64,000 nt of DNA from the NCBI GenBank assembly GCA_937862815.1, contig CALMED010000012.1:1-64000 (forward strand), given 5' to 3'. Below, piece after piece: positions 1 through 64,000 of the stretch; positions within the stretch are counted from its first letter, which is position 1, and each line of letters begins with the position of its first letter. The position numbers were made by a program, and so were the translations under genes. Origin of the DNA: an uncultured Chitinophagaceae bacterium. GTDB lineage: Bacteria; Bacteroidota; Bacteroidia; Chitinophagales; Chitinophagaceae. The notes beneath the pieces were generated by a model. The model worked only from the letters and a program-made list of their open reading frames with translations, was not told the DNA's origin and did not search any database.

Positions 1-271
1 AGAGAAGTTTATCCCGGCCTGAAGCCGGGAAGTCCCAGCGGGATCACGAAGTGAGCAAATCATGGTTCTGCCATTTTATTGAACTGCTGTGGTGGAAATA
101 CGGGGCACACTCCAACAGAAAAGCATCTGAACTTCTTCCCCCCGAATTTCCTTATTTGCAAATTTTCCGGCATATTTGGACCCGCAGCAGAAAATGGGGC
201 ATCTACAATTAACCGGCAAATTTTTACCGGCGAAAGCAGACACACGAATGCACCGGGCTGCAACACCAACC
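1..271. other. Left-edge non-coding stretch with small hairpins
   Basis: No complete gene is visible. Bases 12-30 form a hairpin (TCCCGGC / GCCGGGA, 5-nt loop), followed by a smaller one (TCCC / GGGA, 33-43). Frame 1 is open from the window edge to a TGA at 52-54 (17 codons), so this could be the tail of a gene cut by the edge, but nothing identifies it. The rest, up to the glycosyltransferase start at 272, shows no clear TAnnTTTG promoter. Confidence 0.35.
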
Positions 272-1003
272 ATGGTGACCCAACCAACCTCCATAGCCGT
301 TATCGTTCCAGCCTATAATCCACCTGCCGGATGGAGCCTGCAACTGTTGGATGCGTGGAAACAGTTGTGTGCAGCAGCGGGTCAGTTCCACTTCAGACTT
401 TACCTCGTAAATGATGGCAGCAGCAGTTCGGTATTTACCGACGAATTACCCCGGCTGCAGGAAGAACTACCTGCCGTAGAGGTAACCACCCTGGCCATTA
501 ACAGCGGAAAAGGGGCGGCTGTGCGAAGCGGTATCAGCCAGGCACAGGGAGATTTTTTCCTGCTGACCGACATTGATTTCCCCTACACCATTGACAGCAT
601 GTTGCGCATATTGCATGCCGTTGCGGCTCTTCCCGGCGCCGATATTGCTGCAGGCAACCGTGATGCATCGTATTACAACCAGGTGCCGGGTTTCCGGGGG
701 GGGCTCTCCCGTTTCCTTCGTTACCTCATCCGCAAACGGTTACGGCTGCCGTTCGACGATACCCAATGCGGCCTCAAAGCCCTCAGTGAGAAGGGGAAGA
801 AAGTGTTTCTCGCCACCCGGACCAACCGCTACCTCTACGACCTTGAACTGATTGTAAAGGCTGTTGCGCAGAAAGACCTCCGTGTGGTACCCGTACCTGT
901 GGAACTGCGCAGCGGCATTGAAATGCGGCGCATGTCGCCCCGCATCCTCCTGCAGGAGGCGGGCAATTTTCTGAACATCTTTTTCTTCCGGCACCGGTTA
1001 TGA
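272..1003 (+). CDS. GT2 glycosyltransferase, polyprenyl-phosphate sugar synthase type
   Basis: Probable family 2 glycosyltransferase that moves a sugar from a nucleotide donor to a lipid phosphate or other acceptor at the inner face of the membrane. The 243-residue protein has the GT-A layout: an N-terminal nucleotide-binding strand with VNDGSS (Asp about 48), NSGKGAAVRSG at 78-88, a TDID acidic motif at 99-102 in the DxD position, and DTQCGLKA at 163-170, which is typical of dolichyl-phosphate-mannose/glucose synthase-like enzymes. No transmembrane tail is obvious. The start at 272 is chosen because it sits directly before the conserved IAVIVPAYN strand; ATGs at 176 and 248 would add non-homologous sequence. 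Its stop overlaps the start of the next gene by 4 bp (ATGA), so the two are probably co-translated and work together. The sugar is unknown. Confidence 0.85.
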   Translation: MVTQPTSIAVIVPAYNPPAGWSLQLLDAWKQLCAAAGQFHFRLYLVNDGSSSSVFTDELPRLQEELPAVEVTTLAINSGKGAAVRSGISQAQGDFFLLTDIDFPYTIDSMLRILHAVAALPGADIAAGNRDASYYNQVPGFRGGLSRFLRYLIRKRLRLPFDDTQCGLKALSEKGKKVFLATRTNRYLYDLELIVKAVAQKDLRVVPVPVELRSGIEMRRMSPRILLQEAGNFLNIFFFRHRL

Positions 1004-3261
1004 ACAGGTATTCCAACTGGGACGGATGGATGGTTTTCCTGGCTTCCTGCCTGGTGGTGGCCGCCGTATTTCCCACCATCCTGCTGCACCCCAACACCAC
1101 TCTTTTTTCTGTTGGGGGCGATGGCATTAAAAATTATTTCACCGCCCTCTATTACCTGCAGCACAACAGCGGCATCCGCTTCACCGGCATGAACTATCCC
1201 TTTGGGGAGCACATTTTATTTGGCGATGCGCAGCCAGGACTGATGATTCCCTTTGGCTGGCTCTGCAGTGTGTTTCCTGCTTTGAGTCAGCATCACCTGG
1301 CTTTTTTCAACTACAGTGTTCTCACCGGCATGGCTCTCGGTGCTCCCGCCGTATTCCTGCTGCTCAAAGAGTTCCGGGTAGTGCGCTGGCAGGCCCTGGT
1401 GGCCGCCCTCTGCATCAGTTTCCTCTCACCCCAGGTACTGCGGGCCGAAAATCACTACGGCCTGAGTTATTTTTTCCTGTTTCCGCTGACCTGGCTGGTG
1501 TGCCTGCGGGCTGCTGCCCGGCCCGGCATTAAATGGACCGGTACCGGCATCCTCCTCGTCGTTGCCACAGGCCTGCTGCACTTTTACCTGGCCCTGCTCA
1601 GCTGCCTGTTCTTACTGGGCTATGCACTGCTCACAACCCTGCTGCGCCGGAAGAAAGAAACTATTGCCGCCAAACTCAGCTGGTGGGGCATTCCGCTCAG
1701 CGGTCTGCTGCTGCTTCAATTGTTTGTGCGGCTGACCGACGGGGTTTCCGACCGGCCCCAGAAACCCTGGGGCTTTCTGACCACCCTGGCCGACTGGCGC
1801 AGCATCCTCCAACCGCTGCCGTCGGATCTGCTTCGCAGAAACATACCGGAATACCGGGGATTTGAAGAAGGATTTTCATACATCGGATCCTTGCCCATTG
1901 TCTTCCTGGCCTGTTTCCTGGTTACAGGTTTGTTCCTCCTCTTCCGGCGCCGCCGAAACGGATACGAACACCTTCCCTTCCTTCACCAGCAGGAACTGCT
2001 TTTTTTTCTCAGCAGCGCCGGGCTGCTGCTGTTTGCCATGGGCATCCCCTTCATCTGGAACATGGAGTGGCTGGCCGACCGGCTGAGTGTGCTGCGGCAG
2101 TTCCGCGGACTGGGGCGCTTTGCCTGGGCGTTCTACAGTGTATGCACGGTGCTGGCGGTGGTTGGTTTTTCCCGGTTCACCGGTTTTATTTCCGGGAAAA
2201 AATACGCGTGGGCAGGTAAAGGAGCGATCGCCCTGCTCTACCTGCTGTGGGCCGGTGAAGCCGGATGGCGGATGTACACCTTCCACAAGTTCGACAATAC
2301 AGCATCGTTGTATTACCGGATCTTTACAGAAAACAGCTACCGGCAGCAACTGGAGCGGGAGGGTTACCGTACCGATCATTTTCAGGCGGTGCTCTGCCTG
2401 CCCTACAGCCACATCGGTTCGGAAAAGTTTGCACTCGACAACTGGCCCTCACCCTATTTTGCCATGCGGGCCGCGTACCACACCGGGCTACCGGCGATGA
2501 ATGTGATGATGTCCCGCACATCGCTTTCGCAGAGCTGTCTGCTGATGCAGTTTACCGGTGATACGGTACTGCAGAAAGAAGTAATATCCCAACTACCTTC
2601 TACCAAACCCCTGCTGCTGCTGACCCATGGTACGCAGTTCACCCCTGCCGAACAATACCTCATACGCAACGCCAAAAAAATCTGTTCCGATGCGGAGGCC
2701 ACCTTGTACGAATTACCGCTGGCTGCGTTCCGGGCTCAGACAGAAGCGCTGTCGGAAACATACCGGCAACGGGATCAATTGTTACAGAACAGGGGGGGCT
2801 GCTGGAACCTGTTGCCCGACCGGGATGTGCTGCTGCAGCATTACAGCAACCGGCTGCCATTCGACGGGTCGCAGTTTGTGGATAAGCGACGAAAGAAAAA
2901 TGTGCTGGTCAGCGATACCGTGCTGCACCGCTTCCGCTTCGGCGACACCGTTGAACTGCGTCTGTGGGTGCGCATAGACCCTGAAAAAGACGCTGTGCCC
3001 ATCCTCTACCTGGAAGAGTATGCAGACGGTGTGCGGGTAGGCTTACACGACATGCCATCCAAATCTTCGCGGGAAGTGTACCGGGATATGATCTGCATTT
3101 CGGGGAATTATGTACTGAAGAGTAACGCGCCGCGGATACGCGTTTCGCTGCACATCGGCAGCAGTTACGGCAACCTGATGGTTTATAAATCGGGCGACCA
3201 GGTGTTTGTACCGGCAGAAGGGAATCGCTTTTTCTTTAATAACCTGCCGGCGGGGTTCTGA
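1000..3261 (+). CDS. Large multi-pass membrane protein, probable GT-C type glycosyltransferase
   Basis: A 753-residue integral membrane protein with roughly ten hydrophobic segments in the first ~430 residues and a soluble C-terminal third. After the first membrane helix it carries a GGDGIKNYF motif (Asp about 41) and then NYPFGEH. An acidic residue in this first extracytoplasmic loop is the usual catalytic feature of GT-C transferases that use lipid-phosphate sugars. The 4-bp ATGA overlap with the GT2 gene fits a pair in which GT2 makes the polyprenyl-phosphate sugar and this protein transfers it. The family call rests on topology and the loop motif only, and the acceptor is unknown. Confidence 0.65.
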   Translation: MNRYSNWDGWMVFLASCLVVAAVFPTILLHPNTTLFSVGGDGIKNYFTALYYLQHNSGIRFTGMNYPFGEHILFGDAQPGLMIPFGWLCSVFPALSQHHLAFFNYSVLTGMALGAPAVFLLLKEFRVVRWQALVAALCISFLSPQVLRAENHYGLSYFFLFPLTWLVCLRAAARPGIKWTGTGILLVVATGLLHFYLALLSCLFLLGYALLTTLLRRKKETIAAKLSWWGIPLSGLLLLQLFVRLTDGVSDRPQKPWGFLTTLADWRSILQPLPSDLLRRNIPEYRGFEEGFSYIGSLPIVFLACFLVTGLFLLFRRRRNGYEHLPFLHQQELLFFLSSAGLLLFAMGIPFIWNMEWLADRLSVLRQFRGLGRFAWAFYSVCTVLAVVGFSRFTGFISGKKYAWAGKGAIALLYLLWAGEAGWRMYTFHKFDNTASLYYRIFTENSYRQQLEREGYRTDHFQAVLCLPYSHIGSEKFALDNWPSPYFAMRAAYHTGLPAMNVMMSRTSLSQSCLLMQFTGDTVLQKEVISQLPSTKPLLLLTHGTQFTPAEQYLIRNAKKICSDAEATLYELPLAAFRAQTEALSETYRQRDQLLQNRGGCWNLLPDRDVLLQHYSNRLPFDGSQFVDKRRKKNVLVSDTVLHRFRFGDTVELRLWVRIDPEKDAVPILYLEEYADGVRVGLHDMPSKSSREVYRDMICISGNYVLKSNAPRIRVSLHIGSSYGNLMVYKSGDQVFVPAEGNRFFFNNLPAGF

Positions 3262-3323
3262 GTGATGCTGCCGGGTCGGGACGCTGCCGGCGGCCTGACC
3301 CAAAGTACCGGTAGTATATCTGC

Positions 3324-4262
3324 TTATTCTGTTACAAACTTCTCTTTCATCTTTTCCAGCAGGCGGGTTTCCAGCATTTTCACTCCAAGGAGTATCATGT
3401 TTTTAAACGCCCGGGCGGTGGATATGCCGTGCCCTACAATAACGGGTTTATCCACCCCCAGGATGGGTGTGCCGCCGTAGGTTTCAAAATTGAATCGCTG
3501 GAAATAATCGTCTTCATGCAAGTGACGGGCTTTCGCAATATCGAAGATGGATTCGCCCAGTTTGAGGATGATGTTACCGGTAAACCCGTCGCATACCATT
3601 ACATCGGCTTTGCCGGTGAGCACTTCCCTTCCTTCAATGTTTCCGATGAAGTTGATCAGATTGCAGTCCTTCAACAACTGGTAAGCTGCCTGTGCCAGCA
3701 GGTTGCCCTTCCCCTCTTCTTCCCCGATGTTAATGAGACCCACCCGGGGTTGTTCTATTTCGAGGATGTTCTGTGCGTAAATACTTCCCAGGATGGCGTT
3801 CTGCAGGAGATTCTCCGGTTTGCAGTCGGCCTGCAACCCCACATCCAGCAGCAGACCATAGCCGCCGTGTGCTTTTGGAATTACGGTAGAGATCGTGGGG
3901 CGCAACACCCCTTCAATGGCTTTGATGGAGTAAAACACACCCACCATCATGGCGCCGGTGTTACCGGCACTGATGAATGCGTCAATTTCGCCTTTGGCCA
4001 GCAACCGGAAGCCAATGCTCATGGAAGAATCGGGCTTCTCCCGCAGGGCACGGGTAGGCGGTTCATGCATGTCAATCACCTGGGTGGAGGGAACGATGCT
4101 GAGACGGCGCGGCAACTCGGGGTAATGCGCCTGCAGCATGGCGGCATCACCAATCAGTTTCAGGCGGACGTCGGGCGGACTGACCTGCAAAAACAAATCT
4201 ACGCCCTGCAGAGTAGCCTCCGGGGCGTAGTCGCCACCCATCATGTCAATACCAATTGTCAT
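3324..4262 (-). CDS. plsX: Phosphate acyltransferase PlsX
   Basis: Makes acyl-phosphate from acyl-ACP and inorganic phosphate for the first acylation of glycerol-3-phosphate. The 312-residue protein starts MTIGIDMMGGDYAPE, the family N-terminal signature, and keeps the AFISAGNTGAMM and MVCDGFTGNI blocks. Length is slightly short of the usual 320-350 but complete. It is the last gene of yceD-rpmF-plsX, with 26 bp between it and rpmF, a very common order in bacteria. The fabH gene that often follows is absent; a convergent gene ends 62 bp away. Confidence 0.95.
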   Translation of the reverse strand: MTIGIDMMGGDYAPEATLQGVDLFLQVSPPDVRLKLIGDAAMLQAHYPELPRRLSIVPSTQVIDMHEPPTRALREKPDSSMSIGFRLLAKGEIDAFISAGNTGAMMVGVFYSIKAIEGVLRPTISTVIPKAHGGYGLLLDVGLQADCKPENLLQNAILGSIYAQNILEIEQPRVGLINIGEEEGKGNLLAQAAYQLLKDCNLINFIGNIEGREVLTGKADVMVCDGFTGNIILKLGESIFDIAKARHLHEDDYFQRFNFETYGGTPILGVDKPVIVGHGISTARAFKNMILLGVKMLETRLLEKMKEKFVTE

Positions 4263-4288
4263 GAGCAGGGTTTCGTATCAGGAAATCA

Positions 4289-4483
4289 TTAAGCTTTGGC
4301 AGGAGCTTTTTCAGCTACCACTTTACCCTTGTAAAACAGCTTTCCTTCGCTCACATGTGCACGGTGGCGCACATGGGTTTCGCCGGTGGTGCTGTCCTTA
4401 CTTAAGGTAACGCTAACAGCTTTGTAGTGCGTACGGCGCTTGGCGCTGCGTTGCTGGGAGTGTCTGCGTTTCGGATTCGGCAT
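4289..4483 (-). CDS. rpmF: 50S ribosomal protein L32
   Basis: A 64-residue basic protein starting MPNPKRRHSQQRSAKRRTH, the Bacteroidota form of L32 in the large ribosomal subunit. The four zinc-binding cysteines found in some L32 proteins are missing; the central region reads HVRHRAHVSEG, so this is the cysteine-free version. It lies between yceD (12 bp upstream) and plsX (26 bp downstream), the classic arrangement linking ribosome and phospholipid synthesis. Confidence 0.96.
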   Translation of the reverse strand: MPNPKRRHSQQRSAKRRTHYKAVSVTLSKDSTTGETHVRHRAHVSEGKLFYKGKVVAEKAPAKA

Positions 4484-4495
4484 ACGATTCGGTTT

Positions 4496-5032
4496 TTATT
4501 CGTTTCTGAATTTATCCAGGTCTTTCCAGATCGACTTATCTTCTGCAGGCTGCGGGTTGAGCCGGGCCAGCCGGGCCAGCACTTCCTTGTTGCAGTGCGG
4601 TCCACCCATTTCGCTTTCCTTGCACATCTTGTGCATGGGAATGCTGAGGTTGATAAACTCGTAGATCCAGTTTTTCAGGTGCAGATGACTTTCGGTACGG
4701 GAGATATAAAACACATCCGGGTTCTCCTCTTCTTCGTTCATTACATCCGGCTCATCGGTCATCTTTACCAGCATTTCAAATTCGTCCCACAGCTCGAGTG
4801 GCAGGTTATTGCCACACCGGTCACACAACACTTCCACAGTACCCCCTATTTCAAACTTCAGAAGCATGAAGCTGCTGCTTTTTTCGAGTTGCAGATTCAC
4901 CTTTGCCGCACAATGGGTAAAGTCCTGGGAACCAAACTCCTCAAAAAACCTGTCGTTAATTTCGTATTCAAACGAATGAACGCCGGGTTTCAACCCTACA
5001 AACGCAATTTCAAATTCCCGGCGGCCACCCAT
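4496..5032 (-). CDS. YceD/DUF177 family protein
   Basis: A 178-residue member of the YceD (DUF177) family, nearly always encoded next to rpmF and implicated in 23S rRNA or large-subunit maturation. It has a CDRCG motif in the middle and GGPHCNKE near the C-terminus, residues that resemble a metal site. The start at 5032 (MGGRREFEIAFVGL) is preferred over the longer frame from 5095, because a strong promoter lies at 5055-5086 and the extra codons would overlap it. First gene of the yceD-rpmF-plsX operon. Confidence 0.9.
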   Translation of the reverse strand: MGGRREFEIAFVGLKPGVHSFEYEINDRFFEEFGSQDFTHCAAKVNLQLEKSSSFMLLKFEIGGTVEVLCDRCGNNLPLELWDEFEMLVKMTDEPDVMNEEEENPDVFYISRTESHLHLKNWIYEFINLSIPMHKMCKESEMGGPHCNKEVLARLARLNPQPAEDKSIWKDLDKFRNE

Positions 5033-5054
5033 ACAGGTCGTTTTAAAGAGTTTG

Positions 5055-5086
5055 CAAAGGTAGGAGAATAGCGGGTATTTGCCAAA
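5055..5086 (-). promoter_or_regulatory. Bacteroidota housekeeping promoter of yceD-rpmF-plsX
   Basis: On the reverse strand TTTG (5086-5083) is followed after exactly 20 nt by TACCTTTG (5062-5055), matching the TTTG-N19-21-TAnnTTTG consensus of the Bacteroidota primary sigma factor. The yceD start codon is 22 nt further on. This is the best consensus promoter in the window. Confidence 0.8.
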
Positions 5087-5154
5087 TGAATACACAGCAA
5101 ACCTCCTAAAATCAGGCAGCTACAGCCATGCAACCGCAAAGTCCCGGGTCCTTT

Positions 5155-5188
5155 TTGCCAACCGTTTTGCACGAGGGGGCTAATTTTG
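5155..5188 (+). promoter_or_regulatory. Predicted promoter of the DUF3810 gene
   Basis: TAATTTTG at 5181-5188 matches the -7 element, with a T-rich TTTTTG about 22 nt upstream as possible -33. Only 4 nt separate the box from the ATG at 5193, so the transcript should start at or next to the start codon and be leaderless. Confidence 0.6.
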
Positions 5189-5192
5189 CGGT

Positions 5193-6278
5193 ATGACCTA
5201 CGGCCGAATCATACGGTTATCGCTTCTTATTGCATTGATTTTCATGGCACTGGGCATATTTGTGGTATCGGGCTGGCACGACCGGATTGAAATGTATTAT
5301 TCCAACGGGTTGTACCCACCCCTGGCCCGTACGTTGCGGTTCCTGTTGGGAGGCATCCCCTTCAGCCTGGGCGATGTGCTGTACGCTTTTGTACTGCTGT
5401 ACATCTTGTGGGAACTGGCACTGTGGGTCCGGCGGCTGGTCACCCCCGGTTTCAGCCGTGCTCAAAAACTGCGGCCGCTGCTGCTGGCTTCCATTGCCGT
5501 GCTCGTGCTGTACGTTTATTTCTACCTGTTCTGGGGACTGAATTACTACCGACTGGGCATTGAACACCAGTTGGGACTGAAGAACCAACGGCCACCGGCT
5601 GCAGCACTAACCAGCCTGACTGCCGAAATGCTGGAAAATGTCAACCGCACCAAAGCCGTTTGCCTGGGGCGGCAAGACACTGTCATGAGCCAGGAGCGCT
5701 TACTGGAATCTTCGCATGCTGCCTACCGCAAACTGGAGCGCCGCTTCCCCTTTCTTCGCCACCGCCAGTTCTCGGTAAAACCTTCCCTCTTTGGCAAGAT
5801 GGGCAATTACGTGGGTTTCCAGGGCTACTATAATCCCTTCACCGGTGAAGCACAGATTAACATGCGGGTTCCCAATTTTGTACTGCCCTTTGTTACCTGC
5901 CACGAAATGGCCCACCAGTTGGGCTATGCCAGCGAAAGTGAAGCCAACTTTGTGGGATTCCTGGCCGCCTCCCATTCCACGGACACCCTGATGCAATACT
6001 CGGCGTATTTCGACATGTTTTTATATGCCTGGAACAAACTCCGGCAGGTTGATTCGGCTGCCGCTGCTGCCTTAAGCCAGCAACTTCATCCCGGCGCAAA
6101 ACGCGACCTGGCCTATCTCCACGCCTTCAACCGGAAATACCGCTCCGTATTACAGGATCTCACCACCACATTCTATGACTATTACCTCCGGCAAAACCGG
6201 CAGCGCAAAGGCATAGACAGTTATGGTGAAGTAACCGGGTGGCTGATTGCGTTCCGGGAGAAGTACGGGAGATTTTAA
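5193..6278 (+). CDS. DUF3810 membrane protein with HExxH motif
   Basis: A 361-residue membrane protein of the DUF3810 family. Three hydrophobic segments lie in the first ~125 residues, followed by an extracytoplasmic domain with CHEMAHQLGYASESEAN. The HExxH (His237, His241) plus the downstream Glu of SESEAN are the usual ligands of a gluzincin-type zinc protease. Family members are often annotated as of unknown function; a membrane-anchored metallopeptidase is a reasonable inference. It stands alone between the reverse-strand yceD and dcd units. A short GAAT-type repeat follows its stop codon. Confidence 0.85.
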   Translation: MTYGRIIRLSLLIALIFMALGIFVVSGWHDRIEMYYSNGLYPPLARTLRFLLGGIPFSLGDVLYAFVLLYILWELALWVRRLVTPGFSRAQKLRPLLLASIAVLVLYVYFYLFWGLNYYRLGIEHQLGLKNQRPPAAALTSLTAEMLENVNRTKAVCLGRQDTVMSQERLLESSHAAYRKLERRFPFLRHRQFSVKPSLFGKMGNYVGFQGYYNPFTGEAQINMRVPNFVLPFVTCHEMAHQLGYASESEANFVGFLAASHSTDTLMQYSAYFDMFLYAWNKLRQVDSAAAAALSQQLHPGAKRDLAYLHAFNRKYRSVLQDLTTTFYDYYLRQNRQRKGIDSYGEVTGWLIAFREKYGRF

Positions 6279-6304
6279 TGAATGAGTGAATGAATGAATG
6301 AATA
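6277..6304. repeat. AATGAATGAGTG-type tetranucleotide repeat
   Basis: Tandem GAAT/TGAA units, with one GAGT variant, fill the gap between the DUF3810 stop and the dcd stop. The same motif recurs at 26551-26594 and, inverted, at 45314-45349. Confidence 0.8.
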
Positions 6305-6307
6305 GAA

Positions 6308-6844
6308 TCAGAACTGGTTCTTCCACATCATGCTCTCCACAGGTTTGTTGGGCTGGCCGCTGTATTTGGCATTGGATTTCTGGTTGTATTTCACTTCAAT
6401 CTCTCCTTCCACCGGAAAATAGATGAGTTGCCCGATGGGCATTCCTTTGTACACTTTAACCGGTTGTTTAACGGAAATCTCCAGGGTCCAGTTGCCGCAA
6501 AAACCCACATCGCCTTTGCCGGCCGTTGCGTGAATGTCAATGCCGAGCCGCCCGGTAGAGGATTTCCCTTCGAGAAAGGGCACGTGCGCATGGGTTTCGG
6601 TATACTCCAGGGTTACTCCCAGGTAGAAAATATGCGGGTATAGAATGATGCCATCGTCGGGTATTTCAAAATACTCGATGTGATTGTGCTTGCGGGCATC
6701 CAGCAGATGCTCCTTGTACGTAGCCAGGGTTCCACCCAGGTGTACATCGTAAGAATTACTGCCAAGGCAAGAGCGGTTGTACGGTACAATCTTAATGGTT
6801 CCTTTCTCTATTTCCTCTAATATGCGCTTATCGGACAGGATCAT
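6308..6844 (-). CDS. dcd: dCTP deaminase
   Basis: Deaminates dCTP to dUTP in thymidylate supply. The 178-residue protein, near the usual ~180-190, contains GSNSYDVHL (29-36), EGKSSTGRLGIDIH (92-105) and the FCGNWTLE block whose Glu122 corresponds to the catalytic glutamate. The start at 6844 (MILSDKRILEEI) is used because the family begins with this sequence; the longer frame from 6916 would run over the neighbouring promoter and start. Whether it is also a dUTPase cannot be decided by eye. Divergent from the phosphopantetheinyl transferase, 47 bp away. Confidence 0.93.
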   Translation of the reverse strand: MILSDKRILEEIEKGTIKIVPYNRSCLGSNSYDVHLGGTLATYKEHLLDARKHNHIEYFEIPDDGIILYPHIFYLGVTLEYTETHAHVPFLEGKSSTGRLGIDIHATAGKGDVGFCGNWTLEISVKQPVKVYKGMPIGQLIYFPVEGEIEVKYNQKSNAKYSGQPNKPVESMMWKNQF

Positions 6845-6847
6845 GAC

Positions 6848-6855
6848 TATCTTTG
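6848..6855 (+). promoter_or_regulatory. -7 box for the phosphopantetheinyl transferase gene
   Basis: TATCTTTG matches TAnnTTTG and lies between the divergent dcd and phosphopantetheinyl transferase starts, 36 nt before the ATG at 6892. No clear -33 TTG is visible. Confidence 0.45.
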
Positions 6856-6891
6856 TTGGGGTACCTGCAAGATAATCGCTCCCATTATCAG

Positions 6892-7536
6892 ATGCCGCTC
6901 GTTTATCAACATACAATCAACAACAACACCCGGTTGGGCGTATGGCGGATCACGGAACCCGAAACTTTTTTCCGGGAACGGGTACCGCTCCTGCTGGACG
7001 TGAAGCACCCCCACAAGCGCTTACAGCACCTGGCGGGTCGCTACCTCTTGGCCGAACTGCATCCCGGGTTCCCGGTAAACGAAATCTGTATAGCGGACAG
7101 CCGCAAACCCTATCTGCCAGACAACCGGCTTCATTTTTCCATTTCCCATTGCGGCTATTTTGCAGCAGCGATTGTAAGCACAAAGCAACAAGTGGGTATA
7201 GATATAGAAGTACCAACGGCTACCATCTTCAAGATAGCGCAAAAGTTTCTGCGGGATGAAGAAACACGCTTACTGCAGGAGCGAATGAGCAGCGGCCAGT
7301 TGCTGGAAACCATCACCTTGCTGTGGAGCGCCAAAGAAACCCTGTTCAAATGGCATGGAAAAGGGGGCATTGATTTCCGGAAACACCTGCATGTGCAGCA
7401 AGTCACCGGCAACAACGAAGAAGGCCGTATCAGTGCAAGTTTTGAAAAAGAAAACCCGGTAACCCTTACGCTGGATTACCGGATTTTTGAGGAATTACTG
7501 CTCACCTGGACGGCCACTCCACCCCGCACGGGTTAG
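6892..7536 (+). CDS. 4'-phosphopantetheinyl transferase, Sfp type
   Basis: Transfers phosphopantetheine from CoA to a serine of acyl or peptidyl carrier proteins. The 214-residue protein has the family magnesium motif GIDIE (102-106) and WSAKETLFKWH (145-155), plus PYLPDNRLHFSISH near 73-86. The length fits the two-lobed Sfp/HetI class rather than the ~120-residue AcpS class. The ATG at 6892 is preferred; an upstream TTG at 6853 lies too close to the -7 box. No polyketide or peptide synthase gene is in the window, so the substrate may be the fatty-acid ACP or a distant cluster. Confidence 0.88.
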   Translation: MPLVYQHTINNNTRLGVWRITEPETFFRERVPLLLDVKHPHKRLQHLAGRYLLAELHPGFPVNEICIADSRKPYLPDNRLHFSISHCGYFAAAIVSTKQQVGIDIEVPTATIFKIAQKFLRDEETRLLQERMSSGQLLETITLLWSAKETLFKWHGKGGIDFRKHLHVQQVTGNNEEGRISASFEKENPVTLTLDYRIFEELLLTWTATPPRTG

Positions 7537-7555
7537 TTCCCGTTCCTGGGGAAGA

Positions 7556-8047
7556 TCAGAATTTATACCCCACCGACACACCGCCGTAGGTTGGGATGAA
7601 CCCAAAGTTGCCGAAAACAGGATTAATCGCTACGCGGAATGTAACACCCGACTCTTTGGGTTGATAGCGGTAACCGAAATTAAGATGACCGAAGGAAGAA
7701 CGGAAGTTTTCCGATCCCGAAGAAGTACGATTGGATGTAATCACCTGCGTGTAACCTGCCCCCAATTCAAAGAAATTGGCTGTATTCTTTCCGAGCAGAT
7801 AATTCAACCCAAGCGGTATGAACACAACGCTGCTTCGTCCTGACGTGCCTAAATTATAGTTAAACGAAAATCCGCCGATCCCCACCCGGGCACCGATGCC
7901 ATCCTGCTTATTCGTAAAGCGGGTATCAAAGTTGATGGAAGCAAGACCCGGACCTCCCAATTCAAGGAAAACAGATTTGGCAGCTTGTGCATGGCCGGAA
8001 GTGGCAGTAAAGAGTACAATCGCCATCAGAAGGAGTACTTTTTTCAT
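7556..8047 (-). CDS. Small outer-membrane beta-barrel protein
   Basis: A 163-residue exported protein with a clear signal peptide (MKKVLLLMAIVLFTATSGHAQ, cleavage probably after the AQ) followed by alternating beta-strand sequence and a C-terminal VGYKF. A terminal aromatic residue is typical of barrel assembly signals. Likely an 8-strand barrel of unknown role. The start at 8047 places the signal peptide at the N-terminus; an in-frame ATG 18 bp upstream adds MYKLLH. Same strand as murB but separated from it by 45 bp. Confidence 0.75.
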   Translation of the reverse strand: MKKVLLLMAIVLFTATSGHAQAAKSVFLELGGPGLASINFDTRFTNKQDGIGARVGIGGFSFNYNLGTSGRSSVVFIPLGLNYLLGKNTANFFELGAGYTQVITSNRTSSGSENFRSSFGHLNFGYRYQPKESGVTFRVAINPVFGNFGFIPTYGGVSVGYKF

Positions 8048-8092
8048 GTGTAAAAGTTTATACAATGAAAATACAACTTATTTGTGCAACGC

Positions 8093-9106
8093 TTACACAA
8101 CATTTACTTCCCGTTCGAGGTCTACGCCAAACTTGTTCTGTACACTCTGCCGGATGGCTTCACTTAATGCAAGCAGTTCCTGTCCGCTGGCGGTTCCGTA
8201 ATTCACCAATACCAGTGCCTGCTGCCGGTGACAACCCGCATCCCCTTTCCGGTAACCCTTCCAACCGCATTGCTCAATGAGCCAGCCCGCGGCCAGTTTC
8301 ACGGTACCATCCGGATTGGGATAAGCAGGAATTTCCGGATAAGCCTGTTGCAGTTGCTGGAACTGCGAGGCCGTAACCGATGGATTCTTGAAAAAGCTGC
8401 CGGCGTTCCCCAGTTGCCGCGGATCGGGCAGTTTGGAACGACGGATGTTGATGACGGCTTGTGCAATGGCTTGTATGCTTACATTCTGTGCACCCATGCG
8501 TTCCAGTTCCTGTTCAATGGCGCCGTACTGAGTATGAAAGACGGGCTTTTTCCGCAGCCGGTAGGTGACGCTCACAATCACAAACTGACCCTTTGCTGCC
8601 TGTTTGAAGATGCTGTCGCGGTAACCGAAACGGCAACCGTCATTCGAAAAGCGAACCCGGGTTCTGTCAAGCATATGATATGCTTCCACCTCGTACACCA
8701 CATCTTTAATTTCCACGCCGTATGCGCCGATGTTCTGCATGGGTGTAGCGCCCACGTTACCGGGGATGAGGCTGAGATTTTCCACACCCGCCCAGTTATT
8801 GGCAACGCAGTACTCCACCAGGTTATGCCAGTTTTCACCCGCGCCGGCGCGTAGGTACACAAAGTCATCGTCCTCCCCTGTCCGTTCACGTCCCATCAGT
8901 TCATTCTTCAGCACCCATCCGTCCACATCGCAGGTGAACAGGAGGTTGCTTCCGCCACCCAATATGAAACGTTTTGCACCGGAGGCAGACAACTTTAACA
9001 ATTCATCCAGTTCCTCTACAGTTGAAAAACAGGCAAAACGACGGGCTGCAGCGTCCACACCAAACGTATTGAATTGTTTCAGCGAAACATTTTGCAGAAC
9101 TTGCAT
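8093..9106 (-). CDS. murB: UDP-N-acetylenolpyruvoylglucosamine reductase
   Basis: Reduces UDP-GlcNAc-enolpyruvate to UDP-MurNAc with NADPH and FAD in peptidoglycan precursor synthesis. The 337-residue protein shows the FAD-binding GGGSNLLF, NVGATPMQNIGAYG, YRDSIFK and NAGSFFKNP blocks; the Ser of AGSFFKNP is the expected proton donor. The type I layout agrees with the length. The start at 9106 (MQVLQNVSLKQFNTFG) matches the family; a near-consensus -7 box (TTATTTTG, 9119-9112) lies 5 nt upstream, so the mRNA is probably leaderless. Only 19 bp separate it from the divergent reductase-like gene. Confidence 0.95.
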   Translation of the reverse strand: MQVLQNVSLKQFNTFGVDAAARRFACFSTVEELDELLKLSASGAKRFILGGGSNLLFTCDVDGWVLKNELMGRERTGEDDDFVYLRAGAGENWHNLVEYCVANNWAGVENLSLIPGNVGATPMQNIGAYGVEIKDVVYEVEAYHMLDRTRVRFSNDGCRFGYRDSIFKQAAKGQFVIVSVTYRLRKKPVFHTQYGAIEQELERMGAQNVSIQAIAQAVINIRRSKLPDPRQLGNAGSFFKNPSVTASQFQQLQQAYPEIPAYPNPDGTVKLAAGWLIEQCGWKGYRKGDAGCHRQQALVLVNYGTASGQELLALSEAIRQSVQNKFGVDLEREVNVV

Positions 9107-9125
9107 GCAGGCAAAATAACACATT

Positions 9126-9794
9126 ATGACGGGACAAACAGCGGTGTTACTGGGGGCCACCGGCTTAACAGGCGGTCATGTATTGGAGTTCCTGCTGGAA
9201 GATGATGCGTTTGAGCAGGTGCGGGTGCTCGTGCGCCAGCCGCTGGAGCGGCAGCATCCAAAGCTGGACATCCGGGTGGTGAACTTCAACGACCACCTGG
9301 CTTACCGCAGGGAGTTGGGAACCGGTGATTGTATTTTCTGCTGCATTGGCACCACGCTGGCGCAGGTGAAGGGAAACAAGCAATTGTACCGCACCATTGA
9401 CTTTGATATACCGGTCAATGCCGCCCGGTTTGGGTTGGAAGCGGGGTTCAGGCAATACCTGCTGGTTTCTTCCCACCTAGCGAACGCCCGCTCTCCGTTT
9501 TTTTATCCCCGGTTGAAAGGAGAAACGGAGGAAATTATTTGCACATTTCCTTTTCAGTCCATTCACCTGTTCCGACCTTCTTTCCTGGTGGGCAAACGAA
9601 AACGTACACGCTATGCCGAAAGCTTAGGCGGGAAGCTCATGCAATTACTAAATCCCCTCCTGCCCGAAGTAGCCCGACCGGTGCAAGCAGCGGTGGTGGC
9701 CCGCGCTATGGTGAAAGCGGCCCGGCAAGGACAACCCGGTCTGCATCATTACACCTACAGCGGTCTGCAGGAACTGGGCGGCAACAGCCGTTAA
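9126..9794 (+). CDS. NAD(P)-binding short-chain epimerase/reductase-like protein
   Basis: A 222-residue Rossmann-fold protein beginning MTGQTAVLLGATGLTGGHVLEFLL, with the GATGxTG dinucleotide motif at 10-16. It resembles the NAD(P)H-binding atypical SDR group (HTATIP2/YwnB-like); substrate unknown. FCCIGTTLAQVKGNKQLYRTIDFD in the middle is typical of that group. Its stop codon overlaps the stop of the convergent TonB receptor by 3 bp, with no terminator between them. Confidence 0.8.
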   Translation: MTGQTAVLLGATGLTGGHVLEFLLEDDAFEQVRVLVRQPLERQHPKLDIRVVNFNDHLAYRRELGTGDCIFCCIGTTLAQVKGNKQLYRTIDFDIPVNAARFGLEAGFRQYLLVSSHLANARSPFFYPRLKGETEEIICTFPFQSIHLFRPSFLVGKRKRTRYAESLGGKLMQLLNPLLPEVARPVQAAVVARAMVKAARQGQPGLHHYTYSGLQELGGNSR

Positions 9795-12217
9795 AACTCA
9801 ACTACAAAGCCCATACTGGGCAGGCGGGAACCGCTGGTATTGGGCAGGATTGCCGGCACAGCAAGTTGCCGGTTATTGGGAGCCTGTGGATTCCCAAACA
9901 CACCCGGGTTGTAGGGCTCGCCGGTGCTGGTGGCGATCGTATTATCGGGGTTGCGTTTTAACGTAAAGCCGGGTTGTGTTGGATTGTTGCTGTTGTAAAG
10001 GTTCTGCACATCCAGGAAAAGATCGAGCGACCACTTGCGGAAATTCCATTTTTTATCAATGCGAAGATCCGCCGCATTAAAGGCCGGCAGCCGGTCGGAA
10101 TTAACCCGGCTGTAATCGAATACCGGGGCATTGGTGAACGGGTAGTTTTCCAGGCTTTCGAACAGTTGGTATGGCGTTGCCGGAGCTTCGCCCTGGTAAC
10201 GGAACCGAAGTCCCACTTCCCAGTTACGGGGGAACTTATACCCCCCCGTGAACGACACCAGGTGCCGGTTATCCCAGGCGGAGGCGATGAACCGGTTGCG
10301 GTCGGATCCTGTAAACAAGCTGTAGTAAAATGTATAAGCAAGTATACCGTAAAAGTTCCTGGTCAGGCGCTCCTGGTACATAAATTCAAAACCGTAGGCC
10401 TTACCCCGTCCGTTGCTGTTTACCCGTTCGTTGCCCAGCACACCGAAGTTACCACCCAGGTTGGCCAGGGAGATGCCTTTGTCGATGGAAACAGGATATT
10501 GGTCGTACCACTTGTAAAAACCTTCCAGCGTGATGCGGGTAGAAGAAGACGGCGTATATTCAATCCCCGATACCAGGTGATCCGACTGGATATAATCCAC
10601 ATTCCGGTTAACCAGCACATCATTTTCGCGGTAGCCCAGGATGGTGTAAGGGGCAATCTTGTAGTAGCGGCCGGCAGAGGTGTTTAGATTTAACCGGGAA
10701 CTAAGCCTGTAGCTGGCCGAGAGGCGGGGCGACAGGGTGCGGCTGAGATCATTTCCATTGGTGGTAAACGTGTTACCATCGGCGCGGACTCCGCCCGATA
10801 AGGTCAGGCGATTGCTGAAAAAGCGACGGGTGGCATTGAAAAAGGCGCCGTAACGCAGGAAGTTGATTTCCGTGAAGTAGTTAGCTACGTAGCCGGGGCG
10901 ACGCTGGAAAGTGGAGTTATCGTAGCGGGCATACACTCCCACCACCCCGGTGCTGAACTGCCAGCCGTTGGTACTGAAATTGAGTTCGTAACGCAAGCGC
11001 GTTTCGTCTTCGGTGGATTTGTAAGCAAGGATCCGCTCGCTGTCGACAGGCTTTTCATTGTCCTCGTATTGATCGGCGGTGTTCACCAGCCGGTTGTTGC
11101 TGAGAGCCAGGGTCCAGAACCCTTTCTGCATCGTATGGCGCCAGGAAAACCCGGCCGTATTGGTCCGTTGGGTGTTTAGCGGAAACTGCTCCAGGATGGC
11201 CAGCTGCTCCAGCGTAGGGTTATCGGGGCGCTTGAAGGTGAAATTATCAATGGCGCCGATGCCAATGAAGTTGAGCTCGTTCTTGTTGTCCAGCTTGTGG
11301 GTGACCTTGTATTGATAATCCCAGTAATCAGGCAGAAAGGGCAGCTCAATCAATTGAAAAATGAACTGGAGGTATGAACGCCGAACAGAAGCCAGGTAGG
11401 TGGTTTTCCCGTTTTTCCGGCCCAGGGGTCCTTCGGCCGTGAGTGCCGCTTCACTGGCACTGAGCCGGAAATTACCCTGGAAGCCCTCGGGGTTACCGGT
11501 TTTTTGCTTGAACTGCAAAACACCGGAGAGCGGGTTGTCGTATTTTGCCGGGAAGGCGGAGGTGTGCAAGGTCACACCTTCTATAAAGGAAACATTAAGT
11601 AATCCAACCGGGCCGCCCGCTGCACCCTGGGTGGCAAAATGGTTGATGGAGGGGATCTCAATTCCATCCAGAAAATAGGTATTCTCATTGGGAGCCCCAC
11701 CGCGGATGATAATATCGTTTCGGAATCCAACAGAACCGCTTACACCCGGAAGAGATTGCACCACTTTGGCAATATCGAAATTGGCGCCGGGGTATTTGGC
11801 GATCTCGTTGGTACCCAGGCTCTGGACCGAGTTCACCACACCCACCGGCTTCACAAAACCGGGCTTTACTACCACTCCTGACAGTTCCTTGTAAGCAGGC
11901 TCCAGTTCAAAGCTCAGTTCAATGGCGTTGCCGGAAGTAACCGATACGTCAAACCGCTGCTCGCTCCGGTAACCCGTAGCAGTGGCCTCAAGGTTGAACG
12001 TACGGGTGGGGATTCCTGCGATGCGGTAGTATCCTTTTTCATCGGTTATAGCTCCCAGGTCCGAATTCTGCAGCTTGACAGATGCCCCGGTCAGCGGTAA
12101 AAGGGTTCGGGCATCCCGGACATACCCATTGATGGTGCCGGTATTTTGAGCAAGAAGTCCGTTGGTAATCAGTAGAATAGCTAATAAAAAAGCGAAAGAG
12201 GTCTTGATCATCTTCAT
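9791..12217 (-). CDS. TonB-dependent outer-membrane receptor with carboxypeptidase-like domain
   Basis: An 808-residue outer-membrane active transporter. After a signal peptide (MKMIKTSFAFLLAILLITNG, ending LAQ) comes a beta-sandwich CarboxypepD_reg-like domain (about 25-110), a plug with FDIAKVVQSLPGVSGSVGF and IIIRGGAPNENTYFLDGIEIP, and a long barrel ending in an aromatic (VVEF). It is shorter than SusC proteins and has no SusD partner, so it is a stand-alone receptor of unknown ligand. The start at 12217 is chosen because the signal peptide begins there and a -7 box lies at 12236-12243. Confidence 0.88.
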   Translation of the reverse strand: MKMIKTSFAFLLAILLITNGLLAQNTGTINGYVRDARTLLPLTGASVKLQNSDLGAITDEKGYYRIAGIPTRTFNLEATATGYRSEQRFDVSVTSGNAIELSFELEPAYKELSGVVVKPGFVKPVGVVNSVQSLGTNEIAKYPGANFDIAKVVQSLPGVSGSVGFRNDIIIRGGAPNENTYFLDGIEIPSINHFATQGAAGGPVGLLNVSFIEGVTLHTSAFPAKYDNPLSGVLQFKQKTGNPEGFQGNFRLSASEAALTAEGPLGRKNGKTTYLASVRRSYLQFIFQLIELPFLPDYWDYQYKVTHKLDNKNELNFIGIGAIDNFTFKRPDNPTLEQLAILEQFPLNTQRTNTAGFSWRHTMQKGFWTLALSNNRLVNTADQYEDNEKPVDSERILAYKSTEDETRLRYELNFSTNGWQFSTGVVGVYARYDNSTFQRRPGYVANYFTEINFLRYGAFFNATRRFFSNRLTLSGGVRADGNTFTTNGNDLSRTLSPRLSASYRLSSRLNLNTSAGRYYKIAPYTILGYRENDVLVNRNVDYIQSDHLVSGIEYTPSSSTRITLEGFYKWYDQYPVSIDKGISLANLGGNFGVLGNERVNSNGRGKAYGFEFMYQERLTRNFYGILAYTFYYSLFTGSDRNRFIASAWDNRHLVSFTGGYKFPRNWEVGLRFRYQGEAPATPYQLFESLENYPFTNAPVFDYSRVNSDRLPAFNAADLRIDKKWNFRKWSLDLFLDVQNLYNSNNPTQPGFTLKRNPDNTIATSTGEPYNPGVFGNPQAPNNRQLAVPAILPNTSGSRLPSMGFVVEF

Positions 12218-12235
12218 TCGTTCATTAAAATTTCG

Positions 12236-12243
12236 CAAAGGTA
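12236..12243 (-). promoter_or_regulatory. -7 box for the TonB receptor
   Basis: TACCTTTG on the reverse strand, 18 nt before the receptor start codon at 12217, matches TAnnTTTG exactly. No good TTG is seen at the expected -33 distance. Confidence 0.5.
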
Positions 12244-12305
12244 GCATGTTGATAGTTTGAATCGGGTTTATTGAACAAATATATCTGCCGAATGTTCTAT
12301 CCGGT

Positions 12306-12740
12306 ATGCTGATTATTCTTTTATTGCATTTGCTGACAGGGCAAAGCTTCGCCCCGGTTGCGTCCGCCGGCCAACCGGCTATTGTGCGGGTATCGGTCAT
12401 AAAAATTGACGGACAAAAAGGAGACATATACGCGGCCCTCTATGCCACCGATAAAGGGTTTCCCATGGATCCCGATCGGGCATTTCGCACGGCCCGGGCC
12501 CAGGCAAAAAACGGCTCGGCTCAGCTGCAGTTTGAAAATGTGCCGCCCGGTACCTATGCCATTGCCCTGTTCCACGATACCAACGGCGATGGAACCCTTA
12601 ACACCAACCTTCTCGGTATTCCCAAAGAAGGATATGGCGTAAGCAACAACGTGAAAAATATGTTCAGCGGCCCAACCTTCCGGCAGGCTGCCTTCCGGCA
12701 CCAGCAGGAAACCCAACTAACCATCCAGGTACGCTATTAA
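12306..12740 (+). CDS. DUF2141 secreted protein
   Basis: A 144-residue exported protein with an N-terminal hydrophobic signal (MLIILLLHLLTGQSFAPVASA), followed by the DUF2141 domain: GDIYAALYATDKGFP, FENVPPGTYAIALFHDTNGDGTLNTN and GIPKEGYGVSNN. The DTNGDGTLN stretch looks like a calcium-binding loop. Function is unknown. It is first in a run with the CrtI-like desaturase, 10 bp downstream, and the carotenoid oxygenase, so it is probably co-expressed with carotenoid metabolism. Confidence 0.85.
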   Translation: MLIILLLHLLTGQSFAPVASAGQPAIVRVSVIKIDGQKGDIYAALYATDKGFPMDPDRAFRTARAQAKNGSAQLQFENVPPGTYAIALFHDTNGDGTLNTNLLGIPKEGYGVSNNVKNMFSGPTFRQAAFRHQQETQLTIQVRY

Positions 12741-12750
12741 TCATCTCTTC

Positions 12751-14238
12751 ATGCAGAAAACCAAAACTATTGCTGTCATCGGGAGTGGATTCGGCGGCTT
12801 ATCGGCAGCCATCCGGCTGGCTGCCAAAGGGAACCGTGTAACGATCTACGAAAAACTCGACCGGCCGGGTGGAAGAGCTTACCAATACGAAATCAACGGA
12901 TTTAAATTTGACGGCGGCCCCACGGTTATCACCGCCCCGCACCAGTACGATGAGCTGTTTGAGTTGGCCGGCAAGAAGCGGGAAGACTACATGACCCTCG
13001 TTCCGCTGGATCCCTTTTACCGGATATTCAACGGAAACGGCCAGCAGTTTAACTACTGGCGGGATCAGCAAAAAACCGAGGCGGAGATCGCCCGTATCAG
13101 TCCGGATGATGTGGAAGGCTATCGTCGCTTCATTAAAGGAGTGAGCGCCATCTTCAACTGGTTTCATCCGTTTACGGAGAAAAGTTTTCCCTCGCTGTGG
13201 AGTTTTCTCCGGATTTTTCCGCACGTCATCAAAACCGGAACCTGGCGCAGCATGTATGCATACGCCGCCCACTTCCTGAAAAACGATTTTATCCGGAAGG
13301 TAGCATCGTTTCACCCGCTGCTGGTGGGCGGTAATCCGTTTGACACTCCTTCGATATACGGCCTTATCATCCAGTTTGAAAAAGAGTGGGGCGTGCATTA
13401 TTGCCAGGGTGGAACGGGCGCCATTGTGAAGGCCCTCTGCCAACTTTTCCAGGACTGCGGCGGTGAGATCCGGCTCAATACCGAAGTGGAAGAAATTGTG
13501 ATCCGCAACGGACAGGCTGCCGGTGTGCGACTGAAAGACAGTACCGTGGAGGAAGCCGACGAAGTGATCTGCAACGGCGATGTGGCTTTCGCCTATAAAA
13601 ACTACATCCCCACCCGCCTGCAACCCCCGGCCCTGAACCTCTGGCTGAGCAACCTGCAATACAGCAATTCGCTGGTGGTGATTTATTTCGGCACAAAGAA
13701 AAAATACACCGATTGCCCCCTGGCCCATCACAACCTGGTCCTTGGTAACGACTACAATCGGCTGATGCGGGATATTTTCAAGCGCAAAGTGCTGCCGCAT
13801 GAACTGGGTCTCTACCTGCACATGCCCTCGCGTACCGACAGCAGTATTGCACCAGAAGGCTGCGACTCATTTTATGTGTTATCGCTGGTACCCAACCTGG
13901 ATGGTGACATCAACTGGCAGGAAGTGCAGCACGAATACACCAACCGGATACTCGATTACCTGGAACAATGCTTTCTGCCCGATCTCAAAGCTAACATTGT
14001 TGCACAGCATGTGGTAACGCCCCTGCATTTCCGCAACACGTTGAACAGTTACAAGGGAGCCGCCTTTTCCATAAAGCCTTCCATGATGCAATCGGGCTAC
14101 TTCCGGCCGCAGGTTGCCTCCAAATGGTTTGAAAACCTGTACTTTGTAGGAGCCGGCGTTCATCCAGGGGCCGGTGTACCCGCCGTCATGGCATCAGGTA
14201 AGATTGCCGCTGGAGCCATCGAAGCCAAAAGCAGCTGA
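12751..14238 (+). CDS. CrtI-type carotenoid desaturase (phytoene desaturase family)
   Basis: FAD-dependent desaturase or isomerase of the CrtI family, 495 residues as expected. The N-terminus has the dinucleotide motif GSGFGG (11-16) with Glu34 (IYEKLDRPGGRA) for FAD ribose binding. The C-terminus carries YFVGAGVHPGAGVPAVMASG, the bacterial CrtI signature. The exact reaction (phytoene, hydroxy-neurosporene or another desaturation) cannot be read from sequence. It follows DUF2141 by 10 bp, and its stop (TGA at 14236-14238) is one base before the ATG of the carotenoid oxygenase gene. No crtB, crtY or crtE is in the window. Confidence 0.88.
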   Translation: MQKTKTIAVIGSGFGGLSAAIRLAAKGNRVTIYEKLDRPGGRAYQYEINGFKFDGGPTVITAPHQYDELFELAGKKREDYMTLVPLDPFYRIFNGNGQQFNYWRDQQKTEAEIARISPDDVEGYRRFIKGVSAIFNWFHPFTEKSFPSLWSFLRIFPHVIKTGTWRSMYAYAAHFLKNDFIRKVASFHPLLVGGNPFDTPSIYGLIIQFEKEWGVHYCQGGTGAIVKALCQLFQDCGGEIRLNTEVEEIVIRNGQAAGVRLKDSTVEEADEVICNGDVAFAYKNYIPTRLQPPALNLWLSNLQYSNSLVVIYFGTKKKYTDCPLAHHNLVLGNDYNRLMRDIFKRKVLPHELGLYLHMPSRTDSSIAPEGCDSFYVLSLVPNLDGDINWQEVQHEYTNRILDYLEQCFLPDLKANIVAQHVVTPLHFRNTLNSYKGAAFSIKPSMMQSGYFRPQVASKWFENLYFVGAGVHPGAGVPAVMASGKIAAGAIEAKSS

Positions 14239-14239
14239 T

Positions 14240-15670
14240 ATGAATCAACCGCAACAGTCAACATTTTTTGAATACGGTATCAACCGCAACCAGATCGTGT
14301 ACAGCCTCGACGATGTACCGGTTACCGGCACCATTCCCACCTGGCTGAGCGGTTCTTACATCCGTAATGGCCCGGGCATGTTCAACCTGCAACACCGCCG
14401 CATGAACCATTGGTTCGATGCCATGGGCGCGCTGCATAAATTTGACCTGCACAACGGGAAGGTGAGTTATCAGTGCCGCTTTATCGAATGTGAATCGTTC
14501 CGGCATGCGACCGCCACCGGAGATCTCAAATTTTCGGAATTTGCCACCGACCCCTGTAAATCGCTGTTCAAAAAAGTGCAGTCCTATGTCTTCCCCACCC
14601 TGCCCAATATGACCGACAATCCCAAGATCAACGTCGCCCGGATCGGTGATAAGTGGATGGCCCTGGGCGAAACACCCATGCAGGTAGAGTTTGACCCGGA
14701 AACTCTGCGCACCATTGGAGTAAGCGAACCCGTACCGGGCGCTTTTGCTTATAAAACCACCGCACACCCCCATTTTGAAGACGAGCATGCGTACAACCTC
14801 GTGGTAAAATTTGGCATGCAGAGTCATTACCGCATTTACGATGTTTCGCGCCCGGGTGAAAAAGCGCTTGCCAGCGTGCCGGTGCGCAAACCCGCCTACC
14901 TGCACGGCTTTGGCATGAGCAGCAAGTACTTCATCATTGCTGCGGGCCCGCTCGTAGTGGTACCGATAGAATTATTGTTCTGGAAGCGGCCGTACATCGA
15001 GAACCACAAATGGTTACCAGGCGAAGGAGCCACCATCTGGGTGATAGAAAAAGTAACGGGCAAACTGAAAGCAAAATTCAAGACCGAACCTTTCTTTGCT
15101 TTCCACCATGTAAACGCCTGGGAGGAAGGAGATGAACTGGTGATGGACATCAACGCCTACAACGATGCGTCCATCGTACAGAAATATTATCTCCGCGAAC
15201 TGGAACAACCCGAAGTGGAACTGCCCTTTGGTACGCTACGCCGCTTCCGGCTCAACCTTGCCACAAAAAAATACTCCTCCTCCATCGTATCGGAGGCCTG
15301 CATAGAATTACCGCGGATTGATTACCAGCGTTACAACACAAACGGCGACTATGGCTTTACCTACGGCGTGAGCCTGCACCCCGGCCACCGCAAAGGCTTT
15401 TACAACAGCCTGGTAAAAATCAATGTAAAAACCGGAAAAGCCGACTATTGGCACCAACCCGGCTGCTATCCTGGCGAGCCGTATTTCTTTCCTTCGCCCG
15501 GCAGCAAAAATGATGAGGATGGCGTTTTACTTTCCATTGTGCTGGACGCAGGCAACGGCAACTCTTTCCTGCTGGTTCTGAATGCGGCTACGCTGCAGGA
15601 AACCGGAAGGGCCACACTCCCCGAACCGGTGGTATATGGTTTCCACGGAGAATTTATGTCCAACAAGTAA
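14240..15670 (+). CDS. Carotenoid cleavage oxygenase
   Basis: Non-haem iron enzyme that cleaves a polyene double bond with O2 to give apocarotenals. The 476-residue protein has the RPE65/CCD seven-blade pattern, and all four iron-binding histidines can be placed: AHPHFED (His176), YLHGFGMS (His222), FHHVNAWEEGDE (His289) and GFHGEF (His469). The glutamate of the third motif is also kept. The start at 14240 is one base after the desaturase stop, indicating translational coupling; the longer frame from 14174 overlaps crtI. The product could be retinal or another apocarotenoid; no rhodopsin gene lies nearby. Confidence 0.88.
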   Translation: MNQPQQSTFFEYGINRNQIVYSLDDVPVTGTIPTWLSGSYIRNGPGMFNLQHRRMNHWFDAMGALHKFDLHNGKVSYQCRFIECESFRHATATGDLKFSEFATDPCKSLFKKVQSYVFPTLPNMTDNPKINVARIGDKWMALGETPMQVEFDPETLRTIGVSEPVPGAFAYKTTAHPHFEDEHAYNLVVKFGMQSHYRIYDVSRPGEKALASVPVRKPAYLHGFGMSSKYFIIAAGPLVVVPIELLFWKRPYIENHKWLPGEGATIWVIEKVTGKLKAKFKTEPFFAFHHVNAWEEGDELVMDINAYNDASIVQKYYLRELEQPEVELPFGTLRRFRLNLATKKYSSSIVSEACIELPRIDYQRYNTNGDYGFTYGVSLHPGHRKGFYNSLVKINVKTGKADYWHQPGCYPGEPYFFPSPGSKNDEDGVLLSIVLDAGNGNSFLLVLNAATLQETGRATLPEPVVYGFHGEFMSNK

Positions 15671-15692
15671 GCAGGAAAATAAAAGAGGCCGG

Positions 15693-18203
15693 TCACACCC
15701 GGTCTACGTCGGCAATCACCACAACACTCTTAAATGATGCATGATTGTGCAGGTGTGCCTCCTGCGCAAGAATTCCCTCTTTGCACGATTGTATGATCCG
15801 GGCATCTTTGGGCAGCTTAAACACCAATTCCATGATGTACTGGTTCCGGACGCGGTTGACCACGGGCTCCGCGGGCCCCACCATGTAGGGTCCGAACAGT
15901 GGCTGAAGGTTGGTGGCGAACAATTGCGCCGCCGCTGTCACCACTTCACGGTGGCGGTGCCTGAAGGTGAGCTCAATCACCCGGGTAAAAGGCGGGTAGG
16001 AAAACTGGCGCCGTCCCTGTAATTCAAATGTGTAAAATGCCTTGTAGTCGTGTGCCTTTACATACTGCAGCACGGGGTGTTGTGTCTGCGCCACCTGCAC
16101 TAATACCCTTCCGCTGGCATCCTTACGGCCCGCCCTTCCGCTCACCTGTTCCATCAATTGAAAGGCCCGTTCATTCACCCGGAAATCGGCGAAGCTGAAC
16201 AGGCTGTCGGCATCCAGGATGCCCACCAGGTTTACGTGCTCAAAGTCGAGCCCTTTTACCACCATCTGTGTTCCCACCAGTATGTCAATTTTCTGCTGTT
16301 CAAACTGCTGAATCAGCTGGTCGTGCGCCGTTTTTCCGCTCACGGTGTCGTAATCCATGCGGGCCACCCGTGCTGCCGGAAATAAATCCTGCAGGTGCTC
16401 TTCCACTTTCTCGGTACCAAAACTCAACTTCATAAAATCATGGCTGCCACAGGCCTCGCAGGTCTGCAGCACCGGGTAAACCGTTCCGCAATAATGGCAC
16501 TGCAATTTATTCTTGAATTTATGAAACGTCAGACTCACGTCGCAATACCGGCAATGCGGTATCCAGCCACAGGCTTTGCACACATGATGCGGGGTGTGTC
16601 CCCGCCTGTTCTGGAAGAGGATGACCTGCTTCTTTTGCTCCAGCGATTGGGCAATGGCCTCCTGCAAGAGTGGAGCCACCATTACCTTCTCTTTCAGTTG
16701 CTGAAACAGGGGTTTGGTGTCAATGATATCGAGCACCGGCAGTTCACCCGCTCCGTAACGCTCCATCAGTTCCACCAAACCGTACTTGCCGGTCTGTGTG
16801 TTGTAATAGGTTTCCACGCCGGGCGTACCACTGCCCAGCAGAACTTTTGCCCCGAGTAACTGTGCATAATAAATGGCCGCATCGCGGGCGTGGTAACGGG
16901 GTGCCGGTTGTTGCTGCTTGTAAGATGGATCATGCTCTTCGTCGCAGACGATGAGACCCAGGTCGCAAAACGGTAAAAAAAGGGCACTGCGGGCGCCCAG
17001 CACCATTTTCAGTTCGCCGGATTTCACCTTGTTCCAGATTTCAATGCGTTCATTCTGGTTAAACTTGCTGTGATAGATGCCGATGTATCCACCAAAATGT
17101 TGCTGCAGGCGCCGGATGAGTTGCGCCGTGAGTGCGATTTCCGGCAGCAGGTACAACACCTGCTGTCCGTTGCGGATTGCCGCTTCCATCAGCTTAATGT
17201 ACAGCTGTGTCTTACCGCTTCCGGTAACACCGTGCAGCAGGCAAACGGACTTTTCCCTGAAAGAGTGCACCACTTCGTCGCAGGCCCGTTGCTGCTGCTC
17301 TGTAAGTGTAAAATCGATCTGGATGTTGCGGGGGAGGTTGCGCAAACGGTCAACCTGCCGCTTATCCAGCCAGAGGATTCCTTTATCCACCAACCCTTTC
17401 AGCTGGGCATCGCTGGCGCCGCTTTTTTTCAGCAGCGCCGGCCGGGTCACCTCCCCTTCTGTTTTGAGCAGATGCAGATAACTCAGCAACAACTCCATTT
17501 GCCTGGGGGCACGGCTCCAGTTGTTCAGCAGTTCGCTCAGTTGCTCTTCGTTATCGTACTGCGGATTCAGCAGGACAAAGGTTTCTTTTTTAGCGGTATA
17601 GGTTTCCTTAAGCGCTTCCCATACAAAGCAGACCCTTTTGTCGATGAGCCGTTTCACCACCGGGTATACGTGCGATGTATCCAGTATCTGTTGCACTTCG
17701 GGAAGTTTCAATTCCTTGCGGATGAGCAGGGCTTCGGCCACCAGGTACTCATCGTGGTCGAGTGCCGTGAAATCATCGCCGGCTTCTTCGTTGAACAGCA
17801 GGATCGTCTCGCTGCTCAGCTTGAAATGCGCAGGCAGCGCCGCTGCCATCACTTCCCCTTCGCTGCAGAGGTAGTACCCCGCCATCCATTCCCAGAGCTG
17901 TAACTGTTTTGGATGTACCACCGGCTCCACATCCAGCACATTGAGGATGGTCTTGGGGTCAAAGGCGGCTGGTTTCTGCGCATGGATGCGTTTTACCACA
18001 CCTGCGTACCGCTTTTTCCGCAGTTCCACCTCCACACGAATCCCCACCCGCATCTCCGGGCGGAGCCGTTCGGGCACCGACCAGGTGTAGGTACGCGGGA
18101 GGGCCAGCGGGATGATCACATCCGCATAGAGCTCCCCTCCCGCTGTGTCGGAGGCAAAGAGATCGTTACCTGAAATGATATGCGTGGAAGACTCCTGCGA
18201 CAT
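15693..18203 (-). CDS. priA: Primosomal protein N' (PriA helicase)
   Basis: 3'-5' superfamily 2 helicase that restarts stalled replication forks. The 836-residue protein has the N-terminal DNA-binding domain, Walker A GVTGSGKTQLY, DEEH box (VCDEEHDPSYKQQQ), motif VI region (QVSGRAGRKDASG), and between them two zinc clusters (CKACGWIPHCRYC and CHYCGTVYPVLQTCEACG). All catalytic features are intact. A TAATTTTA box lies 7 nt before the start codon. It ends 22 bp from the convergent carotenoid oxygenase gene. Confidence 0.95.
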   Translation of the reverse strand: MSQESSTHIISGNDLFASDTAGGELYADVIIPLALPRTYTWSVPERLRPEMRVGIRVEVELRKKRYAGVVKRIHAQKPAAFDPKTILNVLDVEPVVHPKQLQLWEWMAGYYLCSEGEVMAAALPAHFKLSSETILLFNEEAGDDFTALDHDEYLVAEALLIRKELKLPEVQQILDTSHVYPVVKRLIDKRVCFVWEALKETYTAKKETFVLLNPQYDNEEQLSELLNNWSRAPRQMELLLSYLHLLKTEGEVTRPALLKKSGASDAQLKGLVDKGILWLDKRQVDRLRNLPRNIQIDFTLTEQQQRACDEVVHSFREKSVCLLHGVTGSGKTQLYIKLMEAAIRNGQQVLYLLPEIALTAQLIRRLQQHFGGYIGIYHSKFNQNERIEIWNKVKSGELKMVLGARSALFLPFCDLGLIVCDEEHDPSYKQQQPAPRYHARDAAIYYAQLLGAKVLLGSGTPGVETYYNTQTGKYGLVELMERYGAGELPVLDIIDTKPLFQQLKEKVMVAPLLQEAIAQSLEQKKQVILFQNRRGHTPHHVCKACGWIPHCRYCDVSLTFHKFKNKLQCHYCGTVYPVLQTCEACGSHDFMKLSFGTEKVEEHLQDLFPAARVARMDYDTVSGKTAHDQLIQQFEQQKIDILVGTQMVVKGLDFEHVNLVGILDADSLFSFADFRVNERAFQLMEQVSGRAGRKDASGRVLVQVAQTQHPVLQYVKAHDYKAFYTFELQGRRQFSYPPFTRVIELTFRHRHREVVTAAAQLFATNLQPLFGPYMVGPAEPVVNRVRNQYIMELVFKLPKDARIIQSCKEGILAQEAHLHNHASFKSVVVIADVDRV

Positions 18204-18246
18204 GCAGGGCTAAAATTAGGGAAGTCCGGCTACAAAGACCCTGTGC

Positions 18247-19023
18247 TTACGATGTACGCCCGGGCAGTGCGATCCACGAAGCCTGGTACTCCAGCAATTT
18301 GGCTTCCATCAGGCACCATACCTTCTGTTTCAACTCTTCCACCTGGTAGGGACTGTATCCTTCGGGTGAAACTTCTTCGAGGTAGACCGTCCGCAACCGT
18401 CCCGGCGACAGGGCAAAAATGCTGCGCCAGTGCATGCGGTCCACTGCATCCAGAAAGAGCAGGGGCTTGATGGGCGTCTGCGTTTCAATGGCCAGCTTAA
18501 AGGCCCCGTCGTAAAAATGGCCCAGTGGCTGGCTGCTCATGTTAAAGGTTCCTTCCGGAGCGATGAAGATAGAAATACCCCTGTTCAACACGTTTTTTAA
18601 AATTTGAAGACTGCGGGCTCTTGCTTCCGCGCTGCCCCGTGCCACGGGTACCACAGCGGCATTGTAAATAAGACCAAACACCGGCACTTTGCCCATCTCC
18701 GCCTTACCCAGCACCCGCAGCGGACGACGGATGGCCTTGAGCAGTTGCGGGATGTCCATGTACGAATTGTGATTGCTGATAAAAATGTACGACTGACCGG
18801 CAGCCGGCTCCTGCTCCACGATCCGCAGGTGCCAGATGCCAATCAGGAACAGCCACACATCGGCCCAGAGGTGTGCCAGCCGCATCACGGCGTTGCCGCC
18901 CCTGTATTTCCCAAAGAAGGAAGCCACCACCACAAAGGGCACCAGCACAAACATGATCAGCACAAAGAGGATCATGGCATACAGGGCAAAAACGAACTGA
19001 AAAGACTTCACAACTGGTTTCAT
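18247..19023 (-). CDS. 1-acyl-sn-glycerol-3-phosphate acyltransferase-like protein
   Basis: Membrane-bound PlsC-family acyltransferase that probably adds the second fatty acid in phospholipid synthesis. The 258-residue protein has an N-terminal hydrophobic segment (about 8-35), the catalytic HNSYMD (HxxxxD), and IAPEGTFN in the position of the FPEGTRS motif. Specificity for lysophosphatidate is inferred from the family. It lies 30 bp downstream of the DUF4258 gene in a run of reverse-strand envelope genes. Confidence 0.87.
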   Translation of the reverse strand: MKPVVKSFQFVFALYAMILFVLIMFVLVPFVVVASFFGKYRGGNAVMRLAHLWADVWLFLIGIWHLRIVEQEPAAGQSYIFISNHNSYMDIPQLLKAIRRPLRVLGKAEMGKVPVFGLIYNAAVVPVARGSAEARARSLQILKNVLNRGISIFIAPEGTFNMSSQPLGHFYDGAFKLAIETQTPIKPLLFLDAVDRMHWRSIFALSPGRLRTVYLEEVSPEGYSPYQVEELKQKVWCLMEAKLLEYQASWIALPGRTS

Positions 19024-19053
19024 GCATGCGGTATTTGGTAACAGGCTAACCGG

Positions 19054-19479
19054 TTAACAACGGGGGCACTCCCAATCGTAGTCCAGGTCAATAACGGTAA
19101 CAATACTCAGGTGGCGTTGTTTGGGCGCTACGACCACGCGGATGCGCTGCCGGTCGCGCCGGGTGGTACCCTCCAGCGAATAGGTGGGTCCTCCGGCTGC
19201 CTGCAGATCGCTTTTGCGGTAATTCACCTGGGCCAGTTGTACGATCTCTTTCACTTCCTCCTGCGAAATGCGGCGGCACTGCATGCGGCAGCGGGCATGT
19301 TTGGTGAAATAGTACACCTGCCCGGGGTCGCGGAAGCGTTCGAGGATTCGTTTCCCGGATGATGTTGCAGTTTCTTTGCGGGAAGTATCGGTAACCGGCA
19401 CTCTGCTGCAACCGTTGCGCAGCAGGAGGGCAGTCACCACCAGCAATGCAAAGAGAATGTAGGGAAGCGCTTTTTTCAT
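19054..19479 (-). CDS. DUF4258 protein, membrane-anchored
   Basis: A 141-residue protein with an N-terminal hydrophobic anchor (MKKALPYILFALLVVTALLL) ending near a cysteine at ~24, which may be a lipobox. It then has a DUF4258 domain with the typical YFTKHARCRMQCRRIS start. DUF4258 folds are small RelE/toxin-like or nuclease-like domains of unclear function, but the membrane anchor argues against a cytoplasmic toxin. The start at 19479 is preferred because the upstream frame overlaps the GT9 gene. Spacing is 10 bp to GT9 and 30 bp to the acyltransferase. Confidence 0.8.
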   Translation of the reverse strand: MKKALPYILFALLVVTALLLRNGCSRVPVTDTSRKETATSSGKRILERFRDPGQVYYFTKHARCRMQCRRISQEEVKEIVQLAQVNYRKSDLQAAGGPTYSLEGTTRRDRQRIRVVVAPKQRHLSIVTVIDLDYDWECPRC

Positions 19480-19489
19480 ACAATCTGTT

Positions 19490-20485
19490 TTAACGCAGTT
19501 CCTTTGCCCAGCGCAGCGCCGTATCGGCGATCTGCTGCAGGTCTTGCCGGTGCATACAGTTAAAATGCTGTTTCGGGCAGGCGGCATAACCGGTGGCGGA
19601 ACAAGGGCGGCACGACAGCCCGCCTGCTTCAAAGGCCTTAGCGGGGACCGGCCGGTTTCCAAAGTAAGGTATTCTGCCGAACTGGGGCAACGTGTTTCCC
19701 CAAAGGCTGATTACCGGCCGCTGAAAAGCCGCCGCCACCTGCAACCAGCCGTGATCATGACCTATCAGCAGTTTTGATTTACGGATGAGATCGGCCGTTT
19801 CGTGCACAGTGAATTTTCCGCAGGCATTGTAGATCTTTACGGGGTCCGATGCAGCGATCCGATCGCCCCGCTCTTTGTCTTCCGGCGCTCCCACCAGCAC
19901 CAGTGGATGATGGATCCGTTCGCAAAGCCCGATCAGTTGCTCCACCGGCAGCAGGCGGGTGGGATGATCTGCCTGCAGGGAAAGGGCCAGGTAGCCGGCC
20001 ACATGCGAATGAGGCAAATCCGCCTGGCGGATGGTTTCCGCAGCGGGTATCACATAGTCAATTCCTTTGTGATCGTTCATTACTCCCAATGGCTGAACGG
20101 TTTCAAAGAAACGCTGTACCAGCTGCTCCTGTGGCAAGCGGTTGATGCCGGTGGTACGCAGCAGCCATTCGTTCCACCGCTGATCGGGCAGCATCAACGA
20201 GCGGATACGGAGCAGTTTCCGGAGACGATGGGTGGTGGCATCGCGATGGAAGTCCACCATCACATCGTAACCCTCTTCCTGTAAGTTGTGCCGGAGTATG
20301 TCATCGTTGTCGTGCAGGTAAAAAAACTTACGTACATGCGGGTTGGTGGAGATAACGGTATGATACCGGAAATCCGTCAGAAAATGTATTTCTGCCTCCT
20401 GTAACTGCGTATGCAGACTGCGCAGCACAGGCGTGGTGAGCAGTACATCGCCCATCGAGGTATAACAAACCACCAATACCTTCAT
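19490..20485 (-). CDS. Glycosyltransferase family 9 (heptosyltransferase-like)
   Basis: A 331-residue GT-B enzyme of family 9, which adds ADP-heptose or related sugars to the lipopolysaccharide core at the cytoplasmic face. It starts MKVLVVCYTSMGDVLLTTPVLRSL, the family N-terminal motif, and has the C-terminal donor-binding region GHDHGWLQVAAAFQRPVISLWG. The tail has a cluster of cysteines (CRPCSATGYAACPKQHFNC), seen in many Bacteroidota relatives. Acceptor not determinable. It lies 43 bp downstream of the MFS gene. Confidence 0.88.
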   Translation of the reverse strand: MKVLVVCYTSMGDVLLTTPVLRSLHTQLQEAEIHFLTDFRYHTVISTNPHVRKFFYLHDNDDILRHNLQEEGYDVMVDFHRDATTHRLRKLLRIRSLMLPDQRWNEWLLRTTGINRLPQEQLVQRFFETVQPLGVMNDHKGIDYVIPAAETIRQADLPHSHVAGYLALSLQADHPTRLLPVEQLIGLCERIHHPLVLVGAPEDKERGDRIAASDPVKIYNACGKFTVHETADLIRKSKLLIGHDHGWLQVAAAFQRPVISLWGNTLPQFGRIPYFGNRPVPAKAFEAGGLSCRPCSATGYAACPKQHFNCMHRQDLQQIADTALRWAKELR

Positions 20486-20528
20486 GGCATATTTGTTGAG
20501 TTACCCGCAGAGGATGCAGTAAAAGCCG

Positions 20529-21788
20529 TCATGGCAGCATTTCTTCCCCCTCAAGGTAGTTGAGATCTTTGTGAAAGGTTTCTTCGGTAAAATAAGCGGC
20601 CACCAGTGTAATCGTAATCACTATCACGCCGGTTACGATGCCGCTCTGTGTGAGACCCCAGCCCCAGGTTTTCTGGAACAGGTTGAGAAATAGCAGGTTG
20701 ATCAGGGGCAACGCTCCCCGCACCATGTTGGGTATGGTGGTGGCAGCCGTGGCCCGCAGGTTGGTGCCAAACTGTTCGGCGCCCATGGTCACAAAAATGG
20801 CCCAGAAGCCCGTGCTGAATCCCAGCAGGGTGCAGATGGCATACATGGTGGCATCGCTGCGGTTGAGGGGCGAAAAGAAGAGGGCGATTGCGATGATGGT
20901 GAGCCCGTAATACAGGTACAGGGCTTTCTTCCGGCTTTTGAAATACTGGCTTACAAACCCGATCAGGATATCGCCCACTGCGATGGCGGCGTACGCATAC
21001 ATGATGGCCCGGCCGCTTTCGATGGCCGTTTCGCCATAAAATTCGCCGGCGAAACGATTGCTGAGATTCACGAGAATACCGATCACATACCAGGTGGGCA
21101 GCCCGATGAGGATGGCCAGGATGTATTTCCGGAACCGCCGGCGGTTATTAAAAAACATCAGCACATTTCCTTTGCTTACGTTGCTGTGCTTTACCTGCTC
21201 AAACATGCCGCTCTCGGCTACGCTTACCCGAAGCAACAGCAGGCCTATGCCCAGTCCGCCGCCAATTTTGTAACAGAGCCGCCAGTCGTTCGTGAATTTA
21301 TACGTGAAGTACGCAAAAACAGCGCCGAATAATCCCACTCCTGCCACCAGCGAGGTGCCGATACCCCGTTTTTTTTGGGGCAACAGTTCGCTCACCAGGG
21401 TGATGCCCGCGCCCAGTTCTCCGGCCAGCCCGATGCCGGCGGCAAAACGGGCGTAGGCGTACTGATCTACCGTCTGCACAAAGCCGGTGAGAAAATTAGC
21501 TACCGAATAGAGGAGAATGGAACCAAACAAAACGCTCAGTCTTCCTTTTTTATCCCCCAATGTTCCCCAGAGGATGCCCCCAATGAGGAGGCCCACCATC
21601 TGCCAGTTAATGATTTTGGTGCTGGCGGCGATGGCAGCCGGGCTGTCGGTCAGATCCACCCCCACCCCGGCGAGGCTGGGTTCGCGAACAATGGTAAAGA
21701 GCAGCAGATCGTAGATATCTACAAAATAGCCCAGTGCAGCCACCACCACGGCCAGTGAAAAAATGGAATGTTCTTTGGGTGCCTTCAT
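20529..21788 (-). CDS. MFS transporter
   Basis: A 419-residue major facilitator with about 12 hydrophobic segments. The loop between helices 2 and 3 reads GGILWGTLGDKKGRLSVLFGS, a clear MFS motif A, and helix 4-5 contains GAGITLVSELLPQKKRGIGTS, typical of the sugar/metabolite:H+ symporter branch. The substrate is unknown. The start at 21788 (MKAPKEHSIFSLAVV) fits the first helix; the 67 extra upstream codons would overlap the DedA gene. Only 5 bp separate it from the DedA gene, implying co-transcription. Confidence 0.88.
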   Translation of the reverse strand: MKAPKEHSIFSLAVVVAALGYFVDIYDLLLFTIVREPSLAGVGVDLTDSPAAIAASTKIINWQMVGLLIGGILWGTLGDKKGRLSVLFGSILLYSVANFLTGFVQTVDQYAYARFAAGIGLAGELGAGITLVSELLPQKKRGIGTSLVAGVGLFGAVFAYFTYKFTNDWRLCYKIGGGLGIGLLLLRVSVAESGMFEQVKHSNVSKGNVLMFFNNRRRFRKYILAILIGLPTWYVIGILVNLSNRFAGEFYGETAIESGRAIMYAYAAIAVGDILIGFVSQYFKSRKKALYLYYGLTIIAIALFFSPLNRSDATMYAICTLLGFSTGFWAIFVTMGAEQFGTNLRATAATTIPNMVRGALPLINLLFLNLFQKTWGWGLTQSGIVTGVIVITITLVAAYFTEETFHKDLNYLEGEEMLP

Positions 21789-21793
21789 GTCCT

Positions 21794-22753
21794 TTATGGT
21801 TGCTGTGTATCTGCCGTCTTGCGTTTGCCGAAGAAAAATTTCCAGAGTACCGGTGCTGTAGTTACGGCAATGATGATGATAACAATCAGCTCCAGCTTGT
21901 CTTTCAGTTCCACGCCAAACTGGTTCTTCACCCAGATCTGCAGGAAGTGGCCTGCAAAAATCATGCTCACCACCCAGGCAATGCACCCCACCACATTGTA
22001 AAAAACAAATTTCTTCCGGTCCATTTCCACAATACCGGCCACGATGGGGGCAAACGTACGGATAAAGGGCAGGAAGCGGGCGAAAACGATCGCAGCTCCG
22101 CCGTGTTTTTCGTAGAAGTCATGCGCTTCGTGGAGGTAGCGCTTTTTGAACAGCAGATTGTCTTTCCAGTGGTACATGGTGGGTCCTACTTTCCGGCCCG
22201 TCCAGTAACCTACCGTGTTGCCCAGAATGCCGGCCACGGCCAGCAGCGAACAGAGCACCAGCAGTTCCAGCCATTCGTTGCCCAGCCCGCCCAGGCCAAT
22301 CAGCCGCAGAAACTCATTGGCCAGGTTGCTGCTGTAAATACCGGCCACAAACAGCAGGCTGTCGCCCGGCAGGAAAAAACCGGCAAACAAACCGGTTTCG
22401 GCAAAAATGATGAAGAGCAGCAGCCAGAGTCCCCCGTACTTGATGTAGAACATGGGATTGACAATGTCTTTCCATGTAAACTTCTTCTGCAGGGTGATGG
22501 TAGCCCCCTCCTGCAGCTGGTTGAGGCCAAAGCGCTGCTCCGGGTAGTCTTTGCCGCTGAACGTGACCGTATCGCCGGCAGACGGGGTGATGGTGGCAAA
22601 ACCATCGGCCGTGGTGGCGTATTCTGTTCCATCCACGATGAACTTACCCACCGGCGCTTCATATTGGTTGAAAATGCGGAGTTTAACCGGCTGCTGTGCG
22701 TCGGCCGGCAGGATGCTGCACAGGAATAAAAAAACTACGATGATCCGTTTCAT
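21794..22753 (-). CDS. DedA/SNARE-associated membrane protein with periplasmic beta domain
   Basis: A 319-residue protein. Residues 1-20 are a signal peptide (MKRIIVVFLFLCSILPADAQ), about 22-92 a small beta-rich domain reminiscent of carboxypeptidase-regulatory folds, and about 100-315 a DedA domain. The DedA part has the conserved GFFLPGDSLL (125-134) and ARFLPFIRTFAPIVAG blocks, with acidic and arginine residues thought to matter for lipid-carrier or ion translocation. Classic DedA proteins lack the N-terminal exported domain, so this is an unusual architecture. Tightly linked to the MFS gene. Confidence 0.85.
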   Translation of the reverse strand: MKRIIVVFLFLCSILPADAQQPVKLRIFNQYEAPVGKFIVDGTEYATTADGFATITPSAGDTVTFSGKDYPEQRFGLNQLQEGATITLQKKFTWKDIVNPMFYIKYGGLWLLLFIIFAETGLFAGFFLPGDSLLFVAGIYSSNLANEFLRLIGLGGLGNEWLELLVLCSLLAVAGILGNTVGYWTGRKVGPTMYHWKDNLLFKKRYLHEAHDFYEKHGGAAIVFARFLPFIRTFAPIVAGIVEMDRKKFVFYNVVGCIAWVVSMIFAGHFLQIWVKNQFGVELKDKLELIVIIIIAVTTAPVLWKFFFGKRKTADTQQP

Positions 22754-22784
22754 GCAAGCTGTGTAATTCGATTGAAAAATGTGA

Positions 22785-24023
22785 TTATGCTTCGGCCAGT
22801 TCGCCTTCCCATTTGCTTACCACCGAAGTAGCCAGGGCGTTACCCACTACATTGGTCATACTGCGGAACATATCGCAGAAATGATCAATGGGCAGAATAA
22901 GCGCCACTCCCTCCGGTGGAATGTCGAACATGGCACAGGTAGCCAGCACCACCACCAGCGATGCGCGGGGTACGCCGGCAATCCCTTTGCTGGTCAGCAT
23001 CAACACCACCAGCATCAGGAGTTGAGTGGCCAGGTCGAGCTGTACCCCGTAGGCCTGGGCAATGGCAAGACTGGCAAAGGTCATGTACATCATGCTTCCG
23101 TCGAGGTTAAATGAATAACCGAGGGGCAGCACGAAGGCCACGATGCGGTCGCGGCAGCCAAAACGTTCCAGTTCTTCTGTGAGCTTGGGAAAGACGGCTT
23201 CGCTGCTGGTGGTACTGAAGGCAATGAGCAGTGGACCGCCGATCCGCTGTAAAAGCGTCTTCATGCGTGCCCCCAGGATCAGGTACCCCACGCCGATGAG
23301 CAGGAGCCAAAGGATGGCAATGCCCAGCAGGAAATAAGCAAAATAGATCAGGTAAAACTGAAAGATGCCCAGGCCTTTTGCGGCTACCACGGCAGACAAG
23401 GCACCAAAAACCCCCAGGGGAGCAAAGTTCATTACATAATTCACCATTTTGAGGATGATGTGCGAGGTCACATCCAGGGCCTTGATCAGCGGCCTGGCAA
23501 AATCGCCCATGGCAGCGCCGGCCACACCAAAGAAGATGGAGAACACAACAATCTGCAGAATTTCGTTGGTAGCCATGGCTTCAAATACACTTTTGGGCAC
23601 CACGTGCTCTACGAAGTTTTGCAGCGAAAAGGCGGAGGTTTTGGTCATCAGATCCTTTACGCCTTCCGTATCGGCCTGTGATAGATCAATGTAGCTGCCC
23701 GGTTTGAACACATTCACCAACAGCATCCCCAGCAACAGTGAGGCCAGTGAAGCCGTGATGAACCAGAGCAGGGCCTTCCCTCCCACCCGGCCCACGGCTT
23801 TGAGATCGCCCAGTTTGGCAATGCCCACCACCAGCGTGGAAAAAACCAGCGGGGCAATGATCATCTGCACGAGGCGGATAAAAATGGTGCTGAGCAGTTT
23901 GATGTTTTTGGAGAAGCTGGCGATCCAGGCATCCGATGCGTTTACATGCACGATGTACCCCACAATGATCCCCACGACCATTGATACAATGATGTAAAAG
24001 GTAAGCCGGTTGCCTTTGCCCAT
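22785..24023 (-). CDS. Dicarboxylate/amino acid:cation symporter
   Basis: A 412-residue DAACS-family transporter (GltP/DctA/GltT type) that imports glutamate, aspartate or C4-dicarboxylates with Na+ or H+. It keeps the serine-rich re-entrant loop (LIAFSTTSSEAVFPKLTEEL), the NLDGSMMYMTFASLAIAQ motif and the C-terminal DHFCDMFRSMTNVVGNALA block, where Asp and Arg bind the substrate. An arginine in that last motif favours acidic amino acids or dicarboxylates. The start at 24023 (MGKGNRLTFYII) matches the family. Confidence 0.92.
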   Translation of the reverse strand: MGKGNRLTFYIIVSMVVGIIVGYIVHVNASDAWIASFSKNIKLLSTIFIRLVQMIIAPLVFSTLVVGIAKLGDLKAVGRVGGKALLWFITASLASLLLGMLLVNVFKPGSYIDLSQADTEGVKDLMTKTSAFSLQNFVEHVVPKSVFEAMATNEILQIVVFSIFFGVAGAAMGDFARPLIKALDVTSHIILKMVNYVMNFAPLGVFGALSAVVAAKGLGIFQFYLIYFAYFLLGIAILWLLLIGVGYLILGARMKTLLQRIGGPLLIAFSTTSSEAVFPKLTEELERFGCRDRIVAFVLPLGYSFNLDGSMMYMTFASLAIAQAYGVQLDLATQLLMLVVLMLTSKGIAGVPRASLVVVLATCAMFDIPPEGVALILPIDHFCDMFRSMTNVVGNALATSVVSKWEGELAEA

Positions 24024-24176
24024 GCGGTTGCTGGTTTGAGGGCAGCAAGATAATACTTTCACTGTGAACGTGTGACCGCCCTCTTTAAAAATCCGGCCGT
24101 TGGTAAAATGATCGTTTGGCATTACCGGGAATTGTTTATTTTCCCGCTTTCATCACCAAACCATCGTATATAATTT

Positions 24177-25709
24177 ATGAGTTTGTTCATCAAGAAGCCG
24201 CTCGACCAGATGCTGGCGCAGGCGGAAGGGAAAGGATTGAAGCGTACGTTGGGCGCGGGCAACCTGGTGGCACTGGGTATCGGCGCTATCATTGGCGCCG
24301 GCCTCTTTGTGCGCACGGCTGCAGCAGCCGGGCAGGCAGCCGGACCGGCCGTTACCATTTCGTTTATCATTGCTGCAATCGGCTGTGCTTTTGCCGGCCT
24401 TTGCTATGCGGAATTTGCCGCCATGATCCCCATCGCCGGAAGCGCCTATGCCTACAGCTACACCACCATGGGCGAATTGGTGGCCTGGATCATCGGCTGG
24501 GCCCTGATCATGGAATATGCCCTGGGTGCCGCCACCGTTTCCATCGCCTGGAGCGAATACCTCAATAAGCTGCTGGGAGGCGCCATCCCCTATGAATGGT
24601 GCCACTCGCCTTTTGAAAGTTATACCGATTCGTCGGGTGTGCACCACTCCGGCATACTCAACGCGCCGGCCCTCGTCATCCTGCTGTTGCTTACCCTGCT
24701 GCTCATCAAGGGCACACAGGAATCGGCGCTGGTAAACGCCGTGATCGTATTCATCAAAGTGGCCATCGTGGTGCTGTTTATCGCCATCGGCTGGCAATTT
24801 ATAAAACCCGAAAATCACACCCCCTACATGATCCCCGCCGGCACCCCACCGGTGCTTGACCAGGCGGGTAAAGTGATCGCCGAATACACCGGCGTGTTCA
24901 AGCACGGCTGGGGCGGCATACTGGGAGGAGCCGCCATTGTGTTCTTCGCCTTCATTGGCTTCGACGCGGTGAGCACGGCCGCACAGGAAGCCAAAAACCC
25001 CAAACGCGACATGCCCATCGGCATCCTCGGTTCCCTGGTGGTATGTACCATTCTCTACATCCTGTTTGGACATGTTCTTACCGGGGTAGCCAGCTGGAAG
25101 GATTTTGTGGATCCGGAAAAAGGACGGGAAGCATCAGTAGCTTACGCCATCTCGGAATACATGACCGGCTATGGCTGGCTCGCCACTGCCGTTACCGTGG
25201 CCATCCTGGCAGGCTTCTCCTCGGTTATCCTCGTGATGCTGATGGGCCAGAGCCGGATATTTTACACCATGAGCAACGACGGCCTCATTCCGAAAGCGTT
25301 TGGCGAACTGCACCCGAAATTTAAAACACCCTACAAAGCCAACTGGATCCTGTTCTTATTTGTAGGATTGTTTGCCGCTTTTGTACCGGGTCATGTGGCC
25401 GGCGACCTTACCTCTTTTGGCACCCTCTTCGCATTCGTATTGGTAAGCGCGGGGGTGTGGATACTTCGGGTACGGGAACCCAACATCAAGCGGCCTTTCC
25501 GTGCACCGCTGGTGCCGGTGGTGTCTACGCTGGGCGTGCTGATTTGTGCCGGTATGATTGTGGCGTTAGACCAGCAAACCCTGAAAGTGGCATTTGGCTG
25601 GATGGGTGTTGGACTGGTGGTGTATTTTGTTTACAGCCGCCACCACAGCAAACTGCGCAATCCCGGCGACATCCTGCCCAAGGCCTCCGATTTCGAAAAG
25701 CAGGACTGA
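24177..25709 (+). CDS. APC-family amino acid permease
   Basis: A 510-residue membrane permease with about 12-14 helices, closest in pattern to cationic amino acid (CAT/YfnA-like) transporters. Helix 1 has [18 protein letters not shown], the substrate-binding unwound segment, and helix 6 has [25 protein letters not shown], a signature of the CAT branch. The substrate is not certain. It stands alone, divergent from the dicarboxylate symporter, and ends at a strong terminator. Confidence 0.9.
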
Positions 25710-25727
25710 TACCCCACCCTTCAAACG

Positions 25728-25766
25728 AGCCATCCGCCCTTCTTCTGAGAGCGGATGGCTTTTTTT
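25728..25766 (+). terminator. Rho-independent terminator after the amino acid permease
   Basis: Perfect 10-bp inverted repeat (AGCCATCCGC at 25728-25737, GCGGATGGCT at 25751-25760) with a 13-nt loop, followed by seven Ts. Confidence 0.9.
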
Positions 25767-25797
25767 ATGGATTGAACCAGCCGCGGAGGAAACTCCC

Positions 25798-25805
25798 TAC
25801 ATTTG
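25798..25805 (+). promoter_or_regulatory. -7 box of the yebC gene
   Basis: TACATTTG matches the -7 consensus; a TTG at 25772-25774 lies 23 nt upstream. The start codon at 25825 is 19 nt downstream. Confidence 0.55.
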
Positions 25806-25824
25806 CGCTCCAATCACATGCACT

Positions 25825-26547
25825 ATGGGACGGATATTTGAAGTACGCAAAGCAACCATGTTTGCCCGCTGGGACCGTATGGCCAAGCAGTTTACCCGCA
25901 TAGGTAAGGAAATTGCCATTGCTGTGAAAACGGGCGGGCCGGATTCTTCCACCAACCCGGCCCTGCGCCGCTGCATGCAGAACGCCAAGGCGGTGAACAT
26001 GCCCAAAGACCGCGTGGAAGCCGCCATCAAGCGGGCCCTGGGCAAAGAAATGGACAACTACGAAGAGATTCTCTACGAAGGTTATGGCCCCCATGGCGTA
26101 GCCATCCTGGTAGAGACAGCCACCGACAACCACGTACGCACCGTGGCCAACGTAAAGTCGCATTTCACCAAAGGCGGTGGCTCACTCGGCAACAGCGGCA
26201 GCGTAAGCTTCCAGTTTAAAAAGATGGGCGTATTCAAACTCAATCCCGCCGGACTGAACACCGAAGAACTGGAACTGGAACTGATTGATGCAGGGCTCGA
26301 AGAACTGGGCGAAAGCACCGGCGAAAACGGGGAAGACATCCTGGTACTGCGCTGTGGCTTCACCGACTTCGGCAATATGCAGAAGGCGCTGGAAGAAAAA
26401 GGACTGACCCCCATCAGCGCTGAACTGGAGTGGATCCCCTCCACCACCGTACCGGTTAACGATACCCAGGCCGAAGACGTGAGTAAACTTATTGAACGGC
26501 TGGAACAGGACGATGATGTGCAGAAAGTATTTCACAACATGGGATAG
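25825..26547 (+). CDS. YebC/PmpR family protein
   Basis: A 240-residue member of the conserved YebC/PmpR/TACO1 family, which binds nucleic acid and acts as a transcriptional regulator or helps ribosomes translate proline-rich stretches. The family start [20 protein letters not shown] and the downstream [20 protein letters not shown] and GYGPHGVA motifs are all present. The start at 25825 matches this conserved N-terminus. The usual neighbour ruvC is not present; it sits between a permease and a DCC protein. Confidence 0.93.
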
Positions 26548-26550
26548 TTC

Positions 26551-26594
26551 AATGAATGAATGAATGAATGAATGAATGAGTGGGTGAATGAATG
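26551..26594. repeat. AATGAATGAGTG-type tetranucleotide repeat
   Basis: About ten TGAA/GAAT units, with a GAGTGGG interruption, between the yebC stop and its terminator. Same motif family as 6277-6304 and 45314-45349. Confidence 0.85.
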
Positions 26595-26595
26595 G

Positions 26596-26619
26596 AGGGC
26601 TGGGAAACCGGCCCTTTTT
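26596..26619 (+). terminator. Terminator after yebC
   Basis: Eight-pair stem (AGGGCTGG / CCGGCCCT, one G-T pair) closed by a GAAA tetraloop and followed by five Ts. Confidence 0.75.
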
Positions 26620-26643
26620 CGTGAGACTGCCTATCTTTACAGC

Positions 26644-27042
26644 ATGCACGAACGACTGGTCTTGTTTGATGGTGTTTGCAACTTCTGCAACTTCTGGATT
26701 CAGTTTGCCTTAAAGCGGGACAAGAGCAGCCGGTTGACATTTGGTTCGTTGCAGGGCACCACGGCACAGGAAGTGCTACCCACCTTTGACATTGACCCAA
26801 CTGTTTTAACCTCTGTCATTTTTATTGAAAACGGAAAGGTTTACCGGGAATCCACCGCTGCACTGCGTGTTTGCCGCTACCTGGACGGCGGCTGGAAGCT
26901 GCTGTATGGGTTGATTATGATCCCCGCCTTTCTGCGGGACCCGGTGTACCGCTGGATCGGGAAAAACCGCTATCGCTGGTTTGGCAGGCAGCAAGCCTGC
27001 ATGCTTCCTGCCCCGGAGCAACGGGCACGCTTTGTACCTTGA
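26644..27042 (+). CDS. DCC-family thiol-disulfide oxidoreductase-like protein
   Basis: A 132-residue DUF393/DCC family protein. The family motif is seen as FDGVCNFCNFW, with CxxC at Cys12 and Cys15, followed by RVCRYLDGGWKLLYGLIMIP and the closing YRWIGKNRYRWFG. A thiol redox role is proposed for the family; the substrate is unknown. A TATCTTTA box at 26632-26639 lies just 4 nt before the ATG, so the transcript is probably leaderless. It converges on phzF, 9 bp away. Confidence 0.88.
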   Translation: MHERLVLFDGVCNFCNFWIQFALKRDKSSRLTFGSLQGTTAQEVLPTFDIDPTVLTSVIFIENGKVYRESTAALRVCRYLDGGWKLLYGLIMIPAFLRDPVYRWIGKNRYRWFGRQQACMLPAPEQRARFVP

Positions 27043-27051
27043 TTTTTTTTG

Positions 27052-27846
27052 TTACAGTTCAATTTCTCCTTTCATGTAAAAAACACAACGGCCGCTGATG
27101 AGCACCCGTTCTTCATTAAGCGCAGTGCAATACAGCGTGCCGCCCCGCTGGCTCAACTGGCGGGCCGAAAGTTCCCGCTTACCCAGCTTGTCGGCCCAGA
27201 ACGGAATCAGTTGCGAATGGGCGGAGCCGGTTACAGGATCTTCGTCCACACCCGCACCGGGGGCAAAGAATCGGGATACAAAGTCCACCTCCCGGCCGCG
27301 GGCCGTAAGAATAACCATGGCCCCTGCCTGCCGGAGGGCTGCAAAATCGGGGTGGGCCTCCGCCACTTCGGCTTCGGAAGCCACTTCCACCAGCAGGTCG
27401 CGGTGTTGATAAACGCCCACGATCTCTCTTATACCCAGCATGCGTTCCAGCCCCTCCGGGTATTCCTGCAGGCGGTCGGGCTTCCAGGAGGGAAAGTCCA
27501 GCTCCAGCAGTGTATCCCGCTTCGTTACCCGGAGCAGACCGCTTTTTGACCGGAACACAACGGTTGGCTTGGCGAAGGAAAGGCGTTCAAACAGAACCCA
27601 GGCAGCAGCCAGTGTGGCGTGGCCGCAGAGATTCACCTCCACACCCGGGGTAAACCAGCGGATTTCAAAATCGGCTTCGGGGTGCTGCAGGGGAACAATA
27701 AATACGGTTTCGGAGAGGTTATTCTCCAGCGCAAGGTTTTGCAACAAAGCCGTTACGGGCCATTCCTGCAGGGGGATTACGGCGGCCGGGTTACCGGTAA
27801 AGAGTCGATCGGCAAAGGCATCCACCTGGTAGAGTTCCAGTTTCAT
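27052..27846 (-). CDS. PhzF-family isomerase
   Basis: A 264-residue member of the PhzF/diaminopimelate-epimerase-fold family. It has FTGNPAAVIPL, Glu46 in NNLSETVFI at the position of the catalytic glutamate of PhzF, GHATLAAAWVLF, and the C-terminal DEDPVTGSAHSQLIPFWA. No phenazine genes are present, so the role is that of the many uncharacterised PhzF homologues, probably an isomerase of a small metabolite. It follows the TRIC-type gene by 59 bp. Confidence 0.88.
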   Translation of the reverse strand: MKLELYQVDAFADRLFTGNPAAVIPLQEWPVTALLQNLALENNLSETVFIVPLQHPEADFEIRWFTPGVEVNLCGHATLAAAWVLFERLSFAKPTVVFRSKSGLLRVTKRDTLLELDFPSWKPDRLQEYPEGLERMLGIREIVGVYQHRDLLVEVASEAEVAEAHPDFAALRQAGAMVILTARGREVDFVSRFFAPGAGVDEDPVTGSAHSQLIPFWADKLGKRELSARQLSQRGGTLYCTALNEERVLISGRCVFYMKGEIEL

Positions 27847-27905
27847 GGCGTGATGATTTTTGCAGCAAACTACAACATCCGGCAGCAGATCAACCGTCTT
27901 TTTGA

Positions 27906-28526
27906 TCAGCGGCTGTTGCTGCGGCCATAGATCTGGGGCAGGGTAAGATGAAAGCGCACCACAATGATGCGGAGGATCACAATAAACAGGATGGAAAGGA
28001 TGGTGGCGAAGTGTGCCAGCATGTCCACCCGCAGCAACAACAGATACAGCAGCCCCCCCAGGATGGAGGCCGATGCATAGATTTCTTTCCGGAAAACCAG
28101 CGGAACGTTGTTGAGCAGCACATCACGTATGACGCCCCCAAAAGAGCCGGTGATGGTGCCAAGGGCCACGCAGATACCCGGGCTGAACCCCAACTCCAGT
28201 CCCTTCTCCACACCGATGAGCGTAAACAAACCCAGCCCCAGTGCATCAAACAGAAACAAAGGACCGGTAAACCGCTTCAGCCATCCGCCGAACAGCAGGG
28301 TGCCGGCGGCGGCCAGCAGGATCACCAGGGTGGTGGTGCCGCTGCGGAGCCATCCCACAGGAGTATCGCCAATGAGCAGGTCCCGCAACGTACCGCCACC
28401 GATAGCGGTCACAAAGGCCAGTACGATCACACCAAATACATCCAGCTTTTTTTCCATGGCGGAAAAAGCTCCGGACACAGCAAAGGCGAAGGTGCCGAGA
28501 ATATCAATTACTGATAAAAAACTCAT
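27906..28526 (-). CDS. Trimeric intracellular cation channel (TRIC/UPF0126) family protein
   Basis: A 206-residue protein with seven hydrophobic segments and two internal repeats carrying the glycine-rich motifs GGGTLRDLLIG and GSFGGVIRDVLLN, the pattern of prokaryotic TRIC (YicG/YadS) potassium channels. Length is normal for the family. It begins 15 bp after the E1 dehydrogenase stop and may be read from the same transcript; a functional link is not evident. Confidence 0.88.
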   Translation of the reverse strand: MSFLSVIDILGTFAFAVSGAFSAMEKKLDVFGVIVLAFVTAIGGGTLRDLLIGDTPVGWLRSGTTTLVILLAAAGTLLFGGWLKRFTGPLFLFDALGLGLFTLIGVEKGLELGFSPGICVALGTITGSFGGVIRDVLLNNVPLVFRKEIYASASILGGLLYLLLLRVDMLAHFATILSILFIVILRIIVVRFHLTLPQIYGRSNSR

Positions 28527-28541
28527 GCTGGCAGGTTGGGG

Positions 28542-30929
28542 TTACTCCCGCATCATTTCCTTTACAACCCGGATGATATCTTCCGCATTGGGCTTGCTGA
28601 AGTAATCACCGTCGCTTCCGTAAGAAGGCCGGTGAGCCTGCCCGGTGACCGTACGCGGCGCCACATCCAGGTAACGGTAACCGCCCTGTTTTTCGAGCAC
28701 CTGGTTGTACATGTAGGCAGTGGCACCACCCGGCACATCTTCATCCACAAACAGAATGCGGTTGGTCTTTTGGAGCGACTGCAGGATTACGTGGTGACGA
28801 TCAAACGGAAGCAGCGTTTGCACATCCACCACTTCGCAGCTGATGCCCAGTAACGACAAGTGCTGTACGGCATCATCAATGACACGGAGGACAGAACCGT
28901 ACGAGACTATAGTTAAATCGGTACCGGCATGAATAATTTCCGGAACACCCATGGGCACCGTAAAGCTGCCAATATTATCGGGCAGTTGTTCTTTGAGGCG
29001 ATAGCCATTGAGGCATTCAATCACCAACCCAGGTTCGTTGCTTTGCAGGAGGGTATTGTACATACCGGCGGCCTGCACCATATTGCGGGGCACGCAAACA
29101 TACATTCCCCGCAGGCTGTTGATGATCATGCCCATGGGCGAACCGCTGTGCCAGATACCTTCGAGCCGGTGACCGCGGGTGCGGACGATGAGGGGTGCTG
29201 CCTGGCGCCCGGCAGTACGGAATTGCATTGTAGACAGGTCGTCTGTAAGCGGTTGCAGGCCATACACGAGATAGTCGAGGTACTGTATTTCGGCGATGGG
29301 ACGCAGTCCCCGTTGTGCGAGCCCGATCCCCTGGCCCATGATGGTGAGTTCGCGGATGCCCGTGTCAAATATGCGGCCGGCGCCGTGTTTGGCCTGCAGC
29401 CCGGCAAAACCCTGGTTCACATCGCCAATGAATCCCAGATCTTCCCCAAAGGCCAGCACTCGCGGGTTGGAGGCAAAGAGCTGGTCGAAGTACCGGTTGA
29501 GTATTTCGTAGCCGTTCATCACCGGCGCATCGGCAACAACGATGGACTTCACTTCCGGAACCTGCAGGGCACTGCCGGCACCTTCCTGGTGGAGATGTGA
29601 ATTGAAGGCAGCCTTGCTTTCATTCAGCAGACGGTTGTAGTAAATCATTGCCCGCCCATACCCTTCATTTTCAACTGAAAGAGAAATGGCTTTATACAGG
29701 GCTTTCATCACATCCCGCCGGTTGGGTTCGCGGTTGTGCAACAGTTCCTGAAGCAGTGCCGTCACCGCATCGGCTTTCCCTTCCAGCGGAGTTAACACTT
29801 GTACCAGCTCTGTTACTTCCTGCACCTGGCGTTGGATAGGCTCCTGGTATTCCTGCCAGGCTTCTGCTTTTTCGCGCCGTACCTGATCTTTCACATCCCG
29901 TTCCAGCTCCAGCAACTCTTCTTCCGTGGCCAGGCTGTTTTCGAGCATCCACTCTTTCATCTTCCGGTTGCAATCCCATTCCCGTTCCCATTGCAGACGC
30001 TCGGGTGTTTTGTACCGCTCGTGGCTGCCGGAGGTGGAATGCCCCTGCGGCTGGGTTACTTCCTCCACATGAAAGAGAGCGGGTGTATGCGTAACCCGGA
30101 TCTTTTCGATAGCGGCTTCCAGTACCTCACACATACCGGCATAGTCCCAGGCCTTGAGTTTATAAATATCTATTCCGTTCGTACCTTCTTTTTTCCGGAA
30201 GCCACTCAAAGCCTCTGAGATGGAACCTTTGGTTGTTTGAAGCGCCCTGGGAACTGAAATACCATACCCATCGTCCCACACAAAAATGGCCAGCGGAATC
30301 TGTTGAACAGCGGCCGCATTCACGGTTTCCCAGAAATGTCCTTCGCTGGTGGAAGCATCCCCAATAGTGGCAAAGCACACTTCGTTCCCGTTCCGGGAAA
30401 GATCAGTGCGGTCGTGCAACCGGGTAACATTCCGGAAGACTTTGGATGCCAGTGCCAGTCCTACCGCTTTGGGCATCTGGGCAGCGGTGGGCGCCATGCC
30501 GGCCGACAGGTTCTTGTGGTTTACCAGGTCCAGCACCTTCCCGTCTCCGTCTACAAACCGGGAAGCAAAGTGGGCGTTCATCTGCCGGCCGGCGCTGTGC
30601 GGGTCGTGGCCGGGATCGGGATCGGCATACAACTGCGCAAAAAACTCCTTCACGGTAGCCACCCCGGTGGCAAATGCGAAGGTCTGATCGCGGTAATAAC
30701 CGCTGTAAAAATCGCCGGGCTGGAAAAACTTGGCCATGGCCAGTTGGGGGACTTCCTTGCCATCGCCGAAAATGCCGAATTTGGCTTTGCCGGTCAGTAC
30801 TTCTTTGCGCCCCAGCAGGCTCACTTCACGGCTGAGACAAGCCATGCGGTAATCCTGCAGTACTTCCTGTCGGAAACGATCAAACGACAGGGGGGCTGCC
30901 TGCAAGACATCGTTAACGGGATGTTCCAT
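28542..30929 (-). CDS. Fused 2-oxoacid dehydrogenase E1 alpha/beta (branched-chain/pyruvate type)
   Basis: Thiamine-diphosphate E1 component that decarboxylates a 2-oxoacid and acylates the E2 lipoyl domain. The 795-residue chain joins an alpha-type half (about 1-420) with the ThDP motif ATIGDASTSEGHFWETVNAA to a beta-type half (about 460-795) with FGEDLGFIGDVNQGFAGL, QAAPLIVRTRGHR and FVDEDVPGGATAYM. The fusion, with an extra linker, is common in Bacteroidota, where it is usually assigned to the branched-chain 2-oxoacid complex. E2 and E3 are not adjacent. A TACTTTTG box lies 4 nt before the start codon. Confidence 0.9.
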   Translation of the reverse strand: MEHPVNDVLQAAPLSFDRFRQEVLQDYRMACLSREVSLLGRKEVLTGKAKFGIFGDGKEVPQLAMAKFFQPGDFYSGYYRDQTFAFATGVATVKEFFAQLYADPDPGHDPHSAGRQMNAHFASRFVDGDGKVLDLVNHKNLSAGMAPTAAQMPKAVGLALASKVFRNVTRLHDRTDLSRNGNEVCFATIGDASTSEGHFWETVNAAAVQQIPLAIFVWDDGYGISVPRALQTTKGSISEALSGFRKKEGTNGIDIYKLKAWDYAGMCEVLEAAIEKIRVTHTPALFHVEEVTQPQGHSTSGSHERYKTPERLQWEREWDCNRKMKEWMLENSLATEEELLELERDVKDQVRREKAEAWQEYQEPIQRQVQEVTELVQVLTPLEGKADAVTALLQELLHNREPNRRDVMKALYKAISLSVENEGYGRAMIYYNRLLNESKAAFNSHLHQEGAGSALQVPEVKSIVVADAPVMNGYEILNRYFDQLFASNPRVLAFGEDLGFIGDVNQGFAGLQAKHGAGRIFDTGIRELTIMGQGIGLAQRGLRPIAEIQYLDYLVYGLQPLTDDLSTMQFRTAGRQAAPLIVRTRGHRLEGIWHSGSPMGMIINSLRGMYVCVPRNMVQAAGMYNTLLQSNEPGLVIECLNGYRLKEQLPDNIGSFTVPMGVPEIIHAGTDLTIVSYGSVLRVIDDAVQHLSLLGISCEVVDVQTLLPFDRHHVILQSLQKTNRILFVDEDVPGGATAYMYNQVLEKQGGYRYLDVAPRTVTGQAHRPSYGSDGDYFSKPNAEDIIRVVKEMMRE

Positions 30930-30933
30930 GCGG

Positions 30934-30941
30934 CAAAAGTA
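30934..30941 (-). promoter_or_regulatory. -7 box abutting the E1 start codon
   Basis: TACTTTTG (reverse strand) ends 4 nt before the ATG at 30929, predicting a leaderless transcript. No TTG is visible at the -33 distance. Confidence 0.5.
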
Positions 30942-31011
30942 GCAGTTTTCCTCCTGCCTGAACGTTCGTTCGCATAAAAGTGAACAGGCGGTGGATTGCG
31001 ATACCAGCCCC

Positions 31012-31031
31012 CTAGAGCCTGTTAAGGAATT
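31012..31031. other. Possible insertion-sequence end remnant
   Basis: The intergenic sequence starts CTAG and runs into GAGCCTGTTAAGGAATT, which resembles terminal repeats of some IS elements. No second end or transposase is present. Very tentative. Confidence 0.15.
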
Positions 31032-31087
31032 AATAAAAGAGGAGTCTATGCAACCTGTACATTCTGATGGTTGTCTGGATAAATCAT

Positions 31088-31095
31088 TACTTTTG
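31088..31095 (+). promoter_or_regulatory. -7 box of the DUF1573 pair
   Basis: TACTTTTG exactly matches TAnnTTTG, 19 nt before the ATG at 31115. Confidence 0.5.
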
Positions 31096-31114
31096 AGTTG
31101 TAATCCGATGCAGC

Positions 31115-31585
31115 ATGAAAAAAATCCTCTTCTTCACAGCACTGCTTCTGGCCGCCGGCACACCGGTACTCGCCCAGAAAAAGAAGAATAAGCAGCAGGA
31201 AGCGACCCCTGCACCGGTCGTGGTTGCCGAGCCGCTGACCATTTCTGAACTGGTACACGACTTTGGGAAAATCCCCCAGGGAAAACCTGTTTATCACACG
31301 TTTGTATTTCAGAATACCGGCATGGATTCACTGAAGATTGAGAATGTGCAGACGTCCTGCGGTTGCACCACACCCGAATACAGCCGTACAGCGGTGGGCA
31401 GAGGAGCAGCAGTTGACATCAAAGTGGGATACAATTCGGCCGCGGAAGGCTTTTTTGAAAAATCCGTCACCGTTTACTATAACGGGGGCGAAACCAGGCA
31501 ACTCCTCATCCGCGGTACCGTTTGGAAAACACCCGACCAGTCGGTACCCGGCAATGCCGCCCTCCAGGTATTTCAAAAACAGTAA
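31115..31585 (+). CDS. DUF1573 periplasmic protein 1
   Basis: A 156-residue exported protein: signal peptide MKKILFFTALLLAAGTPVLAQ, a Lys/Gln-rich linker (KKKNKQQE), then an immunoglobulin-like DUF1573 domain with HDFGKIPQGKPVYHTFVFQNTG and the conserved SCGCTTPEYS. DUF1573 domains resemble the ASPM-SPD-2-Hydin fold; their function in Bacteroidota is not established. It is followed after 18 bp by a paralogue, so the two form an operon. Confidence 0.88.
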   Translation: MKKILFFTALLLAAGTPVLAQKKKNKQQEATPAPVVVAEPLTISELVHDFGKIPQGKPVYHTFVFQNTGMDSLKIENVQTSCGCTTPEYSRTAVGRGAAVDIKVGYNSAAEGFFEKSVTVYYNGGETRQLLIRGTVWKTPDQSVPGNAALQVFQKQ

Positions 31586-31603
31586 CACAGAAAAATAAAA
31601 AAC

Positions 31604-31990
31604 ATGAAACAACTTACCGTTCTCCTCCTGGCTTTCTGCTTTACCAACGCCGTTGTTGCCCAGGCGCAACAGAAAAAGCCCGACCAGGTGGCCAAATTCA
31701 CCAGTGAAACTGTCAACTTCGGCAAGATCAAGCTGGGCAATCCCGTTACCGCCTCTTTCACGCTCACCAATGTGAGCGGCGAAGACCTGATGATTGAGAA
31801 TGTGACACCGGGTTGCGGCTGCACCAAATCCGACTTCACCAAAGATTTCATCAAACCCGGAAAAACCGGCACCATCTCTGCCACTTACAATGCAGCGACT
31901 CCCGGCAATTTCAGCAAAGACATTTATGTAAAGTTTGCCGGTGTGGATGAACAAAAAGTGATCCGCATCATTGGTGTAGTGGAGCAATAA
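31604..31990 (+). CDS. DUF1573 periplasmic protein 2
   Basis: A 128-residue paralogue of the preceding gene. It has a signal peptide (MKQLTVLLLAFCFTNAVVAQ), a short linker, then one DUF1573 domain with VNFGKIKLGNPVTASFTLTN, PGCGCTKSDF and KPGKTGTISATYN. It lacks most of the charged linker of its neighbour. The tandem pair most likely arose by duplication. A rho-independent terminator follows. Confidence 0.88.
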   Translation: MKQLTVLLLAFCFTNAVVAQAQQKKPDQVAKFTSETVNFGKIKLGNPVTASFTLTNVSGEDLMIENVTPGCGCTKSDFTKDFIKPGKTGTISATYNAATPGNFSKDIYVKFAGVDEQKVIRIIGVVEQ

Positions 31991-32014
31991 ATCGTAACAA
32001 ATCAGATTCCGAAA

Positions 32015-32042
32015 AAGCCCGGCCGCATGCCGGGTTTTTTGT
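32015..32042 (+). terminator. Terminator after the DUF1573 pair
   Basis: Stem CCCGGC / GCCGGG (extended by a G-T and two A-T pairs) with a 5-nt loop, followed by TTTTTTGTTTT. Confidence 0.8.
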
Positions 32043-32070
32043 TTTCCGCTGCGGGGAACCGGTTCCTGTT

Positions 32071-32078
32071 TATCTTTG
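32071..32078 (+). promoter_or_regulatory. -7 box abutting the aminotransferase start
   Basis: TATCTTTG ends 5 nt before the ATG at 32084, so a leaderless mRNA is predicted and the 32084 start is supported over the longer frame from 32027. Confidence 0.5.
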
Positions 32079-32083
32079 CGGGC

Positions 32084-33280
32084 ATGTTAACGATCAGCCA
32101 GCGGGGCGAACAGATGCCCCCCTCTCCCATCCGCAAACTGGTTCCTTACGCCGAAACCGCCAAGAAGAAAGGCATCCGGGTCTATCACCTGAACATCGGG
32201 CAGCCCGACATTGAAACACCCCCCGCTTTACTGGAAGCGGTTTGCCAGGCCGATATCAGGGTACTGGAATACAGCCACAGCGCGGGCAATGAAAGCTACC
32301 GGCGCAAGCTTACGCAGTACTACAAAAAGGTGGGCATTGATGTAAACTTCGACCAGATCCTTATCACGACCGGGGGTAGTGAAGCCATCCTGTTTGGTTT
32401 TTTCACCTGCCTGAACCCCGGCGATGAAGTGATCATCCCCGAACCATTTTATGCCAATTACAACGGATTTGCCTGTGCTGCGGGTGTTAAAGTGGTAACC
32501 ATCCCCTCGTCCATCGAAACCGGCTTTGCCCTGCCCCCCATTGCAGCGTTTGAGCAGGTGATCACCCCCCGCACCAGGGCCATCATCATCTGCAGCCCCA
32601 ACAACCCCACCGGCTACCTCTACAGCCGACGGGAGATGGAAGCGCTTAAGGACATCTGCCTGAAACATGATCTGTACCTGTTCAGTGATGAAGCCTACCG
32701 GGAATTCTGCTACGACGGCGACTATGTAAGCGCTCTGCACCTGGATGGAATGGAACAACACGTGGTGCTGATGGACACCATCAGCAAACGCTACAGCGCC
32801 TGCGGGGCCCGCCTGGGTGCGTTTGTCACCAAGAACAAAGCCGTGTATGACACGGCTATGAAATTTGCGCAGGCACGCCTGAGTCCGCCCGGATTGGCCC
32901 AGATCATGGGAGAAGCTGCCGTAGACCTGCCCGATGATTATTTTGTGGCTCCCAAAGCCGAGTACCTCAGTCGCCGCAACCTCCTCGTAGAACGCCTCAA
33001 CCGGATGGACGGCGTGTTCTGCCCCAATCCCGGGGGCGCCTTCTATGCCATGGCACGGTTGCCCATTGACGACAGCGACCGCTTTTGTCAGTGGCTGCTG
33101 GAATCTTTCTCTTACAAAGGTGAAACCGTGATGCTGGCCCCCGCCACCGGTTTCTATGGTACACCCGGACTCGGCAAAAACGAAGTTCGTCTGGCCTATG
33201 TGCTGAACCGTGAATCGCTGGGAAAAGCGATGGACTGCCTGGAACAGGCCCTGCGGGAGTATCCCGGTCGCACCAATTGA
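32084..33280 (+). CDS. PLP-dependent class I/II aminotransferase
   Basis: A 398-residue fold-type I aminotransferase of the aspartate/aromatic group. It contains HLNIGQPDIETPPALLEA, the ITTGGSEAILFGF cofactor-phosphate region, CSPNNPTGYLYSRREM, and the Schiff-base lysine Lys235 in TISKRYSACGARLGA. Amino donor specificity is not decidable. It begins after the DUF1573 terminator and has its own -7 box, so it is a single-gene unit immediately before the glycan locus. Confidence 0.9.
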   Translation: MLTISQRGEQMPPSPIRKLVPYAETAKKKGIRVYHLNIGQPDIETPPALLEAVCQADIRVLEYSHSAGNESYRRKLTQYYKKVGIDVNFDQILITTGGSEAILFGFFTCLNPGDEVIIPEPFYANYNGFACAAGVKVVTIPSSIETGFALPPIAAFEQVITPRTRAIIICSPNNPTGYLYSRREMEALKDICLKHDLYLFSDEAYREFCYDGDYVSALHLDGMEQHVVLMDTISKRYSACGARLGAFVTKNKAVYDTAMKFAQARLSPPGLAQIMGEAAVDLPDDYFVAPKAEYLSRRNLLVERLNRMDGVFCPNPGGAFYAMARLPIDDSDRFCQWLLESFSYKGETVMLAPATGFYGTPGLGKNEVRLAYVLNRESLGKAMDCLEQALREYPGRTN

Positions 33281-33358
33281 TATTACGCCACTCTGCTACA
33301 CGCACATTTTCGGCACAACCGGCCATAAGAATACAGTTTTCTTTTAATTATTAATTTT

Positions 33359-33387
33359 ATTTAATAAGTTTGCTTAACTTATTAAAT
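33359..33387. promoter_or_regulatory. Perfect 12-bp inverted-repeat operator overlapping the nagB-lmbE promoter
   Basis: Arms ATTTAATAAGTT and AACTTATTAAAT are separated by TGCTT. The -7 box TAAGTTTG (33365-33372) lies inside the left arm and spacer, so a bound repressor would block RNA polymerase. The start codon is at 33397. Similar AAGTTT / AAACTT symmetry occurs at 41635-41651; the ROK regulator at 57710 is the obvious candidate ligand. Confidence 0.65.
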
Positions 33388-33396
33388 TTTTCCTGT

Positions 33397-35322
33397 ATGG
33401 CTGCGCATCTACCGATGGACCTGAGCGACTCATTTGAACGGATTCCCACCCGCATTTTTCCGGGCGCACCGGATGGCTCCCGTTGGGTGGCGGCCCAGGT
33501 GGCGTCAACGATCCGCGAAAAAGCTTCCCGGGGGGTCCCCTGCGTATTGGGACTCGCGACCGGATCCACCCCTAAAAGTCTGTACGCCGAACTGGTGCGC
33601 ATGCACCGGGAAGAGGGGCTGAGTTTCCGGAATGTGATTGCATTCAACCTCGACGAATACTACCCCATTGAACAGGAAGCTGCACAGAGTTACTACCGCT
33701 TTATGCGAACGCAGCTATTTGATAAAGTGGACATCGACCCGTCCAATTGTCACATACCGGATGGTACCATTCCCAAAGAACAGATCAAGCAGCATTGCAC
33801 CGCGTATGAACAGCTGATTGCTGAAAAAGGCGGCATTGACCTGCAGATCCTGGGCATCGGGGTGAACGGGCACATCGGCTTCAACGAACCCGGCTCATCG
33901 CTTTATACCAAAACGCGCCTGATCACCCTCACCAACTCCACCCGCCTGGCCAATGCCTATGAGTTTGCCAACATCAGCGAAGTGCCGCGTCTTGCCATCA
34001 CCATGGGCATCAGCTCTATCTTCAAAGCCCGGCGCATCATCCTTATGGCCTGGGGCTCCGCCAAGGCCCCCGTTGTGCAACAGGCGGCGGAGGGCGATGT
34101 AACCGAGCAGGTGCCCGCATCGCTTTTGCAGAATCACGATGATGTGCAGTTTGTGCTCGATGAAGCGGCCGCCGCCGAACTCACCCGTTACAAGAGTCCC
34201 TGGCTTACCGGCGAGTGCGAATGGACACCCAACATGATGAAAAAGGCCGTTATCAACATGGCCCTGAAACTGGGAAAACCCGTACTGAGCCTCACCAGCA
34301 GCGATTACAACGAATTCGGGCTGAGCGACCTGTTGGTGGAGAAAGGAGATCACTACGACATTAACCTGCAGGTGTACTACATGCTGCGTGACAGCATCAC
34401 CGGCTGGCCGGGCGGTAAGCCCAATGCGGTGATTCCAACCCACCCCGAACGCAGTGAGCCTTATCCCAAACGGGTACTCATCTTTTCCCCGCACCCCGAC
34501 GACGACATTATTTCCATGGGCGGTACCTTTCAGCGCCTGCACGACCAGGGGCACGAAGTGCACGTAGCCTACCAGACCAGTGGCAATATTGCCGTTACCG
34601 ATGAATTTGTAACCCGCTTTATGGAATTTGCCGTAGGTTTTGAAGCCATGACCGGTATTGATAACACCAAATCCACCTCCCTTCTGCAGGAAGCCCGCAG
34701 CTACCTCACCCAGAAAAAAGCCCAGCAGGCCGATACATCGGAAATACGTTCGGTTAAAGGATTAATCCGCCGTTGCGAAGCCGCAGCCACCTGCCGGTAT
34801 GTAGGACTGAAAGAAGGCCAATGGCATTTTCAGAACCTGCCCTTCTACGAAACCGGCACCATCGATAAAAAACCGATGGGCGAAGAAGACATCCGGCTCA
34901 CCATGGAATTGCTGCGCAGGATCCAGCCCCACCAGGTGTATTGCGCCGGCGATTTTGCCGACCCCCATGGCACCCACATCGTCTGTTTTAACGTGGTTTT
35001 GGAGGCCCTGAAACGCATCAAGGCGGATGGCGATCCATGGATAACCGATTGCTGGCTCTGGCTCTATAAAGGAGCCTGGCAGGAATGGAACATGGAAGAA
35101 ATTGAAATGGCCGTGCCCATGAGCCCCGACCAGGTTCTGCGCAAACGCTTCGGCATTTTCATCCACCAGTCGCAGAAAGACATGGTTCCCTTCCAGGGCA
35201 GCGACAGCCGCGAGTTCTGGCAGCGGGCGGAAGACAGGAACCGGCAGACGGCGGAACTCTATGCCCGGTTGGGCCTCACGCACTACGCTGCCATGGAAGC
35301 ATTTGTGCGGTGGCACTACTGA
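33397..35322 (+). CDS. NagB-type glucosamine-6-phosphate deaminase fused to an LmbE/PIG-L deacetylase
   Basis: A 641-residue two-domain cytoplasmic protein. The N-terminal half (about 20-285) is a NagB domain: LGLATGSTPKSLYAEL, FNLDEYYPI and GIGVNGHIGFNEPGSS supply the phosphate loop, catalytic Asp and the His/Glu pair; the DG of the E. coli enzyme is NG here, as in many relatives. The C-terminal half (about 360-640) is a PIG-L/LmbE zinc deacetylase with SPHPDDD (His366) and DPHGTH (His524, His527). Together they could deacetylate and deaminate a GlcNAc-phosphate to fructose-6-phosphate. The fusion occurs widely in Bacteroidota; the activity of the second domain is inferred. The ATG at 33397 is chosen over an upstream TTG inside the operator. 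Converges on the next gene, 4 bp away. Confidence 0.9.
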   Translation: MAAHLPMDLSDSFERIPTRIFPGAPDGSRWVAAQVASTIREKASRGVPCVLGLATGSTPKSLYAELVRMHREEGLSFRNVIAFNLDEYYPIEQEAAQSYYRFMRTQLFDKVDIDPSNCHIPDGTIPKEQIKQHCTAYEQLIAEKGGIDLQILGIGVNGHIGFNEPGSSLYTKTRLITLTNSTRLANAYEFANISEVPRLAITMGISSIFKARRIILMAWGSAKAPVVQQAAEGDVTEQVPASLLQNHDDVQFVLDEAAAAELTRYKSPWLTGECEWTPNMMKKAVINMALKLGKPVLSLTSSDYNEFGLSDLLVEKGDHYDINLQVYYMLRDSITGWPGGKPNAVIPTHPERSEPYPKRVLIFSPHPDDDIISMGGTFQRLHDQGHEVHVAYQTSGNIAVTDEFVTRFMEFAVGFEAMTGIDNTKSTSLLQEARSYLTQKKAQQADTSEIRSVKGLIRRCEAAATCRYVGLKEGQWHFQNLPFYETGTIDKKPMGEEDIRLTMELLRRIQPHQVYCAGDFADPHGTHIVCFNVVLEALKRIKADGDPWITDCWLWLYKGAWQEWNMEEIEMAVPMSPDQVLRKRFGIFIHQSQKDMVPFQGSDSREFWQRAEDRNRQTAELYARLGLTHYAAMEAFVRWHY

Positions 35323-35326
35323 ATTT

Positions 35327-36481
35327 TCAGATATCCGCTATTTCCACCACAACCAGCCAGCGGGGCTGAACCAACCCTTCGCGTACCCAGCGGATCCAGG
35401 CTTCCTGCTCACTCTGCTCCCGTAATCCCTCGTCGTTCCACCACTCCGGACTGCACAGGCATCCCAGGGAGGGCGTATGCGGCCAGTATGGCTGGCCCGC
35501 GTAAAATCCCGGATCAATGGTGGTGCCATGGGCGATGATCTCTGTACGGCCGATACGCCCGGCCTCATAACTCTCCCACAGTTCCGCAAACTTCGCATAA
35601 GGCCCCAGCAGCCGGCGGTACGTTTCCTGCTCATCACCCGGCAGGTCAAAGAACGGCATCGCAACTCTTTCAAAAGGCATCGCCAATTGGAGATTGGTAG
35701 TCGGACCAATCCAGTCATTGTCCGACGTATCCAGACCGGTGATGCGGTAAAGTCCCTGCGGCGTGTTGCCATTGGTGAGATAAAACGGCAGATTGGTGAT
35801 GGAACGGGCCAGCTGTAAAAACTGCAATACCACCCCGTTACTATCCCGTAGCCAATCGCCCCCCGCTAACCGCATCTGCAGGTAGCCGGGCCGGTTACGG
35901 TCGCGGTGCTGGAAAGAAACCAGCAGATCCGCCCCTGGTAAAAAACCAGTGTCCAGCAGATCCGCTTTCCGGAATTGCGCTTGCAGCGTTCGGTTGTGGA
36001 ATTGCCGGTGCAAGCGGTAAAAATCAGATTGGAGAAAAGCTGAATCCAACCGCAGCGGCGCTGCATAACCGGCTTGCTGCAGGTACTCCAATGCCATTGC
36101 CTTATTCTTATGCCCCTGCAAACGGGGAAGCAATGCCGCCACCTGCCGGGCAAATTGCAGGGGATAGAGCGTGTACAGCATTTCGAGATAAGCCCGCTGC
36201 GTACCAATGCCCATTTGCGGAAGTACCTGCAGATGCCCGGGAATGAGTGTATCAAATCCGGGCGGCCGGTACAATTGCAGCTCCATGGCCCAGCAGGCGC
36301 CCAGCCATTGAGCTGCAGTTGAAGCCTGCAACGGCAGCAGCAGGGTTTGGCGTACTTGCTGGTGAAGCGCCTGTGTTACCGAATCCCGTACCGGGCGGGA
36401 AGCAAAGGGGAAAAATGTTTCCTGAGCTGTTAACCCGGAAAAAACGAGCACAAAAACAAAAATCGAGAACGCCTGTTTCAT
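35327..36481 (-). CDS. Exported protein with L,D-transpeptidase-like HG...SxGC motif
   Basis: A 384-residue protein not recognised with certainty. A signal peptide (MKQAFSIFVFVLVFSGLTAQ) is followed by about 290 residues without familiar motifs. The C-terminal region has AHGTTIDPGFYAG (His318) and PSLGCLCSPEWW (Ser338, Cys341, Cys343), which resemble the catalytic HG...SxGC of YkuD L,D-transpeptidases, although the following Arg is missing and the spacing is longer. It could be a cysteine amidase or transpeptidase acting on peptidoglycan. Last gene of the six-gene reverse operon; its ATG overlaps the NAGPA stop by 4 bp. Confidence 0.5.
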   Translation of the reverse strand: MKQAFSIFVFVLVFSGLTAQETFFPFASRPVRDSVTQALHQQVRQTLLLPLQASTAAQWLGACWAMELQLYRPPGFDTLIPGHLQVLPQMGIGTQRAYLEMLYTLYPLQFARQVAALLPRLQGHKNKAMALEYLQQAGYAAPLRLDSAFLQSDFYRLHRQFHNRTLQAQFRKADLLDTGFLPGADLLVSFQHRDRNRPGYLQMRLAGGDWLRDSNGVVLQFLQLARSITNLPFYLTNGNTPQGLYRITGLDTSDNDWIGPTTNLQLAMPFERVAMPFFDLPGDEQETYRRLLGPYAKFAELWESYEAGRIGRTEIIAHGTTIDPGFYAGQPYWPHTPSLGCLCSPEWWNDEGLREQSEQEAWIRWVREGLVQPRWLVVVEIADI

Positions 36482-37485
36482 CGCCTTTTAATCAGCACGG
36501 CACTCATCACTGCCCTTTCTGTACCTGTGCCACCGGCACGCACCGTACTCGTATTATTGACAATCAGGGCGGTTGAACCGCCTCCGTCGAGATTGATAGC
36601 ACCCTGGCAGCCGAGCGACTGCATCAATGCGGCGGTGGTGGCCAGATTCACACCCGGGTAGTTGGGCGGATTGTCGCCTTCCACTGCCAACAGCAGCACC
36701 ATGCCGGAACCGGAAAACCCTATGGCAGAGCGGGGCCGGTTAGTATTGTTATTGATATCTATCAACTCCTCTGCATCGGTAATCTGTATGGTGTTGTTCC
36801 GTATCAGCAAAGGGGAGCCGCCAATGGCCGCCGTAGTGTTCCATACAATGCCTCCTGCCGGGAAAGAAGCCGTAGGTTGCGGCTGCGGAGCTGTACCCAG
36901 CGCATTGGGACTGGGAGAGGGATAGCCGTAAATTAAATCATTACCTGCACCCACATGGTAGATCCACCCAACCTGCGGTGAACCGGCCGACGTAAGACCG
37001 AATGCGGCCCGGGTGGGGTAATACGGCACATTGCTCCCGTTGAAACTACGGGTGACCGATTTGATGTTAGGCGACAAGATGGCACCGTTGTACTGCACCA
37101 GGCTGAACGACTGGTTGGGCGATCCGAAATAGCCACCGTTAATGCCGGCAAATACCGACCCCGGCTCATCCCGCACAAAGGCCGATACCGTTTTGGCCGC
37201 GGTGGCCAGCACCGGCTTAAACTCGAACGTGGTATTGCGGCTATCATAGGCCAGACAAAAGGCCTTTATGGTTTGTCCATTGAAAACACTATCAAACTGG
37301 TACAGCTGAATCCCCTGTGGAAATGTAGTGGTGTAGGAAGTAGCCAACCTCCAACCGGCTGGTAGGGTAATGAGCGTTGTACCAGGCTGTACAGGTGTAC
37401 CAGGATTGTTATTCGAAGGCGGATTTGACTTTTTGGTACAGGCTGCCAGTTGAAGCAATAAGAGCACAGTTAGAAAGCGTATCAT
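36478..37485 (-). CDS. NAGPA-type phosphodiester glycosidase, lipoprotein
   Basis: A 335-residue lipoprotein (LQLAACTKKS, Cys16) with the phosphodiester glycosidase domain shared with the mammalian uncovering enzyme. Conserved blocks are FAGINGGYF, RSAIGFSGSGMVLLLAVEG and INLDGGGSTAL near residue 300. The family hydrolyses GlcNAc-alpha-1-phosphodiester bonds, and relatives are found in phage and cell-wall contexts. In this locus it could release GlcNAc from a phosphoglycan or teichoic-acid-like polymer. It overlaps both neighbours by 4 bp (ATGA), indicating translational coupling. Confidence 0.87.
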   Translation of the reverse strand: MIRFLTVLLLLQLAACTKKSNPPSNNNPGTPVQPGTTLITLPAGWRLATSYTTTFPQGIQLYQFDSVFNGQTIKAFCLAYDSRNTTFEFKPVLATAAKTVSAFVRDEPGSVFAGINGGYFGSPNQSFSLVQYNGAILSPNIKSVTRSFNGSNVPYYPTRAAFGLTSAGSPQVGWIYHVGAGNDLIYGYPSPSPNALGTAPQPQPTASFPAGGIVWNTTAAIGGSPLLIRNNTIQITDAEELIDINNNTNRPRSAIGFSGSGMVLLLAVEGDNPPNYPGVNLATTAALMQSLGCQGAINLDGGGSTALIVNNTSTVRAGGTGTERAVMSAVLIKRR

Positions 37486-38561
37486 TCTTCGTAAATTTTA
37501 TGCGGCTCCCGCAGGGTTTCAAAATAAAAGAAGCACTCCCCTTCAAATCCGTATTTGCGATTGAGTGCAATCATCTGTTGCAGCATCTCCGGCGATACGC
37601 GGTATCCATCGCCCAATGATGTAAGCACGCCGGGGAACACCTGTTTTTTCTGTTCGGGGCGCACCTGGCTGCTCAGCTCCTGCAACACTTTTTCATAGGC
37701 TTCGATGTTATACCGGTACAATTGCGGGATCACCACATCGGCATAGCCGCCGTTGAGCCAGGCGGGCCAGTCCTGCAGGTACTGTTCCTTGCTCCAGGGA
37801 TAGATGCTGGGAGCCCAGGACACCACGCAACTGCTGCGGGCCGCTTTCACCGCCTGGTACAATTGCTTCCCAAACATACTCAGCTGATCGGCTTTCCATT
37901 GTAAAAAGGCCGGTTCATCATGCGTTGCAGGCACCTCTTTACCGGTAGCCTTGCGATACAGCTCCCGGGTATACGGATCGTACCCCCCCTCTGCAGGCAT
38001 GGCAGGTAAGCGATCGTCGCCCTGCACACCATCTACCTTATAATTATTGACTACTTCCAGCACCAATTCGTTCATAAACTGCTGTACTTCGGGATGCAAG
38101 GCATTCCACCAGAAAAAACCATTCTTCTGCAGCAGATTTCCCTTTGCATCTCTGCCGGCCCAATGTGAATAGCGTTGCATCCACAGACCGGTACTGTCTT
38201 TATAATCGTACGAAAAACCAAACTCAAACCAGGCATGCACAGCCAGGCCTTTCCGGTGCCCTTCTTCTACAATTGCTTTGATGGGATCAAAAGAGCCGTA
38301 CACCGGATCCTGTTTCACACCAATATAGCGTTCCACCACCTTACTGGGGTACATGGTGCGGCCTTTGTTCCATACCACCACGTACAACGTATTAATGCCT
38401 TTCTGCTTGCAGAGATCTACGGTTTCATTTACTTTTTCCGGACTACGGAGGGCTTCACTGGCCACATTGGTGATCCATACGCCACGAATAGGCGGCTTTT
38501 GCGCTTCACCGCTGCAAGCGGTAAACAATAAAATGAACGAAATAGCAAAAATTAACTTCAT
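37482..38561 (-). CDS. GHL10 (DUF187) family glycoside hydrolase-like lipoprotein, copy 1
   Basis: A 359-residue lipoprotein (LLFTACSGEA, Cys16) with a TIM-barrel GHL10 domain: RGVWITNVASEAL, NTLYVVVWNKGRTMYPS, LAVHAWFEFGFS, DGVQGDDRLPAMP and WAPSIYPWSKEQYLQDWPAWL. The paired aspartates of QGDDR and the Glu of FEFG are plausible catalytic residues. GHL10 enzymes are thought to cleave amino-sugar polymers but few are characterised. A close paralogue starts at 41659. Overlaps its neighbours by 4 bp on each side. Confidence 0.85.
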   Translation of the reverse strand: MKLIFAISFILLFTACSGEAQKPPIRGVWITNVASEALRSPEKVNETVDLCKQKGINTLYVVVWNKGRTMYPSKVVERYIGVKQDPVYGSFDPIKAIVEEGHRKGLAVHAWFEFGFSYDYKDSTGLWMQRYSHWAGRDAKGNLLQKNGFFWWNALHPEVQQFMNELVLEVVNNYKVDGVQGDDRLPAMPAEGGYDPYTRELYRKATGKEVPATHDEPAFLQWKADQLSMFGKQLYQAVKAARSSCVVSWAPSIYPWSKEQYLQDWPAWLNGGYADVVIPQLYRYNIEAYEKVLQELSSQVRPEQKKQVFPGVLTSLGDGYRVSPEMLQQMIALNRKYGFEGECFFYFETLREPHKIYEE

Positions 38562-39583
38562 AAGGATGCTTTATAATCCATGTAACGGTTGTATAAGTGT
38601 GCGGCGGATGGGTACATCGACTGCGGACTCATAAAATGTGAAAATTCAAACGTAATTGCCTTGTCGTAACCGGCGCGGCGGGCCGCTTCCAGTTTCAAAC
38701 GCAGCTTTTCCCATTTGATGGGCAGAAACTTAATGGGCATATCGCGGTCAAAACTTTCAGCATTGGTCCAGCATTGCATACCGTATCGGTCGGCCATTTG
38801 CTTGTTCACCCGGAAGAAAGCATCCAGCTCATGAAAATCAATGTGCCCGTCCTGAAAAGCTACCGCGTCCACGGCACCTTGTACTCCGTCAAAAATTTCA
38901 TTCCATTCCCGCTCGTGCTCCTGTATACTAACGGTATCTGCTTTGCTGAGCTGCCCCGATGCGGCCATTACAGCTTTCTTACCATCGATCCAGGGCGAGA
39001 TAAACGTGGGCAATCCGTTACTCACCTGCTTGCACTGCATGCCCAGGGTGCGGAATGCCTCAATAGCACCCCTGGTTTTACGACTGATTTCCATACTCAG
39101 GTACCAACCGCCAAAAGAGCTGTGGTGCCCATAGCGCTGCCACACTTCATCAATTACATAACGATTGTGATCGATTTCATGCTGCATATTGCCGGTATCC
39201 CAGTAGCGGCCACTGTCGTATAATCCGAAATAAAACCGCATGCCGTATTTGCCGGCCAAAGTCAGAAACAACTCCACCAGGTCCACCGGAGGCTGGTAAC
39301 AACCTTGCTGCAGCAGGTAAGCAGAGGGATAGGTAATGAAGCGCCGGTAGCCACTACGAATCAGGATGACCGTATCAATACCCATTGCCTGCATGTGCCG
39401 AAAATCCTGTTCCCACTCCTTCTCGCTCCAGTTCTGGTGCGGAATATCGTGACTGATTTCGTCTAAAAATGTTCCGGTTATCAACATAACATTCGTTTTG
39501 TAATTGTAATGCACAAGGAGCATATCTTCCTTCACTCCTTCACTTCCCGAAGCGTTGCCAGCAACGTTCGTGATCTTCGACAT
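38558..39583 (-). CDS. DUF4434 TIM-barrel protein
   Basis: A 341-residue protein of the DUF4434 family, a predicted glycoside-hydrolase-like barrel: ITGTFLDEISHDIPHQNW, MGIDTVILIRSGY, YFGLYDSGRYWD, GGWYLSMEISRKTRGAIE and DAVAFQDGHID. The Glu of MEIS and Asp of QDGH are candidate active-site residues. There is no signal peptide from the given start. Starts at 39583, 39523 (preceded by GGAG-like sequence) and 39487 (just before the conserved region) are all possible; the first is listed because it lies 12 bp after the esterase stop. Substrate unknown, probably an imported oligosaccharide if cytoplasmic. Confidence 0.75.
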   Translation of the reverse strand: MSKITNVAGNASGSEGVKEDMLLVHYNYKTNVMLITGTFLDEISHDIPHQNWSEKEWEQDFRHMQAMGIDTVILIRSGYRRFITYPSAYLLQQGCYQPPVDLVELFLTLAGKYGMRFYFGLYDSGRYWDTGNMQHEIDHNRYVIDEVWQRYGHHSSFGGWYLSMEISRKTRGAIEAFRTLGMQCKQVSNGLPTFISPWIDGKKAVMAASGQLSKADTVSIQEHEREWNEIFDGVQGAVDAVAFQDGHIDFHELDAFFRVNKQMADRYGMQCWTNAESFDRDMPIKFLPIKWEKLRLKLEAARRAGYDKAITFEFSHFMSPQSMYPSAAHLYNRYMDYKASL

Positions 39584-39595
39584 TAACTAAATCAC

Positions 39596-40258
39596 TCATT
39601 CAATCCCTAATACCACCTCCTTCCACCTTGCATACCCCGCACCTGTCAAATGCAACCCATCATTGGTATAGCGGGCATCAAGATTTCCTTCCACATCGGC
39701 AAAGGCCGAAAACAGATCAATATAATGCACTTGTAATTCGCGGCACAGCGCTTCCAGTTCTTTATTTATGGCCTGCACCTGCCCCCGTTTATTTTGGTGA
39801 TTCGGAAATTGCGTAAACGCATTATTTGTGGGCATCAACCCTTGTATATAAATGCGGGTAGCAGCGCAGTCCCTGCGCAGGGTTTCCACAATACGGCGGT
39901 AATTCCGCAGGGTCACTTCCACCGGTATGTTGCGTGCCACATCGTTAATACCAATGAGCAGGTACAAACGCGATGGCTGGTGGCGCACCACTTCGGGCAA
40001 ACGATGCAGCAACCCAAAGGTATTGTCGGCACTGATACCCCGGTTGAGGTTGCACTGATCAGGGAACAATTCATTCCATTCACCACTATCTGTAATGCTG
40101 TCGCCCAGCCAAACCACGCAGCCTTTTTTAACCGGCATCTGCTCAAAAAAACTCAGCTTCTGATCGTAGTAATAAAAATGAAATGACGAGTCGTACTGCT
40201 GCTGTGCAGCAACCGAACCCGAAAGAACCAGCAATATGGTGAGTGTACAAAACTTCAT
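39596..40258 (-). CDS. SGNH/GDSL-family esterase
   Basis: A 220-residue exported hydrolase with signal peptide MKFCTLTILLVLSGSVAAQ. The SGNH blocks are visible: VWLGDSITDSGEW (nucleophile Ser), NRGISADNT (Gly), LIGINDVARN (Asn), and YTNDGLHLTGAGYARW with the Asp and His of the triad. In a glycan locus it most likely removes acetyl or other acyl groups from sugars, for example sialate or GlcNAc O-acetyl esters. Its ATG overlaps the MFS stop by one base (TGATG). Confidence 0.88.
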   Translation of the reverse strand: MKFCTLTILLVLSGSVAAQQQYDSSFHFYYYDQKLSFFEQMPVKKGCVVWLGDSITDSGEWNELFPDQCNLNRGISADNTFGLLHRLPEVVRHQPSRLYLLIGINDVARNIPVEVTLRNYRRIVETLRRDCAATRIYIQGLMPTNNAFTQFPNHQNKRGQVQAINKELEALCRELQVHYIDLFSAFADVEGNLDARYTNDGLHLTGAGYARWKEVVLGIE

Positions 40259-41562
40259 CAGGCATCGGTTGCGTTATCGGTTAGCGCCTGTGCTACTGGC
40301 TTTAGCGGAACCAGCCAGGTAACCACAAAAGCGGGTATAGTAGCCACCAGCACCCACAGGAAAAATTTTTGATAGCCCATAGCATCACTCAAAACACCGC
40401 TCATCATACTGGCCAGTGTATATCCAAAATAAGTAATAGCGCTGCCAAAGGCATAATGCGCCATCTGGTATTTACCGGGAGCAATTTGCTGCATTATGAA
40501 GAGAATGATACCGATGAATCCAAACCCGTAACCGAAATGCTCTACAGTTATAGCAGTTCCGATTATCCACAGATTTTCTGTTTGTGTGTAGGCCAGGTAG
40601 GAATAGGCGGCAAATGGCAAATTGAAAAAAGCGCACAACAGCAACAAGGTGCGACGATTCAATCCTTTTTTGGCCACATAATAGCCCGCCAGCAGCGATC
40701 CCAATACAAATGCGATGGTACCATAAATACCGGTCAATAATCCAAGTGTAGATTCCTGCAGCCCCAATCCACCAACTTCCCGCCCCGCCTTCATAAACAG
40801 GGGCATAATTTTAATGGCTTGCCCTTCAGCAAAGCGGTACAAGATGATAAACAGCAACCCTGCCCAGATGTATTTCTTTTGAAAAAAACTTACCAGTACA
40901 TCCTTAAGCGTTTTCCATACTTCGGAGGCAGAATGCACTTTGTTGCGTTCGGGATCCGAGGGCAACATGCGACTGCTGTATAAACCCGCCAGTAACATAA
41001 CACCGGCATAAACAGCCAGCACCACTGCCCAGGCGTTGCGGTCGCCCCAAACCGGTATGAGCGCACCGGCCAGGAATACCATTCCACCGTTTGAAAACAG
41101 TTTGGCGAAATTGTAAAAGGTGCCCTGCCAGCCAACAAACCGGGCCTGTTGGGTGGGATTGAGTTGTTGTAAATACAGGCCATCGGCCGCAATGTCCTGT
41201 GTGGCCCCGAAAAAAGCCACCAAAAAGAACAACACCACAGAAATACTGAAGAATGCTTTGCTGTAGAGCGAAAGCAGGGCCATTGCAAATAGCAAACCGC
41301 ATACCATTTGCGATACATAGATGTAAAACCGTTTGGAGCGGTACAACTCCATAAACGGACCCCACAGCGGTTTAAAACTCCAGGGAAGAATCAGGATGCC
41401 GGTCCAGAAGGCAATCTGGGCATCACTCATTCCCTGGCTCTTATACAGCAGGGCCACCACGGTACCTCCCAGGGCCAGGTTGGGTAATCCCATGGCAAAC
41501 CAGGTGGTGGGGATCCAGTAAAGCGGAGAATGGCGGTTTTGTTTGGATGTTGCGGGAGTCAA
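40258..41562 (-). CDS. AmpG-like MFS sugar/muropeptide transporter
   Basis: A 434-residue MFS protein with 12 hydrophobic segments. It resembles AmpG and related amino-sugar permeases: LPWSFKPLWGP (59-69) and FFGATQDIAADGLY (117-130) match the AmpG signatures. AmpG imports GlcNAc-anhydroMurNAc, and relatives in Bacteroidota loci import other amino-sugar oligosaccharides. It is the first gene of the six-gene reverse operon and shares a 96-bp divergent promoter region with the second GHL10 gene. Confidence 0.85.
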   Translation of the reverse strand: MTPATSKQNRHSPLYWIPTTWFAMGLPNLALGGTVVALLYKSQGMSDAQIAFWTGILILPWSFKPLWGPFMELYRSKRFYIYVSQMVCGLLFAMALLSLYSKAFFSISVVLFFLVAFFGATQDIAADGLYLQQLNPTQQARFVGWQGTFYNFAKLFSNGGMVFLAGALIPVWGDRNAWAVVLAVYAGVMLLAGLYSSRMLPSDPERNKVHSASEVWKTLKDVLVSFFQKKYIWAGLLFIILYRFAEGQAIKIMPLFMKAGREVGGLGLQESTLGLLTGIYGTIAFVLGSLLAGYYVAKKGLNRRTLLLLCAFFNLPFAAYSYLAYTQTENLWIIGTAITVEHFGYGFGFIGIILFIMQQIAPGKYQMAHYAFGSAITYFGYTLASMMSGVLSDAMGYQKFFLWVLVATIPAFVVTWLVPLKPVAQALTDNATDA

Positions 41563-41581
41563 GCAGAATCGTTTTAAGAGC

Positions 41582-41651
41582 CCAAGTTAATTAATATTTT
41601 TAAAAACTATTGCTTAAAGCAAATTTTTTTAACTAAGTTTGTTGCAAACTT
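41582..41651. promoter_or_regulatory. Divergent promoter/operator between the MFS operon and the GHL10-GH92-GH20 unit
   Basis: For the forward unit, TTG (41610-41612) is followed after 21 nt by the -7 box TAAGTTTG (41634-41641), 17 nt before the ATG at 41659. The box overlaps an inverted repeat AAGTTT-GTTGC-AAACTT (41635-41651). A second palindrome TTGCTT-A-AAGCAA (41610-41622) covers the -33 element. For the reverse operon a TAACTTGG near-match to the -7 box lies at 41589-41582. Confidence 0.6.
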
Positions 41652-41658
41652 TCTTGCC

Positions 41659-42816
41659 ATGCGCATCGCTGCTGCACTGCCCATTGCCCTGCTTGGCCTG
41701 CTGAGCCTGGTCGGCTGCTCCAAAAAAAGCAACCCTGCTCCCGGAGGCGGCAACCCCGGGACGCCTACCACACCCGTATGGGACCCCAACGCCATGCGGG
41801 GCATCTGGATCACCACCACAGCCAGTACGGTGCTCGACACCCGCGAAAACATCCGCACGGCCATGCAGGCTTGTCGCACAGCCAATATCAACCACGTATT
41901 TGTAGTGGTTTATAATAATGCCCGCACCACCTATCCCAGCCAGGTGATGCAAAACCTTATTGGCGTTCCCATTCTCGAACGCTTTGCCGGCCGCGACCCG
42001 CTGCGTGAAATTATCGAAGAAGGACAAGCCGCCGGTTTAAAGGTACACGCCTGGTTCGAATATGGTTTTGCCTCTTCGTTCTCTGCAAATGGCGGTCCCA
42101 TTGTAGCCGCCCGTCCGCATTGGGCGGCCCGTGATGCCGGCGGTAACCTTACCATCAAAAACGGATTCGACTGGCTCAACGCGTTTCACCCCGAGGTGCA
42201 GCAGTTCATGATTGACCTGTTTAAAGAGGTTACCAGTAATTATAATGTAGATGGTGTGCAAGGCGATGATCGCCTGCCCGCCCTGCCTTCCAGTGCCGGT
42301 TACGATACGTATACCCTTGGCCTTTACCGGTCCGAAAACGGCGGCGCCGATCCCCCCGGTAATATAACGGACCCCGCCTGGCTGCAATGGCGGGCCCGCA
42401 AACTCAATGCTTTCTGTAAGCGCTTACGCACCGAAGTTAAAGCCATTAAACCAAATATTATGTACACCATGAGTCCCAGCCCCTATCCCTGGGGACTCAA
42501 TGAATACCTGCAGGATTGGCCCACCTGGGTGGACAGCGGATGGGTTGATGCGATTATTCCCCAATGCTACCGATACGACATTGCAGCTTACACTGCCACC
42601 ATCAACCAGCAAAAATCGTTTTACCGCAACACCGCCGTACCTTTCTACCCCGGCGTTTTGCTCCGTTCCGGCACCTACATTGCACCCGATGGCTTTCTGA
42701 CCCAAATGATTACCGAAAACCGCCGTGCCGGCTTTAAAGGTGAAGTATATTTCTTCTATGAAGGATTACCTTCGAGAAGCAGTTGGTTCCAGGGACAGTA
42801 TCCATTTATCCGGTAA
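41659..42816 (+). CDS. GHL10 (DUF187) family glycoside hydrolase-like lipoprotein, copy 2
   Basis: A 385-residue lipoprotein (LLSLVGCSKK, Cys20) followed by a Gly/Pro/Thr linker (about 25-42) and the same GHL10 barrel as the gene at 37482: RGIWITTTAST, NHVFVVVYNNARTTYPSQV, LKVHAWFEYGFAS, DGVQGDDRLPALPS and MSPSPYPWGLNEYLQDW. The candidate catalytic DD and Glu are conserved in both. The two copies are on opposite strands and differ in linker and loops, so they may act on different parts of the glycan. First gene of the forward unit with GH92 and GH20. Confidence 0.87.
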   Translation: MRIAAALPIALLGLLSLVGCSKKSNPAPGGGNPGTPTTPVWDPNAMRGIWITTTASTVLDTRENIRTAMQACRTANINHVFVVVYNNARTTYPSQVMQNLIGVPILERFAGRDPLREIIEEGQAAGLKVHAWFEYGFASSFSANGGPIVAARPHWAARDAGGNLTIKNGFDWLNAFHPEVQQFMIDLFKEVTSNYNVDGVQGDDRLPALPSSAGYDTYTLGLYRSENGGADPPGNITDPAWLQWRARKLNAFCKRLRTEVKAIKPNIMYTMSPSPYPWGLNEYLQDWPTWVDSGWVDAIIPQCYRYDIAAYTATINQQKSFYRNTAVPFYPGVLLRSGTYIAPDGFLTQMITENRRAGFKGEVYFFYEGLPSRSSWFQGQYPFIR

Positions 42817-42817
42817 C

Positions 42818-42987
42818 TGGTGTGGGGCTGTAGGCTTCAGGACATCCATCGGCAGCGGTCCGGGCTGCTTCGGGGTACCGTGCGTTCGCTGCGCTGCCGC
42901 ACCGCCCCGGCACAGCCGGTGCGCCCTACGCATCCCGCAGCCCTTCAACAGATGCAACCCTATCAAAAAAAACCTACCGCTAAATCC
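42818..42987. repeat. GC-rich intergenic element with hairpins, possibly an interspersed repeat
   Basis: Between the GHL10 stop and the GH92 start lies a GC-rich block, unlike the AT-rich spacers elsewhere in the locus. It holds an inverted repeat GCACCG (42899-42904) / CGGTGC (42917-42922) plus shorter palindromes. An open frame runs through it but has no family resemblance, so it is treated as non-coding. Whether it is repeated elsewhere in the genome cannot be seen here. Confidence 0.4.
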
Positions 42988-45156
42988 ATGCGCATGCGTT
43001 CCATTATAGCCATATCCACATCGCTGTTATTGCTGCAACTTGCTGCCTGCCGTCAACCCGAACGCAAACTTACCTCCCTGGTGGATCCTTTTCTTGGTAC
43101 CGGGGGCCACGGCCACGTGTACCCCGGCGCCACGGTTCCTTTTGGGATGGTGCAGCTGAGTCCCGATAACGGCGATGAAGGCTGGGACTGGTGCGCCGGC
43201 TACCACTACAGCAGCAACACCATCGCCGGCTTCAGCCATATGCACCTGAGCGGTACAGGCATTGGCGACTGGTGCGATATTTCCATACTACCGCTTACCG
43301 ATACCGGTTCTGTTCAAGAAGAAAAAATCAAGCTTCCTTTTTCCCACGCCAACGAAAGCGCCGCTCCGGGGTATTATCAGGTAACGCTCGATAACGGCGT
43401 ACGCACCGAACTCACAGCCACCGACCGCACCGGCTATCACCGCTATCACTTTCCCAATGGCACAGGCTGGCTGCGCTTTGATATGGGCTTCCGCATCAAC
43501 TGGGATGCCCCCACCGCCGGCATGCTGGAACTGGTGAACGACAGCACCCTCATCGGCTACCGCTACAGCACCGGTTGGGCAAAAGGACAAAAAGTGTACT
43601 TCGCAGCCCGCTTCAGCAGCCCGGTGCAGGCGCTGCAGTTTATCCACGATTCGGTACGTACCAACAACCAGGCACAGGGCAAAATGGTGAAAGCGCTCCT
43701 GCAGTTCAACAATACCCCTGCGTTACAAGTGCAGGTAAGTTTGAGTACCGTCAGCACCGCCAAAGCGTTGCAGGAACTGGCTACGCAACAAGGGCGCAGC
43801 TTCGATTGGGTACGTACCGAAGCCGATACCCGCTGGGAAGCCGAGTTGCGGAAAATACAGGTGCAACATACCGAAGCCCACCGCGATACCCTGTTTTACA
43901 CCGCCCTCTACCGCACCTGCCTGGCGCCGGTTATCAGCAGCGATGCCGATGGTACTTACCAAACCCACGATAACAAGGTCAACCGCTTCACCGCCGGCAA
44001 AAATAAATACACCATCTTCAGCCAGTGGGATGTGTTTCGGGCACTCAACCCCTTATTCACCCTCACCCAACCCGAACGGTTGCCCGATATGCTCAACAGC
44101 ATGTTGCAGTTCTACGACGATAATGGCCTGCTGCCCGTTTGGGATATCAGCAGTTGGGAAGCCAATACCATGACCGGCTATCACAGCATCCCCATCCTGG
44201 CCGATGCCATGCTCAAAGGCATCAAAGGCTTCGACTATAGTAAAGCGTATGAAGCCATGAAAAAAAGCGCTTTCCAAAACCAGCGCGGCACACCCGAGTA
44301 TATCCGCTATGGCTACCTGCCGCAGGATAAACATGGCTGGAGTGTGACCATTACACTGGAATATGCCTATGATGATTGGTGCATTGCACAAGTAGCTAAA
44401 CTACTGGGTAACGAAGCCGATTACAAACTGTTCATGCAACGGGCCGCCAGCTACAAAAACCTGTTCGATCCTAGTACGGGCTTCTTCCGCAGCAAAAACA
44501 GCAACGGACAATTTGTAGAACCCTTTGACCCGCTGCACAGCGAACATGGGTTCGATGGCCAATATATTGAAGGTACTGCCTGGCAACACAGCTTTTTTGT
44601 GCCGCACGACCTTGATGGCTTTGCAGCCCTCCACGGCGGTAGCGCACAACTCGTAGCCAAGCTGGATGCTTTGTTCAATGCCCCCTCCGAACTGCGGGGT
44701 GAAAATGTATCGGCCGATGTAACAGGTTTGATTGGTCAATATGCCCACGGAAACGAGCCCAGTCACCACATCATTTACATGTACACCCTGCTGGGCCAGC
44801 CCGAAAAAGCCGCCCATTGGTTACGGGTGGTGGCCGACAGCATGTACAAAACAGGTCCGGATGGCTTAATTGGCAACGACGATTGCGGACAAATGAGCGC
44901 CTGGTATATCTGGACTTCACTCGGATTCTACCCCATGAACCCTGCCGCTGGCGATTATGTGTTCGGCTATCCGTTAATTGAATCGGCCCGCCTGCAATTG
45001 CCCAACGGAAAAGAACTGCAGATTCAGGTGAAAAAGAAAACAAAACAACCTACCCGTATTACGGGCGTTCAGTTGAATGGGAAGGAAGTTCCTGTCCGAA
45101 GCATCCACCACCGGCAGTTGTTGGAGGGTGGCACTTTGGTGTTAGAGTTGGGTTGA
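42988..45156 (+). CDS. GH92 family alpha-mannosidase, lipoprotein
   Basis: A 722-residue calcium-dependent exo-alpha-mannosidase family protein, anchored as a lipoprotein (LQLAACRQPE, Cys21). The GH92 signatures are clear: FLGTGGHGHVYPGATVPFGM at the N-terminus, SQWDVFRALNPLFTL, YIEGTAWQHSFFVPHD, and GNDDCGQMSAWYIWTSLGFY near the C-terminus. Linkage preference (1,2, 1,3, 1,4 or mannose-phosphate) cannot be read by eye. The start at 42988 is set by the lipoprotein signal; the frame is open upstream through the GC-rich element but has no homology there. Transcribed with the second GHL10 gene and probably GH20. Confidence 0.92.
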   Translation: MRMRSIIAISTSLLLLQLAACRQPERKLTSLVDPFLGTGGHGHVYPGATVPFGMVQLSPDNGDEGWDWCAGYHYSSNTIAGFSHMHLSGTGIGDWCDISILPLTDTGSVQEEKIKLPFSHANESAAPGYYQVTLDNGVRTELTATDRTGYHRYHFPNGTGWLRFDMGFRINWDAPTAGMLELVNDSTLIGYRYSTGWAKGQKVYFAARFSSPVQALQFIHDSVRTNNQAQGKMVKALLQFNNTPALQVQVSLSTVSTAKALQELATQQGRSFDWVRTEADTRWEAELRKIQVQHTEAHRDTLFYTALYRTCLAPVISSDADGTYQTHDNKVNRFTAGKNKYTIFSQWDVFRALNPLFTLTQPERLPDMLNSMLQFYDDNGLLPVWDISSWEANTMTGYHSIPILADAMLKGIKGFDYSKAYEAMKKSAFQNQRGTPEYIRYGYLPQDKHGWSVTITLEYAYDDWCIAQVAKLLGNEADYKLFMQRAASYKNLFDPSTGFFRSKNSNGQFVEPFDPLHSEHGFDGQYIEGTAWQHSFFVPHDLDGFAALHGGSAQLVAKLDALFNAPSELRGENVSADVTGLIGQYAHGNEPSHHIIYMYTLLGQPEKAAHWLRVVADSMYKTGPDGLIGNDDCGQMSAWYIWTSLGFYPMNPAAGDYVFGYPLIESARLQLPNGKELQIQVKKKTKQPTRITGVQLNGKEVPVRSIHHRQLLEGGTLVLELG

Positions 45157-45313
45157 AGGTATCGCGGCAAGAACACATGAAGCTGATAAATTGACGGGTT
45201 GACAAGCAACTTACTTCTGCCCTGATTAATCCGTTAACCATTCTCTTCCCCTAGCAGTGCCTGAAATGCCTGGAACCGGAAACTAAGATTCGGCGATTTC
45301 AATCATATACATC

Positions 45314-45349
45314 CACTCATTCATTCACTCATTCACTCATTCACTCATG
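45314..45349. repeat. CACTCATT octanucleotide array running into the GH20 start codon
   Basis: Four near-perfect CACTCATT/CATT units end exactly at the ATG (45347-45349), which is the last unit with G in place of T. It is the reverse complement of the AATGAATGAGTG repeats at 6277 and 26551. The rest of the 190-bp spacer after GH92 shows nothing else. Confidence 0.8.
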
Positions 45350-47806
45350 CTCCGCAATCTGCCCTTCCTTTTGCTCCTCTTCAGCCTGCAGGCAACCGCC
45401 CAAACACAAAGCCGCCTGCTACCGAAAAAGGGACTCTTTGTAACCACGCAAAACCTTACCTGGGCTTCCGGTTCGGAGATCAACATCTTTACAGCCGATA
45501 AGAAACACCACCACTACTACTTCACCTGGTGGGAACAGGATGCCGACTCTACCGTACAGGGGCGTGATATCCTGTACCTGGGCAGCAGCAATACCGCCGT
45601 TGCAGGCAGCTATTCGCTGAAACAGAAAGGAACAGCCAGTAACATTGCACTCCAATGCAACTGGAACCGCAGCGATACCGGCGTGGCCGACCTGGTACAT
45701 GCACGCTTGTGGCTGCCGTATTTTCATGAAGCCCGTTGGTATGTAAAGGGCAATCCCGTAACGCTGCAACAACTCGCCCAGCTAACGACAACCGAACTGG
45801 AAGTACATACCCCCTTTGGAAATTTCCTTTTCCAATCTTCGCACCCGTTCCGCAGCCGCAGAAATGATGCGCCGCAGCCCGGTTCAAACGATTACGAAAA
45901 GCGTTCGCAGCACCTCCTGCTGTATGAAAATGATATTACCCTGATTCCATCCGGAAAGCTTGAACGCAACTTTACTGTAACGGAAATTGCTGCCGGACCC
46001 ATTGTAAAATATACGGATACCAGCCTTGTTATACAACCTGTTCCGGTAAATGCTGCATGGGTTCCCGATCTGCCGGTGCAGCAGTTATTACCCCGGCCCC
46101 AACAAATGGACTTGCAAGGCAGTTACTACTCCATTTGTCAGCCTGCTACAACTCCCATCAGCCACGAATCCCGCATGTTCCGACAGTTACTTCTACTGCA
46201 CTGGCAGTTGCCGGACGATTGTGTTACATCCATTTCTACAGAGAAAAAACAGGATTTACCTGCCGAAGCCTACCAACTGCAAATTACCGGCATCGGCATC
46301 CGCATCGGCTACAGCACAGCAGCCGGGTTGCAGCATGCCTTGCATACACTGGTGCAGTTAGTGCAAAATCAAAACGGCACGTTAGTACTGCCGCAGGGCA
46401 ATATCATTGATGCACCTGCTATAAGATGGCGGGGTATTCACATGTTTACCGGGCCGCAATCGTGGCCCCTCCACCGCCGCATGTACGAACGGGTATTACT
46501 GCCGCTCAAAATGAACAAAGTGGTGCTGCAGTGCGAGCAGGCGGAGTGGAAAAGCTTTCCGAATATTCACAGTAAAATTTCGGTGCCGTTAGCCGACCTG
46601 AAAGCCGAATTCGACTGGCTGCGGCAACAACACAATGAACCCATTCCCCTCATCCAGAGCCTGGGACATATGGAATGGTTTTTCAAACCACAGGAAAACC
46701 GCAAACTGGCCATAAACCCATTGTATCCTTATACCCTCAATGCCGATTTACCGGAAGCGAGAAAAGCGGTAAAAAAAATCTGGGATGAAGCCTTTCGTTT
46801 GCTGCGCCCCCGCATCATGCATATTGGCTTTGATGAAATTGGCATGATCGGTTTTCACTTACCCCGCGAAAAAGAAGTGGAGCTATGGAAAACACAAATC
46901 AACTACCTGCACCGCTATGCCCAAAAGAAAAAAACGCCCCTCATGCTCTGGGGCGATATGGGCCTGGGGCCGGGTGAAGGTCCGGATGCACTAAACGGCA
47001 TCACCCGAGAGCGGGCGGCCCTGCTCAAAAGCACCATTCCCAAAGGCAGCTATATTGCGGACTGGCACTACATCAACAACCCCAACCCGGAAATCTATAA
47101 TACTAATCTGCGTATCTGGAAAGAAAACGGAAACATCCCCCTGGCTTCGCCCTGGCTGCATCCGAATAACGTTCGAGGATTTGTCCTGGCGGCGAAGGCT
47201 GCAGGCGCCGGATTGCTGCAAACCACCTGGGCCGATTTTGAAAGCAGTGAAGCCAACATGCTGCTCAACATCGAACAGTTTGGTGCTTATGTACTGGCGT
47301 TGGATTATGCCTGGAGCGGCCGCACCGAACTACCCGAAGCCTTGCCCTACCATCATGTGGAAGAATGGGCCAGTCGCTTTTACAGCGAAGCCCGCCCCAT
47401 TAACCAGCGCAAAGGATGGCTTTTGCAAACAGCAGTTCCGCTGAGAAACATCACATCGGATGCACTGCAACAGGCACCCGAAGTACTCACATTTTCCTTG
47501 CCCCCTTTCATGGCATCCGGCTTTCGCATCAAAGCGGCAACCGATCAAATTTTACAGGAAGGTACTCCGGTGGCAGTCGTGCAGTTTTACGCCGGTAACC
47601 GCCTTGTGGAAGAGCGTATGCTGCGTTACGGCGCTGAGCTGCGCAGCAGGCAGGATCAACGCAGCATCTTTGCCCATGTACCGGGGAAAGACCGGAAAAC
47701 CTATTACCGCTTTTTTGAAAAACACCAAGAAATTACGACAGTAAAAATTCAGCTACTGCATGCAGGAAGTGGCTTGCAGGTGGAGGAACTGATGCTGATT
47801 GAATGA
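45347..47806 (+). CDS. GH20-like beta-N-acetylhexosaminidase
   Basis: An 819-residue exported protein with signal peptide MLRNLPFLLLLFSLQATAQ. Residues 20-260 form an unassigned N-terminal region, about 265-370 a GH20b-like domain, and about 380-640 the GH20 barrel with RWRGIHMFTGPQSWP, SLGHMEWFF and HIGFDEIGM. Asp496-Glu497 are the expected catalytic pair of substrate-assisted hexosaminidases. A C-terminal beta domain follows. It would release terminal GlcNAc or GalNAc. It is longer than classic GH20 enzymes because of the extra N- and C-terminal regions. The start lies at the end of a repeat array. Confidence 0.85.
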   Translation: MLRNLPFLLLLFSLQATAQTQSRLLPKKGLFVTTQNLTWASGSEINIFTADKKHHHYYFTWWEQDADSTVQGRDILYLGSSNTAVAGSYSLKQKGTASNIALQCNWNRSDTGVADLVHARLWLPYFHEARWYVKGNPVTLQQLAQLTTTELEVHTPFGNFLFQSSHPFRSRRNDAPQPGSNDYEKRSQHLLLYENDITLIPSGKLERNFTVTEIAAGPIVKYTDTSLVIQPVPVNAAWVPDLPVQQLLPRPQQMDLQGSYYSICQPATTPISHESRMFRQLLLLHWQLPDDCVTSISTEKKQDLPAEAYQLQITGIGIRIGYSTAAGLQHALHTLVQLVQNQNGTLVLPQGNIIDAPAIRWRGIHMFTGPQSWPLHRRMYERVLLPLKMNKVVLQCEQAEWKSFPNIHSKISVPLADLKAEFDWLRQQHNEPIPLIQSLGHMEWFFKPQENRKLAINPLYPYTLNADLPEARKAVKKIWDEAFRLLRPRIMHIGFDEIGMIGFHLPREKEVELWKTQINYLHRYAQKKKTPLMLWGDMGLGPGEGPDALNGITRERAALLKSTIPKGSYIADWHYINNPNPEIYNTNLRIWKENGNIPLASPWLHPNNVRGFVLAAKAAGAGLLQTTWADFESSEANMLLNIEQFGAYVLALDYAWSGRTELPEALPYHHVEEWASRFYSEARPINQRKGWLLQTAVPLRNITSDALQQAPEVLTFSLPPFMASGFRIKAATDQILQEGTPVAVVQFYAGNRLVEERMLRYGAELRSRQDQRSIFAHVPGKDRKTYYRFFEKHQEITTVKIQLLHAGSGLQVEELMLIE

Positions 47807-47849
47807 AATATTGCATCATTTCAGTGTCATGAAAATTTCTTACAAGATT

Positions 47850-47977
47850 TAACTGCAAAGCCGCTAAGACGTTAATAACAAAGTGAATGATCAAACAAAG
47901 TTCAGGAGTAGATCATTGGCACAAAAAACCTAAACCACAATCCAAAAACTCTTTGCGCCTCAGCGTCTTTGCGGTTA
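47850..47977. repeat. Imperfect 22-bp inverted repeat between convergent GH20 and nagX-like genes
   Basis: The left arm (47850-47871, starting TAACTGCAAAGCCGC) and right arm (47956-47977, reverse complement starting TAACCGCAAAGACGC) match at 18 of 22 positions, with 84 bp between. The GCAAAGACGC-type arms resemble short intergenic repeats known from many genomes. No ORF lies inside. Confidence 0.65.
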
Positions 47978-47982
47978 CTGCC

Positions 47983-49395
47983 TCAGGTTTTCCAAAACCA
48001 CTTACGCTTCACAAAAAAGATAGTGATCAGTGAAACGATGCCGGTAAAGAGAACGCCCCGCAAAAAGCCCATCCATGCATTCTGCGTCATGCTATCGAGT
48101 ATAAATTTGGTATGCGTCAATTGCAACAAGGGCAACAAAAGCAGATTGCCCGCAACATAAGCCACCATGGGATTCTTTCCATTCAGCGCAAAATAGGTAC
48201 TGATTGCACCGAAATAATTGCGCTTTGCGAGCACCGTAAAGATGATCAGCATAAAAAACGCCAAACCGCCCGTAACAAAGTAATAACTGTACGTTGAGGA
48301 ATCTTTTTTGATACCACCTTCATAGGCTTCAAAAAACAGGCCCAGCAGCAGCAGGTATGTACCGGCCTCTGCAAGCTTGCGGTACAAATTTTCGGGTTCT
48401 GCTGAGCGCAACAGATAAAGCGCCCCTATGCAGATCAATAAGCTGCCTGTAACATTCAATACCAGCTCACGGGTAAAGAGTCCATACAGGTTCAATACCA
48501 GCAAACCCGTTGCCAGCAAGGACAGCAGGTTTTCATGGTTGCGGGATAAAGCAGAGTTTTCTTCCTTCTGCTGCATCACTTGCAGCATCCACTCGCCAGC
48601 AATGGTGCCGGGCAGGATCAGAAAAAGGTATTTGAGGAAATAAAACTTATACAACCAGTCAATTTGAAAGGAGCCTATCCCCTTCCATTCAAATATCATT
48701 TTCGCCCAGCCGCCTCCAGGCTCTTTGGCGGCCAGGAAAATGGCCATCACAAAGGGTAATAACCCTATCCGCAGGAGGGGTTGGTTGCGGGTGAAATAAT
48801 AGATGATCGTACAAAAAAAAGCCATATTAGCCAGCACCAGGATGATGATATCACTTTTATATAAGTCGAACCCCTTGCCATTCCAGAACGGCAGCAACCA
48901 CAACAAGTAAACAGCAGCTGCAAAAGCCAGTATGCGTATCACAATAAAAATGCGCCGATACCGCTGTCCTTTATAATCATAAAATTGAAAGAACAGCAGC
49001 ACAAAAGCAAATAGCGACAAGAGCTGTTCGCTCACACCGGGCTGTGGTACAATAACCCAGGCCTTCATGTGCTGTGTAAACAAGGCAAAAAAGGCCAGTA
49101 AGGCAAACCGCTTCGCCGCCAGTTGCAGCACATAGCCGGCACCCTTGCCAGCTTCGATATGCTTTTTCAGCGCCAGCGGTATGGCGGCGCCCATGCTGAA
49201 CAAAAAGAAAGGAAAAACAAGGTCAACCCAGGTGATACCGGGTATGGCAGCATCGAATTTATGCAGCGGTGGCGGCACCTGTGCATGGTACATCCACGGC
49301 GGCAATACCCCTCCGTAGGCAATAGCGCCACTCAGTACCATGGTAAGAATGGCGAAGCCCCGCAGGGCATCCAGACTTTCGTTCCGCTGCAGCAT
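47983..49395 (-). CDS. DUF5009 / NagX-type membrane acyltransferase
   Basis: A 470-residue membrane protein with about 12 hydrophobic segments, of the heparan-alpha-glucosaminide N-acetyltransferase-like (NagX, DUF5009) family. It starts RNESLDALRGFAILTMVLSGA and has WVDLVFPFFLFSMGAAIPLAL, the family signature. Relatives are found with GlcNAc-utilisation genes in several Proteobacteria and Bacteroidota, possibly acetylating glucosamine across the membrane. It follows susD by 76 bp, but a terminator lies between them, so its expression is probably reduced or separate. Confidence 0.88.
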   Translation of the reverse strand: MLQRNESLDALRGFAILTMVLSGAIAYGGVLPPWMYHAQVPPPLHKFDAAIPGITWVDLVFPFFLFSMGAAIPLALKKHIEAGKGAGYVLQLAAKRFALLAFFALFTQHMKAWVIVPQPGVSEQLLSLFAFVLLFFQFYDYKGQRYRRIFIVIRILAFAAAVYLLWLLPFWNGKGFDLYKSDIIILVLANMAFFCTIIYYFTRNQPLLRIGLLPFVMAIFLAAKEPGGGWAKMIFEWKGIGSFQIDWLYKFYFLKYLFLILPGTIAGEWMLQVMQQKEENSALSRNHENLLSLLATGLLVLNLYGLFTRELVLNVTGSLLICIGALYLLRSAEPENLYRKLAEAGTYLLLLGLFFEAYEGGIKKDSSTYSYYFVTGGLAFFMLIIFTVLAKRNYFGAISTYFALNGKNPMVAYVAGNLLLLPLLQLTHTKFILDSMTQNAWMGFLRGVLFTGIVSLITIFFVKRKWFWKT

Positions 49396-49410
49396 AAAAT
49401 TTAAATTAAG

Positions 49411-49439
49411 AAAAATAGGGCGGCGTTGAAACGCCGCCC
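49411..49439 (-). terminator. Intra-operon terminator between susD and the nagX-like gene
   Basis: On the reverse strand a 9-10 bp GC stem (GGGCGGCGTT arm at 49418-49427, AACGCCGCCC at 49430-49439) is followed by TATTTTTC. Placed 32 nt after the susD stop and 15 nt before the next ATG. Confidence 0.8.
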
Positions 49440-49471
49440 GCTAACTATTGATTATGACCTTTCAAAAAAGG

Positions 49472-51253
49472 TTACCATCCTGGGTTTTGCTTAATACCAT
49501 TGGGGTTTACATCCACCTCAAATGTAGGGATGGGCCACAATTTATACCGGTTGTTGGAATTGTTACGGGTCTGATTACGAAACCGGATCCGCTGATTCAC
49601 ACTGGCCGTATAGCTGGGTACATTATCAACATCAAAACTGGGCGTTGCAGGTGCAACGGCGGGATCAAAGGCTGCCCCCACCACCGGGAAGCTGTTGGCC
49701 TTTGCATAGATATCCCAGCGACGAAGATCGAACAAACGCAAGCCTTCGCCGCCAAATTCCACAGCCCGCTCACGGCGGATGATCGTACGCAGTTGCGCCT
49801 GGTTGGTGGTGGTTACACTGGGTTGACCGGCCCGGTTGCGTACGGCATTCAAGGCAGCCAGCACGGTACCGTCAATTTCGTTCAATTCCATTTTCGCTTC
49901 CGCATACATCAACAGAATATCGGCATAGCGCATGAGTATGTAACCGGTTTTGGTTTCCCAGGAGTATTGGGTACTATCCACATACTTACGCCAGCTATAG
50001 CCAACGCCTCCAATATTACCGGTGGCACTTACCTGCCATTGAATACCGGCAGCCTGGGCTCCGATCCAATCGTTGTTGCCGGTTACATTGTCAAACTGAC
50101 CGGTCCCCCAGTTGAACCTGCGACGAACGTTTGAATAGATATTATAAATCGTACGTTCGTTAGGGTTAACATACGGAAGTACATTTACGTTGTTTCTCCA
50201 ATTTACAGTATCGCCCTGCATAATAACCGTCCAGCGAAGACGACGGTCGCGGTTATCGCGGGGATTTGCCGGATCGTATACGGTTGACTGGTCAATACGC
50301 TGCCCATCACGTCCTTCAAATAAATCTACCAGCACCTGTGAAGGAAAATGACTGCTTTGGGAATTGGTTACCTGCCGGGGTATGGTAAGCACCACCAGCC
50401 AGTTCTGTGGATTGAGCTGATCGGTGGGATAGGTTTGATTGAAAAGAATTTCCCGGTTCACATTTGCCACTTGTCCCGCCTGCATAAAGAGGGCAGGATA
50501 ATTTGGGTTGAGGCCATACAGGTTTGTATCCATGATAGCCTTGGTGGCGACAGCAGCCGTACGGTAATCTTTAACAAGCAGGGCAAGTTTTGCTTTAATA
50601 CCCAGAGCAACGGCCTTATTAACACGGCCATTACCGATAACCGGTTGCGCATTGGCCGCATCAAAGCGGGCTACCGCCGTATCAAGGTCTCTGTATAATT
50701 CCTGAACGATGGTGGCAACCGGAGTACGGGTAGCTCCCAACACCTCACTTACAGTGGGGGGTTTGGTGTAGAAAGGCACGTCGCCAAACATATACAGAAG
50801 ATGGAAATACCCCCATGCCCGAAGTGTAATGGTTTCGGCCATAATACGACTGTAAGCTTGGGGTGTTACATTTGCCTGTCCGACGGGCATTTGATTCAGC
50901 TGCTGGTTGGCACGCTGAATCAGCCGGTATGCCTGGTTCCACGAACGGTTTACAAGGTCGTTGTTCAACAGGAAAGGACCATTCTCGCCCATGGCCACCT
51001 GGTCTTCAGCATTACCACCCCGCTTAATAGCCAGGTCGGTTGACGCTTCTACCGCAAACATCAGCGGTGTATTGTTAGGGAACACCCACATGGCGGCACC
51101 GTATACACCCACCAAACCCTGTTGCATTTCCACTTCATTGGAAAGGAAATTAGTGGCCGAGGACGCATCCAGGGGCTTTCGGTCAAGGAACTTTTTACAT
51201 CCGCCGGCACCGATCAGCACCAGTAACAACGGCATGAGATATATCTTTTTCAT
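49472..51253 (-). CDS. SusD/RagB family glycan-binding lipoprotein
   Basis: A 593-residue surface lipoprotein (VLIGAGGCKKFL, Cys19) that forms the lid of the SusC channel and binds the target oligosaccharide. Family features include KKFLDRKPL directly after the cysteine, the TPR-like region, ETITLRAWGYFHLLYMFGDVPF, LMRYADILLMYAEAKMEL, and IIRRERAVEFGGEGLRLFDLRRW near the C-terminus. The start at 51253 begins the signal peptide; an upstream ATG at 51277 is less likely. 23 bp downstream of susC. Confidence 0.95.
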   Translation of the reverse strand: MKKIYLMPLLLVLIGAGGCKKFLDRKPLDASSATNFLSNEVEMQQGLVGVYGAAMWVFPNNTPLMFAVEASTDLAIKRGGNAEDQVAMGENGPFLLNNDLVNRSWNQAYRLIQRANQQLNQMPVGQANVTPQAYSRIMAETITLRAWGYFHLLYMFGDVPFYTKPPTVSEVLGATRTPVATIVQELYRDLDTAVARFDAANAQPVIGNGRVNKAVALGIKAKLALLVKDYRTAAVATKAIMDTNLYGLNPNYPALFMQAGQVANVNREILFNQTYPTDQLNPQNWLVVLTIPRQVTNSQSSHFPSQVLVDLFEGRDGQRIDQSTVYDPANPRDNRDRRLRWTVIMQGDTVNWRNNVNVLPYVNPNERTIYNIYSNVRRRFNWGTGQFDNVTGNNDWIGAQAAGIQWQVSATGNIGGVGYSWRKYVDSTQYSWETKTGYILMRYADILLMYAEAKMELNEIDGTVLAALNAVRNRAGQPSVTTTNQAQLRTIIRRERAVEFGGEGLRLFDLRRWDIYAKANSFPVVGAAFDPAVAPATPSFDVDNVPSYTASVNQRIRFRNQTRNNSNNRYKLWPIPTFEVDVNPNGIKQNPGW

Positions 51254-51276
51254 ACTTGTATGCATTAGATGGTTCA

Positions 51277-54200
51277 TTAGAATGTTACGTTTACGCCGGC
51301 TGTAAATGTGCGCATGAGCGGATAAAATTCCGCATTGGCATTGTTGATTTCCGGATCAAATCCGCGCCAGGCGGGTGTGAGGGTGAGCAGGTTCTGTCCG
51401 CTCACAAATACCCGCAGATTAGCAATCTTCAGCTTCTTTAAAGCATCCTGAGGTAACGAATAACCCAGGTTGATGTTTTTGATGCGGAAGAAAGCAGCAC
51501 TGCGGATCCACCAGTCGCTCAGCAGGTAGTTGTTTCCTCCAAAGCCGGAAGGCAGCAGGCGGGGGAAAGTAGCATTCTGATTGTCGGGTCTCCAATGGTC
51601 TTTATGCTGTTCCAGCAGCGAAGCGGCAAAATCATTGCTGGCAAAGGGTATGGCACCGGTACCGCTCAGGAAGTTGTTGCGCATACCTACACCCTGTCCA
51701 AAAATGTTCAGATCAAAATTGCCGTATCCGATGTTCAGGTTCACGCTGTATTCATAACGGGGAAAGGCATTGCCCAGGAAGGTACGGTCAAATGCATCCA
51801 CAATACCATCGGGTTTGCCATCCGGACCACTGATATCGGCATACTTCATATCACCCGGCTTTGCTCCCTGTGCAGGATTGGGATTCCATACCTGGCCAAA
51901 TTGAACCGGTGAATTCTTTACGTCGTTGGAGTCGCGGAAAAAGCCCAGTGCCTGGTATCCAAAATAGGAGTTAAGTGCCTGCCCGGCTGTTGTGCGGATA
52001 CCATCCCCAATAAAGGGCAGTCCATCTACAAGACCGGTAACCTTGTTCTTCACATCCGATACCATTACCGTAGCATCCACCCGCCACTTTTTGAAGCTTT
52101 GCTTGTAGTTCATGGTCAACTCCCAGCCCCTGTTTTCCATGGTACCGGCGTTAACAAACGGATTGGCCAGCCCACCGGCAGATTGCGGAAGCGTACGTTG
52201 CAGGATCATGTCCTTCAGCGAACGGACAAAGTAATCGGCCGTTACGGTGAAATACTTCAGGAAGCTTACATCCAATCCCACATTCCATTGCTGCGAGCGC
52301 TCCCACTGTAATTCCGGGTTGGGGAACTGCAAGAGGGCTACACCGAAAGTAGTTTGATTATTGAAATACGCATTGGTCCCGTTCAGCGGATTGTTGTAGA
52401 GCGAGTTCTGGTAAAAGGCGTCAAACACATAGTTGTTGGAACCGATGTTCTGGTTGCCATTTACACCCAGGGAAGCCCGGAGTTTACCAAAGCTGATTAC
52501 ATCGGTAAGGTTACCAAAGAACTTTTCGCGGGAGAAAACCCAACCGGCCGATGCCGAACCAAAGGTACCCCACTGCTTATCGATCGCCTGCGAAAAACGG
52601 CTTGATGCATCACGGCGTCCGTTTAATTCCAACAAATACCGGTCATCATACCCATAATTAACACGGCCAAAGAAACCTGCCAGTGCCAATTCGCTTACAC
52701 CGGCATTATTGGTTTGTGCACCGGTTCCTACATTCAGGAAAGGCTGGTTGGGGTTGGTAAAGCCTAAACGGGTAGCACCAAAGAAGTAGTTGCGGTAGTA
52801 TTCACTCTGGCCACCCGCCATCACCTTTATGCTGTGCACCTCCTTGATGCGGGTGCTGTATGCAGCCTGTCCCAGCCAGGTACGGTACAAATCATCCCTC
52901 CAGCTTTCGGTTAACTGAGTCGTGCCGGGCCATTGACCAATAAGGTCATAGCCCCGTGTAACCAGATTCGGTTGATAAATATCCACGTTCCGGATAAAAG
53001 ACTTGCTGTAAGGATTGCGGGTTTCACGACCCCAGTATCCTTCAATTTCCAGGCCCTTTACCGGATGAAAGTTAAATCCAAAGCGCGTTAACAGGTTGTT
53101 GCCTTCTGTTTCAGAGGTACCTGCACTTTCCGCCATTGCAATGGGGTTGCGGTTGTTACTCTGTGCGGCCGTACCGTACATTCCGGGTCCATACTTGCCG
53201 CCGCCGATGGCCGGCAAGCCAATCGCCTGGCGGATGATGAATTCGGCGGATCCTGTGGAAGGTGTTACGGTGAAATTATTGGTATAAGCAAGGTTACCGG
53301 TGAGCGTTAGTTTATCGCTCACTTTGAACTCCGGATTGATCCGCAGGTCGTAACGCTTGAAATTTGTATTCTGTGTGAGGCCGCGTTGGTCAAAAAATGT
53401 AAAGGATGTGAACATATTAAGCCGTTCCCCCCCGCTTGTCATCTGCACATTGTGGTTGTGCATAAGACCGCTGTTGGTGAGTACTTCCCTGAGCCAGTCG
53501 GTATCAATGATTTCAAGATTATCGGCAGGCGTTGTACGATACCGGTCAATTAATGCCTGCGGGAATACCGATGCAGCCGGATTACCGGTCCGGTTTTGCT
53601 CGGCTACATTGCTCAGCACCATGTGATCAATGGCACTAACCCGCTGCGGAATGGAGGTAAAATCCTGCTTGGTAACAAAGTTGTTATAACTCAGCTGCAA
53701 GCCTTTTTTCTGTGCCCGCTTCGTTTTAACAATAATCACACCGGCAGACGCACGGTTACCATAGATGGCCGTGGATGCAGCATCTTTCAGCACGGTTACA
53801 CTTTCAATGGCGTTGGGATCAATCTGGTTTAATGCATCCAGACCGGTGCCGGTAGGAAGCTGCAGTCCATCAATAATCACCAGCGGAGTACTGTTACCGA
53901 GAATGGAACTCTCACCCCGGATACGGATACCGGCACCATCGGCACCGGGACGTCCGGACTGTTGCTGTACCGTTACACCGGGAGCGAGGCCCTGCAGCAC
54001 CTGGCTGGTACTGGAAACCTGCCGCTTGGTAAGTGCAGCGTTGTTGAGTTGAACCAACGAACCGGTAAGGTTGGTACGGCGCTGGGTACCATAACCCACC
54101 ACCACTACTTCACCCAGGTCGCCTGCGGTGGTTTGCAGCACCACATCTATGGCAGAACCCGTCACGGTCACTTCTTTCCGCTCGAATCCGATCCCGGAGA

Positions 54201-54420
54201 ACACCAACACATCTCCGTTCTTCGCTTCAAGAGCAAAGTTCCCATTGGAAAGAGTAATCGTCCCTTTGTTGGTACCTTTTACGGTAACCGATACTCCTTC
54301 CGCAGCATTTCCGGTGCCGGCACTGGTAACCCGTCCGGTTACCCGTACCTGCTGTGCCCAGAGAACGCTGGCAGAAAGAAGCGTCATCAGCAGCAAGAGC
54401 ATTCGCTTTTTCATAATCAT
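51277..54420 (-). CDS. SusC/RagA family TonB-linked outer-membrane transporter
   Basis: A 1047-residue TonB-dependent importer for oligosaccharides. Signal peptide (to about residue 23, ending WAQ), CarboxypepD_reg-like domain (about 25-105), the SusC-specific GEVVVVGYGTQRRTNLTGS segment as TonB-box region, plug with VTVLKDAASTAIYGNRASAG, then a 22-strand barrel ending in VNVTF. Length is typical. Lies between the FAD oxidoreductase (30 bp upstream) and susD. Together with SusD it defines this region as a polysaccharide utilisation locus. Confidence 0.96.
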   Translation of the reverse strand: MIMKKRMLLLLMTLLSASVLWAQQVRVTGRVTSAGTGNAAEGVSVTVKGTNKGTITLSNGNFALEAKNGDVLVFSGIGFERKEVTVTGSAIDVVLQTTAGDLGEVVVVGYGTQRRTNLTGSLVQLNNAALTKRQVSSTSQVLQGLAPGVTVQQQSGRPGADGAGIRIRGESSILGNSTPLVIIDGLQLPTGTGLDALNQIDPNAIESVTVLKDAASTAIYGNRASAGVIIVKTKRAQKKGLQLSYNNFVTKQDFTSIPQRVSAIDHMVLSNVAEQNRTGNPAASVFPQALIDRYRTTPADNLEIIDTDWLREVLTNSGLMHNHNVQMTSGGERLNMFTSFTFFDQRGLTQNTNFKRYDLRINPEFKVSDKLTLTGNLAYTNNFTVTPSTGSAEFIIRQAIGLPAIGGGKYGPGMYGTAAQSNNRNPIAMAESAGTSETEGNNLLTRFGFNFHPVKGLEIEGYWGRETRNPYSKSFIRNVDIYQPNLVTRGYDLIGQWPGTTQLTESWRDDLYRTWLGQAAYSTRIKEVHSIKVMAGGQSEYYRNYFFGATRLGFTNPNQPFLNVGTGAQTNNAGVSELALAGFFGRVNYGYDDRYLLELNGRRDASSRFSQAIDKQWGTFGSASAGWVFSREKFFGNLTDVISFGKLRASLGVNGNQNIGSNNYVFDAFYQNSLYNNPLNGTNAYFNNQTTFGVALLQFPNPELQWERSQQWNVGLDVSFLKYFTVTADYFVRSLKDMILQRTLPQSAGGLANPFVNAGTMENRGWELTMNYKQSFKKWRVDATVMVSDVKNKVTGLVDGLPFIGDGIRTTAGQALNSYFGYQALGFFRDSNDVKNSPVQFGQVWNPNPAQGAKPGDMKYADISGPDGKPDGIVDAFDRTFLGNAFPRYEYSVNLNIGYGNFDLNIFGQGVGMRNNFLSGTGAIPFASNDFAASLLEQHKDHWRPDNQNATFPRLLPSGFGGNNYLLSDWWIRSAAFFRIKNINLGYSLPQDALKKLKIANLRVFVSGQNLLTLTPAWRGFDPEINNANAEFYPLMRTFTAGVNVTF

Positions 54421-54450
54421 AGTTTTGAGTTTAGAGTATACTGGTTTTTG

Positions 54451-56343
54451 TTAGAGCAATTCGCCTTTATGGTTGACCCCGCGTGATGCAAAAGGGTCTA
54501 CAGTTTTATCGAGTAATACCGCCAACTCGGCTCTTGTTATGGGCCGTGTTGTCATGAAATTGGTGCAACCCCATGCCGCCCACGAATCAGCAACCGCCTG
54601 TAACAATGCCTCCCTGTTGGCGAATATTGCCTGGCTGCTTTTGCCCTGTGCTGCCGCCAATGCCCACACGGCCTCCACGGCGTCAGCAATCGTTAAAGAT
54701 CCTTTAATCGGAAATTTTATTTCAGCATAAGGGGCCATGTGCTTTACAAAATCGGCTGCCTGTACCGTTGAGTCGGGCACAAACCAGGTGCGGTTGGCCC
54801 AGAGATAAGGTTCGCCCCTGCCCCTTAAAATGCCGGTGGCGCCTATTTTTTGAATCGATAAAAAATGCGGGTGTTGTGGTTTTACATCGTAATACGGCAT
54901 GATATAGGCACCGGCTTTAAGTAAAGCATCTTGTACCATACGAACAGGCACTTCAGCAGCCGGTTTCTTTTCCTTAACCGCCAACGCCGCAAGTGTACCG
55001 GCTGCCTGGCCGGTAAGGAGCACACAGGGTTGTAAGCGTGTGGTACCGTTTACTACGTTGCTTACACTTGTGCTTTTTTCGGCAATTATGATGCCGGTGA
55101 AATCTTTGGGGATTAAGGTACCCAGGGGCATATTAAAGCTGGGTACGGGAAAGAAATTCAGGTGCTGTGGCGCCTTTGGATTTTCGCGGTGGTGGTGGTC
55201 AATAGGATAGTCGCCTACAGCAATACCGGTACGGTAAAGTGCTTCCGGAGCAGTAAAAGGCGTGGCAATATGCTGCACTTTAAAACGCACCAGTCCATGT
55301 ACCCGCCGCGATTCGCGGTGGTAAGGGATCAGCGGCAACCGGTCGTTTGAAGGAAATTCATCATCGGCCAAAGCCAGGCGCTTAAAGCCAAACTGCGTTT
55401 GCAGAAAATAGAGAAACCGAAGGGTTTTGGCTTTGGCTTCGGCAATCGCCTGTTGCCGCTGTTCCTGGTTCATCGGAATCATGTTGATGTAGATATCATT
55501 GCCCTTGCCCGGCCAGTTGATCATGTATTTGCCGTTGGGCAACTTGCCATAGTCGAGCATTTTACGGGCGTCCACATTCGAAGTGAGCTTAGAAGGCTCG
55601 CTGCAAAACTCATTGCAGCAGCCATCAAATTCCATGGGATCATAGTTGGCGGGCTTTACGATAGTACAGTCGGCCTGCGGGCCATAATCTTTAAGAATGG
55701 CCGCATAGGTCATATCCTGAATAATATCATTGGTCTCGGGCACATTCACATCTTCGCCGGTAACACTACTGGCTTCCATGCCCATGTCGTACGGCACACC
55801 TGCACTGGCCAGTACATCGCCCAGCTCGGTAGCATCAATTACCTGTTTGGCTTTTATGATAACGGTAGCGCCCGTAGCTTCGTTCGTAAATACAGCTCCG
55901 GTAACCTGTTGGTTATTGACCAATGTTTTTTCAAAGCGGTGCCGGTACAATACCTTCAGGTTGGGCAGAGCTGCCACCATTTGTTTTACAATGCTATCGC
56001 CCACCCTCGGTTCAAATAAGGTATTACTCACCCAACCCGTGGCTACTTTTTGCGGACCGCCGTAAACTTTATAGAGCTTTTCCCGAAACTCACCAAACAG
56101 GCCCGAGGGCATATTGTGATTGCCATCAAAGGCAGCAACGCCCGCTGCCGAAAACATTCCTCCCAGCCAAACGGTCGGTTCGGCAATAATGGTAGCTACA
56201 CCCATGCGGGCCGCCTGGATTCCTGCAGCCGAACCGCCGGTACCCCCGCCTATAACCAGCACATCGGTTTCGTGCAGCTCTTTGCCGGCGCTGCAACCCA
56301 GCAGCAGCGTTAAAAAAATAACGGTATAGTAGTTACGTAGCAT
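54451..56343 (-). CDS. FAD-dependent oxidoreductase, lipoprotein
   Basis: A 630-residue lipoprotein (LLLGCSAG, Cys17) with the FAD-binding DVLVIGGGTGGSAAGIQAARMG directly after a short linker, then VIDATELGDVLASAGVPYD, LGTLIPKDFTGIIIAEKSTSVS and QPCVLLTGQAAGTLAALAV, all typical of the FAD_oxidored family found in many Bacteroidota glycan loci. The last ~120 residues look like a separate helical domain. The substrate is unknown; a sugar or inositol oxidation is plausible. 6 bp after the epimerase and 30 bp before susC. Confidence 0.85.
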   Translation of the reverse strand: MLRNYYTVIFLTLLLGCSAGKELHETDVLVIGGGTGGSAAGIQAARMGVATIIAEPTVWLGGMFSAAGVAAFDGNHNMPSGLFGEFREKLYKVYGGPQKVATGWVSNTLFEPRVGDSIVKQMVAALPNLKVLYRHRFEKTLVNNQQVTGAVFTNEATGATVIIKAKQVIDATELGDVLASAGVPYDMGMEASSVTGEDVNVPETNDIIQDMTYAAILKDYGPQADCTIVKPANYDPMEFDGCCNEFCSEPSKLTSNVDARKMLDYGKLPNGKYMINWPGKGNDIYINMIPMNQEQRQQAIAEAKAKTLRFLYFLQTQFGFKRLALADDEFPSNDRLPLIPYHRESRRVHGLVRFKVQHIATPFTAPEALYRTGIAVGDYPIDHHHRENPKAPQHLNFFPVPSFNMPLGTLIPKDFTGIIIAEKSTSVSNVVNGTTRLQPCVLLTGQAAGTLAALAVKEKKPAAEVPVRMVQDALLKAGAYIMPYYDVKPQHPHFLSIQKIGATGILRGRGEPYLWANRTWFVPDSTVQAADFVKHMAPYAEIKFPIKGSLTIADAVEAVWALAAAQGKSSQAIFANREALLQAVADSWAAWGCTNFMTTRPITRAELAVLLDKTVDPFASRGVNHKGELL

Positions 56344-56349
56344 TATGAT

Positions 56350-57561
56350 TTAATCATTCAATGAAGCAGTGGTTTTCCAAACCTGGTACAAGGCACGGGG
56401 TATATGAAAGCAGCCCTTCCATTTGCCGCCCTTCAGGGGCAGCAGCACTTCGCCGCGCCGGTTGAGGTAGCCAAACCACTCGCCATGTTCCGGATCACGA
56501 AAATGCTCCCACGTGTAATTGTGAACTTTTTCAAACCATGCGGCACAGCGCTCATCGCCGGTTAAGGCGTAACCCTTGGCCAGGGCTACCAATGCCTCTA
56601 CATGTACCCACCAGAGTTTCTGGTCCCATTCCAGTTGCTGGGTGGGATGGCCCTGGATGTCGAGAAAATAAAAAATGCCATCGTGTACCGGATCCCAGCC
56701 ATACTCCACTGTATGTAACAGGATGTCGGTTGCCTTCCGGATCAGGGCCGGATCCTTCATGCGTACGCCCAGGTCCATGATAAACCACATGGATTCAATG
56801 GCATGGCCGGGGTTAAGCAGGCGACCATCGAAGCAATCACTGAAGCTGCCATTGGGGTTCACGTTTTCTAAAATGAGCCCGGAGTCTGGCTGGTAAAAGA
56901 CCTCCATCACTTCATGCACCACTTCGGGGATCAGCCGGTTTACCTCGGCGCTGCCAATTACAGGCTCCAGTTCCAGTGCGAGGTTGCAAAGGATCATGGG
57001 CAGACTGAAATTCTTGAGCGGACGGGTGCCGGGCACTGCTTTGTTGTACCCCCCCTTCCAGTTATGACGCCGGCGAAGTATATTATGGTAGGTATCGATG
57101 GCTATATCCTTCCAGACGTCGGAGGGCTGTACCCGGTCGAGTGCCGCAAAGGCCATGGTGGCGAAGCAGTCGCTGAAAATATTATACGGTTGTATTAAAG
57201 GACGGCCATCAGCCGTAAGGGAGAAGTACCAGTTTCCTTCTGCATCCCGCCCATGCTGCTGCATAAATCGGGCGCCGTGCAGGGCCATGTCCAGCCACTC
57301 GGGCCGCGCTTCCACCTGGTGATACATATAACTGAAGCACCAAACCTGGCGCCCCTGGAGCCACATGAATTTATCGGTATCGTACACATTACCGGTGCGG
57401 TCGAGACAGGTAAAGAAGCCGCCATTCACTTCATCCCGGCTTTTGCTCAGCCAGAAAGGCAGTATATTTTGCAGCAACTCATCACGATACCTGCCGCCAA
57501 AAGCAGCGAGCAGGTTTGGGGTGGCAGCAGTCGTTTGATCGTTGATGGAAGGAACTCCCAT
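56350..57561 (-). CDS. AGE-family N-acylglucosamine 2-epimerase
   Basis: A 403-residue cytoplasmic alpha6/alpha6-barrel epimerase. Conserved blocks include WLQGRQVWCFSYMYH, NIFSDCFATMAFAA, LLNPGHAIESMWFIMD, KLWWVHVEALVALAKGY and KGCFHIPRALYQ, which contain the two histidines used as acid/base. In this locus it most likely interconverts GlcNAc and ManNAc, but family members also act on mannose or cellobiose, so specificity is open. First gene of the reverse operon that includes susCD, divergent from the ROK regulator. Confidence 0.88.
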   Translation of the reverse strand: MGVPSINDQTTAATPNLLAAFGGRYRDELLQNILPFWLSKSRDEVNGGFFTCLDRTGNVYDTDKFMWLQGRQVWCFSYMYHQVEARPEWLDMALHGARFMQQHGRDAEGNWYFSLTADGRPLIQPYNIFSDCFATMAFAALDRVQPSDVWKDIAIDTYHNILRRRHNWKGGYNKAVPGTRPLKNFSLPMILCNLALELEPVIGSAEVNRLIPEVVHEVMEVFYQPDSGLILENVNPNGSFSDCFDGRLLNPGHAIESMWFIMDLGVRMKDPALIRKATDILLHTVEYGWDPVHDGIFYFLDIQGHPTQQLEWDQKLWWVHVEALVALAKGYALTGDERCAAWFEKVHNYTWEHFRDPEHGEWFGYLNRRGEVLLPLKGGKWKGCFHIPRALYQVWKTTASLND

Positions 57562-57570
57562 ACAAAATTT

Positions 57571-57600
57571 AATTAATAAGGGCCTAAAGTTATTTTAATT
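57571..57600. promoter_or_regulatory. Weak AT-rich inverted repeat over the AGE-susCD operon promoter
   Basis: On the reverse strand TAACTTTA (57592-57585) is a one-mismatch -7 box, 24 nt before the ATG at 57561. It lies inside an imperfect repeat whose arms, TTAATAAG and TTATTTTAA, recall the stronger operator at 33359-33387. The remaining 148-bp divergent spacer is AT-rich. Confidence 0.35.
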
Positions 57601-57697
57601 TATTTTAAACTACCAAATTCTTTTTAAATTTTTTTATTTATAACAGACATATCTGCTCCTTTCGTTAATTAGTACCGCAAAAAAGCGACTGTATTAA

Positions 57698-57705
57698 TAC
57701 CTTTA
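57698..57705 (+). promoter_or_regulatory. -7 box of the ROK regulator
   Basis: TACCTTTA, one mismatch from TAnnTTTG, ends 4 nt before the ATG at 57710, predicting a leaderless transcript. Confidence 0.4.
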
Positions 57706-57709
57706 TAAC

Positions 57710-58942
57710 ATGAGCACGACCCATAGTTTAATGGAGGTTTTTTCCGATGAGACCGTAAGCGGCGGTGTGGCTTATAAGAATAAAACGCTCAAAAAGGAAA
57801 TTATCAATCAACTGGACCGTTCCGGCGACCAGACCATTGCCGACCTGTCGAGGGAGTTGAATATCAGTACGCCCAAGATCACCAGCCTGGTGAACGAACT
57901 GATCCAGGACGGCCTGCTGCAGGACCTAGGTAAGATGGATTCAACGGGTGGTCGCCGGGCCAGCATCTACGGATTGGGGAGCGACGCCTGCTTTTTTGTG
58001 GGCGTAGATGTTAAACGGTATTATATCAATATTGGCTTGCTGGATTTTAAGAAGCACCTGGTGACCATCCGGGAAAAGGTTCCCTACCCGCTGGAAAACA
58101 CCCAGCAGTCGCTCACGGCCCTTATCAAGAGTATCCGGAAATTCATCCACGAATCCGGGGTGGCCTATGAGAAGGTTCTTGGTATCGGCATTAACCTGTC
58201 GGGGCGGGTCAACAACATCTCCGGATACAGCTACAGCTATTTTCACTTCCAGGAAGAACCGCTGGCCCAGATCATTCAGCAGGAGTTGGGAATCAAAACA
58301 TTTCTCGAAAACGACTCCAACGCCATGGCCTTCGGAGAACTGCATTACGGGGTGGTGACAACGGAACGGAACATTCTCTTTATCAACCTCGACTACGGAA
58401 CCGGCTGCGGCATCATTATCAACCGCGAACTTTATTATGGGAAAAGCGGCTTTAGTGGCGAATTCGGTCATATCCCTTTCTACAACAATGAAATCATCTG
58501 CGGCTGCGGGAAGAAAGGTTGCCTTGAAACCGAAGTTTCCGGGCAGGCCTTGTTGCGGCAGGTGCGGGAGCGGATCGCAGCAGGATCCAGCTCCAAGCTG
58601 TTGCAAAAGGGAAAAAAAACAGAGGACCTGAAACTGGAAGACCTGATCGGGGCAGCCCTTTCTGAAGATGTACTGATGATCGAATTATTGGCTGAGATGG
58701 GCGAAAAACTGGGTAAGGCTCTGGCGGTATTGATCAACCTTTTTAACCCCGAACTGGTAATCCTGGGTGGCACCCTTTCCGAAACGGGCGATTACCTGCG
58801 ACTGCCCACCCGCAGTGCGCTCAACAAATACTCGCTGAGCCTTGTAAACAGCGACACCCAGGTAAAACTTTCCAGGTTGGGCGAAAAAGCCGGGGTGCTG
58901 GGCGGCTGCCTGATTGCCCGGAGCAAGGTTTTATCACTCTGA
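57710..58942 (+). CDS. ROK-family transcriptional regulator (NagC/XylR type)
   Basis: A 410-residue protein with an N-terminal winged helix-turn-helix (about 27-85: TIADLSRELNISTPKITSLV, then GGRRAS) and a C-terminal ROK domain. The usual ATP motif DxGGTK is replaced by VDVKRYYIN (about 99-107), as in repressors. The sugar-side residues are kept: ENDSNA with Asp202, and the zinc motif CGCGKKGCLE (Cys264, Cys266, Cys271). It therefore likely senses a sugar or sugar phosphate and controls the neighbouring operons. It lies at the right end of the locus, divergent from the AGE-susCD operon. Confidence 0.9.
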   Translation: MSTTHSLMEVFSDETVSGGVAYKNKTLKKEIINQLDRSGDQTIADLSRELNISTPKITSLVNELIQDGLLQDLGKMDSTGGRRASIYGLGSDACFFVGVDVKRYYINIGLLDFKKHLVTIREKVPYPLENTQQSLTALIKSIRKFIHESGVAYEKVLGIGINLSGRVNNISGYSYSYFHFQEEPLAQIIQQELGIKTFLENDSNAMAFGELHYGVVTTERNILFINLDYGTGCGIIINRELYYGKSGFSGEFGHIPFYNNEIICGCGKKGCLETEVSGQALLRQVRERIAAGSSSKLLQKGKKTEDLKLEDLIGAALSEDVLMIELLAEMGEKLGKALAVLINLFNPELVILGGTLSETGDYLRLPTRSALNKYSLSLVNSDTQVKLSRLGEKAGVLGGCLIARSKVLSL

Positions 58943-58994
58943 GCCGTTGCATGATTTTTTCCTCCAACCTGTTCCTGAAATCGGCTAAAGCTCC

Positions 58995-59002
58995 TATCTT
59001 TG
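58995..59002 (+). promoter_or_regulatory. -7 box upstream of tRNA-Met
   Basis: TATCTTTG matches the consensus exactly and lies 56 nt before the tRNA 5' end, allowing a short precursor leader. Confidence 0.5.
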
Positions 59003-59058
59003 CCGCCCTATAAAGTCACCCTTGTGACTCCTGGAGACATGGAAATTTTAATGTTCCT

Positions 59059-59132
59059 GGCGAGGTAGCTCAGATGGTTAGAGCGCAGGATTCATAACCC
59101 TGAGGTCACGGGTTCAACTCCCGTCCTCGCTA
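59059..59132 (+). tRNA. tRNA-Met (CAT), elongator
   Basis: A 74-nt cloverleaf: acceptor GGCGAGG pairing with CCTCGCT (one G-T), D-arm AGCTCAGATGGTTAGAGC, anticodon loop TTCATAA with anticodon CAT, and T-arm with GGTTCAACTCC. CCA is not encoded. The 5' G-T pair and overall sequence fit the elongator methionine tRNA rather than the initiator. Confidence 0.95.
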
Positions 59133-59133
59133 C

Positions 59134-59158
59134 AAAGCCCCCACCCGGGGGCTTTCTT
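59134..59158 (+). terminator. Terminator after tRNA-Met
   Basis: Perfect 9-bp stem AAAGCCCCC / GGGGGCTTT with an ACCC loop, followed by CTTATTATT. The A-rich 5' arm and T-rich 3' arm suggest it may work in both directions, also ending the reverse-strand exporter operon. Confidence 0.8.
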
Positions 59159-59345
59159 ATTATTCATACACTGCCGTCAACACCATTTAAGCTCCCTGCG
59201 CATGCATTTGAATTGGCATCATCAACTGAAAACAAAAGCTTTGTGTACGGAGTAAGCCAAAAAAATGGAACTTAGTTTCTCTTCCCATTTTACCGTAAAC
59301 GAGTCCACCTAAAAATGAATCATGAAGAAGAAATGAAAAATTTGT

Positions 59346-60776
59346 CTACCTCAACATCCCGCTCGCCCAGTTGAGGCTGGCAAAAGCCTGGTAGTATTTT
59401 GCTTTCAATTCCAACAGTTTCTGCAGGGTTTCCAGCGCTTTGTTTTCACGGGCGTTGAGCAGGAATAATGTGGTTTCACCCAATGTAAACCTGAACTGCT
59501 CCGCTTCAAACAGTTTGACATAGTTACGGTAGGCATCTTCAAAAATGCGGATCTGTTCCTGAAGGTTCAGCACTTCATTGTAGTGATAGCGGACTTTATT
59601 ATCAATGGTCCACTGCATGAATCCCTGCTCCAGTTCGGTTGAGCGGATTTTGATACGGGCGCTGCGGTAGTCGCCAATACCGCTGCGGTTGGGGATGGGA
59701 ACAATCACCTTGAGGCCGTACTTGTAGTTGTTTTCAAACAAATTCAGGTTCACCCCCTTCCAGAGATCATAGCCCTGCTGCAGAAAATTGTATTTCAGAT
59801 CCGCTTTGGGTAACAGGTATTGAAATTTCAGACGTCGCTCCACTTCCTGTATCTGCAGTTTGTAGGACAGCTGTTGCAGCTTGGGGTGGTTCTGATAGGC
59901 AGCAGTCAGCCACTCACTGAGTTCATCCACACGAAGCATCCCCTGGGACTGGGCCGACCAGGCAGTGTCGGGTATAACCAATTCGGACAGATAAACCGGC
60001 TTGTTGTTATCCAGCCACAGAAAAGTGGAAACCTCGAGTGAAGATTTGCGGAATTTCAGCCATGCCTCTTCCCGCTGCTGCTGAAAGCTCTGCAACTGCG
60101 CCAGTGCTTCCGTGGTATCTATGGCAGCCCGGTCACCCTGCTCAAACGAAATTTTTACCAGACCGTAGCGGAAGGTATTAATCCGCACTGTATTCTCCAG
60201 CACCAGGAATACCTGGTAATCACGGGCCCAGTTCCAGTAGCTAAACCAGGCATCCAGCAGCAGGTCGTTGATGAGCTGCAGCCGTTCCCATTCGCTTTGC
60301 GACTGAAACAACTGGGCTTGCCGCAATGCGGCCCGGCGTTTATCCAGAACGAGGTCACGTAACAGCGGAACACTCACCCCGGCATAGCTGTTGCGGTTAC
60401 GGGAGAGCTCCGGGTTGATAAAATCGCCAAAATTGTTCTCCAGGCCGGCATAGGCTTCCACGCCAAACCAGGTGGGCAGCACCAGTTCACTTTGCTGATA
60501 ATTAAAGTAATTCTTACCGTCAAAAGTCTTCTGATCTGTCCGGTACATCAAGACCGGATCAAAAGCGCCGCGGGCCGACAGTAATCCCGCACGTGCCTGG
60601 TCAACCAATAGCTTCCCCTGCTTTGCAACGGGATGGTTTTGACGAACCAGTTGAAAAAATACATCATCTGTCATCACCTGCAGGCTGTCCTGGGCCGTTG
60701 CCGTGGCAATCGCCATCAGCGAAAGCCACCAGGCAGCCGCCCAACGCATGAAACCGTATCTTACTTGTATACTCAT
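59346..60776 (-). CDS. TolC-family outer-membrane efflux protein
   Basis: A 476-residue outer-membrane factor forming the exit duct of a tripartite exporter. A signal peptide (ending ATATAQ at about residue 29) is followed by two similar coiled-coil repeats (about 40-230 and 270-470), with FDPVLMYRTDQKTFDG near the N-terminus and ARENKALETLQKLLELKAKYYQAFASLNWASG as the C-terminal helix. Last gene of the ABC-HlyD-TolC operon, 25 bp downstream of the HlyD gene. Confidence 0.88.
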   Translation of the reverse strand: MSIQVRYGFMRWAAAWWLSLMAIATATAQDSLQVMTDDVFFQLVRQNHPVAKQGKLLVDQARAGLLSARGAFDPVLMYRTDQKTFDGKNYFNYQQSELVLPTWFGVEAYAGLENNFGDFINPELSRNRNSYAGVSVPLLRDLVLDKRRAALRQAQLFQSQSEWERLQLINDLLLDAWFSYWNWARDYQVFLVLENTVRINTFRYGLVKISFEQGDRAAIDTTEALAQLQSFQQQREEAWLKFRKSSLEVSTFLWLDNNKPVYLSELVIPDTAWSAQSQGMLRVDELSEWLTAAYQNHPKLQQLSYKLQIQEVERRLKFQYLLPKADLKYNFLQQGYDLWKGVNLNLFENNYKYGLKVIVPIPNRSGIGDYRSARIKIRSTELEQGFMQWTIDNKVRYHYNEVLNLQEQIRIFEDAYRNYVKLFEAEQFRFTLGETTLFLLNARENKALETLQKLLELKAKYYQAFASLNWASGMLR

Positions 60777-60801
60777 TCCGGATTTTCTGTGACAGCCCTT
60801 C

Positions 60802-62178
60802 TTAAAATTTATGTTTATCCATCTTCTTTTCCTGTTCTTTTTTTAAGTCTTCCTGCTGCTTGTAGAAATCCGGCGGGAAACCGTTGATCTGTCGCCACAA
60901 TTCATACCAGATCGGCACATCTTTCAGCAGGGCAAAGCTCACAGCACCGGTGCCAATTTTAATTCCCTTGGGCCAGGGACGGTCGCTGCGATCTTCCGCC
61001 ACAAGCACCCGGAACATGCCATTGTTGCTCCGGTTGCTCTCAATGGCCACTACCTTACCGCCAAATGTTCCGTAGGAGGCAGCCGGCCACCCGCTGAAAA
61101 CAATAGCGGGAAAACCATCAAACATGAAACGTACTTTCTGTCCAATATTGAGCAACTGGAGGTCCATGGGGTTCACCCATATTTCCGTGGCCAGCTGGTA
61201 TTCCCTGGGCACAATTTCCACAATCATGTCGCCTTCTTTTACGATCTCATTAATACCGCTTTTACGGGCTTTGATCACCTGCCCATCCTGCGGAGCAATC
61301 ACGTAGTATTGTCCGCTCCGGATACGGTAATTATCAAACTGGTTCTGGAGCTTGGCCACCTTGCCTTGCCCACTGGCGATCTGTGAGCGTGACTGAAACA
61401 CGTCGCCCTGCGCCTTGGCAATTTTTTCGGCATAATCCTGGATCGCCGCACTGCGTTCCAGTTGCACAATCAGCAGGTCCTGCCTGCTGTTGTTGAAGTC
61501 GTTCTGGGCGCCAATCCATTTTGCATTCACGTTTTGATGCAGCACCTTGCGTCGTTCAAACTCTGTTAAGGGTATCACCCCTTTTTCAAACATCTGCGTG
61601 GCCCCTTCCAGTTGCCGATCAGCCACCATCATCTCGTTGTCAGCGGCAACCACTTTCATGCTGTCACTTTCAACCTTGCGTTTTGTTTGTATGAACTTAT
61701 TGTCAATCGCACGGAGTTTCAATTCCCGCTCATTTTCAAGCGCCTCAATCTGTTGGCGGGTAGCCGTTACTTTATTTTCGTAAAAATCAATGGTCAGTTG
61801 CTCGGCCCCCAGTTGCTGCTCGGTACGTTGCAGCAGGTTGGGATCCAGGTAATCGTCTTTGATTTCCGCCAGCTGAACAATGGTATCCCCCTTCTTAACA
61901 TAATCGCCTTCCTTCACCCACCATTTTACAATCCGGCCCGGAATGATGTTGTTCATCTGCTGGGGACGCTGCTCCTGGCGCAGGGTGGTAATAGCACCTT
62001 CACTCCGGATGTTCTGCGTCCACGGAATAAACATTAACAGCAGAAAACCAAGGATGATGAACCAGAACATGCGACGGATGCGGCTTACCTTGTTGTTGCG
62101 GTACACATGCTCAAAGGCCTTGAGCCGGTGGCCTACAAGCGCTTCGATATCGGGTGTCAGAAATTCTGCCATGCTCAA
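60802..62178 (-). CDS. HlyD-family membrane fusion protein
   Basis: A 458-residue periplasmic adaptor. A short cytoplasmic tail (1-36) leads to one membrane helix (about 37-53, MFWFIILGFLLLMFIPW), then a biotinyl-lipoyl-like domain (IIPGRIVKWWVKEGDYVKKG and later VIAPQDGQVIKARKSGINEI) flanking a long coiled coil (about 120-260), and a beta-barrel domain. Single-helix, long coiled-coil adaptors pair with type 1 secretion-like ABC exporters. It is 4 bp after the ABC gene. Confidence 0.9.
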   Translation of the reverse strand: MSMAEFLTPDIEALVGHRLKAFEHVYRNNKVSRIRRMFWFIILGFLLLMFIPWTQNIRSEGAITTLRQEQRPQQMNNIIPGRIVKWWVKEGDYVKKGDTIVQLAEIKDDYLDPNLLQRTEQQLGAEQLTIDFYENKVTATRQQIEALENERELKLRAIDNKFIQTKRKVESDSMKVVAADNEMMVADRQLEGATQMFEKGVIPLTEFERRKVLHQNVNAKWIGAQNDFNNSRQDLLIVQLERSAAIQDYAEKIAKAQGDVFQSRSQIASGQGKVAKLQNQFDNYRIRSGQYYVIAPQDGQVIKARKSGINEIVKEGDMIVEIVPREYQLATEIWVNPMDLQLLNIGQKVRFMFDGFPAIVFSGWPAASYGTFGGKVVAIESNRSNNGMFRVLVAEDRSDRPWPKGIKIGTGAVSFALLKDVPIWYELWRQINGFPPDFYKQQEDLKKEQEKKMDKHKF

Positions 62179-62182
62179 TGAA

Positions 62183-63880
62183 TTAAAATATTTCGGTGGG
62201 TTTGCCCTGTACTGTAATAGCCCCTTTTTCCATCCGGATCACATAATCGCATTTTCTTGCAAAACTCTCGTCATTGCTGGCCACCAACACGGTGGCTTCC
62301 GGCGTTTCGTACAACAGGTAGTTCATGATCTGTAACTGCGACTCTTCATCGAACCCCAGCCAGGGTTCTTCGAGCAGCAATAAGCGCGGGTGCGATATCA
62401 GCGCCCGCAGGAGCAGAATCTTACGCACCACCCCGGCAGAAAGCCGCTTGCCCATGGGATCAATTTCTGTGTCGAATCCGTTCTTCAGTGACACGACGAA
62501 ATTCTCGAGGCCCACTTTCCGGGCCAGTTGCAGGATCTCGCTGGCGGGAACGGACCGGTCGCCCAATGAAATGTTTTCATAAATGGTTCCCTGGAAAATA
62601 TCCTGCTGGTGAAACAGGATACCGGTACGCGAGCGGAGTGAGTCCTGTTCGTAGTTCCCGATAGGAACGCCATTCACCAGAATGTTTCCCTTGAATACCA
62701 TATAAGAACCCGTAAAGAGACGAAGTAAGGTTGACTTGCCCGACCCATCGGTGCCCATGATGCAGACCTTTGTACCGGATGAAACATCAAAGGAAATATC
62801 ATCCAATACCTTAAATGCATCATTGTAACCAAAATCCACGTGTTGCATACCAACAGCAATTCCCTGCTTACTTTCTTCGAGCGGTAACGTTCCGATCCGC
62901 TCCACGGGTTTATCCAGCACCTTGCCGAGTTTCTCAATGCTTGTCAGTACATCATATACTTTTTCAAGGCTCTGGATCAGCTTCTCCACAGATCCCAGCA
63001 CCAGCAGGATCACGATCTCTGCAGCCACAAACTGGCCAATGTTAATTTGATTCTGCACCAGCAGGATGCCACCCACCACCAGCATGCCGGCCGTTATGAG
63101 AACTTTGAAGATGATGAGCGACCAATACTGTACAAGCAATACTTTGAAATGACGGGTCCTTGCATCAATGTACCCGGTAACGTATTCGTCTGTTTTTTCG
63201 ATGGGCAGGTTGGACAAACGCGAAAAACGGAACGACTTCATCACCCGGGCCACTTCCTCCAGCCAGCCCGCCACTTTGTACTTATAATCGCTTTCCTCCA
63301 GGCTGGTGGAAAGCCCCCGGGCGGAAGTGTTGTAAAGAATTAAATAAATGACAATAATGATCAGCAGGCTGAAAATGATGAAGATGTTTGCATAGAGCGA
63401 TAACAGGATCAGTCCGAAGAGAACCTGGATGGTGGCGGTAGGAATGTCCAGCAGCAGCCGGCTGATGCTTTTCTGGAGGGAAATGGAATCAAAAAAACGG
63501 TTGATAAATTCCGGCATATAATACCCATCCACTTTTTGCATGTCCAGCTTGGGAATGCGCCAGGCAAATTCAAATGCATAACGGGCAAAGATCCGCTGCT
63601 GGATTTTTTCGATGATCTTCATCTGGTTAACCGTGAGGAAACCAGAGAGAAAAACAGCAATTACAACGAGAGAAATCAGCACCACCATGGAAGTGGACAA
63701 GGTACCGGCCAGTACAAAATTGATGACCGCCTGGATACCCAGCGGGATGGCCAGCTGAAACAAGCCGGATAAAATGGCATAGAAATAAATGGAGGTTACT
63801 TCCTTCCGTTCCAGCCGCAACAAATCAAAGAGCCGGTGTACCGGCGTGAATAAATTCCAATCTGCGTATGCTCCAGCCAT
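62183..63880 (-). CDS. ABC exporter (type 1 secretion-like) with degenerate nucleotide-binding motifs
   Basis: A 565-residue half-transporter: six-helix membrane domain (about 25-310) and C-terminal nucleotide-binding domain (about 340-565). No N-terminal C39 peptidase is present. Walker A is normal (GTDGSGKST, Lys382) and the Q-loop is present (FHQQDIFQGTI). Other motifs are altered: the signature reads LSAGV (480-484) instead of LSGGQ, Walker B has Glu504-Glu505 (LLLLEEPW) instead of Asp-Glu, and the H-loop His is Asn536 (VASNDES). ATP hydrolysis may be slow or need a partner. It heads the operon with HlyD and TolC genes, so it is still expected to energise export of an unknown substrate. 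Confidence 0.85.
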   Translation of the reverse strand: MAGAYADWNLFTPVHRLFDLLRLERKEVTSIYFYAILSGLFQLAIPLGIQAVINFVLAGTLSTSMVVLISLVVIAVFLSGFLTVNQMKIIEKIQQRIFARYAFEFAWRIPKLDMQKVDGYYMPEFINRFFDSISLQKSISRLLLDIPTATIQVLFGLILLSLYANIFIIFSLLIIIVIYLILYNTSARGLSTSLEESDYKYKVAGWLEEVARVMKSFRFSRLSNLPIEKTDEYVTGYIDARTRHFKVLLVQYWSLIIFKVLITAGMLVVGGILLVQNQINIGQFVAAEIVILLVLGSVEKLIQSLEKVYDVLTSIEKLGKVLDKPVERIGTLPLEESKQGIAVGMQHVDFGYNDAFKVLDDISFDVSSGTKVCIMGTDGSGKSTLLRLFTGSYMVFKGNILVNGVPIGNYEQDSLRSRTGILFHQQDIFQGTIYENISLGDRSVPASEILQLARKVGLENFVVSLKNGFDTEIDPMGKRLSAGVVRKILLLRALISHPRLLLLEEPWLGFDEESQLQIMNYLLYETPEATVLVASNDESFARKCDYVIRMEKGAITVQGKPTEIF

Positions 63881-64000
63881 TGTTTGCTAAAAATTTGTGA
63901 AAGAAAGTTAACAAGTTAAGGTGGCTTTTGTTTAACAAAATCCTTCTTGTTTGGTGTGCAAAGAACAGAAATTTAACGCTGCCTTTCCCATGCAAATGAA
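63881..64000. other. Spacer upstream of the ABC exporter operon
   Basis: AT-rich 120-bp stretch up to the window edge; should contain the promoter of the exporter operon. No exact TAnnTTTG is seen on the reverse strand, and no gene is visible. Confidence 0.4.

What the first reader, a model, noticed from the sequence alone, without database searches (positions are those of the whole stretch)
33359..58942. Composite amino-sugar/phosphoglycan utilisation locus with an unusual gene combination
Eighteen features in five transcription units combine SusCD, GH92, GH20, two GHL10 barrels, a NAGPA-type phosphodiester glycosidase, DUF4434, an SGNH esterase, an AmpG-like importer, an AGE epimerase, a NagX-like acyltransferase, an L,D-transpeptidase-like protein, a NagB-LmbE fusion and a ROK regulator. 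NAGPA, GH92, GH20 and NagX/HGSNAT all have lysosomal counterparts that dismantle phosphomannosyl N-glycans and glucosaminoglycans. The set suggests a target bearing GlcNAc-1-P and mannose, for example a phosphoglycan, fungal mannoprotein or teichoic-like polymer. Peptidoglycan turnover is a competing idea, given the AmpG-like and transpeptidase-like members.
Basis: partly seen in the sequence, partly recalled or inferred. Interest (0 to 1): 0.75.

Follow-up and report, generated by a model that had tools for sequence, protein, structure and literature searches.

The report
Conserved amino-sugar phosphoglycan utilisation gene cluster
This run of 16 genes is a conserved set, found in largely the same order in related bacteria, that is predicted to take apart an amino-sugar polymer, likely one with phosphate links, and feed on the sugars; part of it also occurs in a gut bacterium, near genes whose natural food is still unknown.

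Summary
It is not a chance composite: the order AmpG-like, SGNH, DUF4434, GHL10, NAGPA, beside a divergent GHL10 and DUF5009/SusCD, recurs in several genera. Peptidoglycan recycling is weakened: the AmpG-like transporter scores 131 bits against a 350-bit cut-off, occurs in 8 of 147 family genomes (all 8 carry DUF4434), and in other DUF4434 loci is replaced by a sodium symporter or sugar porter (63 of 75 loci have exactly one type, none two). The GHL10s lack the Arg motif of the peptidoglycan lyase Cwp19. A phosphate-linked amino-sugar glycan remains possible but unproven. I propose that outer enzymes trim the glycan, the AmpG-like protein imports a small amino-sugar oligosaccharide, cytosolic DUF4434 (a clan GH-A-like barrel) cleaves it, and an epimerase and NagB-type enzyme feed glycolysis. 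[quoted passage not shown] New variant of a known kind; no target glycan shown.

The parts
33370..35322 (+). NagB-LmbE (PIG-L) fusion, predicted cytosolic glucosamine-6-phosphate deaminase-like enzyme
   Evidence: NCBIfam PRK02122 976 bits, TIGR00502 nagB 267 over cut-off 237; next to the operon also in L037 (82% identical); in 11 of 75 named DUF4434 loci
35327..36481 (-). Secreted protein with YkuD-like motifs (TPQGLY, HGT...TPSLGC); L,D-transpeptidase-like; accessory
36478..37485 (-). NAGPA phosphodiester glycosidase, predicted lipoprotein
   Evidence: PF09992 89.5 bits; NLDGGGS in 17 of 18; PDB 3ohg E 2e-11 and NAGPA structures
37482..38561 (-). GHL10a, predicted lipoprotein, TIM-barrel glycosidase family
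   Evidence: PF02638 209 bits; Cwp19 5oq2 E 1e-15
38558..39487 (-). DUF4434, predicted cytosolic clan GH-A-like glycosidase (ORF opens at 39583; likely start Met33)
   Evidence: PF14488 287 bits; 4h41 = BT_0435 554 bits; 11 of 13 aligned relatives have ORFs beginning there, the other two carry longer leaders
39596..40258 (-). Secreted SGNH esterase
   Evidence: PF13472 103 bits
40258..41562 (-). AmpG-like MFS importer (TTG start; first ATG at 41493)
   Evidence: TIGR00901 131 bits, cut-off 350; in 8 of 147 family genomes
41563..41658 (.). A+T-rich divergent promoter region
   Evidence: Between AmpG-like and GHL10b; dyad test
41659..42816 (+). GHL10b, predicted lipoprotein
   Evidence: PF02638 215 bits
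42988..45156 (+). GH92 alpha-mannosidase, predicted lipoprotein (ORF opens at GTG 42820; likely start ATG 42988 or 42994)
   Evidence: PF07971 550 bits; PDB 6f8z E 2e-174; start region
45347..47806 (+). Divergent GH20-like beta-hexosaminidase, secreted
   Evidence: PF02838 only; lacto-N-biosidase structure E 1e-7; catalytic D-E pair 114 of 114
47983..49395 (-). DUF5009, HGSNAT/NagX-like transmembrane acyltransferase
   Evidence: PF16401 341 bits; PMC12423673 passages
49472..51277 (-). SusD-like lipoprotein
   Evidence: PF07980 157 bits
51277..54420 (-). SusC-like TonB-dependent transporter
   Evidence: TIGR04056 801 bits
54451..56343 (-). FAD_oxidored predicted lipoprotein, role unknown
   Evidence: PF12831 302 bits; in 24 of 75 named DUF4434 loci
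56350..57561 (-). AGE N-acylglucosamine 2-epimerase
   Evidence: NF052547 667 bits over cut-off 600; in 42 of 75 named DUF4434 loci
57710..58942 (+). ROK regulator (NagC/NanR-like)
   Evidence: PF00480 181 bits; NagC equivalog 202 bits, below its cut-off 650

Best explanation
The region is one conserved polysaccharide-utilisation locus that is predicted to break down an amino-sugar glycan that likely carries phosphodiester links, O-acyl groups and alpha-mannose. Shown: the gene set, its conserved order, and the tie of the AmpG-like transporter to DUF4434. Inferred: SusC/SusD takes up fragments; NAGPA opens HexNAc-1-phosphodiester bonds; SGNH removes O-acyl groups; DUF5009 N-acetylates bare glucosamine from cytosolic acetyl-CoA; GH92, the GH20-like enzyme and two GHL10 barrels trim the chain; the AmpG-like protein imports a small amino-sugar oligosaccharide; cytosolic DUF4434 cleaves it as a clan GH-A-type glycosidase (Glu165 after strand 4, Glu276 after strand 7); AGE turns the N-acetylmannosamine released into N-acetylglucosamine; NagB-LmbE passes the sugar phosphate to glycolysis; the ROK protein represses until an amino-sugar signal appears. 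The most likely target class is a bacterial teichoic- or capsule-type polymer with HexNAc-1-phosphate and N-acetylmannosamine (untested).
Against: No substrate evidence of any kind. NAGPA or the phosphoesterase is in only 17 of 75 DUF4434 loci, so phosphate is not a general feature. The target class rests on AGE plus NAGPA, both by homology. The YkuD-like protein and FAD oxidoreductase have no clear job here. Co-regulation is unproven: the best operator-like dyad of relatives does not match the window's own promoters. The 75 loci are the closest of 565, so counts lean to close relatives.
Confidence: 0.45

Rival explanations
1. The locus degrades and salvages peptidoglycan or Gram-positive wall fragments: GHL10 cuts glycan strands, the YkuD-like protein trims peptides, SGNH de-O-acetylates, NAGPA removes wall polymers from MurNAc-6-phosphate, AmpG imports muropeptides.
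For: GHL10 protein Cwp19 is a lytic transglycosylase (PMC6016235 passages) and DigH degrades denuded glycans (PMC12288456 passages; that DigH is GHL10 is recalled); YkuD-like motifs next to NAGPA; the genome holds MurQ over its cut-off beside a protein weakly like a GlcNAc kinase (30 bits, cut-off 370); the AmpG-like gene is the only TIGR00901 match in the genome.
Against: AmpG-like is far below the AmpG cut-off, absent from 139 of 147 family genomes counting two marginal hits as absent, and swapped for other transporters beside DUF4434. Locus GHL10s lack the NP[YF]R motif that the genome's two other GHL10s keep. The YkuD-like gene was not found next to NAGPA in L015, L056, L068 and L118.
Confidence: 0.17
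2. The locus targets eukaryotic glycans: N-glycans, fungal phosphomannan or protist glycans with GlcNAc-1-phosphate on mannose.
For: NAGPA, GH92, a GH20-like enzyme and an HGSNAT-like protein together.
Against: GH92 and GH20-like are in only 10 and 4 of 75 named DUF4434 loci; GH92 keeps the ordinary acid motif; AGE unexplained. No endo-N-glycanase is among the 16 genes.
Confidence: 0.15
3. The DUF4434-AGE-transporter-ROK core is a sialic or related nonulosonic acid pathway, with DUF4434 in the place of NanA.
For: The B. thetaiotaomicron ROK regulator BT0433 was predicted as NanR, 'Sialic acid; N-acetylglucosamine' (PMC3878776 passages); DUF4434-transporter-AGE order resembles nanLET (recalled).
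Confidence: 0.07
4. Two neighbouring loci with separate targets: a SusCD-FAD-AGE-ROK amino-sugar unit and an AmpG-to-NAGPA unit.
For: A terminator-like hairpin lies between SusD and DUF5009 at 49439-49418 (such sites are no more frequent over the region than in shuffles); in G181 the AGE-SGNH-DUF4434 and the AmpG-NAGPA parts lie on different contigs.
Against: Both halves adjoin in L014 and in L040+L015 of G023, other genera; AGE, FAD, ROK and DUF4434 adjoin in many other loci.
Confidence: 0.1

Closest known systems
Bacteroides thetaiotaomicron BT0433-BT0454 region
   Same: ROK regulator BT0433, DUF4434 BT_0435 (PDB 4h41), SusC/SusD-type genes, DUF5009, two family-10 glycosylhydrolases and a sugar porter (PMC10434189 passages); [quoted passage not shown]
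   Different: GH89 BT0438 and a calcineurin-like phosphoesterase are listed there, and a sugar porter rather than an AmpG-like importer; I saw no NAGPA, GH92, GH20-like or YkuD-like gene in those passages but did not read the region itself
Cwp19 (GHL10 lytic transglycosylase)
   Same: Pfam GHL10, TIM barrel, Asp-Asp motif
   Different: Arg132 motif replaced by HAW[FM]E[FY]GF in the 24 locus-type rows displayed
Bacterial NAGPA/DUF2233 proteins and human uncovering enzyme
   Same: Pfam domain over cut-off, NLDGGGS
   Different: Predicted lipoprotein in a SusCD locus; activity untested
HGSNAT / NagX transmembrane N-acetyltransferases
   Same: DUF5009 groups with HGSNAT (PMC12423673 passages)
   Different: NagX equivalog only 34.8 bits against 480; no DUF5009 protein has an experimentally confirmed function according to that paper

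Membership tests
Polysaccharide utilisation locus | SusC/SusD pair next to glycosidases and a regulator | tested here: met
Polysaccharide utilisation locus | Blocks regulated together | tested here: inconclusive
   Dyad TAATAA-N6-TTATTA in 12 of 23 ROK-side intergenic regions (shuffle mean 0.97; best of any dyad in 60 shuffles 9); in 7 of 13 AmpG/GHL10b regions at <=2 mismatches (shuffle mean 2.5); not matched in the window's own two regions. The N3 version is in 10 of 13 (2.67), the window's AmpG/GHL10b region included; several other top dyads show no excess
AmpG muropeptide permease | Score over the TIGR00901 cut-off (350 bits) | tested here: not met
   131 bits
AmpG muropeptide permease | Muropeptide transport | not testable with these tools
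   Distribution speaks against it: 8 of 147 genomes, all with DUF4434
GHL10 peptidoglycan enzymes (Cwp19/DigH type) | GHL10 domain over cut-off | tested here: met
   209 and 215 bits
GHL10 peptidoglycan enzymes (Cwp19/DigH type) | Conserved Arg132 (NP[YF]R motif) | tested here: not met
   All 24 displayed rows have HAW[FM]E[FY]GF; 4 of 4 other GHL10s examined have NP[YF]R; Arg132 role from PMC5765458 passages
NAGPA phosphodiester glycosidase | PF09992 over cut-off and NLDGGGS motif | tested here: met
   89.5 bits; 17 of 18
NAGPA phosphodiester glycosidase | Cleavage of GlcNAc-1-phosphodiester | not testable with these tools
   needs an assay
L,D-transpeptidase (YkuD) | Pfam YkuD match | tested here: not met
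   0 of 24 members match YkuD at E<=10
L,D-transpeptidase (YkuD) | YkuD fold and His...Gly-Cys site | tested here: inconclusive
GH20 | Pfam PF00728 catalytic domain | tested here: not met
   only PF02838 at E<=0.001
GH20 | Catalytic Asp-Glu pair | tested here: met
   114 of 114 aligned sequences, those over 780 aa among 120
GH92 alpha-mannosidase | GH92 domains and acid/base motifs | tested here: met
   550 and 254 bits; GNEPSH and GNDDCGQM 10 of 10; catalytic assignment recalled
N-acylglucosamine 2-epimerase (AGE) | NF052547 over cut-off | tested here: met
   667 against 600
Sialic acid catabolic cluster | N-acetylneuraminate lyase in the genome | tested here: not met
   one PF00701 protein, dapA 291 bits over cut-off 206, nanA 99 bits against 382
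Clan GH-A glycosidases (DUF4434) | TIM barrel with conserved Glu after strands 4 and 7 | tested here: met
   E165 after strand 157-161 and E276 after 270-274, both invariant in 14 rows; motif patterns in 96 and 95 of 98; distance between the two residues not measured

The most novel reading that the evidence does not exclude
DUF4434 founds a new glycosidase family that releases N-acetylmannosamine in the cytosol, and this locus is a dedicated machine for eating HexNAc-1-phosphate polymers (teichoic- or capsule-type) of other bacteria; the same core explains the orphan, in-vivo-induced BT0433-BT0454 region of the human gut symbiont B. thetaiotaomicron.
Probability: 0.2. Interest if true: 0.8.

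Novelty: new variant of a known kind. Interest (0 to 1): 0.5.

Why it matters
DUF4434 is the most conserved protein of the core locus in most relatives compared (67-81% identity to the window copy in the 13 relatives aligned; compare) and is found from soil and water bacteria to gut Bacteroidales (record titles). It has a solved structure, titled only 'putative alpha-L-fucosidase'; 0 papers in the held library name DUF4434. The locus ties it to an importer, an N-acetylhexosamine epimerase and, in a subset, phosphate-acting enzymes, which makes its substrate a short list that can be tested. If the phosphoglycan reading is right, wall or capsule polymers of other bacteria are a dedicated food source of Bacteroidota.

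Tried and rejected
Sialic acid route: no NanA. GH89 alpha-GlcNAc theme, suggested by BT0438: PF05089 in 21 of 50 genomes tested (50 of the 80 named loci were submitted); I compared coordinates for only two (L108, L128), where GH89 is not near DUF4434; dropped. Mannose-1-phosphate GH92: acid motif intact (the Gln variant is recalled). Peptidoglycan recycling: see rivals. Operator motif: an EM search gave weak patterns anchored on G and C; at width 24 the held-out regions beat all 200 shuffles, at 26 all but 5, at 20 and 22 they did not, and I do not trust the patterns; a dyad count did better but its best dyad does not match the window. YkuD by profile comparison: no significant score. FAD oxidoreductase: only two PDB matches, to about 39 residues of dihydrolipoyl dehydrogenases. 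DUF5009: only designed repeat proteins; the AmpG-like protein: no PDB relative at E<=0.01. Search for BT0435-BT0437 in papers: 0. Teichoic acid with PUL terms: 7 papers, none on point from title and abstract start; 'wall teichoic acid' + 'linkage unit' + 'phosphodiester glycosidase': 0. Rows dropped: 5 of the 80 named loci (L061, L073, L095, L117, L122) show no DUF4434 ORF after my overlap filter and are outside the 75.
Full report
What is there. Between 33370 and 58942 lie 16 protein-coding ORFs in five strand blocks, typed by Pfam and NCBIfam: NagB-LmbE | YkuD-like, NAGPA, GHL10a, DUF4434, SGNH, AmpG-like | GHL10b, GH92, GH20-like | DUF5009, SusD, SusC, FAD_oxidored, AGE | ROK. In the second block four of five neighbouring pairs overlap by 1-4 bases; DUF4434 and SGNH are 12 bases apart by ORF ends, 108 if DUF4434 starts at Met33. 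This looks like one coupled operon. Signal peptides or lipobox-like ends read by eye place NAGPA, both GHL10s, GH92, SusD and FAD_oxidored as lipoproteins and SGNH, the GH20-like and the YkuD-like proteins as secreted; DUF4434 from Met33 has none. Homologues in L026 and L039 begin with a Tat-like leader, so location may differ between relatives.

One locus, not a chance mix. Blast of the window proteins against ORFs of fetched regions gives the same order elsewhere. L014 (G102): FAD SusC SusD DUF5009 | GH92 GHL10b | AmpG SGNH DUF4434 GHL10a NAGPA YkuD-like. L040 then L015 (adjacent stretches of one contig of G023): ROK | AGE FAD SusC SusD DUF5009 | GHL10b | AmpG SGNH DUF4434 GHL10a NAGPA. L036 and L038 (same genus): DUF5009 | GH92 GHL10b | AmpG SGNH DUF4434 GHL10a NAGPA YkuD-like; L037 the same with NagB-LmbE next; L035 the same without a NAGPA or GHL10b match. 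L019/L020 (G077) and L024 (G181) hold parts. Named records L056, L059, L068 and L118 add GH20-like beside GH92. GH92, GH20-like, YkuD-like and NagB-LmbE are thus accessory; AmpG-like/DUF4434/GHL10a/NAGPA, usually with SGNH and a divergent GHL10b, is the core.

The genus. Same-genus genome G003 has a 5,119,652-base contig, the length given for the contig behind the Lacibacter sediminis protein P0074, so the genus is probably Lacibacter, family Chitinophagaceae. This is an inference from a length match.

The transporter is not AmpG. It scores 131 bits against a cut-off of 350. Among 147 family genomes it is found at E<1e-100 in 8, plus two marginal hits; all 8 are among the 23 genomes with a DUF4434 match, 21 of them over the Pfam cut-off. 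The chance is 1.1e-7 if genomes were independent, which they are not. In 75 named loci with DUF4434, 19 carry the AmpG-like gene, 18 an SSF symporter, 26 a sugar porter and 12 none that I could type by BLAST against one example of each; none has two. L103 carries SSF-DUF4434-GHL10a-NAGPA, the same operon with the importer swapped. The simplest reading is that all three import the substrate of DUF4434.

What travels with DUF4434. Of 75 named loci: AGE 42, SGNH 38, DUF5009 37, SusC 37, ROK 26, FAD 24, NagB-LmbE 11, NAGPA 10, calcineurin-like phosphoesterase 8; any GHL10-type protein 47. NAGPA and the phosphoesterase occur together only in L069. In L069, L016 and L017 NAGPA, and in L058 and L100 the phosphoesterase, lies between a GHL10-type gene and DUF5009. 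A published survey of surface calcineurin-like phosphoesterases notes fusions to NAGPA (PMC11188070, passages). The counts come from the 80 best of 565 confirmed loci, so they lean towards close relatives.

GHL10. Cwp19 is a lytic transglycosylase (PMC6016235, passages), and its structure paper names Arg132 and Asp196 as likely active-site residues (PMC5765458, passages). The locus proteins keep the Asp pair (GDDR in 35 of 35) but, in the 24 rows displayed, have HAW[FM]E[FY]GF where four other GHL10s examined have NP[YF]R. Peptidoglycan activity therefore cannot be carried over. A GHL10 of some kind is in 143 of 147 family genomes.

The epimerase. AGE scores over its equivalog cut-off of 600 here (667) and in the Bacteroides oleiciplenus locus (726). 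The genome's only PF00701 protein is DapA, so sialic acid lyase does not supply ManNAc. A glycan that itself contains ManNAc would explain AGE; some HexNAc-1-phosphate capsules and teichoic linkage units contain it (recalled).

DUF5009. [quoted passage not shown] An N-acetyltransferase makes sense if the glycan has bare glucosamine.

Nearest known system. In B. thetaiotaomicron, BT0433 is a ROK regulator predicted as NanR for sialic acid and N-acetylglucosamine (PMC3878776, passages and section 10); BT_0435 is DUF4434; BT0438 is a GH89 alpha-N-acetylglucosaminidase (PMC8225759, passages); BT0446-BT0449 are DUF5009, family-10 glycosylhydrolase, calcineurin-like phosphoesterase and family-10 glycosylhydrolase; BT0451-BT0454 include SusD, a TonB receptor and a sugar porter (PMC10434189, passages). 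[quoted passage not shown] SusC BT_0439 was detected in galactooligosaccharide and milk-oligosaccharide cultures (PMC5238430, passages). That family-10 means GHL10 is my reading, and I did not read this genome region itself.

Regulation. A dyad TAATAA-N6-TTATTA lies in 12 of 23 ROK-side intergenic regions against a shuffle mean of 0.97, and in 7 of 13 AmpG/GHL10b regions at up to two mismatches against 2.5. The sequences are related, the dyad was picked from the ROK set, and the window's two own regions do not match it; only the N3 version matches the window's AmpG/GHL10b region. It is a lead only.

Verdict. A real, conserved, uncharacterised utilisation locus: a known kind (PUL) in a new variant. 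The mechanism up to 'amino-sugar oligosaccharide imported and cut by DUF4434' is fairly well grounded but inferred; the target glycan is a guess with reasons.

Noticed in passing
window 36478-42816 and L024, L035-L038: NAGPA, GHL10a, AmpG-like and GHL10b are 76-84% identical to G181, a different genus, but only 55-68% to four same-genus genomes; horizontal transfer or a misplaced contig is possible.
   Followed up: partly
L135 and L136 (G000 contigs C10 and C19): The two contig ends are 100% identical over 15,956 bases, so the assembly holds redundant contigs; this doubles the MurQ hit and may explain part of the 8.5% contamination figure.
   Followed up: yes
L135:3562-5310: A protein weakly like GlcNAc kinase (30 bits, cut-off 370) next to MurQ, perhaps a MurNAc catabolic pair outside the locus.
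   Followed up: partly
L070:11014-12252 and relatives: A secreted-looking protein of about 412 aa without Pfam match recurs near DUF4434 in 13 of 75 named loci.
   Followed up: no
window 45347-47806: The GH20-like family (Pfam sees only domain 2) has 200 scored relatives; the few that bear names are Chitinophagales and some other Bacteroidota such as Saprospiraceae and Flavobacteriaceae. It may deserve its own family.
   Followed up: partly
L116:6213-7739 and 37 others: GHL10 proteins of the type with a DUF4985 tail in DUF4434 loci have neither the NP[YF]R motif nor a W-x-E-x-G motif (38 of 38): a third GHL10 subgroup.
   Followed up: no
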